A program made the position numbers and the translations under genes. A stretch of 64,000 nucleotides of DNA from Haliclystus octoradiatus (Eukaryota > Cnidaria > Staurozoa > Stauromedusae > Haliclystidae). Below the pieces are notes generated by a model. The model did not search any database. It was not told the DNA's origin and worked only from the letters and a program-made list of their open reading frames with translations. The DNA lies in the NCBI GenBank assembly GCA_916610825.1, contig OU744449.1:2678001-2742000 (forward strand), given 5' to 3'. Of this stretch, positions 1 to 64,000 are shown piece after piece; the first letter of the stretch is position 1; every line of letters starts with the position of its first letter.

Positions 1-3000
1 ATGATTCAGCATTACAAAATAAAGATACGGAAATAACGGAATTGAATAATTCATTAAGTAATCTTTCAGTGACCTCATCGTCATTAACAGAATCTACAAA
101 AGAAGAACTTAACAAAATCGTGGAGCAGCACCAAGCAGCACTTGAAAATGTCCAAACTGAATCAAATAAAAAAATTGAAAAGCAAGACGAATTATTATGC
201 GAAAAAGAAGTACACATTTCGCAACTGACCACGGAAATTGCTGAATGTAAAGAAAAGATGGAAGAAATGATTCTTGAAAAAGTTGGTGCTCTTAACATGT
301 TGAAAGAAAATCTAGAAGATGATCATGCTACTGAAATGAAAACGATACAAGCAGAACACAACCAAAAATTAGAAACAGTTGAAAAACGATTATCTGCACG
401 AGTGGAAGAAAAAGAATTTGAATACAGCTCGCGTGTGAAACAAGTTGTAAAGGAATTCCAGCAGAAGTTAAACGAGAAGGATAGAGAAGTTCAAGACGCA
501 ACTGAACATGCAATGGATAGTAGTCAAAAGGAGGAGAGGAAAATAATTGAAGAATATAACGAACAGATAATTGAATTTAAACGTGAAATGAGAATGAGAG
601 AAAACGATATGGTTGCGTTGAGGAATGAAACAGAGCAACAAGTTACATCAATGCAAGCAACACTTGACCAACGAGAAGAAGAACATCGATTAAAATCAGA
701 ACAAATAGAACAAGATTATCATACACGATTAGATGAAATAACAAAGAAACATGAATTAGAAATCGAATCGTCCACACAGCAGCATAAACAAGATTTACGC
801 GATGCAGAAGAACGACGTCAAAATGAAATATGTGAGATTGAAAAAGCGTATGTGGCACAAATCGATGCATTAAAGGAAGAACATCATTTGGATAAATCTG
901 CTATGGAAAAGAAACTTAAAACGCAGATGAAAAAGAATCAGTTGGAAATGAAAAAATTGTTAGGTGAAAAAGGAAAAGGCTTACATCCTGGGAAATTAAT
1001 GGATGAATCAAACGATAGGATATCGCCTGTACCTAGTAATCATAGTGTAAGTATTTTGAATGATACATCATGCTTGTTTTTTCAATTGTAACATGTAGAT
1101 GAATAAAGGGTTGCCAGGGTTACTCGTAAAAATTGAAAGACGCTCAGGAAGTATGGAAAGCACTCTTCTCGGAGGTTCGAGCTTTCAACACTCCATTTGT
1201 GTCTTCCAACATTCTTTGTGTAGTAAATATAATAATATAATATGAGGTGAACACATGTAGCGAGAGTGCTCAATGTTTGTTAGGACAGAGCATAATATAG
1301 AATAAACAGAAAGATAGGGTAAAAACCTTTTCCGTTACTTGGAGTTTCACGCGACTACTTTGCGTTCATCAGACGATTTACCTCTGATGATCAGTAAACC
1401 GTCTGTTGAACGCAAAGTAAATGCGTGAAACTCCGAGTAACGGAAAAGGCTTTTGCCTCATCTTTGTGTCTATTGTGTAGTAAATCTGAATACAGTACAA
1501 ACATTTGTAAGCATGTGGTAACCCTTTTCTAAATTAAAATGTCCTCCGAAATAATTGCATGTAAAATATCTTTTCACTTAAACTATCAATTTTCTTTTTT
1601 TGCAGTCGGATAATGAATCAGATCAACCAGATATAATTTCATTGAAGGTATAACACACTGTACATATGTTATTATCCAATCGTCGTTTTTATTCTTTATC
1701 TGTAATCAATGCTATCAATGTGCCAATGTTATGTAACCTTTTTTCTAACCGTCATAAAAATATAATTTTAGTTTTGTTGAAGAAAACCAAATGGGATCCC
1801 ATTGTGACCCACGAATTGATTGTGTTGATATTTGACTGATAGAAATTTGTACTGTACTACTTGTTAAGATTGAAACTTGAGGCCTCAAACCATTAACCCA
1901 ACCCTGTTTACGGTATCTATCAAGTGATCCTTGCAACAGTATTTACTTGCGGTAGTTTACCTTCAATTAAAAATATCTACAATGAAACCTGTATATAACA
2001 ACCAGCTTTGAGGGATAGATAAATGGACCGTTATAGACAGGTGGCCTTTATATTCAGGGTTGATTCAATAGAAAATACTATTTTAGACATTGCAAGAGTG
2101 ACCACTATAGACATGTGACTGCTATATAGAGGTGACCGTTAAAACTGGTTTGACTGTACATAGCCATATTTGTCTTTTTAAGTGTTGGCTTTATGAAACT
2201 ATTTTTAATTGTACAAATTTCAGATGCAATTAGCTGCGATGACAAAAGAGTTATCAGCTTTAAAAGAACGTGAACATCATCTGTCGTTACAGGTAGATTA
2301 ATAATAATTGGATCAGGCAATTAATCATCATAATCATCATTATCATCATTTATTCAGAAATACCTGTATACAATATACATAAACTGATAACAGTATTAAT
2401 TAAGAAATTCTTGTCACAAGACTAACTAATCCATGAATGAAATTACTTATAAAATCTAATTTTATATTTTGTTTGATGTTACCTGCACTCTCTAACCTTC
2501 TGTAGCGAGATTATTGTTAATTAAAAGGTGAACAGTGAACATGTCCAGGATTATTATTGATTTGAATTATATATATTGTTATTTTTGTTCAATAGCTTGT
2601 GCAGTATTCAATTTTTTGTCAACATTTTTCCTCTGAAAAGAATTCATGATCTAGTGACATTGATCCACATTGTATAGACATCCGATAGAGTAGAACATTT
2701 TTCCGACCTTTTGTTGTGTCTGTATTCTTTGTTCTAGGTTATATTTGTGTTTTGCCTTATTGATCCATTGAATATCATAATTTATGCCTGTTACCGTACA
2801 ATACCATCATCTAAGCGGGTTTTAACTGATATTAAAAAATTTAACTGATATTTGACGCACAAGAGAAAACCATAAGGAATTAGAAAATCCTGAGCCACTG
2901 CTGCAAGTGATATCTTCCTTTGAGTCTTCTCCAGAAGTGACTCAAGTGCGCCGAATATCAATAGCTCATAGGAGATTGTGCGCCAATTACATTGTATGAA

Positions 3001-5477
3001 AACTTCCACAAATTTTATAAACATTGCATGACCATCTTATTCATAAGTTAATGTTTTGACAATTCCTGATGAAATTGGAAACTTTATTTGTGATATCAAG
3101 TTCCAATTTTAAAATTGATTGGGTTTTCGAATGTAATTTTGTTTAATGTTAATATGGTGATTTGACGTCATAACTCTAAACCAATCAGATTGATTGAATC
3201 TTTTCGTTATAATACAAAACTGATTGAATGAAACCATTTTGTATTGTTCTATTAACAGCAATCGTCCCGTCCAGCAACTCTTGATTTAGATACACCTGAA
3301 CACAGCGTTTCATTTAGTGGATTACCATCAAACATGGAATCACCAGAACCAACACAATTTGAGGTAGGAACAGATTTTAAATAATAGCAATATAATAATC
3401 TCTATCTCAATCTTATTTTGAATGTTATACATACATAGTTTATGACTGACGTACGTCTCTTAAACACCTCTTATTTTATTTTGTGTTGTTTTTAATGAGG
3501 GAGTTATCAATTGATTTTAATAAATATAATTGATGGGAAATTACAATTGATAATTACGAAAAATGCTTGTGCAGGAGCACTGACAAGGAATCGAACCAGT
3601 GCACAAAATGTTTAACTCATTTATCAAAAGCATTTGTAATGGGAAGACAGAAAGGAATTAAAAAAGATTGATAGAGTCACATATAATCTGTACTTGTAAT
3701 ATATTTTAGCACAAAGCGGCCTTCGGGATGCTAAAATAGTCTGTATTACATAAAAAGTATGTGGAAAATTTATAATATTAATACAGTGAAACCTGTATAT
3801 AACAGCCAGCTAAGAGAGGTAGATAAATTGACCACTATAAACAGGTGGCCTTTATATACAGGTTTGATTCAATAGAAAATATTATTTTAGACACTGCAAG
3901 AGTGACCACTATAGACAGGTGACCGTTATAACAGGTTTGACTGTATTATAATACTAATAGACAGAGAATCAGACCGTCATATTTGCTACTTCAAGTTTTA
4001 CGCCGGAGCGATCATCAGGCAATAATCTATTACTTGAATAGATGATCGCTATGGCGTGAAGCTAGAAGTAGCAAATATGATTGTCTGATTCTCTGACTAC
4101 TATTATTATTCAAGCTCTGCTATTTATTTATTGCATTGAGCCCTATGTCTGATCAGTAAGACAACTTTTTACAATATTACAATATTAATATTAGTAGTAT
4201 AAAGGTACTTATGTAATCTTTGCTGTTTTAATAGTGCTCAATGCCATAAAGGCAGAGCTGTTTAATAATAAATAAACGAAGAAATCAGACATTCATATTT
4301 TCAAATATGAATGTCTGATTTTTGTGTTTATTTATTATTAAATATTAATTGTACTTTAGTAGCATAGTAGCATCATCCTTCTTCATTTTCAATAATACCA
4401 ATTCTTTTTTCCTCAGTATATGAAGAAAATACTTTTTGAATTTATGATGGGAAGACAAAAGACAGTAAGTTATCTTTCCATACAGACATAAACCCAATAA
4501 TGCTAGGGTGTTAGGTTAGGCGTATGCAATCTTTTTAGATCTCAGGTGATTATATGAGGTCCCCTGTAGAAAACAGTTCAGAAGTTCCTGAATTAGTTCA
4601 TGAATGTTTAATAGCCCAATTTTCATGAAGACTTTTTCATGAACTGTTGGGCTTTTGTTTGGCTCAATCCAGACATGACTATGTGTATGATAAATCAACT
4701 ACTATGTGTAAGATATCAACTGATAATTATAACATACATGTTTTAGTAATTCAACAATGTAATATAGTGTGTTCATCGACGGCATCATAAAACATTCTTA
4801 TCTAATTCTATCAACAGCAGAATGTTATTAACAGGCTAGCAAAAATAATCATAATGAAACGAGGCACTACATTGTACATGTACTTTGCATGGCATCAGAT
4901 CTACCCTTATCAGGTCTTCTGGCACTGCCACTTTATTGATGATCACCTAATGACCAAGTACCTGGTCAAAATCATTGCTATGTTAAATTGCTTTGAACAT
5001 GATGTACAGTGAGACCTGTGTATATCAGCCATCTACACGAGAGGTAGATAAATTATCCACTATAGACAGGTGACCTATATATAGAGGTTTGATTCAATAG
5101 AAAAAAACTTAGACATTGCAAGAGTGACCACTATAGACAGGTGGTCGCTGTATAGAGGTGACCGTTATAACAAGTTTGACTGTAGTGGGTTTTACTGTAT
5201 TGTGATTCGGTATTAACATCCAAAATACAACTTTTTCATGGTAATCTTGTCTTTTACTTAATTTATTTTAATTCTAAATTTTGAATTTGTTTTGTTTGTT
5301 CAGCAAATGGCAAAAGTCCTGACAGCTATCGCCCAGTTTAGTCCGACACAAACGAAGCAAGTTCTTGAAAAACTACAACAATCTGAAACTGTGGTAAAAT
5401 TTATTCATCTTAATCTTAAATTCTTCACAGTCTATTATACTCTATCATTCTGGTATCGAAGCAAGATAGACAGATAA
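1..5477 (+). CDS. GOLGA4: Golgin-245 / GOLGA4 homologue, 3' part of gene (GRIP-domain golgin)
   Basis: Partial gene running in from the left edge. Coding exons read 1-1046 (open from position 3), 1606-1647, 2224-2292, 3259-3363, 4417-4464 and 5304 onward. The first five junctions lie between whole codons and have GT donors and AG acceptors. The first exon is about 330 residues of charged coiled coil rich in E, K, Q and R. The short exons end in a GRIP domain: FEYMKKILFEFMMGR, then MAKVLTAIAQFSP, closely resembling the GOLGA4 C-terminus (FEYLRKVLFEYMMGR). GRIP domains bind Arl1-GTP and tether golgins to the trans-Golgi, where the coiled coil captures transport vesicles. The end is uncertain: the last exon may read through to a stop at 5475-5477 or splice at a GTAAAA after 5393. 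I show the read-through. Family assignment is firm; the exact end is not. Confidence 0.88.
1263..1482. repeat. Inverted-repeat element with two hammerhead-like arms (copy 1)
   Basis: Lies in GOLGA4 intron 1. Two arms of about 70 nt (about 1309-1378 and 1399-1478) are near-perfect inverted copies. Each arm reads as a hammerhead core. On the minus strand: CTGATGA at 1367-1373, stem II ACGC/GCGT, GAAAC, then GTA at 1337-1339, with TCGT before the core pairing ACGG after it. The plus arm (1398-1443) has CTGTTGA. The left flank (1263-1293) carries the family tail GTGCTCAATG ... CAGAGC. Read by eye. Confidence 0.65.
1978..2159. mobile_element. Pogo/mariner-like MITE, copy A
   Basis: About 180 bp in GOLGA4 intron 2. 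Ends are imperfect inverted repeats of TACAGTNAAACCTGT, and the interior shares GACAGGTGGCC and CATTGCAAGAGTGACCACTA with the copies at 3782 and 5005. Inverted repeats starting CAGT next to TA fit pogo/Tc1-mariner non-autonomous elements. No transposase is present. Confidence 0.65.
2323..2362 (-). mobile_element. 3' tail of a LINE, minus orientation
   Basis: A degenerate (TCA)n run followed by TTTATTCAGAA, the reverse complement of the TTCTGAATAAATGATGATG tail that ends the LINE at 58101-58660. Only the tail remains. Confidence 0.4.
3782..3945. mobile_element. Pogo/mariner-like MITE, copy B
   Basis: Best preserved of three related copies. It begins TACAGTGAAACCTGT and ends ACAGGTTTGACTGTA, an inverted repeat of 15 bp with one mismatch. 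It lies in GOLGA4 intron 4. The terminal TA may be the duplicated target. Confidence 0.7.
3958..4150. repeat. Inverted-repeat element with hammerhead-like core (copy 2)
   Basis: Arms about 3966-4024 and 4040-4100 pair with each other. On the minus strand the left arm reads TTGC-CTGATGA, stem II around CGC/GCG, TAAAAC (GAAAC with one change), then GTA-GCAA, whose GCAA can pair with TTGC as stem I. The right arm is more decayed (TAGATGA, TGAAGC). The tail AGCTCTGC ... TTGCATTGAGC follows at 4113-4141. It sits in GOLGA4 intron 4. Confidence 0.6.
4232..4345. repeat. Inverted-repeat element, truncated copy 3
   Basis: A hairpin at 4262-4342 whose arms meet near ATTTTCAAATATG, preceded by the family tail in reverse orientation (GTGCTCAATGCC ... 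GGCAGAGCTG, 4233-4260). The ribozyme core is missing; only the distal arm and tail remain. It lies in GOLGA4 intron 4 next to copy 2. Confidence 0.6.
4555..4655. repeat. Dispersed TTCATGAAC-type repeat
   Basis: Short block containing AGTTCATGAATG, AATTTTCATGAA and TTTCATGAACTG. Related blocks occur at about 8030-8110, 16900-17610 and 54850-54945. The motif is itself palindromic (GTTCATGAAC). It lies in GOLGA4 intron 5. Class unknown. Confidence 0.5.
5005..5184. mobile_element. Pogo/mariner-like MITE, copy C
   Basis: Begins TACAGTGAGACCTGT and ends CAAGTTTGACTGTA. Interior shares GACAGGTG and GCAAGAGTGACCACTATAG with copies A and B. It lies in GOLGA4 intron 5. Confidence 0.65.
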
Positions 5478-7179
5478 AATGAGAAAATGATACACTGTCT
5501 GATATTTTATGCAGCTTATCACATTGACGTAATACAAGATTTCTTCTTAGCCTTGATGCTGGGATGAGATAACATGCTTATCTTAATTATCTCATCTATA
5601 TTTCACTTTGTCGCTTATCAAACAATCAAGAGAGTACTGTTTTCATTACAGATATTTTTCGATATTTCATATGTAACTCAAGACTATTTTATGTACACAA
5701 GACTAATACTACATATTTGAAAAGTCAGAGACATTTGGGCAGTCTTCAAAAACAATTACAAAAGTTGGTACTTGGTATTTCGGAATTTCAAAGCTACCCT
5801 GATTGTTTTAAAATAGCTAGCTTTTGAAAACTATGTGAATATTCTTTTAAATTTAGTTGCTCCGCCATTTTTCAGATGTTTCTCTTTTTCTACAAACATT
5901 GACCTTTGCAGTGTATGTAGGCATCTAGAAGTATGCTTTTGAAATAATCTAAACTTGACTACAATTTTATACTGATGCTAATTATTCTTTCTATTAGGTT
6001 GGAATGTTCAGTTAACAAATGAATATACTTGACTTAATAATACAGACCTCTCTCAGGTGATTGACGTAATAACCAGTTATATACAGTAATATACCATAAT
6101 CCAAACACGAGAGTCCTGTTTAGATGGCTTAGATATATCATGCATTTTTGACTGCCTCTTATTCAAATACTTGTTGAGGAATACCATTTGTCGATTTTAT
6201 TTGTCTGGCAATTCTATAAACAAATGCATACTCAACAGTTACATAGTATATATAAATGAATCTCCGGGTGAACTTTTGTATGGCAGAATCAACACTCTTG
6301 CTAATTGTGTGGACTCATTTGGTCCTTAGAAGTTTGTTGTTGTTACTTAAACTCAAAATAAATATCACTAGCAGGCATAAAAGATTAATTACCTAATGAA
6401 GATTTTCACTTCAGCAATCAAACATAATTCATGAATGTTAAAATGGCCCGGTTTTCATAATTTGATGAACTGGTAATGAAATGTTAACACAAACTGTTAA
6501 TGAACTTGTAAGTTTTTGCATAGGTTATTTGTGCATAGCAATAGCATTGTCAGACCGATGTCGACACCAGCAACTTTCGATTTATGTGAACTTAAATACT
6601 GCATTAAGATTTCATGTGAATATTTTCTTATTTGTTTTCTTCTTAAAATAATTGGAAAAAGGACTCTTGTGTTTGGAGGCTACAATCTAATGAACTAATG
6701 AGCTATGTTTATAACTCCTTAATAATAATTCTCTCTCTGAGCCATATGTAAGCCTTGGCATTCTGAATTATAATCTCATGCTATAACATCCCTTTATTCT
6801 TAGAAATAATTCCACAATAATATATTGGTGTTCATTAAAAATATATGAAAAATTTGAAAGTTACACTAATTATAAAATAAAATAAATTATCCCTAAACTA
6901 TAACACTTAAATTACTGCACATAACTGCACAGACAATCCAACAAACTATTAACCATCTAACCATGCTATTTTATTTACTTCTGCACATCTTTTTCAATAC
7001 ATGTTCTAATATAATAGCTTTTATTCACAGAATTAAATTAACTGCAGAATGATGCATCAGTCAATTACACGGGACACTTTTAATTCCTGCAAGATATTTT
7101 GTTTGTTTCGTTTCTTTGTTTTCACAAGCAAACATTGATTATTAATGTCCAATTTATAAATGATTTGTACTTGCAAGAT

Positions 7180-7212
7180 AATCATCATCATCATCATCAT
7201 CATTTATTCAGC
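7180..7212 (-). mobile_element. LINE 3' tail, minus orientation
   Basis: (ATC)n followed by ATTTATTCAG, the reverse complement of the tail on the LINE at 58101-58660. It faces the plus-strand tail at 7571, so two LINE ends may bracket 7213-7570. Confidence 0.45.
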
Positions 7213-7570
7213 ACCCGATAAGCTTGGAGCTTTGTTTCATGGGACGTTCAAGATAAAAAGGCTTAAACGTTGCACATTGTGCAATTTATTTCGCTTGATG
7301 CAAGACAGTTTTGCTCAAAACTAATGAAACAAAATTGAGCGAACAAAATATTACTGAAAGAATTTCCCTGTGAAATGCTTAAATTTTAAATTCATAAAAG
7401 ATCTGCTCTCTCTATCTCTTAAGATGTTAAAGAGTGGGGCATGCACCTTGTAATGTTTATAAACCCTTTGAAATGTACTCTCATTTATAATCATCAGCAA
7501 AAGTTGGTTTGATTTTCTACTTTTTAAAATTTTTCAAATAAAGTCATTTGAAAAGCTTTTACCTTATTCA

Positions 7571-7622
7571 GGTTCTGAATAAATGATGATGACGATGATG
7601 ATGATGATGATGATGATGATTT
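7571..7622 (+). mobile_element. LINE 3' tail, plus orientation
   Basis: GGTTCTGAATAAATGATGAT followed by a long GATGAT run, the same 3' end as the better-preserved LINE ending at 58660. The coding part is not recognisable. Confidence 0.5.
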
Positions 7623-8027
7623 ATATCACAAAGTTTTTGGAATTTATAAATATTGAATATCCCTTTTTGCTAAGCAGTTTGTGAAATCTGTTAATGAAAA
7701 CATCCTATAGAACTTTCAAACTGTTCATGAACTGTCGATGTATTTTCATGATGAGTAATCATTAATCAATTCCATTAAATATCCATCAAACAAAAATGAT
7801 ATTGAAAGGAAGAGAAAGGCCTGACTAAATATAAATAGTGACAAAAAGATTATATTTTTGACCAAAGTATAGCAATATTAATTCGAATTGTCAAAAATAT
7901 ATTTTTCAAAGCACATCATGATAACAATTAAATTTTTAAAATAATGTTTTTTTGTGTTTAATGATTATTAAATAAAGTCTAGTAATTGGGGATTTAAATA
8001 AATAATAAAAGTTTTATCTAACTTCCC

Positions 8028-8112
8028 CTGTGAAAAACAGTTCAGGGGTTTATCATGAACAGTTCATGGATTTACAGTTCATGAACTTTTCATGAAAAAT
8101 CCTGAAATATTT
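8028..8112. repeat. Dispersed TTCATGAAC-type repeat
   Basis: Contains ATCATGAACAGTTCATGG, AGTTCATGAAC and TTTTCATGAAAAAT, as in the blocks at 4555 and 54850. Confidence 0.45.
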
Positions 8113-8288
8113 TTGGCAGGGTTAATCATCATCAGCATGATATTTGCATATTATCCATCATCTTTCATTTTACAATCGTACCCCACATTTTGACTAATGT
8201 ATATCTAAAATTAAATGTTAGATTAAATTAAAAATTAAATTTAAATACATGTTATCCTTATTATTAGATATTATCTAATAGCAAAAAA

Positions 8289-8425
8289 TAGTGCTCAATG
8301 TCATTTGACAGAGCTAAATATAATAAAAGGAGTCAAAGACTACACATTCATAATTGTTACTAATAGTTTCATGAAACTATTAGTAACAATTATGAATGTG
8401 TAATCTTTGACTCCTTTTATTATGT
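8289..8425. repeat. Inverted-repeat element with truncated ribozyme-like centre (copy 4)
   Basis: Near-perfect hairpin, arms about 8319-8371 and 8372-8424. The right arm begins CATGAAAC-TATTA-GTA-ACAA, which matches the downstream half of the hammerhead core (GAAAC, 5-nt loop, GTA, stem I strand); CTGATGA and stem II are absent. The left flank has GTGCTCAATG ... ACAGAGCT, the family tail. Confidence 0.6.
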
Positions 8426-8741
8426 TATCCTTATTATCTATATTGTGAACACTGAGTCCTTTGTTTGCATTATGCACTAGTCAATTAATAGCCTAGCCCC
8501 TAAAACTTCAATTGCACTCCACGTTAAAACCCAGCCTATCCGAATTATGGTACATGTTTCTAATCCAAACCTAGTTGAAAGACTTTGATTGCAGAAAGAA
8601 AACACACCTTGTGAAAACCCTATTTTGAAGTGTTTGGAATACAGTCCTACACAATATGTTTTTCAGTCTGAACTTCGTAACAGGATACTAGGATGGGCTA
8701 TTGAGCGCTGCTCTTGCTGAAATAATTACAGGTCTTTGATT

Positions 8742-8893
8742 CAGGCATGAGAGAGTTCCTCGGAAAAGCTAATTTCCTCGTTTTCCATCGGCTTAAAACA
8801 AAGTAAATTCATTGAAAATACTAGTCTTGCTATTGTTTTGGTAATTTTCTAAGTATTTTCCTCGTTTTTGACAGAGCTCCGCTCTCATGCCTG
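8742..8893. mobile_element. hAT-like palindromic MITE (CAGGCATGAGAG ends)
   Basis: About 150 bp bounded by CAGGCATGAGAG and CTCTCATGCCTG, with TTTCCTCGTTTT in both arms. The same arm recurs at 22818-22871. The CAGGC end suits a hAT-type TIR, but I cannot define an exact 8-bp target duplication, so the superfamily is tentative. Confidence 0.5.
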
Positions 8894-10147
8894 TTGATTT
8901 ATGAAAGACGATAGAGCTTCAAAGTATGACCCTGGCTGTTCACACCTGCTATTATATACTACCTTTATCTAGCAGCCACCTGTATATTGTGACCATTTTG
9001 ATTATATATTCAAAATTTATGTTTTTAATGGATCCAACATGAATAGAATGACCACGGTGAAAAACAATACTAGCTTATCGTGTTTGTGGTAAATAATCAA
9101 TCCCAAATAAAAATTAAAAATTGAATTCTTCAAACAGTATTGTGTAAAATTAATCCTGTAATCTCTTTGTTGTAATTCGAAATCAATAACTGCGAATCTG
9201 AAGTTTAATTTTGATTGTTTTTCTTTTCTAGCCAAAAAGTAAATCATGGTTGTAAATACATGCTTAGATCATCACCATGGAAACTTAAAGACGAAATGTA
9301 TTCTGGCTTATCAGAAATGACATGTACTCTTGAATTTTAAATTTTCAAGAATAACTGTATTTATTTCTAGACATTTTTCTAATCAATATCAATTTTAATT
9401 TCTTGTTATTGTAAAAAGATAATTTTCCATATGGATATATAATTATAAATTCAACTTGGAATTACTATATTATAGAGCTCTTTCAATCATCTTAGAAATT
9501 AATTTAAGCCGATATATAGACAGAGTGCATGTACACTTCTAGACGATTGAACAGATTTAGAAAACAAGATGCAATGGTTATTATGAGAAATCATAATCTA
9601 ACTTGACATTATCAAAATTTTAATTATGTAAGAAAATAATAGAAACATCATGATATATAAACATTGATTATTTATCATGAAGAATATACTTTTGTATGAA
9701 AACATAGAGTCAAACATAGTCTTTTTTGTGTGAGCAAATATTTTTACTCCAATAATCCTTCAAAGTATTAAAACAGTTTTCTAATGTACTAATACTCAAT
9801 GCTCATTGATCGAACTAAGGTGCAGCCGAAATTGTTAGATGTTACAATAATTTCCATCATAAGTAATAGAAAGGCCATAATATTCAATTCAACGAATCAA
9901 TATAATGCAATTAGTGAGCTAATTGATTATCCGCTAACTCTTTAGTGAGATGTGGACGACCACGATACTGACATTGGATACTGATTTTTCAATTTCAACC
10001 TAAATATCAAGTAGTTGCTTCCTCGCTGAGAGACTTTTAGAACTATGTGACATCTACTTTGGAATTCTGAAAATTAACTTGCAAGCTTCAGGAATCAAAT
10101 TATTTGATTTCGAAGTTGAATTGAAAACTTTTGAATGTAGAATTAAT

Positions 10148-10779
10148 TAGTCTGCGTGCAGACCTAAATCTTTTTTTTATGATTAGTAGGGTCTGTGTAA
10201 TATTGATTTTAAGATACTTTCAATTCATTTGGATTGTGTTTGTCGTAAAAGCCAATTTGTCATGGGTAATATCGAAAGAACAAATCATTTTATTAGATAT
10301 AGAACGATTTAATCTCTGGATCTTTTTTGCTGCGCCATGGCAATGGATTACAAAAATATTTCTTTGCGAAAGACTAATTCTCATCATCGTTTTATTACCA
10401 ATGTCAATTTTCGAGTTTCTTTGTCAAAAACAAATGCATTAAAAACATTGGACAACTTAGATCACTTCGTATTGAACAGAAATAGTACGTTGTATTAAGT
10501 TAGTATTAATCATTTGAACGTGGTTATGAATCAACTCATCTTATTTCGTAAATAATAAGTGTTAATTTTGATTGTGAAAAGTTTTGTTATTTACGAAAAT
10601 CGGACTTGCAGAAATGCTGTTTGTGACGCCGTATGTAGTTGAACAACGCTGAACAGCAGGAGTTAAAGTGTAATGACGTTCCGCCACTCCCTCCAACTTC
10701 CGCCCAGTGCAAGCTTTCTGTCCATATTACGCAGACCCTACTAATCGTAAAAAAAAGATTTCGGTCTGCGCGCAGGCTA
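10148..10779. mobile_element. Mutator-like foldback MITE, 632 bp, 9-bp TSD
   Basis: Exact 9-bp direct repeats AGAATTAAT flank the element (10139-10147 and 10780-10788). Termini are inverted repeats of nearly 60 nt: TAG.CTGCGTGCAGACC at the left and its complement ending GGTCTGCGCGCAGGCTA at the right, both with a run of T (or A) and GATTAGTAGGGTCTG inside. A 9-bp duplication plus long TIRs is the usual Mutator-like signature. No transposase is encoded. It lies about 430 bp upstream of the RPL27 start codon. A 92-bp relative is at 53973. Confidence 0.8.
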
Positions 10780-11210
10780 AGAATTAATAGACTCTATGAA
10801 TGGACTCTTTGATAAGTTTTCAAAACATAGCCGGTCAATTGAAATAGCCTCGTAAAGATTCCCACGTGGCCTCATAATGGCTATCTCCTCCATTTTAGAT
10901 CTCTTACATATCTTTCCCTAATCGGTGAGCAAAATTTCAAAAACAATTTCTATAACTATGAATATCTCAGCCATCAGATTATAAAATTTATCGAAACTTG
11001 TTTAACATATAAAATACCCAAAGCTTTAATTTCTGCATCTATTTTTTTCCGAATATCATGTTATCGTCAAGTGATATACCGATCTGGATTTTGCTTGACT
11101 TACGTATCATTAATGTTTGTTGTTACCTAGAACGTCATGTTCTCGTGATTTGTTCCTCTCGATTCTAATAGTCCTTTATTACTAAGCCTCTGCTTTCTCT
11201 ATAGATCATC

Positions 11211-14200
11211 ATGGGCAAGTTCATGAAATCCGGCAAGGTTGTTATCATTCTTGGTGGCCGTTATGCTGGCAAGAAGGCCATAGTCGTCAAGGACTATGAA
11301 AATGGCAGCCAAGACAAGCCATACGGTCATGCTTTGGTTGCTGGCATTGCAAGATATCCATTGAAGGTTACAAAGCCAATGAGCAAAAAGCTCCAAGCAA
11401 AGAGGTCAAGAATTAAGCCATTTGTTAAGGTTGTTAACTTCAACCACTTGATGCCAACAAGGTAAGCTTGCTTTGCTAGACCTACTACAGCTGAGCTTCT
11501 ACACTACGTTGCAATTAATTTCTTCCTGGCTTGTACCATACCACATCTACGTTCTTCCATTCTGTATTTGATGTTTATTACACTCACCTGGCTCCCTCCC
11601 ATCCATCATCATTGCACAAAGCCACAAACAGACAATTTAATATCAATCAAACTTTCTATCTGGAACTATTAATTAATCGAAGTGGATATAGTCCCGGTAA
11701 CCGGGTCTTTGGTTGAAAAAAACTAAAGTCCCGGCAGTCAAATGCGCACGCGCACAACGCCAAGCGTCAAAGCGTGAAACATCAATATCGTATTTTCATT
11801 TCTGTCACGGCTTCTCGATGTAATGGGATTGAAAATTCTTTCGTGAAAATTAAATGACATTGATCAATTTGTAATAATAATATAGCCTACTGATATACAT
11901 ATATATGTGTTCGATAAATATGAAGAAGCACTACTTTAGTTGTTTTCTTCGAAGTACTCTACATTTTTATTTGAGGAACAAAATGAAAACAACAGCGCTG
12001 CCTGCTTTGGTATAGGGCTAGTCTCGCCGCTATCATGGTCGTAAAACTATGATGTTGTTGATGTAATTGAAAGAAAACAATTACAAATGGTTGATCAATG
12101 GTGTTTAGGCAATATATAGTATAAGAATTTCAGTCTAAAAATGTGAGATTTGATTTTTAACTTGTTGAATGTCTTGAATGTTCCGTCTGCCATTGTTCGT
12201 TATAAACGCTACGTCGGTTTAAATAATTTCCCATTTCTGCTAAATCAAGCATATACTATACTGCGACGAATGTTGAATCATTTTCACAAGATATCCTATT
12301 TGCCACAATGTCATAATCAAATGAATTTGATATCTTCTAAAACTTATAAAATGATGTAACTTTAAAGTTTAAGAAGATTGAATGTTTTAGTTACATATTT
12401 TCAAGACAGAAACACTCTCTGCGCATGCGTATTTGACTGCCGGGACTCTTGCTTTTTTCAACCAAAGACCCGGTTACCGGGACTCTATCCACGTCCTTAA
12501 TTAATACTGCTTCAAACAATTGATACCAGTCTGTAAAGTGGTTGGTTAATTGAACTATGGTTAATGGAAAGAAAAGACAACAATTGCAATGTTTCAAATT
12601 CTGAAAAGTCGATTCGTACATGTGATCTCAAACCACCTCAAATTGATAGGAATTATGCTATTCTTTGTAAAATATCAAATGACGTAATTGCAAGCTAGGG
12701 TTCCCCTAAGAGAAACAATTGTACTAACAAAAATAATTCATTCTAATCTAGGACCTAACCCTAACCATTTAGCCACTACAAATTTTAGTGGAAAGTGTAA
12801 AATTTATTACCAATTCCAGTCTCTCATTTTGTTGCTTTGATTTATTGTCATACAGTTAGGTTTGGTGCCCTCAAAACACCCAGTTTAGGCATAGTTAGGT
12901 TGACCATTCTGGTTTTTGCTTGACTTTATTGAGTATCCTTGATGTTTGTAGTTACCAAGAACATAGCAATCGATTATCTTGAAATTCTGTCAACTGCATG
13001 AGGGTTTTTCATTTGTTATGCAAAATGAGAAGCTTCAAATTTATTATTGTTCAATAATCAATGTGATCAACACTGCTTATCTTTTAACATGTTTAAAAGT
13101 CAATATGTTTTTGTTGTACTTCAACATTAATATATGTTTGATTGAGCTTTCCATGATGTTAACTTTCTGTTTTGATTTTCAGGTACACCGTCGATGTCAA
13201 TGTTGATAAGGCTGTTGTCAATAAAGAATACAATAAGGACTCTAGCAAAAAGAACCGTGCCTTGAATGACATCAAGAAGAAATTTGAAGAGAGGTAATTC
13301 AAGTTATTAATTTTGATATTGCTGGTATAAATTTGAAAATTTTCACTCCTTTCCAAAGCGTTACAATGTTTTGTTCACAAAATTTGTGTGTAATTCACGG
13401 AAAATTCAATTAAATATGAATAAATAAAAAAAGTCATTCTGAATGACTTTTAAATAGAAAAACATCCATTCTAGAGCTGCAGAATAGAAAAAATGTGAAA
13501 GTGCAATTCAAAATAAGATTGATAAGAAAGAAATGCCGAAGTTTCACTGTCTTATTTATCAGACATTTTTAATAATTTTTACAGATTTCAGACTATTTTT
13601 CTCTTGTGAACACTTGCCATTGCAATTTCCCAATTGAAATTAATTACAAATGAACTAGATATCCTAGATTTCAGACTATTCTTGAAACAGGAATTTACAT
13701 GTTTAATTTATATAAAAAAGAGAAATCTGCCTTGTGTAAGCTAACCACTTGTCTAAACTGTCAGAATGTTGACTTTTGAAAGCCTGAGTTATTTTTCTCT
13801 TGTGTAAACGTTTCGCGGTGGATATTGTTCCGGCTGCCGAAAAGTTGTTCTCAAAAGATAATGTTCCGTGCGTCCATTGCGCATGCGTATATAGATAGTA
13901 AACATGGACGTGTCGATCGATCCAAATTAAATCTTGAATAGTTTGTAAAAGAATTCATAGCATCGTAGATTGGATCGACTGTTTTGGAATAAATATAAGA
14001 CAGAAACGATATTCAACATATCTGTGCATTCATAATTTTATTCTGTGTTTGATTTATCAAAGTTTTTCAGCGACGTGGCCCAACGTTTTCAATATTTGAG
14101 TGTCGTGACATTTATTTGACGTTCTGAAAGTTTCAGAGAATATTTATGTAGGCTAATAACAATTCAAAACATTTTTACTTTGGTGATTGTAATAATTTGG

Positions 14201-14833
14201 AATAATAACTTATTACTTATTTTCTTCTCCTGTAACTGGTGCTATATGCCTACTAATTCTGATTTGAAGTATAACGAAAGTCAAAACTTAACTCTGAAAC
14301 TCAAAATCGAAGCCGAGTTTGTTCGCTTTTTCTATAAGTTTAGGAGCACCTTTTGTGTGGTATTTAGCATCGTGAATCTCTCATATAAAATGCTTTCATT
14401 TTAAAATTCTTTTATATATTCTACGATTAAATTGATAAACAGAATTGTAATATTAACGTGGTCGAGGAACAGGACCGTCCGTCGCCATTGCATGTTGATT
14501 TAATGTGAGACAAAAGCAGACAACAGATAACGCATGCGCAAAAGACGCACAGAACATTATCGCTAGTAATCAGGATTTCGGCTGCCGGAACATTATCCAC
14601 TTCGTAAACGTTTTATAAGAGTAAGCTAGTTGATAAATCATATGACTGAGGATAGGAATAAAGAAGTAATTCTGCTTCAAATGAGTACCCCCCCACCCCC
14701 CGTGCACTGACAGGTCTCTTATCTATGTATCCCTACTCTCTTTTGATTGTATTTAAACTTTGTTTGGTTTGTCTTTCATTCCAGGTACCGAAGTGGCAAG
14801 AACAGATGGTTCTTCCAGAAATTGCGATTCTAA
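11211..14833 (+). CDS. RPL27: 60S ribosomal protein L27 (eL27)
   Basis: Structural protein of the large ribosomal subunit. Coding exons are 11211-11461, 13183-13293 and 14785-14833, joined inside two AGG arginine codons (AG|G both times). The product is 136 residues, the usual animal length. It starts [11 protein letters not shown], contains [11 protein letters not shown] and NHLMPTRYTVDV, and ends [11 protein letters not shown], all close to vertebrate RPL27. A pyrimidine-rich stretch ending in TAG (to 11204) lies six bases before the ATG, so a 5' UTR intron probably precedes the first coding exon; the non-coding first exon is not located. Both coding introns carry a foldback transposon (11678-12496 and 13814-14604). 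A polyadenylation signal follows the stop within 10 bases. Very secure. Confidence 0.98.
11678..12496. mobile_element. Mutator-like foldback MITE, 819 bp, 9-bp TSD, in RPL27 intron
   Basis: Exact 9-bp duplications TTAATTAAT at 11669-11677 and 12497-12505. The left end reads CGAAGTGGATA then AGTCCCGGTAACCGGGTCTT; the right end is its inverse (AAGACCCGGTTACCGGGACT, TATCCACGTCC). The TIR extends about 75 bp to the CAGTCAAATGCGCA region. It is similar in end structure (GTGGATA, GCGCATGCG) to the element in the next intron. No coding capacity seen. Confidence 0.8.
13814..14604. mobile_element. Mutator-like foldback MITE, 791 bp, 9-bp TSD, in RPL27 intron
   Basis: Exact 9-bp duplications TAAACGTTT at 13805-13813 and 14605-14613. 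The left end reads CGCGGTGGATATTGTTCCGG; the right end is its inverse (CCGGAACATTATCCACTTCG). The arms share CCGGCTGCCGAAA, GTTC.GTGCGTC and GCGCATGCG. It has the same GTGGATA end and the same four-base outer spacing as the element at 11678, so the two are related families. No transposase. Confidence 0.8.
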
Positions 14834-14839
14834 GTGTAC

Positions 14840-14845
14840 AATAAA
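14840..14845 (+). terminator. Polyadenylation signal of RPL27
   Basis: AATAAA seven bases after the RPL27 stop codon. A very short 3' UTR is normal for ribosomal protein genes. Confidence 0.75.
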
Positions 14846-15880
14846 AATCTCAATGTAGTGTAAACGATTGGTCTTTTGTCTTGTATCCTATTTCTTCGTA
14901 ATTTGCAGAATTGGTGCTGAATCTGTTTGCTTCGTTTATCTTTGCGTCCAACTTTTGAACTAGTCTGAATAAAAGTACAGGTCATTTGGGATGGGCCAGT
15001 ATTCTGTTAGGCTGGTCACAGACTCAATTCAATTTACGTTAAAAAACGTATTCCACCATACCACCCGGTTCTACCAATACCATGAATGAATTGGATTTGT
15101 AAGGCTAGTATTATGTGTGCGCTAGTGGAATGTCTCAATAAGAATAACACCTGTTCACAATACAAAGTCTCTATATTCAAAACTTTATTTAGGTTGGTTT
15201 TAGCAGACACTTCTTATTTTTGCGACTTTATAGACAAGCCACGTATAATTGGTATAAACAATCAAACATTAAATGAATTCAACGACTTGTAGTGTGTTTA
15301 TTGCTGGATATATGCAAGCATAGTGACGCAAGTGAAATCTTTGAATTTAATCTACTCTCCCTTTTGCCTGTAAAATTTCATATTCTGCTTGCAAAAACAA
15401 TCACATTTTTATGCCATACCCATTTTAATCGAATTTGATCACACATTAGATCTTTTAAGTAATTATATAACTTCTCCGTTCTGAAACAATGCTGAAGTAG
15501 AATGGACTGCCTAATATACGGGATGTTGTTTCTTATTAGTGAAATCAAACCGTCCCTAAACATGCAATCCGATTCCATCAAAGCAAAACTAAACAGAACT
15601 TAACTTACATTTTGCAAACCATAACTTGAAAATGGCTAACGATGAATGTAGCCGAAACGTTTTTAAAAATAAAACTTCATTATTGCCACTGACGATTTTT
15701 GATCAAATGATTTGAATACTTGGATTTAATAGAGATAGAATATTTATCTCGCCCGAATATAATTTTTGATCAGGGAAAAAATACTGTTCAAATACCTGTT
15801 ATAACAGAAGAGTTATAATGAAAAAAATTTTTTTTTGAAGCAACCATTATGGAAAATCTAATACTATTACCATGACACAA
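14846..15880. other. Intergenic stretch, no gene seen
   Basis: Between RPL27 and the coiled-coil gene. Short open frames lack any recognisable composition. Near 15637-15670 the text ACGATGAATGTAGCCGAAACGT precedes TTTTAAAAATAAAAC; it resembles the GATGA...GAAACGT ends of retroelements but is too decayed to class. Confidence 0.4.
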
Positions 15881-16107
15881 TGGATAAATACGTCATATTG
15901 ATTGGATTCAGAAGAAAATTGTTCCAAATTAGGACACAATCAATAAATTATTACGTCATGATTAATTACGTATAAATTGGAACGCACGGAAAATTGTGTT
16001 CCTTTCCAAATGAATCCAGCGACGCGAACACTGTCGAAGAACGGATCAGAATTAGGAAGAAATAAAAAGAGATTGATACAAATTGATGAGATATAACTCG
16101 ATCAAGA
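15881..16107 (+). promoter_or_regulatory. Probable promoter / 5' UTR of the coiled-coil gene
   Basis: Two TACGTCA motifs (15889-15895 and 15952-15958) resemble CRE/ATF sites and lie 150-220 bases before the first ATG. GGATTCAGAAGAAAATTGTTCC and the later AATTGTGTTCCTTTCCAAATGAATCC form a loose inverted pair. No TATA box position can be defended. Assignment rests on location and motif only. Confidence 0.25.
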
Positions 16108-19100
16108 ATGTATTCATCGATCTCGCAAGAAAATAATCGGTATTATATCGGTTCAGACCGATATTCAAAGGCGATATTGGAATCGCAGCGTCGCGACTTT
16201 AGTAATTTTGATAGCGACGTGAGAATGGTAGAGGCTAAAGATAGAAAATCAATGAAATATGACTACAGATGTGAGTTAATTCTTTTAAAATAATAATATA
16301 TTCTATTTTACTGGTCTGGTTTGCTATAATTTGTTAATGTACCAACTATATTTGAAATATTAGATGTTTACTTATCATATATTTAGAATGGTTTATTTGA
16401 ATATTCAAATTAATTTTTTTTCATATAGTTTGCATCACAACATTAATCAAAACATCCCAAAATATTAACTTTCTTCAATAATCATAATAATCAATCGGAT
16501 TTTATGAATGTTCATTTTATAAACTGTTGTGTCTTGCCTTTAGCTAATAATAATAATTAATTAATTTAATGTGTCTTCATATGATATTACAAATCTTACT
16601 GATAACCTATTTATTCTTTCATGTTTCACATGTTTTTCATATATAGTTTATGACACTTAATTATGATAGCCAATACTTCTTTCCTTGATTCGATTCATAA
16701 TTAGCCTGGAAAAGAAAATATATGATGGAATTGAAGAAATAAATTTACGATTGGGTTTAGATTACAAATGGATACCAGAGATTAAATGAAATTTAGTATC
16801 CATGAATTGTTTATGAACTCGTTGTTTTTTCCGCTATTTGTTAATGATGCCAATTCAATACAGAAGGAACCTAATGTAGCTGTTATAGAGTGCACATTGC
16901 AAGAAATAGGCTCATGAACTGTTATTAAACATTTCATTGACAATTCAAAAGTTTACATGAGCTGTACATGAGCTTCATGAACTATTCTTGAAACTCATGA
17001 ATAGTTCATAAACATTGTAAGAAATGTTTACATACATTCATGAACTCTTCATGAACACCTTACGAACATTTATGAACTATTCATTAATGTCATGAACTTT
17101 ACAAACATCCACAAGCACTTCATGAACATCTTACGAACATTTATGAACTATTAATTAACGTCATGAAGATTTCATGAACTTTTGAAACATCCACGAGCTC
17201 TTCATGGACATCTTACGAACATTTATGAACTGTTCATCAACGTCATGAACATTTCATGAATTGGGTTCATGAACTTTAGAAACATCCACGAGCTCTTCAT
17301 GGACATCTTACGAACATTTATGAACTATTCATCAACGTCATGAACATTTCATGAACTGGGTTCATGAACTTTATAAACATCCACGAACTCTTCATGAATA
17401 TCTTACGAACATTTATGAACTATTCATCAACGTCATGAACATTTCATGAACTGCGTTCATGAACTTTATAAACATCCACGAACTCTTCATGAATATCTTA
17501 CGAACAGTTATGAAATATCCAATAAAGTCATGAAAATTTCATGAACTGGGTTTATGAACTTTATAGACATCCATGAACTATTCATGAACACCTTAATGGA
17601 CAAGTCATGAACTGTTCATGAACTGCAGGAGCAGATCTTCTGTACACTAGTTTTGATTTGACAAATTTGAGGTATTAAAACTTTTGTGATTTTCTTGTTA
17701 GATGATCAACCGAATGCTAATTGTTTCTATGGAGAACCAATAGATTATAAGATTGTTGTTACAAATGATGGATTAAGCGTTGAAAAGAATCTTCTTAATC
17801 AACTCAATTATGACCTTTGTTATTTACAAACAGAATCAGCTCTTACTAAAGAGGCAATGAATAAAATAAGAGTCGATTGTCGCGATAAACTTAGACGATT
17901 TGAAGAGGCTGTTACACTTAATAACACAGAAACTGATGAAATCCATAAAGATCTGTTTGCTAAAATGAATACTTTTTCATTATGTGAAAATGAAAAGAGC
18001 TTTCATATGGAGAAAAGATTTAACGAATGTCTTGAAAAACTAAACAATTATTATCTTCATTTGAATCGTGTCAACGAGAACATTGGCCAGCATAAACAAG
18101 AGATAAGCATGCAAATACAACAGCATAAACAAGATTATATTAAAGTAAACAACATGATTGAAAATGTCCAAACTGATGTGAAACTCGTTAAAGAAAACAC
18201 CCTTTCTGTTGAAATAGTCGATGAAATTAAAAAAGAGCAGAACATGCTAACAAAGAAACATCAAAATATTGAACAACGTGTTGATAAAGGTAGAGAAATG
18301 TTCATAACTCATACAATCGAAATCAACAAGAAATGTGACAGAATCATTAATCAACACGAGCAATTAAAATCATCAAATAACAAGCAACTCGAAACAAGGT
18401 TTAGAAAATTTGAAAATGATTTCACAATAGAGCAATTGAGGTCAAACAAATTTGTCATAGAACTTGAAAATATGAAGAAAAATCACAAAAAATCATTAAA
18501 ATTCAAACAATATTTACGAGATGTTAATAGCTTGAAAAGTAAAATAAGTTTCTTGAATCTGAAAGTTCATATGATTTCTGCATTTAATCATACAAAATGG
18601 AGACAACTTCGCTCTTCTCAAAAGAATAACAGTGTCGATAAAGACACAAAACAGCAGGTTAATATTGATTTGAAAGAATATAAAGAGGAATTAAATGAAA
18701 TAATGGTCAAATTGAAAGAAATTGAGATAAACGATGAAGTAGTTCGAAGTGATGTTCAATCTCTTAAAGAGGATGTTTTAAAAATCATGAAAGATCATCA
18801 GAAGATTAATGATATTGAATTTCAAAATGTTGTTAGAAAAACAAAGAAACATGATAACGAGATCCATCAATTACGAGATGATATCGAAATGACAAAGGAA
18901 ACATGCAAATATGGTATAAATCAATTTAATAAGTTTCTTGAAAATGTCAACAATATCAAAATGGATAATAATCAAACTGAGATGCAGGAGCAAATCAAAT
19001 CACTCAAATTAGCATCTGAAACACACAAAGTAGATCCCACAATAGTAGAAAATACAATCAAGAAATCAGTTTCTGCGATGGATAATAAAATGGTTTATTT

Positions 19101-22100
19101 GGAAAAAACACTCAATAATAAATGCAATGCAATTTCAAGTAAATTGGATCAAAACATTTTGAATTTGAAACAATCTTTAAATACCCAATGCGATGATATA
19201 TCTCAAATAAAAACTATTCAAAATGGGACGTCTGAAAAATTGGAAATATGTCAAAATCAAATCACAGAAATTTTCAATCAGCTCAAACCAAATAATATTA
19301 ATGATAAATTACCATCGCTAGATACGTCAGTCATACAAGATCATTCAAATGAAAATCAATTGTATATCAAAAATGTGGATTTCAAAGAACACATGGAAAA
19401 AACTGATGAAAAACTGGTAAGATTGGAAAACAGAATGCAAAAAGAAATTGCTGTAAGCAGGGAAAAGATCAATGATCGTTTCAATACAATGACTAAATGT
19501 TTAATGGATGATGTAAAATCTGAATTTAATAATAAAACTAAACAATTGATGATAAAAATTGATAATCAGCAAAGTATTCTAAATGATGTCAACGAGAAAA
19601 TAGATCAAAAAGCAACCGTAAATAAAGATATAAACTCACAAAAAGGTGTTCCTGATGAAGTTTGTAAAGACATTGAAACATTCAAAAATACAATTCAAGA
19701 GCAGATTAATGATACAAACAAGAAACTAGTTAACTATCATTCTCAAATTACAGACATAAAGGCAACATTTTTATCAAAAAGTAACGTAAATTCATCAGTA
19801 GAATGCGATAAAGAAATTTCTGGAATTGTTGAAAAGCTAAGTGAGAAACATGATGAGTTGAAAATAGAAGTATCAAAATTAAATGCGGGGAATGAATCAA
19901 AAGTTGCAAGAAAACGAAACGAAGAATTTCTTACAAATAAAATCAACAATTGTATCAAAGAGGTGGACGCACTTAAAGAATTGTCTGAGAACAACATCAA
20001 CAACAACAAAAATAATATATCTAATGATTCCAAAAAGATTGAAACATTACTTGATAAAGTAAAATCTATAGAAAACGCAATTAAACCTATTGAAAACATT
20101 AAATCCAGCCCACAGAAAGACGGAGCAGATATTAGCAATTCCAAAGAAAAGAAAGCTCTAAAGTCAGAAATAAATACTTTGTCGCAAAAACTAATGAATC
20201 AAGAACGTAACGAAGCAATTGCAAAAAATGAGATGAATAAATTACGTCAACAAATCAAAGAAATAACAACGGCATGTCAGACAAAGAATGATAATATTGA
20301 AGAGTTTAAACACATGTTCAAAGAAATGAAAGCTGAGATTGAATTATTGAAAACTGCAGACAAAAAAGCTCCAATAAATACTACTGTCGAAGCAACATCT
20401 GATGAAATACAATTGATCAATAAAACACTTTTTGAAATGAAGGATAATTTTAATGTCATTAATCAAAAAGTAGTATTCGCTGAAGATCTTATCGGTGTAA
20501 ATAATGATTTAGATGTTATTTCAATGGATTTAGAACGTTTCAAAACAGTGTACGATAAAACCGAACTGCGTCTAAATGCCTGTAATGATGAAACTCAATC
20601 AATCTGGGATGCAATTATGGAATTACGACAGCAACAATATCAGCTAATGAAACAAATGGCAGACATTGAAGCCTTATTAGATGGATCTTATGATCCCACA
20701 AATCAACTTTGTATTGGTTCAATCAAAACGTAAGTAGAAATATTATGCTGATGTAATATGCTAATGTATGCCATAGAAAGGAGAATATCTAAGTTGAAGT
20801 TACTGAATTCAATATTAACGCTTTGATTAGTTTTTTCGTATGTCAGTCTTCCGCAAAATTTGAACAGCTCATTCAACGAAAAAACGTCTTTGTAGAGTTA
20901 TATATCAAGATACATTTTCACTAACTATTTTCTTGCTATCTTCCAATTTCGTCTACAGTCAAACCTGTCTTAAACGGACACCTAAGTGACTTTACTATTT
21001 TGTCCGGCTAAGAGAGGTGTCCGGCTTACAGAGGTTGACGTCGTTACTGCAAAATAATAGATTTCAGACAACAAATGATTGTCAAACATTAGACTGAAAA
21101 AACATATTATTCGATAATTATTGTATTTTCGATTTGTTATATGCTTCATATGATAAGGAGCGTCTCTTATTTTTTTCTTTATCCTTTATGTATTGCAGCC
21201 AATCAGAAAGTAACAACAGCAGTATTGAAAACAATGAACTTTACAGCAACAACTCTGATGAAGAACAACTACAAAAATTTCATTCAAATGTTAATTCAAC
21301 ATTGAATGATTGCGAACAAGTGGAAATGCATTTGACCAAAGATGATCACTATAATGATAATATGAACCCTGCTTATTATGATATCGAAGATGATCAATCT
21401 AATGTAAACAACAACAATGCTATGTACACAAATCATGATGAACAATCAACAAGCACAAATAATAATACAAACAAAGTTGATAAGAATGTAAAACCAAACA
21501 GAAAATCAAGACATCGAGATATGATGAATAAAAATGTTGATGCAGTAAATGATGCTGGCAGTAAGGAAATAATTACGTTGCAAAATAAGCAACCATCATT
21601 TTTACAACCAATGAAAAAACTCATGCCAGTAGCAACAACCCCCAGTAAGCAGCCGCAGATGAATGATCCATTCAGAAATAACAACAGTATTCTTGGTAAA
21701 CCAGCAAATCAATTGGGTAAAATCATGTCACAGAAAAATATGGAAGCAAAAATGAACAAAAATGATAGTGGTCTACATGACAATGTTTATGATGAGGTGT
21801 ATGTCAATGATGAATTTGAAGCTTCTGAAAATGATAGCGAGAATGAACAGGGTTGTGCTTTGACAAAAAAAGTAGAAAACAAATATCCAACACACGCTAA
21901 TCATCTCCATGATGATGTTACAACATCTGATGTATTTAATCAACAAAATGTACGATCGGTTGATAACCAGGCAACTATGCAAATCAATAACAATGAATGT
22001 AAAATGAAAACAGCAGACATTACGAAAAAATCAAACAGCAGCAGTTTAACATCATTAGCTGACTTTCCTTCATTAAACGGAAAACAAAAAGTTATTAGTA

Positions 22101-22513
22101 AGGACAAATCATCCAAAAAAGCAAATGGAAAGAAAAAGAAACACGGAAAAGAAGCTATTGATAATTTATTTGGTGATCTTGAAGACAATGATTTGTATCC
22201 ATCACAAAAACAAACTATTTCAAAAGAAGTTAATAATGTGTCAACTACAGATGCTACACGAGATAACTTTTCTTGGTTGACTGTTGCAAATGGAAATACT
22301 AACACAAAACAACCAAAAACATCAAAATTAGCACCTGTGACATCATCATCTATAAATGTTCCTAAATCCATTCTAGGTCCTATTAAATCCAATTCAAGTA
22401 GTAAACCGTTGGCGCCAAAAAAGAGTTTGCTTGGTGATTTACCAGCGTTACCTGGTGGCTCACGTTCAGGAGGTAATGGGCTTTCTCCTTTGAAAACAAT
22501 GCCTAAATTTTAA
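16108..22513 (+). CDS. Large coiled-coil protein of unknown family, 1501 residues
   Basis: Three coding exons: 16108-16270, 17702-20729 and 21199-22513. Phases fit (T|AT at the first junction, AC|C at the second), with GTGAG and GTAAG donors, and the sum is 1501 codons plus stop. Residues 1-54 are polar (MYSSISQENNRYYIG start). Residues 55 to about 1060 are almost continuous coiled coil rich in K, E, N, Q and I, with conserved-looking IWDAIMELRQQQYQL near the end. The last exon is low-complexity, N/S-rich, then basic (KKANGKKKKHGK), and closes with KKSLLGDLPALPGG and SPLKTMPKF. No signal peptide or membrane segment. Such architecture suits a cytoskeletal, centrosomal or ciliary scaffold, but that is inference. 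I do not recognise the family. Single large second exon; AT-rich codon use like the neighbours. Confidence 0.85.
17040..17610. repeat. Tandem array of ~95-bp GTTCATGAAC-rich units
   Basis: In intron 1 of the coiled-coil gene, ending about 90 bp before exon 2. The marker CTTACGAACA recurs at 17059, 17130, 17212, 17307, 17402 and 17497; the last four starts are exactly 95 bp apart, the earlier ones 71 and 82 bp. Each unit contains several partly palindromic TTCATGAAC words. Looser TTCATGAAC sequence extends left to about 16900. Confidence 0.85.
20954..21036. mobile_element. Fragment of a CAGTCAAACCTGTCTTAA-type DNA transposon end
   Basis: TACAGTCAAACCTGTCTTAA, then GGACACC, GTCCGGCTAAGAGAGGTGTC and GGCTTACAGAGGTT. 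This resembles the terminal part of pogo/Tigger-like elements seen in many invertebrates. The opposite end is not found. It lies in intron 2 of the coiled-coil gene. Confidence 0.45.
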
Positions 22514-22543
22514 TTTAGTTTAACTTTAAAAAGTCCTTTTGTA

Positions 22544-22549
22544 AATAAA
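22544..22549 (+). terminator. Polyadenylation signal of the coiled-coil gene
   Basis: AATAAA 31 bases after the stop codon, followed by AT-rich sequence. Confidence 0.6.
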
Positions 22550-22817
22550 ATCAAATTATATAACAGTAAATATGTATATATTCCTGATTTATTTTAAAAT
22601 TGCCTTAGTTTTTAAACCTTGGAATATAAATTTATTTTAACTACACAATATCATTGCTTGGTAACTTTCTCATTATACAAACTCCTCCTTGTCCCACAGA
22701 AACCCAAAACCCGGACTTATGAATACTACTTCATTGATTAAAAGAGCGGGAAAACTTTTGAAAAAAATACTAAAACAATATCAAAACAAGGGTTCTAGAT
22801 GGAATTCCTTTGTTTTA

Positions 22818-22871
22818 AAATTTATAGAAAACGAGGAAATCAGCTTTCACGAGGAGCTCTCTCATGCCAGG
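22818..22871. mobile_element. Partial hAT-like MITE end
   Basis: GAAAACGAGGAAATCAGC ... GAGGAGCTCTCTCATGCCAG is the inverted arm of the palindromic element at 8742-8893. The opposite arm is not recognisable, so this copy is incomplete. Confidence 0.4.
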
Positions 22872-23819
22872 ATTAGAATATTGATTTTTACGTGGCTATA
22901 TATGTGACGTAGCTGAGTGCTTAAGCTTTTTAACAACATCTGGTACTATATATTGGTTTACATGGTAGCTCCGTCATTATGTAGTTATCAGTAGCTTTCT
23001 TCCAAGACTGTCTATGCAAATCAAGGTATCTTTCGAAAATCAAACAATTTTGTTGTTGTTGTTGTGAGTACACAGCAGAATATTTCAATTGGCTATGCCC
23101 ATTAGAATATATAAATGTCGAAACAAATCATTCAATTCTATTTAATTTCAAGATAAAGGATAGCGACTGAAAATAAAATCTTGAAATGTTTTTCGAAGAA
23201 ACTTTTACTGATTCTATTTAATTCCTTGTAAAAATGACTTTTAAAATAACCACATTTTCATGGGGATTTTGCCTTCGAACACCTTAGAAACAACTAGTTT
23301 TTAATGATATACTGTATGTTCATAGACTTTCATGGCCGGTTCACAAGCGGTCAAAACTGCTAAATCTCGTTTTCATATGCACAATCGAAGATATTAATTA
23401 ATAATATTCATACCAGAAATTGTTTTTCCGTTTTCTTCTGTTATAGATAATTACACATACCCGTTTAATTCTTACCAATTATTGTGTCAATATTAATTGC
23501 CTATGGTACATCTGTCAACATTATTTTATTTTTAAGAATATTTAAAAATAAATTGGTCAGCTCCTACAGTACTTTAGTTTACTCAAAGGATAAGTTCGTT
23601 AACATTAAATTATTCGCAATCCCGTTGGGTTTTGGACTTACAGCAAAGTAAGCTTATTAGTCATATGAACAGTTACTATAACCGTGTATGTCGTAATATT
23701 ATTTCATCATCATTAATAACCACTTAATGAGTTAATATTCAATTGAAGCGTATACATTGCTGCTTTTCATCGAGCTTTCGACAAAGGTGGAGATACGTAG
23801 CTTATAGTGTATGGTTATC
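22872..23819. other. Intergenic stretch, no gene seen
   Basis: AT-rich, with no open frame worth calling and no clear repeat structure. Confidence 0.4.
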
Positions 23820-24045
23820 TATAACGATGGTGGCTGAATCAAAGAAAACGCATTCTTAATTACTGTCACTTAAGTTTCATACCGATGCGATCATCAGAGG
23901 AGTTTTTACTCAAAAAAGCTAAAAAAATATTAAAACTTCCTATGGAAAAAAAAGTTAAAAAGCTAAGCATGCGTCTTCTTTGACTCAGTATACTATTCTT
24001 TGACCATCGTTATATATTACAGCTTGGTTACAGCTCTGCCAATCT
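23820..24045. repeat. Inverted-repeat element with hammerhead-like core (copy 5, decayed)
   Basis: On the minus strand 23862-23910 reads CTGATGATCGCATCGG then ATGAAACTTAAGTGACAG: both core boxes are present, but stem II is weak and GTG replaces GTA. The outer arm GAATCAAAGAAAAC.CATTC matches copy 6 at 32945, and GTCTTCTTTGACTCAG at the right is its inverse. The tail CAGCTCTGCCAAT is at 24030-24043. Confidence 0.5.
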
Positions 24046-24196
24046 GTTGAAAAGATAATGTCATTTTCTATAATATGTGTACAAAGTTACAAAGAACTCT
24101 GCTTTTATTATAATATAGATTATGTTGGATATTTCATTATTTCTAGATTTATTCCCATATTTCTTCGGTCTATTATCCTCTGCTGATTTATTGAAC

Positions 24197-24412
24197 ATGA
24201 CAAAGACGACCTCATCGTTCGTCGTATTGTGTTTAATGTTATTGGGTAACATTTCAACGATTCACTGTATAGAATGCAATTATCCTACTATTACTGTCTA
24301 TGCAACTCAACGTTATCAAGAATGTGTTCCATTTGGAGGATTCAATCTATGCCAACAAAAAGAAAAGGTTGTTTCTATAGAGACGTGTCCATGGCACACA
24401 GGGCATGTATGA
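24197..24412 (+). CDS. Putative small secreted cysteine-containing peptide
   Basis: A 71-codon frame with a good signal peptide from an internal ATG: MTKTTSSF, then a hydrophobic stretch VVLCLMLLGNIS, probably cut near HC/IEC. The remaining 45 or so residues have four or five cysteines (ECNYP, ECVPF, LCQQ, TCPW). The frame opens earlier, at 24122, but the internal start places the hydrophobic segment at the N-terminus as a signal should be. It could be a short secreted peptide or the first exon of a gene broken by the LINE fragment downstream. A second frame continues past the stop as a T/S/K-rich stretch to 24495, so a splice or frameshift near 24410 is possible. No family recognised. Confidence 0.4.
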   Translation: MTKTTSSFVVLCLMLLGNISTIHCIECNYPTITVYATQRYQECVPFGGFNLCQQKEKVVSIETCPWHTGHV

Positions 24413-24516
24413 TATCAACGAAGCAGCCAACCACTAAATTGACAAAAACTTCTTCAAAATCATCACATAGAAGGCCCCATAGATATAGTTTGTAATTCAA
24501 AAGACAAATTGATTGT

Positions 24517-25395
24517 TATGTATGTATGTATGTATGTATGTATGTATGTATTTTTGTAGCACAATGGCTAACAGGCAAATGAACAAGGAGGATATTTTTA
24601 AATTTATCCTCACTTACATGTGATCTTTAAAAAATATATGATATATTAAGGTTGAGAAAGCTATGTTATCAGAAATAATTAACAGGCAAACGAATAGTTA
24701 CAGAACTGTGATAAATTAACGTGATTAAGTTTAAATTAAAATGTTTGTAAAGAGCTAGACGACACAACTTCTTCAGGAAGAGAGTTCCATGGTTTGATTA
24801 TTCTATTTGCAAAGTAATGTTTGCAACAGTCATAGTTAAATGATATAGTTGGGTAAAGCGTCAGTGAATGTCCGCTCAAGGAATATTTAGGATGTTTAAT
24901 AGCGAAAAACTCATCTGGAGCCAAGTCAATCAAGTTTTTCAAACTTCTGAAGACCATGTGAAGATCAAACTTAAGGCGGCGTAATTCTATATACTCAAGG
25001 TTGAGATAGGCAAGACGATCTATATAGGGCTTGTCAGCATTGTTTTTCAAACAAACACATCATGTGAAAGAGCGCTGAACGTTTTCTAAAATATTGATGT
25101 CCTTGATGAGATAGGGATTCCAGACTGGCGTAGATGACTCAGGCATTGGTCTGACGTATGTTGTGAACGCTTTCACAAACAGCTCCGGGTTCTTTGAGGA
25201 AAAGCATTTCTTGATTAGGAAAGAACGGTTTTTGCTTTAGCGGCTAGCATGGAACACGTGTTCTATGAATTTTAGATCTGCAGTTAGTAGGATTCCAAGA
25301 TCTTTCACAGAAGATGAACGTGATGATTCCTTTCTATCTAACTGATACGCCGCATCCGAAATAGATGATTTCCCAAATGCAAAGGCACCATATTA
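24517..25395 (-). mobile_element. 5'-truncated LINE (CR1/Jockey-like), 3' end of reverse transcriptase ORF
   Basis: Minus-strand translation across at least one frame break gives the C-terminal part of a non-LTR retrotransposon protein: SVKDLGILLTADLKF, then VRPMPESSTPVWNPYL, NVQRSFT, and in another frame YLNLEYIELRRLKFDL and FANRIIKPWNSLPEEVV. These match the conserved KDLG, VRP..E..SPVWNP, VQR.FT and NR...WN.LP motifs. The 3' end is a (TACA)n microsatellite (TATG repeat on the plus strand at 24517-24551), as usual for such LINEs. It has an in-frame stop and a frameshift, so it is dead. Confidence 0.85.
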
Positions 25396-25837
25396 TAGAC
25401 TGTATATCATACGACTATCATACAATCTCTATTCAAAATAAAGAGTCAGCAATATATAAACTATACTTTCACAAACAAATCAAATATTGATAATAAAATG
25501 TAAGTAATGATTTCTGTATAGACTTAATAGTTCTATATAGAATTGACTATTTCATATAAATTGATTAATTGTTATTAAAATATGTACAGTATAACTCTAC
25601 AGCAACAGGAGAAATGAAACTGAAATCGAGTCAGTGTTCAAGGTCTAGAATCCTTACCGATTCCGATTCTTGAGGAAAGGCCATCAACCAAACCCATCGT
25701 GCATGACCTTGCTAGGTCTTCAAATGCCGTTTACATGCGAAAAGCTCAGAATCAAAGTGTTTCTGATGCAGCTACTCTAATATACATTCAAAACAGAATC
25801 CCTACTGAGAAAAAAGGAACAAAAACTCTGCCCTCTC

Positions 25838-26010
25838 CAGTGTTGTGAGTAGTACAAAAGTAACGCGTTACTTGGTAGTTGGTATTCGTTACTTTTGAAG
25901 TAATTTTAGGGGTTATTAATTACATTTTTGAGGAAAGTAATAGCTAAGTAATTATAATTACTTATTTAAGTAACGAGTATTTGCAGCGATAAAGTAATTG
26001 ACGTTACTTC
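25838..26010. mobile_element. hAT-like transposon end (AGTAACGCGTTACT-type)
   Basis: CAGTGTTGTGAGTAG followed by AAAGTAACGCGTTACTTGG, TTACTTTTGAAGTAA, and further GTAACG words. This is the terminal and subterminal pattern familiar from animal hAT elements. The other end is not identified, so it is a fragment or internally deleted copy. Confidence 0.6.
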
Positions 26011-26964
26011 CCGAAATACTTTACGAAATAATTTATTCACGATTTATTTATAAAATATTTATTGTTTTGTTTATTATGAAGTGGGCATAAATGTTTTCAG
26101 TGCGATATTGTTAAGCCTGTCATTGTGAAGTCCCAAATGACTTGAAGATGATATGATATTCTTCGATCTATTCCACCTACCTACATAGATGAATAGAAGT
26201 TGAATGCATAGACTACGAACATTTGAGAGAGCTCTTTCACCAATCATAAAGTTTTAATTAGTGTTAAATAATATTAAATTACAAAAATACCTGTTAGTAA
26301 TACTTGGAAACCATACCCCAAAATTTATAAAATTGCATTGTGTCCCGACATTTGCGTAACAATGTCATTTTGGTGCCTCACAGCAGGGATCCGGAATCTT
26401 CATAGCGAGACATTTTCCGATTTCCATCTTTAAGCAAGAAATTTCACAGCAGGATTCAAAAATTGAAATACGAGAGTTACATAGTAGTAGCATAGACAGT
26501 CGCATTATAGGAATGCAGTGCCGTCCCTCTTACGCCATACATATTTGCTACACAAAGAACGCCACAAAATCACGGTCAGACATATCCTGCCAAACAAACT
26601 TGTAAATAACACAATCCACGATACAAAACATTATGAAAAGATACTACTCCCCCTTAGCGTTACAGAGTTTTTAGAGTTACATCGCCAATCTAGAACCTTC
26701 ACCAAACATCCTTTACCTAGAAACAGTATAGAAACATATTAGAATCTAGAAGGGTTAAGCTGATTTAATTATGGTATTTAAATTTACCCTTTAAAATCAA
26801 AATTTAATGTCTATGTTTACAAACTATATGATGTCAAATCAAATATACTAAACTACTGTATTTGGAAATTTATAAATGTACTGTATTTATAAATATCAAC
26901 TGCCGCCAGTGCAATATCAATTGTCGCTGTATAAATATCAACTGCCGCCAACGCTGTATCAGTT
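26011..26964. other. Intergenic stretch, no gene seen
   Basis: An open frame at 26518-26742 (74 codons) has no recognisable motif. Just before the tRNA, 26885-26960 repeats words such as ATATCAACTGCCGCCA two to three times; a similar word recurs near 27432. Confidence 0.35.
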
Positions 26965-26970
26965 GCCGCT

Positions 26971-27001
<31 letters not shown>

Positions 27002-27056
27002 TAGTGATGAACTGTCAGATATCTGAAGGTCCCTGGTTCAATCCCGGGTGGCGGCA
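26965..27056 (+). tRNA. tRNA-Phe (GAA) with a 19-nt intron
   Basis: The spliced form is 73 nt with all four stems. Acceptor GCCGCTA pairs TGGCGGC (27049-27055), with discriminator A. The D arm has AGCTCAGTTGGGAGAG, the anticodon stem TCAGA/TCTGA encloses CTGAAGA, and the T arm is CCTGGTTCAATCCCGGG. The anticodon GAA is at 26998-27000. An extra 19 nt (27002-27020) lie between positions 37 and 38, the canonical tRNA intron site. Apart from two stem pairs the body is nearly identical to vertebrate tRNA-Phe. A T-run about 10 bases downstream can end Pol III transcription. Confidence 0.95.
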
Positions 27057-28549
27057 AAGTTATCATTTTGTTTGATTAAATAGGCTGATTCAATAGTGAA
27101 TGCTTGTGTTTTTTGTGTGTATTTACCGTTTTGGAGGTATTCCTCTTTCGGTTGTCACTCTGCTTTCATCTTTCGATAAAGTAACTGTCGTTACTGGCTA
27201 CAAGAAGTGTTCATGTAGACATACTTATCCTTTCTGAGAGATTTCTTTGTTGAATATTTGCTTCTGTTCCCTCCCCGATACAGTCAAACTTCTCTCCCCT
27301 CTGCCCTCTGGTATAAATGAAAAGTGAGACATTCAGAGCCATGTGTGTAGAGCTATATGTGGGGATGTTAAGCAATGTGGGACACTGAGGGATTAGATAA
27401 ATTTAACTGTACTTCTAACTTTTCATAAATATTGGCTGTCGCCAGTGCTGAGGATACAGGGGTAGATCAGTAGATCAGAATTATATTGGCGAATTTATAT
27501 TTCCCGGTTTCATGCCAGTATAACTTAATTTTCATTATTTATTTATCTTGAGTTTGAATATCTGATTGCAGATACGCATTTATTGATTTTTATTGATTGC
27601 AATCGAAATATACCGCGAATAAATTTTCTGATGACCACCTTTGGACGACGGCCGGAGGTTTACCATGGTTTTTAAGCTTTTTTTCTCGCCGTTCCCAAAA
27701 AGTAAATCCTCCTATAACAATATTTCCGTCTCGTGTTGTTTTAATTGTAGTTATTTGTAATTGAGTCTAAACTTATCCTTGGCATTCCAGCGGTGATGCC
27801 GCAGTTGCATTACATAGATACTGTACTTCTTCATTCTAGCTGATAATATGAGTGGATTGCGAATATTTTCTTAGCTTTCTGTTGTATAGTAGCCCCGATA
27901 GTAGCGATTGTTTTGAAGGCTTATTTCCATTTGCAAGTCAATGCAATAGTTCTAGGCAGGTTACAATGGACTCTAGTCTAGCACTTCTTAAGTATCTTCA
28001 AAATAAGAAAAATTCAAGTCCTTTCCAACCAGTGAAATGCAAAATACTTATTGCTTTGTTTTAATTTTATTGAAGTTTATAACCAATTTGAAAGAAATTG
28101 CTAAAATTAATGAATTAATATATAAATAACCTTACTTTATTATTATATACAATCTATTTACCTATATAATTTTATAATAAATTATCGATATTTTGATTAA
28201 AATATATTCTAAATATTTTGAATAATGGTAAGTTAATTAATACATGTAAAAATGAAAATCATTTTCTCTATGTCATCAAAAAAACCATGACTACATTTGT
28301 TAGCTATAATTAGATTGATTTTGCCAGTTTGTTTTAACACCTTGTATAATACGCTGTACCTACAAGGCAAATTCAATTTTGCTGCGGAAAGATAAATATC
28401 TGAATCAATAATCCTACTCATATCGAATTTAACAACAAGCTGTAATAATGTTGACAAACTATTTATATTTTTGAAAACAATTATAGAATAGTTCATTAGT
28501 TAGATATCGATCTATTCAACTGGTACGTCAGGATTCAGCAAAGTCAAAA
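27057..28549. other. Intergenic stretch, no gene seen
   Basis: No protein-like open frame and no clear structured RNA beyond the tRNA. It probably contains the promoter of the metalloproteinase-lectin gene, but no element can be named. Confidence 0.35.
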
Positions 28550-31500
28550 ATGTTGTTAACAAAATTGGTTGCCATTGTTTTAACAATTTTCGCGGCTTCA
28601 TTAGCCGCAAAAGTTGTAATGGCGGAAAGCTGCAGCAAGCAAGGTTATTCAATATAGTTATAAACTGTAGAAGTTCACGACCAAAACTGAGCTTGGTTTT
28701 ATTTGCTGTCTGATAATATTATTTATTTTTCTTTTTACAGTGACTAGACATAGAAGATCAGTGTCTCCAGGAACGTCAGAATTTCAAAATGCAAAACTGG
28801 CTGATATAAGTATGTTTACCATGTATTTACCAGTCTAAATATAATTATGACAAATATGCTTATATAGATACATTCATACATACATATGCACCTCATAATA
28901 TCCAAATACAATTTAATATTTGTGTCAACCGTTTCATCATTTTCCAATTTGATAGTTCTTTGAAGCTAGCAAACATTATCAAGAAAATGATGAAATTATT
29001 GTATTCGAGCTTCCAAATAGAATACTAATATGTTTCCCTTTCTTACCTTCCTTAATCCCTCACTGAAAAACTGTGTGAATATGTAAATATGCTGCAAACC
29101 CAAACATTTGGAATTGTGAATAATTATAGTCCTGAAAAACTTGAGAAACTCACAAAACTGTGGAAATAAAAACTGTAAAGATGAATCATAAAACGTTTTG
29201 TTTTGCAGTTAACTTTAGAATACAACACGTGGATAGCCAAAATTGTCTTGAAACAGATGGAAGAAAATTCATTGCCAGACCATGTGATAACGAGAAAGAC
29301 GAACAAGTATGGAAAATGTTAACAGTTAAAAATTCAATTGGTAAATTAATGAATAAAAAATATGGGAAGTGTATTTCTATGCAAAGCACATACAGTTCAC
29401 AGTTGATACTACAAGACTGCCGCCATACAACAACATTGCTTCATTGGAGTTGTTTTTTCCCGAGAGTTGATGCAAGCAATAATCATCGTGATATGGATTG
29501 GCCTGGTATGCAGTCGATTGGTGCAGCTTCAAAATGTGTATCTGTTGATTCAAATAACAGAGTTTCTATGATGAGATGTACTGATTTCAAGAAGGATAAC
29601 GCACAGAAAATACGTGTTTTTAATAAACAGAAAATGGGAATATGCGCCAAAGCAGGTCAGTACTTCATAGTATCCTACACATTTCTCAAATATCAATCAA
29701 TTGTTTACGAATAACTCCATTGCTTAGGCTCACGCAGAGTTATTATTACTTAGGGTTTTGAAATGTAACACTGAAGGCACACTGTTAAACGAAATCTATT
29801 CAAATTATCCATGTATTCTGCATAAAGCTCATATTTCCTATACAGCTATGCAGGAATAAATTAATCATTTATTCTTTCAACTTAAATTAATAAATTTCAG
29901 GACAATTCTGAAGCCATTGCAGAGTTCTATAGTAGAGAATATTGTAGCTCATAATCATATAGCTTACATCTCAGCACATATTACATTTAAATGTTTGCTA
30001 TTGCGTACACTTCAAGCAACCAGTGAAAAATTCCTGCTTCCCGAGTAAATTTTACTTGAATTTCTTATCCAACACATGTCCTTGCTTAAGCTTACGCGGA
30101 GTTATTATCTAGGTTTTTGAGAGGGCAAGTTGCATTTGCTTATGAAATGATAATCCATTCAAGTTCTTAAATAGGAAAAATTATTGCAACATTCGTAAAT
30201 TAGTCTTTAACTATTCCGTATGTTATTCAATATTTCCTGTCCTGCAATTAAGTATTTGAGACGGTATTACCTTACCGAGTGCACCCGTAGCACCCCGTAG
30301 CACTCTTCTATTTCTAGATGGATGGCTCTTTTCGCTCAGAGCAATGATGCTAAATGCTCTTTATTGATCTCAGCCGCGACTCTGCGGATCAACTTCAACA
30401 GATTTCATAGCAGATAGGCCTCGGTTGTCAATGCGCAACGATGTATCGCAGCTATACTCACAATGCAATACCCTCTGGACCATTCCATCTGCCATGATGG
30501 TACTTATTTCATGTTTCATATAAAGCCAATGCTGAGTTGACCTCCGGGGAATTTGAAACACAGTCGATCAGATATGATGCGATCTGAAGTTCGCTTACTC
30601 TGCCATCTGAGCTAATCCTGTCCTGTCATTCAGAAATATACAAAACATTCATTCATTGATAAGACTTTTCTGAATCAATTTTTTAAAGTTGCAAAAGAAT
30701 ATTTTACAGGATAGGTAGCATCTTAATTAACATATTACACTTGAATATTGCTATTTCCATACATTCCAAACAAACGCCAACAATTCCTGCTTGCGAGTAA
30801 AATTTGTTTGAAACCAATCAGGTAGCTACAATCGGCGTTTACTTACTTTCAAAATAATCTACATTTCCTTAACTGTAACAGGAGCATTCGGAGACCAGAC
30901 CAGCAGCACTGATTACTACATGCTGAAACATCCTGCCTTCAAATTGGATTGGAATGTGAAGTACATTGAAATTTATATGTTCTACTCTTTTAAAGTGGTA
31001 AGTAATTAGAACTATTAATCCCATTGAATGACTCTAATATGGATTTCATATTAAGATATTATAATGAGAGAACTAATTCATTTACATAAATAATCGAACT
31101 AAACTGTAATTAACTTCTTCATGCATTGAATAATTCAAATCTGTAAAAGGTCGTCAATAACATCCTCAATAATGTGTTTGTTGTTGGCCTCCGTTAAGAC
31201 ATTTTCATAAAAACGCATCACTGCTGCTCGACCAAAGTTATTGGATTTGAGGGTTTTTTGGTATTTTTAGATTTTCTCGTTTGCATGCGAAAAATACGCA
31301 TTTACCTGTTTGCGGGCCTGTCGTTTTTCGATGAATAATACAGTATATTCAGCTTTTAAAGCTGTTTGTATTATACATATGCATACTTCTGTATAGAGGA
31401 TCCCAAAGAAGGATGATTATTTGAATACTGTATCAATTAGACCCCATATACATTTGTTGATAACGATGACGACTCCCAATGATTTCGTACATAAATAGCA

Positions 31501-34500
31501 ATAGTGTGTGTGTGTATAATTTTATTTCGATTCGTAACCAAAATGAGCAAATGCTCGTTTATACATTGATACGAATTTAAAAGTAAGTTATTAATTATAA
31601 TATTGTAAATTAGTAGAAATAATGATAAGGATAATAGTATTAATAATATAATACAATTTTTATTTTTATTTTATTATTTTGTTATTTTTGTTATTTTTTT
31701 TATTTTTTTCGTTTTTTTTTCGTCTTCCTTGAATTTGAAGGAATTAATTTGATTCTTTTAATTCTCTTATAGTATAAAGCATTTTCTGCCAAATATGGTC
31801 ATTTGGCAATGAAGAAGATTTATGAGCACGCACAAGAAACCATTTCAATGGTTGATAAGGTGGATATTCTTACTTACGCTATTAAATTTATACAAGGAAA
31901 ACTTCAAATCTTCCAATATTAAATATTTTGTCATGTCCAAAACCGACTGATGCTATATGCTACATCCTTTGTGTAGTGCTTAGGGCTTTGGACCACTATT
32001 GGTTTGGCGTCAGGAAGGCTGTTACAGTCATATAATGCACAAACGCTTCAAAATTACTAATCAACAAACCAGCCACCCCGGTGTAAAAAAACCCAGGCGA
32101 TTTGTGATGAGATGATTAAAAACAATTTTATTCTTTGAATTCTATAGTTCTATCGCAAAATCAGGTTCAGAACTATACTAACCGCTGTTGAAGTATTCAC
32201 AAGTTATCAGAAATTTGGAAATGGAGCAAATAGTCGTGAATTACATGCTAACGTTGCAGCATATGTGAAAACTTTGAAACAAAAACATAAATTCGACACT
32301 GCTATATATGCATTGTGAGTATAACCAGCTTTCTTCATATGATTATCTGCTACTTGATTCTGATAATTGTTTTATTCTAGAAAAGGGTTACCACATATTG
32401 TTGTCGTGTTTGTGTTCATATTTATTACACTTTGAAATGGTGTAAAAGACTTGGGAAGTGTTGAAAGTATTCGTATCTTCCGCCACTTCCATTGTAGTAA
32501 ATGAATACAAACACGGCAAAGTGTGTGGTAACCCTTCGTTGATGGATGGAGATAAGCTTTACTAATAGCTTATGATGATGATGATGATGATTGGTCATCT
32601 ATATGTATAGAGTTATTACTTTAATATGGCAGACCTAAGGGTATGTCGATTCAAAGAGAACCTATTGAGCTATATATAATCCCAAAATGAATTAGGGGCA
32701 AGATAGCATTCTTACAAGTGAAGTTTTACTTAAACCGGATCATATTTCCATGATATTTTGAGAGTAAGCAAATATTTTCTAGCTACGTGGAGAAGGTGTG
32801 CATATGTTCTTGTAAAGTAAAACAGATATTTTTCAATGAAATATTTCTGATTTTGAGTAGGATTCACTGTATACCAAAATCTTATAGGCCTCTTATGCTG
32901 AACATGAAACTAATCCATTTCTTTGTATATCTTTTGATACATCAGTATGGTGACTGAGTCAAAGAAAACACATTCTTAATTAAACACAGAAATTGAGAAT
33001 GTGTTTTCTTTGACTCAGTCTCCATCCTTGTGTATTACAGCTCTGCCGATGTCTATTAATTGGTATTGAGCACTGTCACATCTGACGATAGATAAATCTA
33101 TCTTTATTATTCTATATCTTTTGATATTAATAGTGAAGATGACTTGTTTGGAGCAGCAGGTACAGCATCTCATAAGTTATGTGATACATACTGGGGAAGT
33201 CCATTCATTATCTCAAAAGTAAGTTTTCAATTTTCCCTTTCGATTGAATTTGCATTTTTGATATTTCCTCTCATTTTTAGCTTTTCATACAGCCGTGTCA
33301 GTGACGTATAGTCCAGAGAGATTTCTACTATCCAGTAGTGACGCTATATAGGAATTAGGACGGAATTAGGAATATGAAACCAACTATCCAGCTTGAATTT
33401 TCTTGAATTACGAAATCACTCCATTTTGCTTCAGTTAAAAAAAACGCACCAGCATTCCAAGATAGATACCCGAAAATTAGGTCTTAAATCACTTTATACC
33501 AATTAGAATCACCATCCGTATATTTTTAAAAATATAAATCAATCACAGGTATAGAAATAAAATTTACATAATTACATACTCTTAATTTTTACATATTATA
33601 TATATTTGATTTTAATTTTTGAAACAGGACAAACGTTGATAACAGCAATTTGCTGAAGTTTGTATCCTGTATAAATATTCGGTATAAATATAAATAAATA
33701 ATTAAATAAATTAGATTGTACAACATTTTTGGAAGCGTACATGTGTTACATCTACGTATTTCGTCGTAATAAAGTAGGAAGAATATAGAAACAACCCTTT
33801 TTCTGTTTTAGGCCAACGGTGATGCAAGATTGGACGCAAGACATATTTATAATATCTTAACACACGAAATAGCTCATCAACTCCATTCCGGTCATAACTA
33901 CGGTACATTTACCTTGTGTTGATTTGAATTATAAATGGGATGCAATGCCAATGTGTATATAATCTCATATATAAAGTAATTGTGTGGCAAAACATCAATC
34001 TGAGTGCTCAATGCTAAAAGCAGACCAATATAAATAGTAGATCAAAGATCACGAGTTTACTCCATTACTCTGAGTTTCGCGTAAAAAACGCTCTTCAGAC
34101 AGTTCATTGAAATTTGAAAATTGAAATTTCAATAAACCGTCTGAAGAGCATCTTTACGCAAGCTCAGAGTGACGGAGTGAACTCGTGATCTTTGATCTAC
34201 TATTTAATCACATGTATATGTACACATTACTATAATCACTATTATTATTACTACTATTACTATAGTTTTGGCAATCACCTTCTTGGCCATTTATTCCAAT
34301 TATTCCATCAAAACAATTTCGCTTGAACGAATTGAGCAACCTTCATAGAATCATACATGCATTACCGTCAGTAAGAACTCTTTCTAATTTGTTCATTCTT
34401 TACATTTAAGACTCACCTCATACTTGCCCATCTTACCATTTATTTGGTGGAAGATGTACCCTCGGTGGAAATGAGTAAGTAGTATGACGTCACTTGTCAT

Positions 34501-37500
34501 GGGCCCGCATCATTAGCACCCATCAAACTGAACGTAGTGATTATGAAATGACGAATAATTATATCTTTAACTCTATGATGCTTGCCCTTCTTTAACTCTC
34601 TGGAACTTTCCTCTGCAGAAGATCGCACGTTCATTACACAGACCCTATACCGTTTCATAAACAACTTTGAGACTGATAAACAGGCTACTATTGATTGCGA
34701 TGTACAACTATATCACTCGTGTTATTCTACTGAAATTTGGACAACAGGAAATCATTTTAGAGTATTAAAATTTCAATATATATTATGCTTGGCGAAAGGA
34801 AGGAAAAAGGGAATAGACGAAAGAAAGATCGAGTACATGTCCTCAACATGATGAGTTCACAAAAGTCAGTTTTCAATCGAAAGATTTAAGAGTTTTCCCA
34901 ATATGGTTTCAGGAAAAGTCTCGGGGCTGGTACGCAGGCTAAGGTCACACTTACTGTGCTCAATTATTGGGAAAACTCTTTCGAATGAAACTGACTTTTG
35001 TGAACTCATCATGTTGAGGACATGTGCTCGATCTTTTCGTCTATCCCCTTTTTCCTACCTTTCGAGTCGTCTTGGAGTAATTATAGCTTTAACTAATTTT
35101 TTTCTATTTATATCAGTTATCCTAAGGGGTTTTCATCTGGCGAAATTGGTAAAATCAGAATAAACCGATATAAATGTCTGGATAACAAACCTTCTCAGGT
35201 ATAATTGATACTGCATGATACGTTTGAAATATAATAGGGTAATAAACTATATGAATTACATATATACCATATATATATTTATTCAAGCTTCTACGGTACA
35301 AGCCTAGAATACCCGTGGGGGTAATACCAGACTCTGCGTGAACGGGGGTGCTACTTTGGGAAAAAGTGAAGTACCAAAACAGTTCCAAAAATCTAAAATA
35401 AAATGCTTCAATATTTTTGATGTTTTTTTGAAGTTCTTCAAAATTTGAAAAAATTCTTTAGAATTCCAAAAAAAAATTATACAAAAAATCCAACATATGA
35501 GATTTCCGAACAAGTAGTTTTCTCATCCGCAATATGGACCCCAAGTAGGTGGCACATCCCGTGTGGCCGTCAGTGGGAGTTACCCCGGGCAGTAAAATGT
35601 AAAATTAGTTGATAGGGAGGGACAAAAGCAAGACGTTAATTATTGTAAGACGATAACTGCTATACTGTTCATTATCCAAATTGGTACTAATCCTAACTAT
35701 AGTAGATCAAAATAATAATTTGAATGTAAAATATTGTTTATATTATCGAATCATAGTTGTAGATAAAGTAGGGATTCCAATTATGAAAATTGTCCTTAAC
35801 AGTTGCATGAAAATTTGGACAGTATTTTATAAATGTGAAATATGGTTTGATTTATTTTAGGCTGCTATATTTCAATGTGGTAACGGAATCATTGACCCTG
35901 GAGAAGAATGTGATTGTGGAAATTCTCAGGTAAACCATTGAATGAATTTCAAGCAGAAATATATGTCACAGCATGAAACGTTCCCATCTCTTTATAATGG
36001 CAATATTTCTCTGACAATAAAGGTCATTTTGAATCAGCAGCAAAATTTACAAAGACAAATTAATTCCAACATCTTAAAATTTCGAAAACAGTAACTCCTG
36101 CCATTGATTTTTGATGTTAAATATTTTGCAAAGTTTCAATTGTGTATATTAGATAACACAAAAAAGAATTTCATAGAGAGAATTGCAGAATGCTATTAAT
36201 TCGCAAGGTGCAGTCACGCGACCAATATCAACACACAGCTGGAATTCTTGGTGAAGCACCAAACACTTCTAGTAGAAACCTGTGCTAAATATAGCACATT
36301 CTAATCTCATTTAAGACTTCTCAGTAAGTCCGATTCGTATTTTGAGAATGGAATCGTGATATATAAAAAAGAGACCAAAAGACAAACCCTATATATATAA
36401 ATCTAATGGCAAAAACATTTGTTCGCTGAAAACCACGTGCCATATGAATGACATACAATTGCATACCTCGCCCCAGACCTTATTTCGTCAAGTACGGTAT
36501 GTAATTCTTTGATTAAAGTACATTTTAAATTCCTCTTTATAAGAACATCGAGGCTTATTTTCTGTGAAATTAAAGCAACAAATTTAAACATTCTGATGCT
36601 CATTTCTTAAGAATTTATTTTTTCCTGTGTTTAGTATTTTATTTTCCTGAAATCATCTGTCATAAAAATCTGTCTGATCAATCAGAGAAAGGGCTTACAT
36701 TGTCTTTTTAATCCTTTCATTTTTAGAATTGCTTGAAGTATGACCGTTGTTGTGATGGCTCGATTTGCAAATTGAAGAAAGCAGCAGAATGCAGCAAAGA
36801 AAAGTGTTGTAGCTATTGCAAAGTATGATAATTAGATAAATTCATTTATGATGCCAGCTGCAAAATACAAAACAATATCATTTTATTTTTGAGTGAATCT
36901 CAAACATCTCATTTAATGCTTACAAAAGAAAAATGCAAGGATATTTTACTTGATTCAAGGCTTTTTTACTTATTTCAAGCAGAAATTTCAAACTGTTTTA
37001 TCTTGCAATTCAAAATCGCCTGAAAATTGGACTTGAACAATAAATTTTTGATCGAAACAATTTGTTACAACAGGTTTTGAAATAAGGAAAGTATTCTTGC
37101 GAGAATTAAGGATTTCCTGTAACAGAATAGCTGATTACTTTGAGTGAGAGGTTCTCAATTGTGTATGAGGGTAGCTAGACATACTATCCCGTCTAATCTA
37201 ACAAGCTACGATTATTGTTATTGATTATGTATGGAATTGTTAGAGAAACAAGCCTCTGATTCTTACCATACTGAATACAGGTAACAATGTAATAATAACA
37301 CATATATATATATATAGGTAATCATGCTACGTTCATCTCACTTCTTTATACGAAAGGGATCGTGTAATTTGAAAAAACGTCGTAGATCTTTCGTTATTCC
37401 TGATAATCTGATGTCGACATGAGCGGCATCTTACAGCAAATAAGGGTGCATGCTGATGAATTTCCTCAGAGTGTTTTGCTAGCTTTGCTTGACGTCTATT

Positions 37501-40500
37501 GAAATGTTTTATTGTATCATATATTTGTAATGCAGATTGACACACGAAAACAAGGATGCAGTGGTATGTTTACTCCAAACATCATAAAATAAACTATGCC
37601 TCGTTGTTATATCAATACTTCTGTATTTTTTGTGGGTTGGATATCTGTTAATATTTAGCCTGTGTGCTATAGAAGGAGAATTCCGATGTTGTAGACATGT
37701 CTTTGTAACCAGTCGATCACCCCATTTATTTCTTATAATAGTTTAATTTTGGTTTTATTAAGATCAAATGGATTGCTATATCCAGGCATGCTGACAACAT
37801 AGTTTTATTTGGTGAACACGTTGCTTTATTCCAACAACAAAGAATCAATTCATTCCTTCAAATTTCCACCAAGCAGTGCTTGATGAGCTCTCATGTATAT
37901 TGTGACTGAACTTGCACTGCTTCCTTCTATACTATCTGATGTCCATCGCATCACCACATCCATTTCTATATAATGAAAAATGCGTCGCAGAGAAAATGTA
38001 CACAGTGTGGGTCACACTGCACACACGCCTCTAATAGCTTTTCCCCACACATCCAGATCTTCCATCCAATGAACCACGTGCTAATTTAAACATCTCTTCA
38101 AATAGTTGTTTTAACAATTCTTCAATTCTGATTCTGATAGTTATACATTTATGCCGAAAAATTGTTATGCCATTTTTGATAACAAAATAATAGTAATGTG
38201 CTTCTATTTTAGGATCAGCAAAAACATTGACAGCTTCTATGGGTAGAATTGAAAGTGACCCAAAAGATTTAAGAAACGAAATTCGTAGCTATCACATAAA
38301 AGCTCCACAAGGGAGTGTTGTTTCTGTTAGCTTACATATTCCAAAGTTTGAATTCGAAGAAGGATGTCCATACGATTATATCGAGATTAAAAATGGAAGA
38401 GATAGCAGAGCGCAATCTTTAGGTGAGATATTTTGAAGTTTTAATAGTTCGATAAGGGCATAATTATAGATGTTGGAGGAAAAACATATCTCTATCACAT
38501 GTCTGTATTAGCATTCTATCTAATTATGACTTCTAATTGGTTAATTGTCTCTGTGGGCATCATACATATAGACTCCAGAACGGATGCTCTGTGGCTCTAA
38601 TCACTTAAACTAAGTCAGTAGTTGACTTTATTTGAAAATATAACGGTAGATGTAGTATAATTTTCCCGCCATTTTGTAGCGGCAGATGGAATGGCGAGTT
38701 TCTTTGACGTTGAACCCCCCAAAAAACAATGTAAACGACTGCACGATAAAAACCAGTGAGGAAAAACCCTTATTTCATTTGCTGTTTCCGACACTTTATA
38801 AACCACTATTATCACAACTTTGTAACGATGTTGTATCATTTTGTTAATTGCAATGAGATGGAAGTAAAACTTAATTTGAATTGTTTGTTTTAACAGGGAA
38901 ATTCTGTCGCACGTTGGACAAAGTTGAAATACGTTCAACATCAAGTGATATGTTTATTATTATCAAAACAGATCAGACTTTTCATAGTTCATATTTGATC
39001 ATATATAACATGCTTCCTAGAGCATTGAAGCGTAAGTAAAATATTCTTTGACTTTACATATTCTAATTTAATTGAAATGAAGCTACTTGAAGATTCCATA
39101 AACAATTGTTTTCATAGTATTTTGGAAATTTCTTGCTTGTGATTTTAATAATTAAATATAAACCGATGGAATTTATCCGTATGGAACTACAGAAAATCAG
39201 CAAGGTTTAGTAAGCACAATTATTGCTTGTTTGTGGTCATCTGTTCTTGTAAATTCCTGTTGATAAGCCCATACAGATGTTAATTGTTTTGTCCTGAAAG
39301 GTTTCTTGTAATTTTAAATACTTGAAGTTGAGTAGCCACAATTGTATTAAAGGAGCAACTTTGGCCATCGGGCTCTACGTGCAAAAGCTTAATTCAAATT
39401 GAGCTCGTAGCAATCGCCGGTCAATTCTGCTCCTTTAAGCATCAAACGAGAAAATCCGACATTGAATCAATGTGACTATAAAAGAACAATGATTCCGAAT
39501 CGCAAATCTACAATACGTGCAGTAATACATAGTCCCATAGAAAAAACTACACCAATCACAGGGCCACTTTGACTACCAAATAGCTATTAAATTACTTAAT
39601 CATAATCTTGACTAATTTGTGTCAATAATATTTTCAAATGAGCTCTAGAACTAGTCCAGACTAATATTGTTAAAAGTCAGATATAAATGAAAAAGCCTGG
39701 AATAAGTTCCGGTGCACATTCAAAATATATGTTGATGCAAATTAGTTCAGGATTTAATCGTGGAAGAAAAAAAGTCTTGGAAAATCAAACTATTGAAGAT
39801 TCTTAACTTCATAAAAATCGAGTCTGAAATCTGGTCCATATAATCTGATTTCATTATACTAATCGTTTTAGACTATTGAAGCAGAAATTGAATCTGTCTT
39901 TGGATGATTTTCTTTCATTTATATAGTTACACCTGGAAAGAAATTTTTGATGAAAGCAGCTGGTACAAAATGCTATGGTGCAAGTTCATCAGGAAAAACT
40001 CTTGAAGTATTAAACACGTGTACTGATTATTTCATATATACCAAAGATAAAACAATCAAGCATCTTGCTAGTGGAAAATGTCTGCAGCCTAAACCATACT
40101 ATAATAATTATCATGAGTCAGCAGAAATATTATTAACTGGTGATTGTATATCGAGTGGAAGTGTATTCACTATCACAGGTAAACCAGGTCTCTTTCATCC
40201 TGCAAGTGGACTTTGTATTAGAGCGAGATACAATAGTGCACGTTTAACTAGACACTGTGATGATTCAAGCTGCAAAATTGATATTATTGAAGGTAAGTAC
40301 TATTAACGTGTGTGCATATCCACTATAAAATGTGATTCTACTATTACAAATATTAAACACTTTCTGTGGTAAATATATATATAAACAATATCAGTGTTGT
40401 GTCACTCTGCACGCGCTGAAAGGCATAACAAAGTGCTTATCTATATTGAAATATCTTATCTATATTGAAATATCTTATCTATATTGAAATATCTTATCTA

Positions 40501-42198
40501 TATTGAAATATCTTATTTGTTTGTATTTCTGAATACCTGCATTTCAATATTACGATGCATTTTGAAGATGCAATTCTGAAGATGACATTAAGCAGTCGAA
40601 ACGTCAAATAAGGGCTAATTTATTTATTACATTTTATTTCTCAATGCATATAAGCAGAAAATATTGATAAATCAAATTTATTAGCAATTACAATACATGA
40701 TAATTTTTTGTCATTCTCTTATAGCTGGCACTAAACCACCAACAAAACCAGGAGTTTCCAATGGAGACAAGTACAAGATTAAACATTCTGGTGGCTTGTG
40801 TTTATCATTGACAAAGGGTGCAACATACTTTCAATTAGAAAGCCATTGTAAAGATGAATTCGAGATAACGAAACAAAATACAATTCGTCATATTGGAAGT
40901 GGCAAATGTATTTCACCCCAATCACATGACAATAATGCATTTATTGTTGCATCACACTTCTGCAGTAGTGGTGACGCAGTATTCTATCGTACGGCATCAA
41001 AAGCATTGCAGCATAAAGCATCAGCCAAATGTATTCATCCTTTAAATGGTTATCCAAATCCACCTAAAGGTTCTAAAGTTGTTATTTATTCTGGGTGCTC
41101 AGGCACGAAACTGCAGTTTACATTCATCAAAGGTTTGTATTTTTTTCGTTTATTTTCTTGTCTATTTACAACTTCAAATTTCCAAACATGAAACAAACAA
41201 GAACAACTGATTCTTGCAAGCCATTTTATTCATATCACTTCATTTACTAATTTATTTCAGAAAGAAAGAGCTATCTCCCGTGCGGGGAATCGAACCCCGG
41301 CCACGGCGGTGAGAGCGCCGGATCCTAACCACTAGACCACACGGGATATTAAACTGTTTTCATAAATTTTGATAATATCGGGGCATGCCATTTGTTATGG
41401 TATACTTTCTCAAATTTCTTGTACTACATGAAGTTCTTGAAACGTAAAGTATTGGCACTACAACTCGTTGCTTTGTAAAATGTTTTTCAAAGTAATTACC
41501 AGAAAATAGAATAGCAAAAGAAGAACAGACAAATATAAAATGATGTCGTTGTCATATATACAGACGTATTTCTAAACATTTTATGTGATTTATTAAATAA
41601 CTCTATGTGGTACAGTAGTGAATTTTATAAAAGTTGCGTTTCCTTCCTTCAACATATATTAAGACATTACTCGCCGGGCATATTAATGATACGGTTTACC
41701 CTCTCTTGTGATATGACTAACAAGCAAGATGAATGTGAGGCTGTCTGTGGTATGCATAATAAAATGTGAATATTAACCAATTATCATTATCTCTTTATTG
41801 TTGCAGTTGCAAAACCAGCATCGCAAAATGCCATCAAAATAGTCCATTACTACAGCAGACTCTGCCTACAAGTCCTCCCTGGAACAACACAAATAATTTT
41901 CTCAAAAACATGCACAGATAAATTTGAGTATACTAGTCAGAAAACTTTAGTTCATCAAAAAACCAAGAAATGTTTATATGGATCTAATTATAATGGTGCA
42001 AAGATAGGACTTACAGCCGATTGTAAGAGACCAGGAACAAACTTTGAACATACTAAAACAGGATCAATGAAACAAATTTATAGTGGTAAATGTATTCATC
42101 CAAACGGTGGTAACATGTATCCTTCCGCTGGGACGAATGCTGTTGTATGGCAAGGATGTGACCAGAATAAGTTAAAATTTATATTTGATAAAGCATAA
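28550..42198 (+). CDS. Secreted ADAM-like metalloproteinase with CUB and ricin-type trefoil lectin domains
   Basis: Eighteen exons, 1001 residues: 28550-28643, 28741-28809, 29209-29655, 30882-30997, 31773-31859, 32148-32314, 33134-33218, 33812-33902, 34411-34474, 35117-35198, 35861-35929, 36727-36822, 37536-37563, 38213-38422, 38897-39031, 39927-40292, 40725-41132, 41807-42198. Phases agree throughout. Order: signal peptide (1 to about 28); basic RHRR segment (34-38), a possible furin site; ricin-type trefoil (about 56-203, with EQVWKM); reprolysin-like protease (about 225-435) with HEIAHQLHSGH at 373-383; disintegrin-like CGNGIIDPGEECDCG and CC-rich part (435-489); CUB (about 500-613); three trefoil blocks (614-1001) with repeated SGKCIHP-like motifs. 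The zinc motif has H at 380 where metzincins have G, and no Met-turn is evident. Likely an extracellular protease that binds glycans; activity is uncertain. No full ADAM prodomain, EGF or membrane segment. Confidence 0.88.
29690..30880. repeat. Diverged tandem duplications in intron 3 of the metalloproteinase gene
   Basis: Two blocks begin alike (TTAGGCTCACGCAGAGTTATTAT near 29725 and TAAGCTTACGCGGAGTTATTAT near 30086). The word pair TTGCTATT....ACA.TTC.A and AATTCCTGCTT.CGAGTAAA recurs near 29998-30050 and 30748-30805. They seem to be old copies of a segment of about 360 bp. The SINE at 30258 interrupts the later copy. Confidence 0.4.
30258..30625 (-). mobile_element. tRNA-derived SINE, minus orientation
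   Basis: A GC-richer block inside intron 3. On the minus strand it opens with a tRNA-like head: TTAGCTCAGATGGCAGAG (A box, around 30598-30615) and GTTTCAAATTCCCCGG (B box, around 30543-30558), spaced as in a tRNA. A body of about 280 bp follows, with no coding sense. The 63-codon open frame inside it is a by-product. The SINE family is not identified. Confidence 0.6.
32381..32536. repeat. Palindromic element (AAGGGTTACCACA ends)
   Basis: Ends AAAAGGGTTACCACA and TGTGGTAACCCTT are inverted; inside, GTCGTGTTTGTGTTCAT pairs with ATGAATACAAACACGGC. A related half (AGTAAATCTGAATACAGTACAAAC ... GTGGTAACCCTTTTCT) lies at 1480-1533. It is in intron 6 of the metalloproteinase gene. A short GATGAT run follows at 32569-32591. 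Confidence 0.5.
32945..33080. repeat. Inverted-repeat element, truncated copy 6
   Basis: Hairpin 32951-33019: GACTGAGTCAAAGAAAACAC and its inverse GTGTTTTCTTTGACTCAG. The same outer arm is found in copy 5. The ribozyme core is lost, but the tail ACAGCTCTGCCGATG ... TATTGAGCACTGTCA follows (33037-33078). It lies in intron 6 of the metalloproteinase gene. Confidence 0.6.
33998..34210. repeat. Inverted-repeat element with best-preserved hammerhead core (copy 7)
   Basis: Arms 34033-34115 and 34126-34206 are inverted copies. On the minus strand 34061-34104 reads CTGAAGA, stem II GCGT-TTTTT-ACGC (closing G-C pair), GAAAC, TCAGA, GTA; stem I forms between CTGT before and ATGG after the core, using wobble pairs. 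The plus arm has CTGAAGA but CAAGC in place of GAAAC. The tail GTGCTCAATGC...GCAGA is at 34003-34024. It lies in intron 8 of the metalloproteinase gene. Confidence 0.65.
34793..35064. mobile_element. Foldback element with ~110-bp inverted arms
   Basis: CGAAAGGAAGGAAAAAGGG ... AAGATCGAG.ACATGTCCTC at the left and its inverse at the right (GAGGACATGTGCTCGATCTT ... CCCTTTTTCCTACCTTTCG); the arms continue through CATGATGAGTTCACAAAAGT to GAGTTTTCCCAATA. An unpaired loop of about 45 bp contains GGTACGCAGGCTAAGG. It ends about 50 bp before exon 10 of the metalloproteinase gene. No target duplication could be fixed, so the class is open. Confidence 0.6.
39351..39434. mobile_element. 84-bp MITE inserted at TTAA
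   Basis: TTAA on both sides (39347-39350, 39435-39438). Ends AGGAGCAACTTTGGCC and the loosely inverse GGTCAATTCTGCTCCT; interior GAGCTCGTAGCAATCGCCGG matches the end of the longer copy at 45644. TTAA targets are typical of piggyBac-like elements, though these ends do not start with the usual CCC. It lies in intron 15 of the metalloproteinase gene. Confidence 0.55.
40436..40511. repeat. Tandem repeat, 19-bp unit, four copies
   Basis: CTTATCTATATTGAAATAT repeated at 40436, 40455, 40474 and 40493, perfect or nearly so. It lies in intron 16 of the metalloproteinase gene. Confidence 0.85.
40566..40612 (+). other. Hammerhead-like core without stem III loop, candidate
   Basis: AATT-CTGAAGA (40575-40581), TGAC...GTC as a possible stem II, GAAAC (40598-40602) directly followed by GTC (40603-40605) and AAAT. 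AATT and AAAT cannot form a full stem I, so the match is partial. GATGA...GAAACGTC is also common near the ends of invertebrate retroelements. Confidence 0.25.
41275..41346 (-). tRNA. tRNA-Glu (CTC)
   Basis: Read on the minus strand, 72 nt with discriminator G. Acceptor TCCCGTG pairs CACGGGA; the D arm has GTGGTCTAGTGGTTAGGAT (A box); the anticodon loop has CTC flanked by CGGCG and CGCCG; the T arm is CCGGGGTTCGATTCCCCG (B box). It is close to animal tRNA-Glu-CTC. There is no intron. It lies antisense in the last intron of the metalloproteinase-lectin gene. Confidence 0.95.
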
Positions 42199-43020
42199 AA
42201 TGTATATCTGTATGAAATAATATTAGGTGGCATCAGTTACAGCGTTTTTTTTTTATCTTCTTGATATATAACAACTACTTCACGTAAGAGAGTGGAAATG
42301 TATGAAAAATATTTAAAAGAAAACTAATTAATTAACATAACAACAAGCAGCGAATTTCAAATTCTATAATCAGTTATCAAATATATGATAGATTTAAACC
42401 ACATGGTAAAAACCGAATTCCATGAGTATTCTTGAAAAATATAACGACTTTTGCATTTTTTTTTTATTCCCCGAAATATATATATTCCAATTGCCGACAG
42501 TATTGCCATGAGAATGGTTAATAATTGATCCTAAGGTGGATCTGTAAATTACCTCTAAATTACTGACATTCTTTGTTATTGCTATATGGAGATTTGATGT
42601 CGTAATGAAATTCATCTTGAAAAATTTTCAGCATAAACATTTTGTAAACTTGGATTTTCACTTTCTTTCTTGAAGAGGTCATCGAGAAGTAACGAAACGT
42701 TGCAATTAGGTTTCTTTTTATTGCTGTCTTTTATTTCAAAATTTGCAAATAAGAATGTAATATCTTAAATCTATTATAATTATAAATCAGTTCTCAATTT
42801 GTTCTGAAAATGGAGATTGTTATTGAATCAAAATACAAACTGCCGTAGATGGGTATACTGCGGTTTATTAGCAAATAATGAAGTTTACAGTAAGAGGTAG
42901 CTGCACCGTGGCCATGTTTGGGTTCTGTGAGACCAACATGTGGGATATTGGGAGACACGAGAACGCATCAGAAAAACAAGGGCCCATAGGGGTCACATCG
43001 CTGTGAAGAATAATCGTTGT
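42199..43020. other. 3' UTR and intergenic stretch
   Basis: Probable 3' UTR of the metalloproteinase gene; no convincing AATAAA close to the stop (AATAAT near 42217). Around 42672-42712, CTTGAAGAGGTCATCGAG then AACGAAACGTTGC is another degenerate GATGA/GAAACGT-type motif. No gene seen. Confidence 0.35.
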
Positions 43021-43021
43021 T

Positions 43022-43192
43022 AACAAAATTCTTCGCAAAGGGTTTCTTCGTATCGACTGTTCTTCGCAACGAGTTTCTTCGCAATGAGTTCCTCTGCAAC
43101 GACTGTTATTTGTAATGATTTTCTTCGCAACGGCACGAGGCTTCCTTTTCTTCGCAATGAATTTCTTCGCAACGACTATTGTATGCAACGAT
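43022..43192. repeat. Degenerate tandem TTCTTCGCAACGA repeats
   Basis: The word TTCTTCGCAA recurs about seven times with variants (TTCGCAACGAGTTTC, TCCTCTGCAACGACTG, TTTCTTCGCAACG) at irregular spacing of about 15-40 bp. It looks like a decayed short tandem array. Origin unknown. Confidence 0.6.
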
Positions 43193-43734
43193 CATTCTTT
43201 ATTTGCAAAAAGTCACCACAGTGTTCTTGAAAGGTGGACATCACTGTCGTCTTTTCACTTGAATGATCTTCTATATTAATCCTGCAAGATAGTTCACAAA
43301 TTGTAAATAAATACCATATAACAGCGTGCTTCCCTGAGTTATTGCTTAGTTGGAATGTAAAACCAGGAGAACAAAACGATGAACGAATCATAATGTAAAA
43401 TTATTGGATGAAATTTTAACAAAGAATGCAGAAAAATTTATTATGTACTAATCATTCTTCGTCTTGCCGATTTAACATTTGCAAAACAACTTGAATGTGA
43501 ATATTATAGGTGGATTTACACGAATATTTAAACGAAAAGAAACACTAATGTTGAACTTTCAAAGATAAAGTCTTAATTTCCAGTTATGAGTGATATTGAT
43601 GATCGAGTCGGAAAAGCTACTCCCTCACTTGATGAAAGCCTCTAGAAATTTATGTTGGCAATAAATTTTAAAAATAATGCTTTGTGAAAGTCAAATTTGC
43701 TCGTTGTTTTGTATCTCAAAAATCATCTCTGTTG

Positions 43735-44230
43735 ATGACGATGAGAGCGGAAGGCCCGGTTGAAGGTATTGGTATGATCGGGTTTGTGTGATATATAATA
43801 TGTGATTTGTTATTGTGATCTAGAGTTCAAGGTGGCGTGTATATGTTAAATGACGTGTATGAAATGTGTATTGTGTGCTTATGTATTTATGTTTGATGTT
43901 GAGATGTAAAGGTGTATCTATGACTGCTGGATGTATTGGGTGTGGCTATTGTGACATAATGTATTATAAAGAATAGCTGGCTTCATGTAATAAGAGTTGT
44001 TGTGATATGTATGTTAAATTTAAAGTATAGTGGAATGGTTAACTGCGACGATATGATGTAATTATGTTTTAATTTTATACTGCCCCTGGATTATATGACG
44101 TAATTTGTATTAGATGATTATAATGTCATAGTTGCGTCGTGTTGGTGTTTGCTGATAATAAAGTTACAACTAACGTAGAAGTGTGACCTGTTTCTGTCTC
44201 CTCCCGCATCGGCCGATAACCAACTTACAA
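43735..44230 (+). mobile_element. Possible solo LTR
   Basis: GT-rich, relatively structured block with AATAAAGTTACAACTAACG near 44157 and a GC-richer end (TCTCCTCCCGCATCGGCC) closing in CCAACTTACA. Composition and the AATAAA placement resemble an LTR, but no matching second copy or target duplication is visible here. Confidence 0.25.
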
Positions 44231-44564
44231 TATCTTGACAAAATATGGGAGAAAATTATCAAATCAGAGAAAATAAATTGGTCTTTTTAAACAAAAAGTT
44301 TGCCTCGTGATTTCATATTAATAAAAATAATAATGACACATTGATTAACAACACTTTCGATTTTCTTAAGCCATCAACAGGCAGTGTTAAAGATTGTTCA
44401 AAAGTTCACAGTTTTTTATAGTGGAAGGATATAATTCACTTAATATTATAGTTAGAGTCCTTTTAAAGAATTTATTAAGTCCAAGAAAACCCGAAACATT
44501 GCAAATGAATAAAACTGTTTACAAATATACGTATTATCATGTAGATAATACAAAAACAACAAAA

Positions 44565-45340
44565 AAAAAAACTAATAATTAACGCTATACAATATAATAT
44601 TTGCTATAAAGCATATTGCCGAAATATACTACAAAGCTTACTGGCGATGAGGTGCTCTGCAGCATTGGGCTTCTCGAAAATCTTCTAGTGTCGTCTACAG
44701 CAGTCAGTATGTCATCAGCTTTTCTGTTTTTCTATGTATATTCTCCGATACATGGAGCTAGTGTATTATAATGGTGCAGATATGTGACGTAATACATACT
44801 TTGTGACATTGTGATATTGTGTACGTGTTCTATCCCGCTCTGTCTTCAAGTCTAGTATCTTGGCAGATATGTTGCCTGTTGGTATATAATGACCGTGCTG
44901 ACAAAAAGGTGTTATAAAGTATTACTATAATACACACAATGCCTTGTAACTCAAAGCATATTCTTGCTGCAACGTGAGATTTTTGTAACTTCTAGAAGAA
45001 AGTTATGCTTCTGATATTTTTATTTTGTTTCGAAGATAGCGTTTCCATTGACAACATAATTTAGAACAATAAAAATTTGCATTTGTAATGATACTTTCCT
45101 GTCTCGTATTTGTTGTGCAGGCTTTAGATTAGTTATTGAGAGAGAGAGAGTAAACTTCGAGTTAGAATAGAAAACCTGTGCCAGTATTTACTATTGACAT
45201 CTTTGTCAGTAGAAGTACAAACATCTTTCAAGAGAATACCAAACTAAAAGACATTACGTTAGAAAATACACTTTACACAACACCACACACTATCTATATC
45301 CCTGTGCATCCGTTAATATTTCTACTTTGATGAAATGCAG
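44565..45340. repeat. Segment repeated at 54095-54780 (3' flank of the fibrinogen-domain gene)
   Basis: Direct-orientation, diverged copy of 54095-54780. Shared words in order: ATAATTAACGCTATACAAT, CTTCTCGAAAAT, ATCATCAGCTTTTCTGTTTTT, TTGTGATATTGTGTA, CTCTGTCTTC, AACTTCTAGAAGAAAG, TTGTCAGTAGAAG/TATCAGTAAAGAAACATCT, TTACACAAC. It covers the probable 3' UTR and downstream flank of the minus-strand PAN-fibrinogen gene. Confidence 0.7.
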
Positions 45341-45347
45341 ACTTCAG

Positions 45348-48300
45348 TTAACAAATATTCAGATCGCTTCTTCTTATTTTGATTTCAGTTTTTGACAATG
45401 AGTGATGTTGTCCTGTCATTGATACCCAAACGATTCCTTTTCCAAATCTAACATCGCCATATTTACCATTGAGATTAGCTTGGTGACATTTTTTATACCA
45501 CCAAGCACCGATGTATAGATTTGCACAATTGTAAATGCTGTTAATGTCATTATCTCTGTCTTCTGTCGTGAACATTTGATTGTTATGGTAAGTCATTGAA
45601 TCCCCATCATTTCCTGTTGAGGAAACATCAAACATCTATTTAAAGGGGCAAAATTGACCGGCGACCGCTGCGAGCATAAGTTGAATTTATGCTTTGCGTA
45701 ATTCAACCGTCTCGCTTTGAAACAATTGTTATACGCAGGCCTAACTTGTAATAAAATTCATGTCAACAATGAACATTGTGTTATAATAATAAGCGTGCAC
45801 GTGATCCTAAGTGCGTAGCGCCTGCCGGTCATTTTTGCTCCTTTAATTTGTGTATATAGTTTTGTGTATGTTACTTTTTCATCGTGTCTTTCGTTCTCCA
45901 AAACTAATCAACTCTCATTCTGATGATCTGTGGAACTCGTAAATAGTTGGAGAGAACTTCGACGACAACCGCATAATGACATCCAGGATTTTACTCATTC
46001 AACATCATAATAAAATAGTATACTTGATTATAATTATAATTGATTGCATGTAACACATTATTAGCCATACTCAAACTGATGATATATGTGAGACGTGGCA
46101 TCGTTTGTCCAAAGAAAATATTGATATACTTTCATGAAATCCAAGTACGGAAAAGATTTATAGGTTACAAAGAAGAACAAGCAGACAAATGGACAAACGC
46201 AATATATACAAGCGCCTAAGAGATCGTAAACATATTCCAAATAAACTGAGCATCTGAAAATACTAGAAAATTTGTACAACTGTCATTAGACATTAGAGAC
46301 GGTGGGTGTAAAATAGTATTTATGATAATTTAAAATTTAATATTTAAGATAGTATTTATTTGCAAGATAATAAATAATGAAGCAAAAGTTGCACTTGCAC
46401 GGACCGTCGGACGAATGTGTACATTCCCATCAAAATCATATACAGTATGGCTTGGAAGTTTCAATTCTAGCCTATTCATGCTTTGCATAGATACTAAATA
46501 TGAAGCTTATCATTGGAGAAATAATAAATATCGTATATATGAATCAAAAGTTCATACAGAATATTCTGTACAATGCCGTGAAGTATTCGTCATGTCAACC
46601 CGGAAATTCTAGATTAAATCAATCTGGTCTGTGTGGTCGGCGAGTCGGCGGGTCGGTATTTTACACCCACCGCATTAGAGACTAATTGATGTTGCTCAAT
46701 ATGTATATGGCTTTTTGTATACACATTGAAAAGTAATAACGTCTTCGTCATCGAGGAAATTCGTTTATATAAACCTGATCGGAGTCAACGTGGATTGTTA
46801 GATAATTTCAGATTTCGACGAAGAATATATATATGTTTGTAGATTTGATTTCCTCTTTCAAGTAAAATTGCGATTTTTGCGCGGCTTGCGTCATAGTTTT
46901 TGAAAATTTCTGATTAGAAGTTTATACCTATTGATTGTCAAAAATTATTTTATTTTCTTGTTGGCTTCTAGACTATTTCAATATTTCAACCCAATTTTGT
47001 TGTACTGTGAAGTACATTCAATTAGTTAAGTACTTATAAAAGAGGTATAACTCGTAAATCAAGAGGGAAATTAAATTCAACTACTGTTATTCATGACCAA
47101 ACTTAACCTGATCATTATGATCTACTGTGAGAAATATACTGGAATCAAACAATAGAATTTCACATCATAATGATTTAAACCATAGGCTGTAGTTTTCTTA
47201 TTTCATGTTCAGTGGCACGTACGTGTAATGGCGTGTATTTTACTTACTTTTTTCTCTTCGGATTTTTACAAATAAAGGATTTTAATTCGGTAACAAAATG
47301 TGATTTTTCAATGTTACAAAGGAATTGAGGCGGCAAATTATTGATTTCCCACACCGAAAGTGGCGACCACGCCAGGACACCTCTGAAGCGGGCTCTGGAG
47401 AAATTAGACTGGACACAGCTTCCTAATACTAACAAACACAAGAAGAAATACGTTATCGTATATAGACAAACACAGAGACATGGCAGAAGAATGATTTAGG
47501 AAAGAAATGCAACTGATAACACTCAAATTTGAAATGGTAATGAGCAACTTAGACACACTAGACAATGAAGACATTAAGCCCGGCAATTCACAACCATTTG
47601 TGCAGCAAAATATGTAAACTAGAAGGCATTCAGGAACAAGGGATGTCGGAATTACTAGACAACAACACAAGCTTGGAAGACGTTCGTGGATGGAAGCAGT
47701 CAAATGATGAAGGTATTGACAAACTGAGAAGCATGAGGTTTGAAGTGAAAACAAGAATTCAAAGCCTTCAAAATGAAGAATTTAAAGACAAGCATGAAAA
47801 AGAAATTGAAATTCATCGCAAAATAGCCAAAGAAAAACGCAAACAAATGGAAATAGAACAAAACTGGTATAGAGAGAAAGTACAAATAGACAGAGAACAA
47901 ACAAGAAGAACTGGTGGATCAAGCAACACAGCTACGCGCACACAAGCAGTAAAACTACAAAAGTACACCATTACCCCCATTTGACGGTGATTACAAAGAC
48001 TGGATGAGACTCTGGAATCAGTTCTCTGTCGAAGTTGATGGGTCCAACATATCAGAAATTAGTAATTTAATTATTTATTGGAATTGGTGGAAAGGAACAC
48101 TCATGCATATATTGTGACGCTACTTATCATTCTGCAACAAAATGTACGAAGGTGTTAGATGCAGCTAAACGAAAAGAAATACTAAAGGAAAAACGAGCAT
48201 GCTTCAACTGTGCTACTCCTGGTCATGGGGTGGCAAAATGTAAGTCAAGATCATGTTATTACTGTCAACAGAGACATCATTCATCCATATGTACTCAAAT

Positions 48301-51300
48301 ATCATCAACTATCGGGGAAGTCGGCAACAGTTTGATGGAAAAGGGAATGTCAGGCAATTCGACGACAACTCAAATAATCCATCCAACTCTACACGCAAAA
48401 CTTGACAACCAAACCGTTCGAATAATGATTGATACCGGCTCAACTAGTTCCTATATATGCACTGACGTAATAACAATACTTAGATTAAAATCAACAAAGA
48501 AAGAAGAACGAAAAATAGAACAAATGTATGGTATGGTTAACAAAAATGTTTAGCTGTACGATGTTGTATTGGAATCGTTGGAGATTGAAAACTTCCAGGT
48601 AAAGATCAAATGCATCAATGCTGAGAGAGATGAGCTAACTTATATACAAAATCCGGACATCTCAACTCTAAAGAAGGAAAATAAAAGAATTCAGCGGTTA
48701 AAATTCAGGGAGGAAGAAACAACAGCAGCTAAACTGCCAGTACATATAAATATGGGTGTGGCAGACTACCAGTGGATAAGGTCAACAGAGCAACCAATTC
48801 TAGGTCAAAACCGAGACAAAGATCCGGGAGCAGAACTCACTATGTTAAGATGGACACTATTTGGAGGTTCATCATGTGACAATAACGGTCATGAGCAGCA
48901 ATACTTCTTAACATCAGGGCAGGACGAATTTGAGAAATTGTGTTCAAGCGATGTTCTTGGTCTAAAAGACACAATCCATGATTACAAGGGAGACTTTACT
49001 CATGATGAATACAAACGTAATATAGCGATGACCACAGAAGGGTTTTACGAAGCCAAACTGCCATGGAAACCAGAACAAGTGATTCTACCGACAAACAAGG
49101 AAATGTCCCATGCAAGATTAAATTTAAGTTCTTCTAAATTGGGATTTACAGAATCGATGGAAGAGTAAAAGGCTACACATCCACATTTCTACCTAGACAG
49201 TGACACAGCAAAATCGGAAGGCTTGTCGCAGAAGATTGTCACAATGTTACAGCACATGGGGGAGTTGCATCTACAATCAGTAAAATCAGAGAATGATATT
49301 GGATACCAAAAGTTAGAACCATGGTAAAAGGAATCGTACGAAAATGCAACCTGTGTAAGATATTAAATGCAAAACAACTGAAAGCACATCAAATATTAAA
49401 ACATCAAATAAAATGGAAATTTAACCTCTCTAGAGCTCCTTGGTGGGGTGGTTTCTCCAAAATGATGGTTGAGATGATGGAGGCGAGCATGGAAAAATCC
49501 ATAGGACAAGAACTACTAACCTTCAGTGAACTAGAAGAGGTATCACTTGATGTGGAATGCTTCCTAAACAACCGCCCACTGGTATACCAAGGAGAAGAAT
49601 TCGACAAACCAGTATTGACACCAAATTTTCTACTGTGAGGAACTCCTGCTGTAAGTTTACAAGAAGACATAGAGAAACTGGCGAAAAAGAGAAAGCAATT
49701 AAACGGATTATTTACATACAAAGATGCAAAAAGATGCTAAAAGAACGCTGGCTAAATGAATACATTCACTCCCTAGAAGAACGACATAAGAAGATTGACG
49801 GTAATGCGACACATCCATCTATTGAAGATATTGTGCTGATAAAAGACAACAGCAAGATAAAGTTCAACTGGAGGATAGGGAGATTCATGGGCGTAATTAC
49901 TGTACAAGATCAAATTGTTAGGGGGCTAAAAATACGCACTGGAGACAGTTTCATCATCGAAAGACCTTTACAGCTAGCTTGTCTGTGATTGGGAAATAGG
50001 AGGTGCACAAAACCAGCAAAAACAAATAGAGAAGAAAACCACACAATCAAAAGGCGGCAACGCAAGATCAAGTCGAAAGGCCAAACTTGAGGCTGAAGAT
50101 CGCATAGTTGGAATCGGACTCATAGAAGAAGAATTTTGATTAACACAATTTCATTAAAGCTCTCACTTTAATGGGGGGAGTGTGTCAGAAATTATGGAAT
50201 AATAAACAATAGAATTTCACATCATAAAATGATTTAAACAATAGCCTGTAGTTTTCTTAGTTCAAGTTCAGTGGCACGTACGTGTAATGAGGTGTATTTT
50301 ACTTACTTTTTTCTCTTCGGATTTTTACAAATAAAGGATTTTAAATCGATAACAAAATGTGATTTTTTGGTGTTACAAGGGAATTAACGTGGCAAACTAT
50401 TGATTTCCACACTGCAACAAAAGTTAACCACGTGCCAGAGCCATAACCGTAAGTCACGTGGTATCACAGATTGAGCCTGATAAACTGTAATTTACCTTTG
50501 TATCCCTTGAATGTCAGACGATAGTTATCCGATTCACTCGCAATAACTGCCTCGTAGTACTCTGCATATCGATGAACATCGCCATCCCACAAATCAAATC
50601 TTAGGGTTGTGTTTGTATCTTTCATCAATTCATGAGCGTTGTCCAATCCAAGCCAAAATTCATCATTCAAATTTCCAAATCCTTTTTTGTATGACTGCCA
50701 ATCACGGAAGAAATCTACACTACCATCGAATCTTCTTTGCAATAGGGTCCACCCTAAATTGATAAAAGCAACATATACGATTATAAATTATCACCGGATG
50801 CCTCTTAATCATTTTTTAAATTCTTATACTTGAAAATCAGAGAGTGATGCTCATATACGATCTGGATCAAACAGATTTTGAAATCTATTTTGATCTTGAA
50901 CTCCCGCAAATAATGGCTTTACATAATTGGACTTATTGAACTGGATTTCAACTGATACTTTATTCATTTTTCTTTTTCAGTTTTTCCTGATAATGTACAG
51001 CAAATATTACTAATGAATTTGAACTACCGCTAGGGATGCATGTACCGATGCATCAAGAGATATGCATTTGTTCAATTTGCAAATTTTGCAATGCCATTCA
51101 CTAATAACAATGCTTTGTTTCCTCTCTTACTTTCAAATGAATCAAATGTTTTTGACCTTTTGATATAGACCGAGTGCCACAGAACTAAAACGGCAGGTTT
51201 CTCCGGGCAACTTGGATATCACATAAAAGTGTTCATAAAAATATGCTGAACAATTACCTATTCCTTGTTTTGGTCGAATTTTATTGTGGATCTCACCAGA

Positions 51301-53215
51301 GATGAATTGATAAATCATTTCACGGTCAGAGCCCTCTTAATTCATACATTTTGTGTTTTCGTCATGCTTCTATGAATTCGCAAAATCTTGGGAGAAGAAA
51401 AGAATCAAAGACCGTGAAGTTCACATCCAGCATTTTCTCAAAATGATAAGAAGGCTTTGACCGTGAATCATGAAATATAACTTGGAATTTTGAAGGGCTT
51501 ACAATAGAATTTAATTAAAACAAGGAATAGGTAATTGTTCAGAATATTTTTATGAACACTTTTATGTGCTTTTCAAATTGCCCGGAGAAACCTGCCGTAG
51601 TGCCGTTTTAGTTCTGTGGCGCTCGGTCTAATAATTTCACTGGCTCGATAGAGACTTTCACTTTTTATCATACCTCCGCGACCTGTGTCCATGTCACAAA
51701 ATGCTTCTATTATTCGATCACTGGAGAGAATCAGGGAGTAGACAGAACTTTTATCATCTTGATATGATTCTTGGACAATAGCAAGACAATCTCTTTGCTG
51801 ATATTTTGGCTAAAAATAAAAACAAAGTTCATCAGATCTGTATTTGATTTACAATGCAGGTGTGGGTGTCTATTTGCATACTTCTGCCGAAAGTTACGAG
51901 GGTAAAATGATCGAGAGAGAAAATATAACATCTCTTTCGTAGAGATTTCAAAACGGAGTATATTGTATTTGATAAAATAAAGGGCAACACGGGGTAAAGG
52001 AGAATTTGATATTATTCTTGTTATGCTAATACGCAATAGCATAACACGAGCTACAAAGATGCAGTTTGAATCCTGGGGGTAACTCCCATACTGCTGCTAT
52101 ACGGGGGCGTGCCAAATTTTGGATCAATATTCCAGCTGAGAGATATACAATTTGGGTAGGAAATTTTAGAATATTAAACGTTTTGGGTCCAATTTCGATT
52201 TTATAGAGAATTTGTGAAAAACTGAATTTGAAGGCTAAAAAGTAAAAAATGGATTTGAATTTTTAATAAAATGGAACATCTCCGCATAGATTCTATACGG
52301 AAGTACCCTCCCTGGACTTTTTGGGTAGCATTTTCAAGCTTTTAAAACAATTTGAGGAGCTTTTAAAAGAATTTTGGGTACTTCATATTTTTTGAAAGTG
52401 GCATTCACCCATCCATGAGTTTGAGTCTTGTATTTTGTTTGGAAAACATCATGCTGCTGTTTTGATAAATTAGATTCAATGCTATAGTTATACAAACAGA
52501 AGCAAGTTTTGAGGTTCTAACGATTTAACATTGGGCTTTATCATATCTATCTATCCTCTATCATTTGAGGGGATGACGTACGGATGTGGCTTCTACAACT
52601 GATGTTAAGATGTCTTATCTTTTCATTATTACCAACATTGGCCTAGTATATCTTAATATTAAAAGAAGCATCTAGCAAGGTATAACATTACCTTGAAAAT
52701 TGGGTGACGCATATATAATACAGAAGCATGATTATCATTGAAAGTTTAGTTATAATTGAACCTGTTACAATGCGCGTTGGTTCTCGAGTATAATTAAAGT
52801 GTATATTTATTTTAAGGCTGGATTGATTTTATTTAAAATACAAAATAGAATGATGATATCGGATGAGGGCTATACTTACAATAACTACTTGGAAAAAGGT
52901 TGCGTTTTCTGTTGCTTGCATTCTTGTGACACCTGAAACTTTACTGAAAATCTCACAGATAAATCTATCTGAGCCATTGGAAATCGAAATGAGGTTGAAG
53001 GATTGGCAGTTGTTCAGATTTTCACAGTTCATAGTACAGTAAAGAGAATCATTGAGTAGCATACGTTGCAATGGTGAACCAATTCTTTGAAAACCATTGA
53101 TATTCTTGTATACTCTTCCCGTTGTTGTTAAATTTGAGCATCTTGAATCAACAATTGAAAAGATAGATGCAAAAATAAATAATCGGATAGCTATTTCGAT
53201 TTTTCTTTTTTCCAT
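45348..53215 (-). CDS. Secreted PAN/Apple + fibrinogen-related domain (FReD) protein
   Basis: Four exons on the minus strand: 53215-52880, 51809-51674, 50753-50496 and 45613-45348, joined in phases 0, 1, 1; 996 nt, 331 residues. The signal peptide runs from MEKRKIEIAIRLF to about SRCS. Residues about 25-112 hold a PAN/Apple-like fold with MNCENLNNCQSFNL and a late cysteine. The FReD follows: RDCLAI, CDMDTGRGGWTLLQRR, FWLGLDNAHEL, then DGDSM, a calcium-site-like EDRDNDINSIYNC and GAWWYKKCHQANLNGKY, ending KIRRSDLNIC. FReD lectins such as ficolins and tachylectins bind acetylated sugars and often act in innate immunity; here a PAN domain replaces the usual collagen or coiled-coil stalk, so oligomerisation would need another route. 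The third intron (4.9 kb) is filled by mobile elements. Domain calls are firm; ligand is unknown. Confidence 0.9.
45644..45842. mobile_element. 199-bp MITE inserted at TTAA, next to a splice acceptor
   Basis: TTAA on both sides (45640-45643 and 45843-45846). Ends AGGGGCAAAATTGACCGGCG and the inverse GCCGGTCATTTTTGCTCCT, with GCTGCGAGC / GTAGCGCC further in. It is the longer relative of 39351-39434. It lies 27-30 bases upstream, in gene direction, of the last FReD exon. Confidence 0.65.
46300..46672. mobile_element. Mutator-like MITE, 373 bp, 9-bp TSD
   Basis: Exact 9-bp duplications CATTAGAGA at 46291-46299 and 46673-46681. Ends CGGTGGGTGTAAAATA and TATTTTACACCCACCG are inverted. The short frames inside show no transposase. 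It lies in FReD intron 3. Confidence 0.75.
47126..47355 (+). repeat. 5' LTR of the BEL/Pao element
   Basis: Begins TGTGAGAAATATA; shares GGCACGTACGTGTAATG, TTTTTCTCTTCGGATTTTT and ACAAATAAAGGATTTTAA with the 3' copy. The end is placed just before the primer site and is uncertain by a few bases. Several substitutions and small indels separate the LTRs. Confidence 0.8.
47565..48113 (+). pseudogene. BEL/Pao gag remnant
   Basis: A frame of 139 codons ends in a charged coiled coil (HEKEIEIHRKIAKEKRKQ) and then breaks. In the next frame the text continues as PFDGDYKDWMRLWNQFSVEVD, a typical gag motif. The region between this and the zinc knuckles is deleted. Confidence 0.7.
48105..48553 (+). pseudogene. 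BEL/Pao zinc-knuckle and aspartic protease remnant
   Basis: Zinc-knuckle cysteines and histidines (CFNCATPGHGVAKC, then CYYCQQRHHSSIC) precede an aspartic protease site, IMIDTGSTSSY, with the DTG triad. A stop follows at 48551-48553, and the protease is cut short. Confidence 0.8.
48569..49168 (+). pseudogene. BEL/Pao peptidase-region remnant
   Basis: KLPVHINMGVADYQWI and LTMLRWTLFGG match the protease-to-RT linker region of BEL/Pao polyproteins. The C-terminal ~60 residues (YKRNIAMTTEGFYEAKLPW) resemble the segment just before reverse transcriptase. The reverse transcriptase and RNase H that should follow are missing. Confidence 0.7.
49170..49988 (+). pseudogene. BEL/Pao integrase and C-terminal domain remnant
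   Basis: Across frameshifts: a His/Cys zinc-binding part (HNVTAHGGV, then RKCNLCKILN), an integrase-core end (APWWGGFSKMMVEMMEAS, FLNNRPL), and the BEL-specific C-terminal domain (WLNEYIHSLEERHK, WRIGRFMGVI, RPLQLACL). The first catalytic aspartates of the core are absent. Confidence 0.8.
50183..50415 (+). repeat. 3' LTR of the BEL/Pao element
   Basis: Begins TGTCAGAAATTATGG after the polypurine tract. Direct repeat of 47126-47355. The end lies near TTTCCACAC; no clean target duplication was found. Confidence 0.8.
51168..51628. mobile_element. DNA transposon-derived element with ~125-bp TIRs and TA flanks
   Basis: GACCGAGTGCCACAGAACTA ... AAACGGCAGGTTTCTCCGGG at the left; the inverse (CCCGGAGAAACCTGCCG, TTAGTTCTGTGGCGCTCGGTC) at the right. 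The arms also share GAACAATTACCTATTCCTTG. TA borders both ends (51166-51167, 51629-51630). No transposase. It lies in FReD intron 2, about 45 bases beyond the exon 2 splice donor. Confidence 0.75.
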
Positions 53216-53590
53216 TTTGAATTCTCTGATAATTCAAAAGTTAGCATATATTCTAGACAGGGTAAACCATCTCATGACAACAAGATGACAAATGCGAATG
53301 AATCACCGGCTATAAAACATGCGAATAACTGTAACAGCTGTTTTACTTATATAAAACTCAAATACTTACAGTTAGAAGGTGTCCATTGTTAAACTCATTA
53401 ATTAATTAATTCATTACTTAGTTAATTAAGACCTTAACACATTAATTAACTCCATTTTTCAACATATAATATTAGATGATTGCGTGAACGATAACAGAAA
53501 TAACAGTGTACACCACTCAAGGTAACAACAAATTTACCAAGGTTAGATGCATTTTATTAACACCAGCTTTTAATCAACTCGAGTAAAAAC

Positions 53591-53681
53591 TAGCGTCATT
53601 CCATAACAGCCCTCAACTCCACGTAGACACTCCTCATCGTAGCGTCTGTGTGGTGCGGAGGGCCGTTATGGAATGAGGCTA
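53591..53681. mobile_element. Mutator-like foldback MITE, 91 bp, 9-bp TSD
   Basis: Exact 9-bp duplications AGTAAAAAC at 53582-53590 and 53682-53690. Ends TAGCGTCATTCCATAACAGC and GCCGTTATGGAATGAGGCTA are inverted; almost the whole element is a hairpin. It lies about 370 bp upstream of the FReD gene start. Confidence 0.75.
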
Positions 53682-53972
53682 AGTAAAAACGTCGAGACTA
53701 TCCCTCAAAAGCGCACGATGACGAGCTTAACATTTTGCCACCCTGTTGGCAGATCTACATGATTATGAGGTTATAGATATCAATTTACACAACATTTGAT
53801 TCGAGCTAAAACGCATCATACATCGAGAAATTGAATTTGTCGGTAAATTTCTTTTGACCCAGTGGAAATCAATATCCCATTATTCCCATTCCCTAGTACC
53901 CATGTAAGCTCATGCAGTGCGATCACTGACTTGACGTAAGCATAACACCAGACATCTTTGCATAATTATGCT

Positions 53973-54064
53973 TAGCCTGCGTGCAGACCCAAATCTTTTT
54001 TTTATGATTAGTAGGCACCTACCTACTAATCATAAAAAAAAGATTTGGGTCTGCGCGCAGGCTA
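53973..54064. mobile_element. Mutator-like foldback MITE, 92 bp, 9-bp TSD
   Basis: Exact 9-bp duplications AATTATGCT at 53964-53972 and 54065-54073. Ends TAGCCTGCGTGCAGACCCAA and its inverse; arms of 44 bp meet at a tiny loop. It has the same terminus as the 632-bp element at 10148, so it is a deletion derivative or short member of that family. Confidence 0.85.
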
Positions 54065-54094
54065 AATTATGCTAGGCTTTTATGATTTTTTCAG

Positions 54095-54780
54095 AAATAA
54101 TTAACGCTATACAATAAAAGCTATGTTATCAAGATTAAAGGCACGGATGCTCTTCAACATCAGGTTTCTCGAAAATGTTTTTGTTTTGTCCAGAAGGCAA
54201 TGATATCATCAGCTTTTCTGTTTTTCTATATTCCCAAATACCTCTCATACATTTTTAATGGTGACTATGTGAGCTATGGTTTGTGATATTGTGTAACATA
54301 TTTGATCTCACTCTGTCTTCCAGTTTGAAAAAGTAATCACTGTAATGACACAAAATGGATATGATACTACCACATTATACTTTCTAATTCAAAGTATTTC
54401 TCGCTGCAAAGTTTGAATGATTTTCCTAACTTCTAGAAGAAAGATTTGCGTGTGATGTAGTTTCTGTCTTGCTTCGCAGAATAATCTGTTCCATTCACAA
54501 TACATAAAATATTCACAATGTAATTTTTATTTGACGCGCAGGCTACATATTGATTTTTGATCCAGAGTTTTCTTGCTTCAGAATACATCCTGTGGTGCTG
54601 GGATACTGATTATCGACTCTGTATCAGTAAAGAAACATCTAAGTGAGGTATCATAACAACATTTTCGAGTAAATATCAAACTTAACGAAAGAAGCTTGAA
54701 TAAAACCATTACACAACCAGTGAACGACACGCTTTATATGCGGATGTTAATTAAGTGAGTTGGATATTAAAAAGGGGATA
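54095..54780. repeat. Diverged copy of the FReD gene 3' flank, without a coding exon
   Basis: Direct-orientation homologue of 44565-45340 (see there), now upstream of the same minus-strand gene. Where the last FReD exon should follow, at about 54790, no fibrinogen-domain coding sequence is readable. It may be the remnant of a tandem gene copy that has been lost. Confidence 0.6.
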
Positions 54781-55617
54781 TTTAGTTAACTGAGCTCGAC
54801 TGTAATTTGATTTGCTTTTTCTGTCACTCAAAGCAAAATATTACGAGCATTCATGAAGAATCATGAACTGTTCACGAAAACCATACAAACAGTTCATGAA
54901 TCCTTGAATGGCCCAATTTTCATGAACTTTTTCATATACAGTTAATTAACTCCGACCATTGGCGTTCATTAATTGATTTACCAGAAACTATGATCAAAAA
55001 AGTTGTCGAAAAGGTATGAAACTTAATAACTATCGAACGTAACTCTGCACTTCGATTGGTTCGACCATATGTTTGGAAATTCTAGGATAAACATTTTTCA
55101 ATAATTCAAGTCGAGATTTGACGGATAAATTTTGTCAGAGCCTCTCCTCCTCCAAGCTGAAAAAGAATATAGAAAACTACTGTTATGTAGTGCCTACACT
55201 CCCTGTTGTTTGTATTTAGATAGAGGTGGATGGAGCCTCGCGTAGACGATCAAGTGGAGGATGGTCAGGAATGAAAAAATAGATGAACCTGAAACGAAAT
55301 CAACACTGTTACAAACATTGGATACATTGTAAAATGATTGCTACTGGAGTTTTAATTGAAAAGAACTAGAGACAATATGTATATGCATGTATTTTCGATT
55401 CTTTGTAATATAATTATTGATATTTAAATATATACAATGACTTTTTGTTACAAAATGTAAAACGTCGCAAATAGTTTTATTCTTTTAACAATAATATACA
55501 CGGTTAATGGTATATCTACATAACTTGTAAAGCGTTATATAATATTTTATGACTTTATAGAAATGATATCAAATATGATATCATAAAACAATAGTACTTA
55601 TAATTCTTATAGAAATG
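54781..55617. other. Intergenic stretch
   Basis: Holds a TTCATGAAC-type block at 54850-54945 (CATGAAGAATCATGAACTGT, CAGTTCATGAATCC, TTTTCATGAACTTTTTC). No gene seen between the FReD gene and the FBXL7 3' end. Confidence 0.45.
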
Positions 55618-55623
55618 TTTATT
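55618..55623 (-). terminator. Possible polyadenylation signal of FBXL7
   Basis: AATAAA on the minus strand 12 bases past the stop codon. It is very close; other AT-rich candidates lie further on, so the true site is uncertain. Confidence 0.35.
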
Positions 55624-55635
55624 TATCTCAAAAAT

Positions 55636-57758
55636 TTAATAAAACTCTGGTTTAGTATGTTCAATTATACATAAATTACATCTACGTCTTAAATATGCAT
55701 AAGTTTCAAATGAAAATTCACAATCTTGTATATTTAAATATTTTAATGAAGTACAAAGATGTGTAGCTAATTTACGTAAGCCAGCATCAGTAATTTGATG
55801 ACAAGATTTAATACTTAAACGTCTTAATTGATGTGAATTAACAGCTAGATAATTTAATGAACGATCAGTTATTAAATCACATTTACCAATATCTAGAGAA
55901 CGTAATCGATGACAATTTTGTGCCATTTTAGATACACCTGTATCACTAATATCGTTGCACATATGTGCATTAAAATAACGTAATTTTCGACAATAACGTG
56001 ATATATATTTTAAACTATAATCAGTTATTGAACATTTTGCAACACTTATATATCTTAAATCATTACATCGCTTAACTAATGCTTTAATACCATTATCATG
56101 TATATTATAACAATCACATAGACTAATTTCACGTAATGAATTACAATGATTACTTATTTCTATAATACTTTGATCTGTTATTTGTGTACATCGACGTAAA
56201 TATAAAAATTTTAAATAACTACATGAACGTGATACTAATTGTAATAATACATCATCAAAGGACAAACAATCACTCATATCTAGATATTGTAATTGAAAAA
56301 ATGAAGCATTTTCACCAAATGATAACCCATTTTCAAGAACACATTCTAAACTATCCACACCTTGACAACCAGGAAATGCGAGACTTTCCAAATTAGGACA
56401 GTTTGCTAACATTCCAGCGATACCATCACCAGTAATTGCAGAACAATATGATATATTTAATTTTTGTAATTCAGGACAACGTCTTGAGATTATCGTTAAT
56501 GAATTATCTGTTAATGTTGAACATGATGCAGCTGTTATTGAACGAACTTCTAAACATGCATATGGTGATATATATGATAAACGTTCTAATATATCCATAA
56601 ATATATGATCAGCATTGTATTGTGTAACACCAGTAATATCAATATCTGTCCATAATTCAATACTCCATGCTATACGATACCATAATTGACATGTTGTAGA
56701 TGCTTTACATAAATCACGTGTTGATAAAAATGTAAATACATGAAGTAGTAAATCATCACTTAGAGAATGGATAGTAGATGTTGAACATGATGAATCTAAT
56801 ACTAAATCGGGATAGCATTCAATACTAGGTCGCCTTGTTACTGTATGGGGTATCTTATATGGGTGTGGTTTTATATTACTTTCTTGGGGCGGGGTACTTG
56901 AATACAACGCATCATCATAAGGATATCTATCAATCATTAATTCACCAAATTCATGTTCAATAGATTTTAATTGTTGGTTACGATGAATACGCAAAGGAGT
57001 TAATTGGCTTCCCTTCTTTTTTAATGGGGTATGTTTCCCTATTCCAGTTTTTGATGGGGAATATCCTTTTTGTTGATAATAACTATCAATTGATGATGTA
57101 TTACCAGAGAATGTTTGGTCAGAGTCAATACCAGTTGTATCTGCAGAACAACTTGAATAACTACGAGTTGAATCCGATGAATGGATTGAATCTTGCATAT
57201 CGTAATAGAGATGATCCGATCGGAATTTCTCTAATTGATAATCTGTATTTGGTGATGTACAGTCGTCTGTTGGATATGATAAATATTCTGGTGAATCCAA
57301 AGTTTCTATAACTTCGTTATTTATATGTGGCAGCGAGAGTTGTTGTGATGAGTCCACGTATTCTAATTTTTCTGTATGTGGATGTGGAACATTCACGTCT
57401 TCTTTAGCAGAATCATTTTGTATCTCAAACGTGTTTATGTTTTCATCTTGATGTAAACAATCGTTTCCATTAATTTGCTTACAACTCTCACATGGATCTC
57501 CTTCGACACATTGATTACATGAGGTTTGATGATTAACTGAAAAATGAACACGTTTTTGTGGTGATCTTAATCCACGGCCTTGGAAATTTCGTACACCTTT
57601 TGATAATATTCCATTATTGTCTTCACTTTCGTTTTTACTATTCTCAGATTTCTCATCATCATCGTGTAGGTTTTTAATTTCACAGTCATCTAGATGACTT
57701 GGTGCAGTAAGATCTGTATCATTTAAACTGACACTCACTTTGACAGCTGGCGATTTAC
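55636..57758 (-). CDS. FBXL7: F-box/LRR protein FBXL7, 3' exon (5' end missing)
   Basis: Substrate-receptor subunit of an SCF ubiquitin ligase. One exon of 706 codons plus stop; an acceptor (TTTTCACAG) at its upstream edge joins GT AAA TCG, so a short first exon with phase 1 is expected, as in vertebrate FBXL7 (MGANNGK...); it is not found here. Residues 1 to about 325 are acidic, Ser/Asn/Asp-rich and disordered, much longer than the human N-terminal part. The F-box is at about 328-372 (LSDDLLLHVFTFLSTRDLC). About eleven leucine-rich repeats of the C.L..L....C..ITD type follow (LYLRRCTQITDQ, LSIKSCHQITDAG, LNIQDCEFSFE). The end CNLCIIEHTKPEFY matches vertebrate CKRCVIEHTNPAFF, which fixes the identity. 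Confidence 0.93.
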
Positions 57759-58100
57759 CTGTGAAAATAAATGAAATCGATGAAATGAAAGTAATTTGGG
57801 GTGAGAGTACTGTAACCTTTTAATGACATCATAGATTATATTACAAATAATATCAGTTACAAAAACTATATCACAACTTCTCAACTCAACTTGTAAGACC
57901 TGGCTCATATAGTCTGTACATACGGCTCGTTATGTACATGTGCAGACCCTATTCCTGCTAAGAACGCCTTTAGATCGAATACATGACTAAATTGGTTGAG
58001 TCAGACCATAGTCAGACGCCGTTCTAAGAATTCCATGCATGAATTAAAACCTAATGGAGTCGTCCCGAACATGTTCCGAACTGGAGTCGATCTTTGATGT
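57759..58100. other. Intron or 5' flank of FBXL7, no gene seen
   Basis: Sequence immediately upstream of the large FBXL7 exon, with no readable exon. The missing first exon lies further upstream or outside the window. Confidence 0.35.
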
Positions 58101-58660
58101 TTGCTTAGAGCATATAGGATAGGCACATGTGCAGAACGGCGAATGACCAGGCCCCAAAAGTATCTTTGCTTAAACTACTTTTACTACATATTGTTATACA
58201 CTGATATGCAAAGTCAACTAGGTTGGCTTTCTGTTAGAGACAGAATAACATCGCATCAACTAATGTTCACTCATAAAATAAAATTCAAACTAGCTCCTCC
58301 TTTGCTTTCCGACTTTTTCCAACTGCCGTATTCCACCAGAACAAGATCTCACGCCCACAATGACATTTACATCAAGTCGAGCCATCGTCATTCATTTCAG
58401 GACGCTGGTGCGCATAAGTGGAACGATCTACCGTCTGCAATGAAGGAAGTCCAAAGCAGGCCTACTTTCAAACGTCTCCTTGAGAAGCACTTACGTTCTT
58501 AGTATACTTTACACTTACCACTCTTTCCTGTTATTTATGCCTGTTTTTTTACTTAATGTTTGTTTTCCTGTCAACTTAGCTATGTATCAGTCCTTTGAAA
58601 AAAAGTTTGTATAACTTAAAGGTTCTGAATAAATGATGATGATGATGATGATGATGATCA
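58101..58660 (+). mobile_element. 5'-truncated LINE with GATGAT tail
   Basis: A 133-codon frame holds the C-terminal end of a non-LTR reverse transcriptase protein: LGWLSVRDRITSHQL, FTHKIKFKLAPPLL, then AHKWNDLPSAMKEVQSR and FKRLLEKHL, all typical LINE motifs. The 3' UTR ends GGTTCTGAATAAATGATGAT and a (GAT)n run. The upstream part is missing. The same tail is seen at 2323, 7180 and 7571. Confidence 0.85.
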
Positions 58661-58959
58661 CTGTTGAAAAGAAATCGTTGAAGAAATCATGGAGTAATTT
58701 TTATTTCGATCTGGATTTTTTTTTTGGTGTAAACTGTCATCGTGCTGCTATCAAAGGCGAATTTTCGGCCAAATCTGGCAGAGAAAAACAACGAAACTCG
58801 ATCTAGCTTTATGATGTAAAACCAAGAACGAATTTTTATTTCTAGTAAAGTAACGTATGAAACTATTACGCGATATTCTTATTAATTTAATAAAGATCAG
58901 TAGCCTGAAACGCATTTTTATTTTATCAAGGTAGGAGCGCAAACCATATAATATATATA

Positions 58960-59040
58960 TAATTGAAAATAGTCAAAAATTAGACATTCATTTTGCTACT
59001 TAAACTTTCACGCCTAAGCGGTCATCAGGCAATTTATTAA
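58960..59040 (-). repeat. Hammerhead-like repeat, single arm (copy 8)
   Basis: Minus strand, 58991-59035: TTGC, CTGATGA, CCGCTTAGGCG with a CGC/GCG stem, TGAAAG (GAAAC with one change), TTTAA, GTA, GCAA. TTGC and GCAA pair as stem I. Beyond it, AATGAATGTCTAATTTTTGACTA matches the outer arm of other family members. The second inverted arm is missing. Confidence 0.55.
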
Positions 59041-61420
59041 AGCCTTATATGGATATATATAAGTTCATTGTATTCTCAAAAAATGATGATATTTTGAGTA
59101 TTAGAGCTTTTAAAAAACCAATTGCTTTTGAGATGGCTGTCCGAGAAGTGTCTTTTTCCGTGACATAAAAAGACAGAAATAAAGAATATAGTATTATAAT
59201 TTCTAGATGTTGTATGTAACGTAGTCGTGTTCGAGTACATGCCTCTCAAGTGCACTCTGTTATAGAAAAGGTTTGTCTATGTCGAGTCTAGGTCAAACAC
59301 TCTTTAAATGTGTCCGATTACAATTTCCATAGTGTTGACAGAAATGAAAGATGATTGATGTATTTTACGACTCACAGAGCCAAAGCGAAGTCGGCGAAGG
59401 CTGCGGTTTGATTTTAATAATAATAGTAAATAGGTATTTCAGTTTATTACGAAGCATGAAAGACAACTAATAAAAGCTATTTGTTTCCTATCCATGCTAA
59501 TTTCTTTTCTAAGTTTCATACATAAAATCAAGTAAACACGATTGATAGAAAACTAAATTGTGCGAAGACCCAAACTTCTCGCTGTCTTCGATCATAATCA
59601 ATGACTGTACATATTTTTTTTTTCATTGTACGAAAATTGTACGCATACAATAAGTACATAACAGAATCTGTTTTCATCTAATCTCTGTAACTTTAGAGAG
59701 TTTTAGATCGCTATAGATAATTAGTATTGATATTTAGGTGATAAATGCGAGTTTACTTCGAAATGTTTTCACGGAATTCTCGCTAACGTTATTTACTCTT
59801 AGTTGTTGTCATCATTGTATTAATCAACTTTTCACATGAAGAAAATAGTCTTATTATTGACAGATAATGATGACAGAAAAACTATATTATTTCGATGATA
59901 AATCTCGACATTTTCATAGGGAAGAAACATTAAATTTCTGAACTTTTTTCTGATATGTATATATGGATACTTACATTTAACATATTTAAACTTTAACATC
60001 ATCCAAAATAAGATACATTAACCATCTTTAAATTTAATATTATCGGATTAATACATTGAATTGATCACATCTATGATCTGTTAGCGTGAATTAATAGTAT
60101 AACTGTTTAGTTGTGTTGTGTACGTAATAATTTTTATACCTTCAGGATTTTAAACGATTTAAAAGGGTTACAATTTCTTTGTTGAACATTTTGAAAGTTG
60201 CTTAGTGATATCAAATCGTATGGACAATTGTTAATACTTTGTAAACAACTAAGAGCGGTTTTCATACGAATTCACACACACGCACAATCACACATAGAAT
60301 AACGTTTGTCGATTTGGCGTGTGCATTAATCTCAGTGAGTTTTACTTTATACGTACATAGAAATTTTTTTTTTAGTTTATTTTAATTATTTCTTTTTAAA
60401 TCTTTTTATGTCTGGATGACTACACAAGATTCCTCAGAAAATGGTAGATTTTTATCCAGGCAATTGCAACGTGAATAGCCATGTGCATGTGGTAGGCTAT
60501 ATCAACACTGCATAGTTCTGGTAGAGTAATGATGATCAGACCTTGTCAAATTTCAAGTTTATTTATTTTATCAAGTAAAATTATTTCAGGTTTTGAATAT
60601 GTAAATTGATGTAAAAAATTGACACAATAAAATAGTTCATTGAGAAAAATATATATATATATATATTCTGTGAATTATGAATCATATGAATTGTGTGATA
60701 AATCTAAGATAAATAAAAATTGGAAAGTTTTGATATCAGTAAAGGCATTACATATGTACAATGCCAAGCAAAATGTTTGCATCGGTAAACCGTGGAGAAA
60801 AATGTTCAAATTATGAATAGACAGACAGGTTAGGGACATGTTAAGGAGGGTCAAAGTGAGGGGATCCCAATAACGAATCAAGGTCAAATGATATTCACGA
60901 ATCATTTGAATGAGATGTGTCATGATTTGCTTCTAATTTTATCTTACTGTCAGTTCAGTGCTAAAACTGAGGAATTATTCGATAAAAAAATATTTGTGAG
61001 AGAATGTTTGTGGTCCGCTGTGGCCGTGTAATTTTTTCACTTGCAAAAGCATTAAGATATCAGAGTGAAAAATAGCGACAAAAAACTACAAGTACTGATT
61101 GTTGAAAATTTTTCGGTAATATTCATTATACCATCGTCAGTTTTTTGTCACTATCTTTCACTCTGAAATGTTTTACGAATAAACTTTCGATCAAAAGCAT
61201 TAAGGCCTTAAAAATAGCTTTCATTTTCAATTTTGAGCTCGCAAGACGCGATGGTCAATGTTATACTTTTAACAATAGCATGCTCGGATACTCACTGAAA
61301 ATATAACTCTCTTTCAGAACATTTCGAGGCTTACCAAAATATAATGTTTCTTTACAATAAAGTGTTAATAACCCCGATTTGACAAAAAAATATTTCATTA
61401 AACGGTCCGAGGCAGTTAAT
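59041..61420. other. Intergenic or intronic stretch, no gene seen
   Basis: Very AT-rich. Contains a palindrome at 61061-61165 (CAGAGTGAAAAATAGCGACA against TGTCACTATCTTTCACTCTG). No protein-like open frame. Confidence 0.4.
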
Positions 61421-61537
61421 TACGGATGGTTGGTCGGATGCATATCATAAAAATAGTTACAGAAACACCTCTTGATTGTTCATCAGTTGAAGATATCACC
61501 GGCCTCTGTTTTCACTACGCACAATCACACAATCAAA

Positions 61538-61690
61538 ATGAACGATGTAAAAATACTGCTTGTACTTTCTATACTTTTCAGTCTTACAGGGAGATCACAC
61601 CACCACAGAAATTCTTCTTTAAACTTCTCCGAAATTATAATCACCATTAGCAATGGAAATTCCTTAATTCCATATAGCTCCGAAAAGTAG
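61538..61690 (+). CDS. Possible small secreted peptide or first exon
   Basis: A 50-codon frame from an ATG in good context (AAAATG): MNDVKILLVLSILFSLTG is a plausible signal peptide, followed by RSHHHRNSSLNFSE and a polar end without cysteines. The frame also extends upstream to 61472. There is no repeat or homologue in the window to support it, and AT-rich DNA often yields such frames. Treat as a weak candidate. Confidence 0.22.
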   Translation: MNDVKILLVLSILFSLTGRSHHHRNSSLNFSEIIITISNGNSLIPYSSEK

Positions 61691-64000
61691 TATACTGCAT
61701 TAAGCATTATCACAAAAAATATCTAAATTATGTTAACCACCAAGTAGTAATACAATGCTACACCATAGACAGGGAATCCCTACTGTTACCAACTCTTTCC
61801 CCGATTTCCCAAACATGCATAGAAAACCTCAGTATTATGATGTATATCACTCAGTAAGTAGTAAGATAACAAAATTTAATTTTATACCATCTACCTACAT
61901 GGGCACACGTATTTTTCTTAATATTACCCAATCCCTTCCCAAATTTAAAGTTCAATGACGAAAAAATCACGTAACGAGTCATCAGTGATACCGTAACGAG
62001 CACTGCTTCTAACCACCACCTGCAAACTGATGTGCAAGAAAACAAACAGACAAATGAAACAAACCCCCAATCTGCAAAAATACCAAGCGTAATTATTGGT
62101 ATATAAACACGTGCATTTATATTTCCTTCTATACCTATAAGCCATAAGGGTCAAACAGAGTCCATCCATATAGGCCAACGCGTAGAATATCCATCATCAA
62201 GCTATAGACTATTTTCACTATTGTTTACATAAACCTATACCCATAGCAGTTCTAAAACTAAATTTATGATGAATCAAATATTTGATCATATATTTGAACA
62301 CAGGGTCAACAAGAACAATAAAAACATATATACTGTACATCTAAATGAGAATTTAAATGATGTAAATATCGAGAGGGTGGTCCTAGCAGTTAGTGATGTA
62401 CCTCCCCCGGAATACGAACTCTGACACATTTTTTTTTAACATAGTAAATACAATATAAGTCATATACATATTGTACTGTAGCCTATGATGTTAGAAAATA
62501 TGTAAATTACATTATTACTAGAAACTTGAAGAACATTCGAGGCTAATAACTCAATTTTATATATTCATGCCAAGCAAAGAGTTGATGTTATAATCAAATA
62601 ACGTAGGCTAGGCTTATATTATAACATTATTATAGGAAAATCAAATAATATTGTCACGACCAGGTCACGAAGATACTGTTTTGATAGTGTTAAGACTCTG
62701 TTAATGACTTATTTTCACATAATTTTGAAAAATATTTTTAATGTCACCAGGAGCACATATTTACGTAAAAAGTGAATTTCAACATGCTTTCACGTATCAT
62801 CCATCGATCAGGGAAATTAAAAAAAATATTTAAAATTAAAATATACTTAAAACATGACATTATTCTGTCAATTATATGCTAGCCATAGAGGTATTATTGC
62901 ATATAATGCTTGGCAAGTTGGCTGATTTCGAAATATAACCTGGGAATAAATAAATTGCTTAAGTGTGAAATTACAATGGAAATTTTTACAGATCTATGTA
63001 AAGAAAATATAATGCAAAATAGATAAAAATAGAACTAACGGAATTAAAATATACATAAAGACTTTATTATAGTCTAGTTTTACGGATTCCTCTGAAAGTA
63101 TAAAATTAAGGAACCAATTCGGGCTCCTCAACTGCAAAGACCTCGATTAAAAACAAAAACATGGCCCTATACATTGATTATCGGAGCCTGCAAAATATAA
63201 ATTTGAATTTACTTGGAAGTGATTATATACATGAGATTTAAATTAGTAGAATCTGTATCAAAGGTTTCATTTTGCATACTAGAGATGCTAAACTTTGGCA
63301 AAGTATATATCATTTGTGGAACATTCACAAAACTTTTTTGGAATTTTGGAATAAAGTTTGTACGGCAGTTGAATAAATTTAATATTTAAACAATCCTTTG
63401 CTTTGATAGTAAATTGATACGTATGAAGAGCTCCTCAAATAAATGTCATCTGGTAGGAGGATATTTGACCCGGATATGAAAACTGTGAAAATAAAACGAT
63501 GAATAATATTTTCAAAACCTTTTTTGAAAATATCCAAATTTATTGATCGCCTCAGATCAAATCCAATTTCAATCATGTTTTGATAAATTATAGATCCTGC
63601 AGCTCCTTTTTACATGATGAGTGAGATGTTGATTCCAATTAAAGGGCAAATGCAATTTTTTTTATTCATTCGGATTCAGTATTTGTATTCATTCAATGTT
63701 TCAGACGAATTCAATATCAAATTCGAAGTGGTAGACATTCGCCAGACACCTTAAATATCACAAACGCGATCTTCTGGAAAATGGAAATTGTTGCTTCAGA
63801 GAGTACATTGAAGCTCCAACACAATCATATAGAAGTTTAATTGTTACAAATATTGGAAGATCTAAATGTTGATACTAGAAGCATTACGCTTTGATTGATT
63901 GATTTAATTTGACCTTCCATAAACCTCAAACACACACATTCAGCAACCATAGACAAATCATCACTCAAGTTAATTATTTCAAAACACTTCAATAATATAA
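61691..64000. other. Intergenic or intronic stretch, no gene seen
   Basis: No coding region, RNA gene or clear repeat could be supported in the last 2.3 kb. Confidence 0.4.

Follow-up and report, generated by a model that had tools for sequence, protein, structure and literature searches.

The short palindromes dispersed in this part of the Haliclystus octoradiatus genome are most probably 3′ end-pieces of a Penelope-like element (PLE), with an inversion made anew at each insertion; for the two statements taken together we put the probability at about 0.8. The window, that is, the whole stretch of 64,000 nucleotides that was analysed, holds eight places of this family (E1 to E8). They are listed below with their scores under model R1, a covariance model trained on ten hammerhead sequences that all lie outside the window, in the 200 kb surrounding it, and run over the window unfiltered and on both strands.

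1216..1228: E1, putative left target-site duplication TTGTGTAGTAAAT, 13 bp, repeated exactly at 1473-1485 (a length reached by 0 of 300 random pairs)
1229..1472, minus strand: E1 unit, with tail, terminal hairpin (1265-1291) and palindrome
1293-1381 and 1394-1482: E1 arms, 83% complementary, the arm match extending into the right duplication
1332..1376, minus strand: E1 hammerhead motif (E 5.6e-11)
1399..1443, plus strand: E1 opposite-strand hammerhead motif, core variant CTGTTGA (E 5.9e-12)
1473..1485: E1, putative right target-site duplication, repeat of 1216..1228
3948..4144, plus strand: E2 unit, with palindrome 3948-4109 (86%) and terminal hairpin 4114-4144 (GCTCTG..CATTGAGCCCT)
3983..4022, minus strand: E2 hammerhead motif, GAAAC changed to AAAAC (E 4.9e-13)
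4034..4074, plus strand: E2 opposite-strand hammerhead motif, degraded (E 3.2e-5)
4233..4342, minus strand: E3 unit, with terminal hairpin 4233-4258 and palindrome 4261-4342, hammerhead core gone
8249..8264: E4, putative left target-site duplication ATGTTATCCTTATTAT, 16 bp (0 of 300 random pairs)
8265..8421, minus strand: E4 unit, with tail, terminal hairpin 8290-8314 and palindrome 8317-8426
8422..8437: E4, putative right target-site duplication, repeat of 8249..8264
23814..24040, plus strand: E5 unit, decayed, with inverted arm carrying an antisense hammerhead motif, replaced centre and direct arm
23863..23899, minus strand: E5 hammerhead motif, degraded (E 0.0024)
32926..32939: E6, putative left target-site duplication TATATCTTTTGATA, 14 bp (0 of 300 random pairs)
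32940..33112, plus strand: E6 unit, with palindrome 32937-33035, terminal hairpin 33040-33074 and tail
33113..33126: E6, putative right target-site duplication, repeat of 32926..32939
34003..34206, minus strand: E7 unit, with terminal hairpin 34003-34026 (GGTCTG variant) and palindrome 34031-34206
34062..34102, minus strand: E7 hammerhead motif (E 3.1e-10)
34137..34175, plus strand: E7 opposite-strand hammerhead motif, degraded (E 4.3e-5)
58985..59035, minus strand: E8, hammerhead motif 58993-59032 with tail, adjoining a TA run (E 4.5e-10)

All five places that an earlier, sequence-only reading had proposed as hammerheads were recovered by model R1, four of them at E values of 5e-13 to 5e-10 and the fifth, E5, at 0.0024. 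E5 is degraded, with GTG and a poor stem I. At E8 the hammerhead held up; a partner arm (by reading) and a terminal hairpin were looked for there and neither was found. That reading had placed the motif on one strand, which proved wrong, since the model also detected three motifs on opposite strands, so that three palindromes (E1, E2 and E7) carry it on both; the next-best match after these eight had an E value of 0.26. E4, described before as keeping its outer arm only, in fact retains the 3′ half of the hammerhead (GAAAC-TATTA-GTA) in both arms, and its palindrome has a 0-nt centre, with the turn at GAAAC.

The motif consists of CTGANGA, a short stem II, GAAAC, a 1-bp stem III and GTA, and the hammerhead layout proposed for it is backed both by the out-of-window model and by compensatory changes in the stems. 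The invariant core CUGANGA...GAAA...NUH is kept in the training set (n = 10) with one exception, TTGATGA. When these ten sequences were aligned with the hammerhead structure imposed, stem I was 100% paired and three of its four pairs changed on both sides, in agreement with the covariation reported for it and contradicting the absence of compensatory changes that the sequence-only reading had named as evidence against a hammerhead. Stem II was 78% paired, its closing pair being broken in 7 of the 10. Overall, 90% of cells pair and six pairs changed on both sides. The covariation score of 0.364 was matched by none of 500 shuffles and fell to at most 0.111 when the partner was slid by 1-3 columns; less striking were the count of pairs changing on both sides (equalled in 38 of 500 shuffles) and that of further pair types (equalled in 480 of 500).

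Chance accounts poorly for these matches. A strict descriptor matched the window twice; in 40 Markov sequences it averaged 0.05 matches and never exceeded 1. A relaxed one gave 25 matches in 264 kb, versus 0, 0, 0, 0, 0, 0, 1, 1, 0 and 0 in ten Markov sequences. One of the 25 (53156) is a canonical-looking hammerhead that does not belong to this family. The bare string CTGANGA..GAAAC is weaker, with 6 occurrences in the window versus a mean of 0.76 by chance, half of the six being family places. Of the 29 matches with E values up to 1 that model R1 gave in 280 kb of the same genome, training copies included, 26 had an E value under 0.05. Bacterial and viral DNA (126 kb) yielded no match better than E 2.3.

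A covariance check with models of the Rfam type, suggested in the sequence-only reading, had a divided outcome: the family-specific model found all five places, whereas the Rfam hammerhead models, at an E cut-off of 10, matched neither the window nor 50 kb of sequence that includes intact copies, and RF00163 had no match genome-wide and likewise none in 14 control genomes. Minimal PLE hammerheads are described, in excerpts of a review (PMC7761336), as lacking helix III or loop-loop contacts, a plausible reason for the Rfam miss. By its sequence the family motif is a minimal type I hammerhead of the PLE type, and its RNA may cleave itself.

Six window palindromes have a second small hairpin, on one side only, and at E5 the first half of it is left (GCTCTG at about 24033, the remainder lost). 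This terminal hairpin reads 5′-GCTCTG..CATTGAGCACT-3′, with up to two changes. A unit opens with the inverted arm, which is followed by the turn and then by the direct arm, where the hammerhead lies, complete or in part, with its 3′ flank; the hairpin and the tail close it. The predicted cleavage site is separated from the hairpin by 39-57 nt in copies with a readable site, and the tail after GAGCACT measures 25-38 nt (boundaries of E1, E4, E6 and of copy L050). Perfect flanking repeats of 13, 16 and 14 bp at three of the eight places (E1, E4 and E6) look like the target-site duplications of a retroelement; L050 has one of 14 bp. No flank duplication beyond chance was found at E2, E5 or E7, and the flanks of E3 and E8 have only weak AT repeats. 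Among all inverted copies, a flank repeat of at least 10 bp is present in 13 of 24, versus 16% of mismatched flank pairs, many of these repeats being TA or TAT runs. The sequence-only reading had mentioned neither these duplications, nor the one-sided hairpin, nor the link to a coding sequence described below.

The family is abundant. The motif search gave 25 places in the 264 kb made up of the window and 100 kb on each side, a region (C5) used whole, and one copy in 80 kb added from elsewhere in the genome (C1, C2 and C4). A strict pattern of the terminal hairpin occurred 431 + 463 (= 894) times in the 261.9 Mb genome, whereas the reversed pattern never occurred (0). Of the 25 local places only 4 fit the strict form, and by extrapolation the genome therefore likely holds several thousand copies. 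Ten of the roughly 100 listed hairpin places (L046-L055) were picked for their differing hairpin types, not at random. About six subfamilies, each with its own tail, were distinguished by reading. In the viral and bacterial collections the hairpin had 2 and 15 exact matches, respectively, with no palindrome in the next 150 nt, and these were taken as chance.

The 3′ end also occurs beyond a coding sequence. Upstream of the same 3′ end (hammerhead, terminal hairpin and tail), locus L023 has broken frames with reverse transcriptase (RT) motifs and a C-terminus containing YIG (YIGLTE..H..CRHE). L019 and L025 match the C-terminal part of this coding sequence, and in L019 the match precedes the 3′ end, as it does in L023. 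A protein search with the L023 pieces joined end to end returned 3,879 proteins of 7,997 scored candidates, the best being 815 aa long and 62% identical over 99% of the query; lengths among the 120 matches listed were 428-815 aa. Ten aligned relatives have in common the RT blocks FDI..FYP, MGS.DGAE and GLYRDDG and a C-terminal block; full-length relatives have a PLE-like layout. The predicted fold of one relative, P0014 (mean pLDDT 53.6), matches RTs, with telomerase as the best PDB match (E 9e-5) and many other RTs close.

In profile searches with Pfam and NCBIfam the L023 pieces gave no RT or GIY-YIG match, only weak ones far below cut-off (one of them, in NCBIfam, to a retron RT at E 0.0025), and Pfam gave no relevant match for four full-length relatives. 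In a fold search with the C-terminal piece the top three by probability were GIY-YIG enzymes (T4 EndoII and, twice, I-TevI), at non-significant E values of 3.5-4.9. The conserved YIG motif, with its C-terminal position, may mark a GIY-YIG endonuclease domain. Traits of PLEs are present in the copies as well, namely an inverted pLTR at the 5′ end, a short 3′ tail and target-site duplications. The element is thus probably Penelope-like, judged by its RT and putative endonuclease motif together with the tail, the inverted pLTR and the hammerhead. In the window, a protein search with the ORF at 17686-20733 found nothing, and 55636-57738 encodes an F-box/LRR protein, presumably FBXL7-like.

Where the inverted arm starts and where it turns are differently constrained. 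The outer end of the arm is within 6 nt of the hairpin (0-6 nt) in 24 of the 26 inverted copies; L053 (24 nt) and 186162 (49 nt) are the exceptions. A search that looks near the hairpin, and so favours arms starting there, supplied 24 of these copies, 23 of them in that range, and 44638 (4 nt) and 186162 complete the set. At the cut-off used, 17 of 41 hairpin places were without an inverted arm; 44638 and 186162 do have one, and some others are loose-motif matches. Turns are spread over distances of about 33 to 128 nt from the hairpin, with others deep in the reading frame, and they differ within one subfamily (47448, 46994, 44198 and 134003; also 184977 versus 237271). The arms are identical over the palindrome in 4 of 22 copies (47448, 184977, 44198 and L048) and down to 83% alike in the others. 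Longer copies have the same topology: 44198 keeps 262 nt of element between its arms, 84197 is a unit of 1,232 nt with a 366-nt inverted arm identical to its partner, and in 44638 the inverted arm begins 2,208 nt upstream of the hairpin. An outer end that is nearly fixed, a turn that varies and arms that can be identical make it most likely that the inversion arises at each insertion.

The course of events could then be as follows. Insertions would be strongly 5′-truncated and keep the 3′ end, that is, a pLTR with the minimal type I hammerhead, the terminal hairpin and a short tail ending in AT. With an AT-rich target, target-primed reverse transcription would begin at the tail, and the element RNA would be copied over a variable, mostly short, distance. 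The cDNA would next turn back and be recopied up to the terminal hairpin, so that the inverted arm would have a set outer end while its turn could vary, and repair would produce the 13-16 bp duplications. In the simplest reading the arms would be identical at insertion and decay later. For the turn-back step itself, a self-priming of the cDNA, we see about an even chance.

The inverted arm might instead come from a second cDNA, if both cut target strands served as primers, one at the tail and the other at the AU-rich stretch just before the hairpin, and the two products were joined head to head. This proposal differs from the one above in a single step, and we hold it to be possible rather than probable. 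It is favoured by the nearly fixed and AT-rich outer end of the inverted arm, which double priming at two AT-rich sites would explain, and by the many insertions in AT or TA runs. Excerpts of a study on a purified PLE protein (PMC11167929) report cleavage and extension of both target strands, with an internal start of reverse transcription. The loops speak against it: in 19 of 23 copies they measure 0-26 nt (the rest being 52, 101 and 262 nt and 46994, whose unit was mis-set), and therefore the arms usually end together, whereas independent cDNAs should end independently. A self-priming cDNA explains this joint ending, and we lean towards self-priming.

It is improbable that the copies descend from a master element that was already palindromic and was amplified as a unit, with no inversion per insertion. 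The arms of one palindrome generally resemble each other most, the own partner being the best or equal best match for 28 of 36 arms. The other 8 are closer to another copy of the same subfamily (both arms of 46994, 133064 and 134003, and 237271P and 44638P), as amplification of a palindrome would predict, and conversion could also keep arms alike. Neither the differing turns within a subfamily nor the identical arms of several copies fit such a descent. Mismatches between arms (29 G-T versus 21 A-C) have no clear strand bias, as expected of two DNA arms decaying neutrally.

The sequence-only reading had named PLEs and retrozymes as possible homes of the motif, and PLEs fit better: RT fragments precede this 3′ end, the copies are inverted, and no tandem array of one unit was seen among those displayed. 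In a retrozyme-like scheme, which was the first idea, the palindrome would be the paired rod of a small circular RNA, cut by its hammerhead, circularised, opened beside the end hairpin and reverse transcribed. Short copies are indeed largely self-complementary except for tail and hairpin, three in the window have hammerheads on both strands, and animal retrozyme RNAs are given, in parts of one paper (PMC7229834), as about 170-400 nt long and highly self-paired. The idea was dropped because turn point and unit length vary within a subfamily and several copies have no hammerhead; 0-nt loops exist, the G-U excess expected between arms is not clear (the same 29 versus 21), and longer copies continue into the RT gene. 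By reading, no tandem array of one unit was seen among the displayed copies: the 25 places in 264 kb include three same-strand neighbour pairs less than 1.5 kb apart (440, 1185 and 161 bp), each made of two different subfamilies. We regard a rod origin as highly improbable. Palindromic DNA transposons (MITEs) with a coincidental likeness to hammerheads, a reading that short, dispersed, palindromic copies without an intact frame might invite, can practically be dismissed, contradicted as they are by the one-sided hairpin and tail, the 13-16 bp duplications, the covarying hammerhead stems and the RT upstream.

The positions of the turns were compared with the ribozyme in 22 copies. Seven turns are close to the cleavage site, at distances of 33-49 nt from the terminal hairpin. 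Eleven, at 82-102 nt, fall in the region of stem I or slightly to its 5′ side, and the zone of 58-72 nt is empty. Under a uniform null over 25-130 nt, which is crude and, like the limits of the zones, was set post hoc, P is 0.04 for the empty zone and 0.001 for the upper cluster. The 22 values were carried by hand, that of 46994 (mis-set in the turn-point table) being taken from reading (arm of 117); 44198, 84197, 44638, 186162 and L042 were left out. In the seven near-site copies the cleavage site is absent from the copy or doubtful and was judged from related copies; it is doubtful in 73631, in whose subfamily no hammerhead was found. In the window, E3 turns about 2 nt 3′ of the site (placed from a related copy) and E6 near its expected position, and ACAATTATG, which in E4 comes after the cleavage site, opens the paired direct arm of L051:150. 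Against turns set by the ribozyme stand 108290 and 44198, whose turns fall within it, 14 nt upstream of where it would cut, and 104134, 5669, L049:507 and L050, in which pairing begins 29-35 nt upstream of the cleavage site, within the motif, with loops of 17-26 nt. That the ribozyme shapes the insertions, with turns mainly near the cleavage site and stem I, is a lead, not a result, and a doubtful one at present.

PLEs with inverted pLTRs, palindromic junctions, tails and minimal hammerheads are already in print; less expected is the clustering of turns near the two edges of the hammerhead. A close parallel is Penelope of the rotifer Adineta vaga, for which excerpts of PMC3846280 describe palindromic junctions, infer self-priming with an antisense template and give a low copy number; "hammerhead" is absent from the main text. 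Here, in contrast, many copies are reduced to the pLTR alone, the arm contains the hammerhead, and the outer boundary of the inverted arm stays almost constant, at the terminal hairpin. The review cited above (PMC7761336), in the parts available, places minimal type I hammerheads in the pLTRs of PLEs and Terminons, dispersed by the thousand in animal genomes, as they probably are in this one; it describes them as tandem, whereas ours form palindromes with, in part, the motif on both strands. It calls the role of these hammerheads a mystery and their activity in vivo unknown. Double-hammerhead cleavage is noted for PLEs in a passage of PMC6466107.

The Anolis PLE PAc resembles the present family, according to the excerpted text of PMC11167929, in a hammerhead at the pLTR/ORF junction, an internal start of reverse transcription in a stem-loop and AT-rich targets. 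PAc copies are tandem, and in them the hammerhead and the beginning of the ORF overlap; in the present family copies are inverted and the hammerhead studied follows the ORF on its 3′ side. Metazoan retrozymes are likewise small non-autonomous units with type I hammerheads, and differ, in the sections of PMC7229834 at hand, as tandem repeats of 150-450 bp from these inverted units linked to an RT gene. A literature search combining hammerheads and Penelope-like with inverted repeat, pLTR or palindrome brought to notice, among partial texts, no paper joining the two, which is weak evidence as the original PLE hammerhead paper was outside its scope.

These copies bear on two questions, the role of hammerheads in PLEs and the origin of inverted pLTRs. 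Hundreds to thousands of short, well-bounded copies, some with identical arms, permit turn points to be counted without an active element and could reveal how inverted insertions form. If the first cluster of turns reflects ribozyme-cut RNA used as template, thousands of palindromes would amount to a fossil record of PLE hammerhead activity. Some of these hairpins are scored by Rfam microRNA models, though not up to the gathering thresholds; in genomes of this sort a hairpin that resembles a microRNA or a MITE may therefore be the end of a PLE.

The window holds several further features beside the copies of the hammerhead family, the dispersed palindromes that we read as 3' end-pieces of a Penelope-like retroelement (PLE):

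1972-2160 and 3778-3956, a MITE-like short repeat present in two copies, recognized by reading
16974-17637, short repeats clustered around TTCATGAAC
29160-29711, 40697-41188 and 41770-42195, ricin-B lectin-like matches in three reading frames, that in 40697-41188 being under the Pfam cut-off
34793-35064, inverted repeat with nested arms of 49 nt (98%) and 30 nt (93%)
48071-49985, retroelement-like gene pieces, so described from a DUF5641 match and from aspartyl protease matches that fall under the Pfam cut-off
51190-51598, inverted repeat with 98-nt arms (90%)
53972-54065, palindrome with 44-bp arms (98%)

In the last of these, neither a hammerhead nor the terminal hairpin found at the 3' end of family copies was seen. 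The MITE-like repeat has inverted ends (ACAGTGAAACCTGTATATAAC.. / ..GGTTTGACTGTA), and one of its two copies is, by reading, directly abutted by E2, the family copy at 3948..4144 (+). Repeats resembling the TTCATGAAC cluster were found again in stretches neighbouring the window.

A separate, canonical-looking hammerhead is located on the same contig at about 2631156 (position 3156 of the fetched stretch L022). Stem I spans 5 bp, stem II is longer and the putative cleavage site is GTC. This hammerhead is outside the PLE-linked palindrome family. About 200 nt downstream of it lies a fragment that, by eye, resembles a LINE reverse transcriptase.
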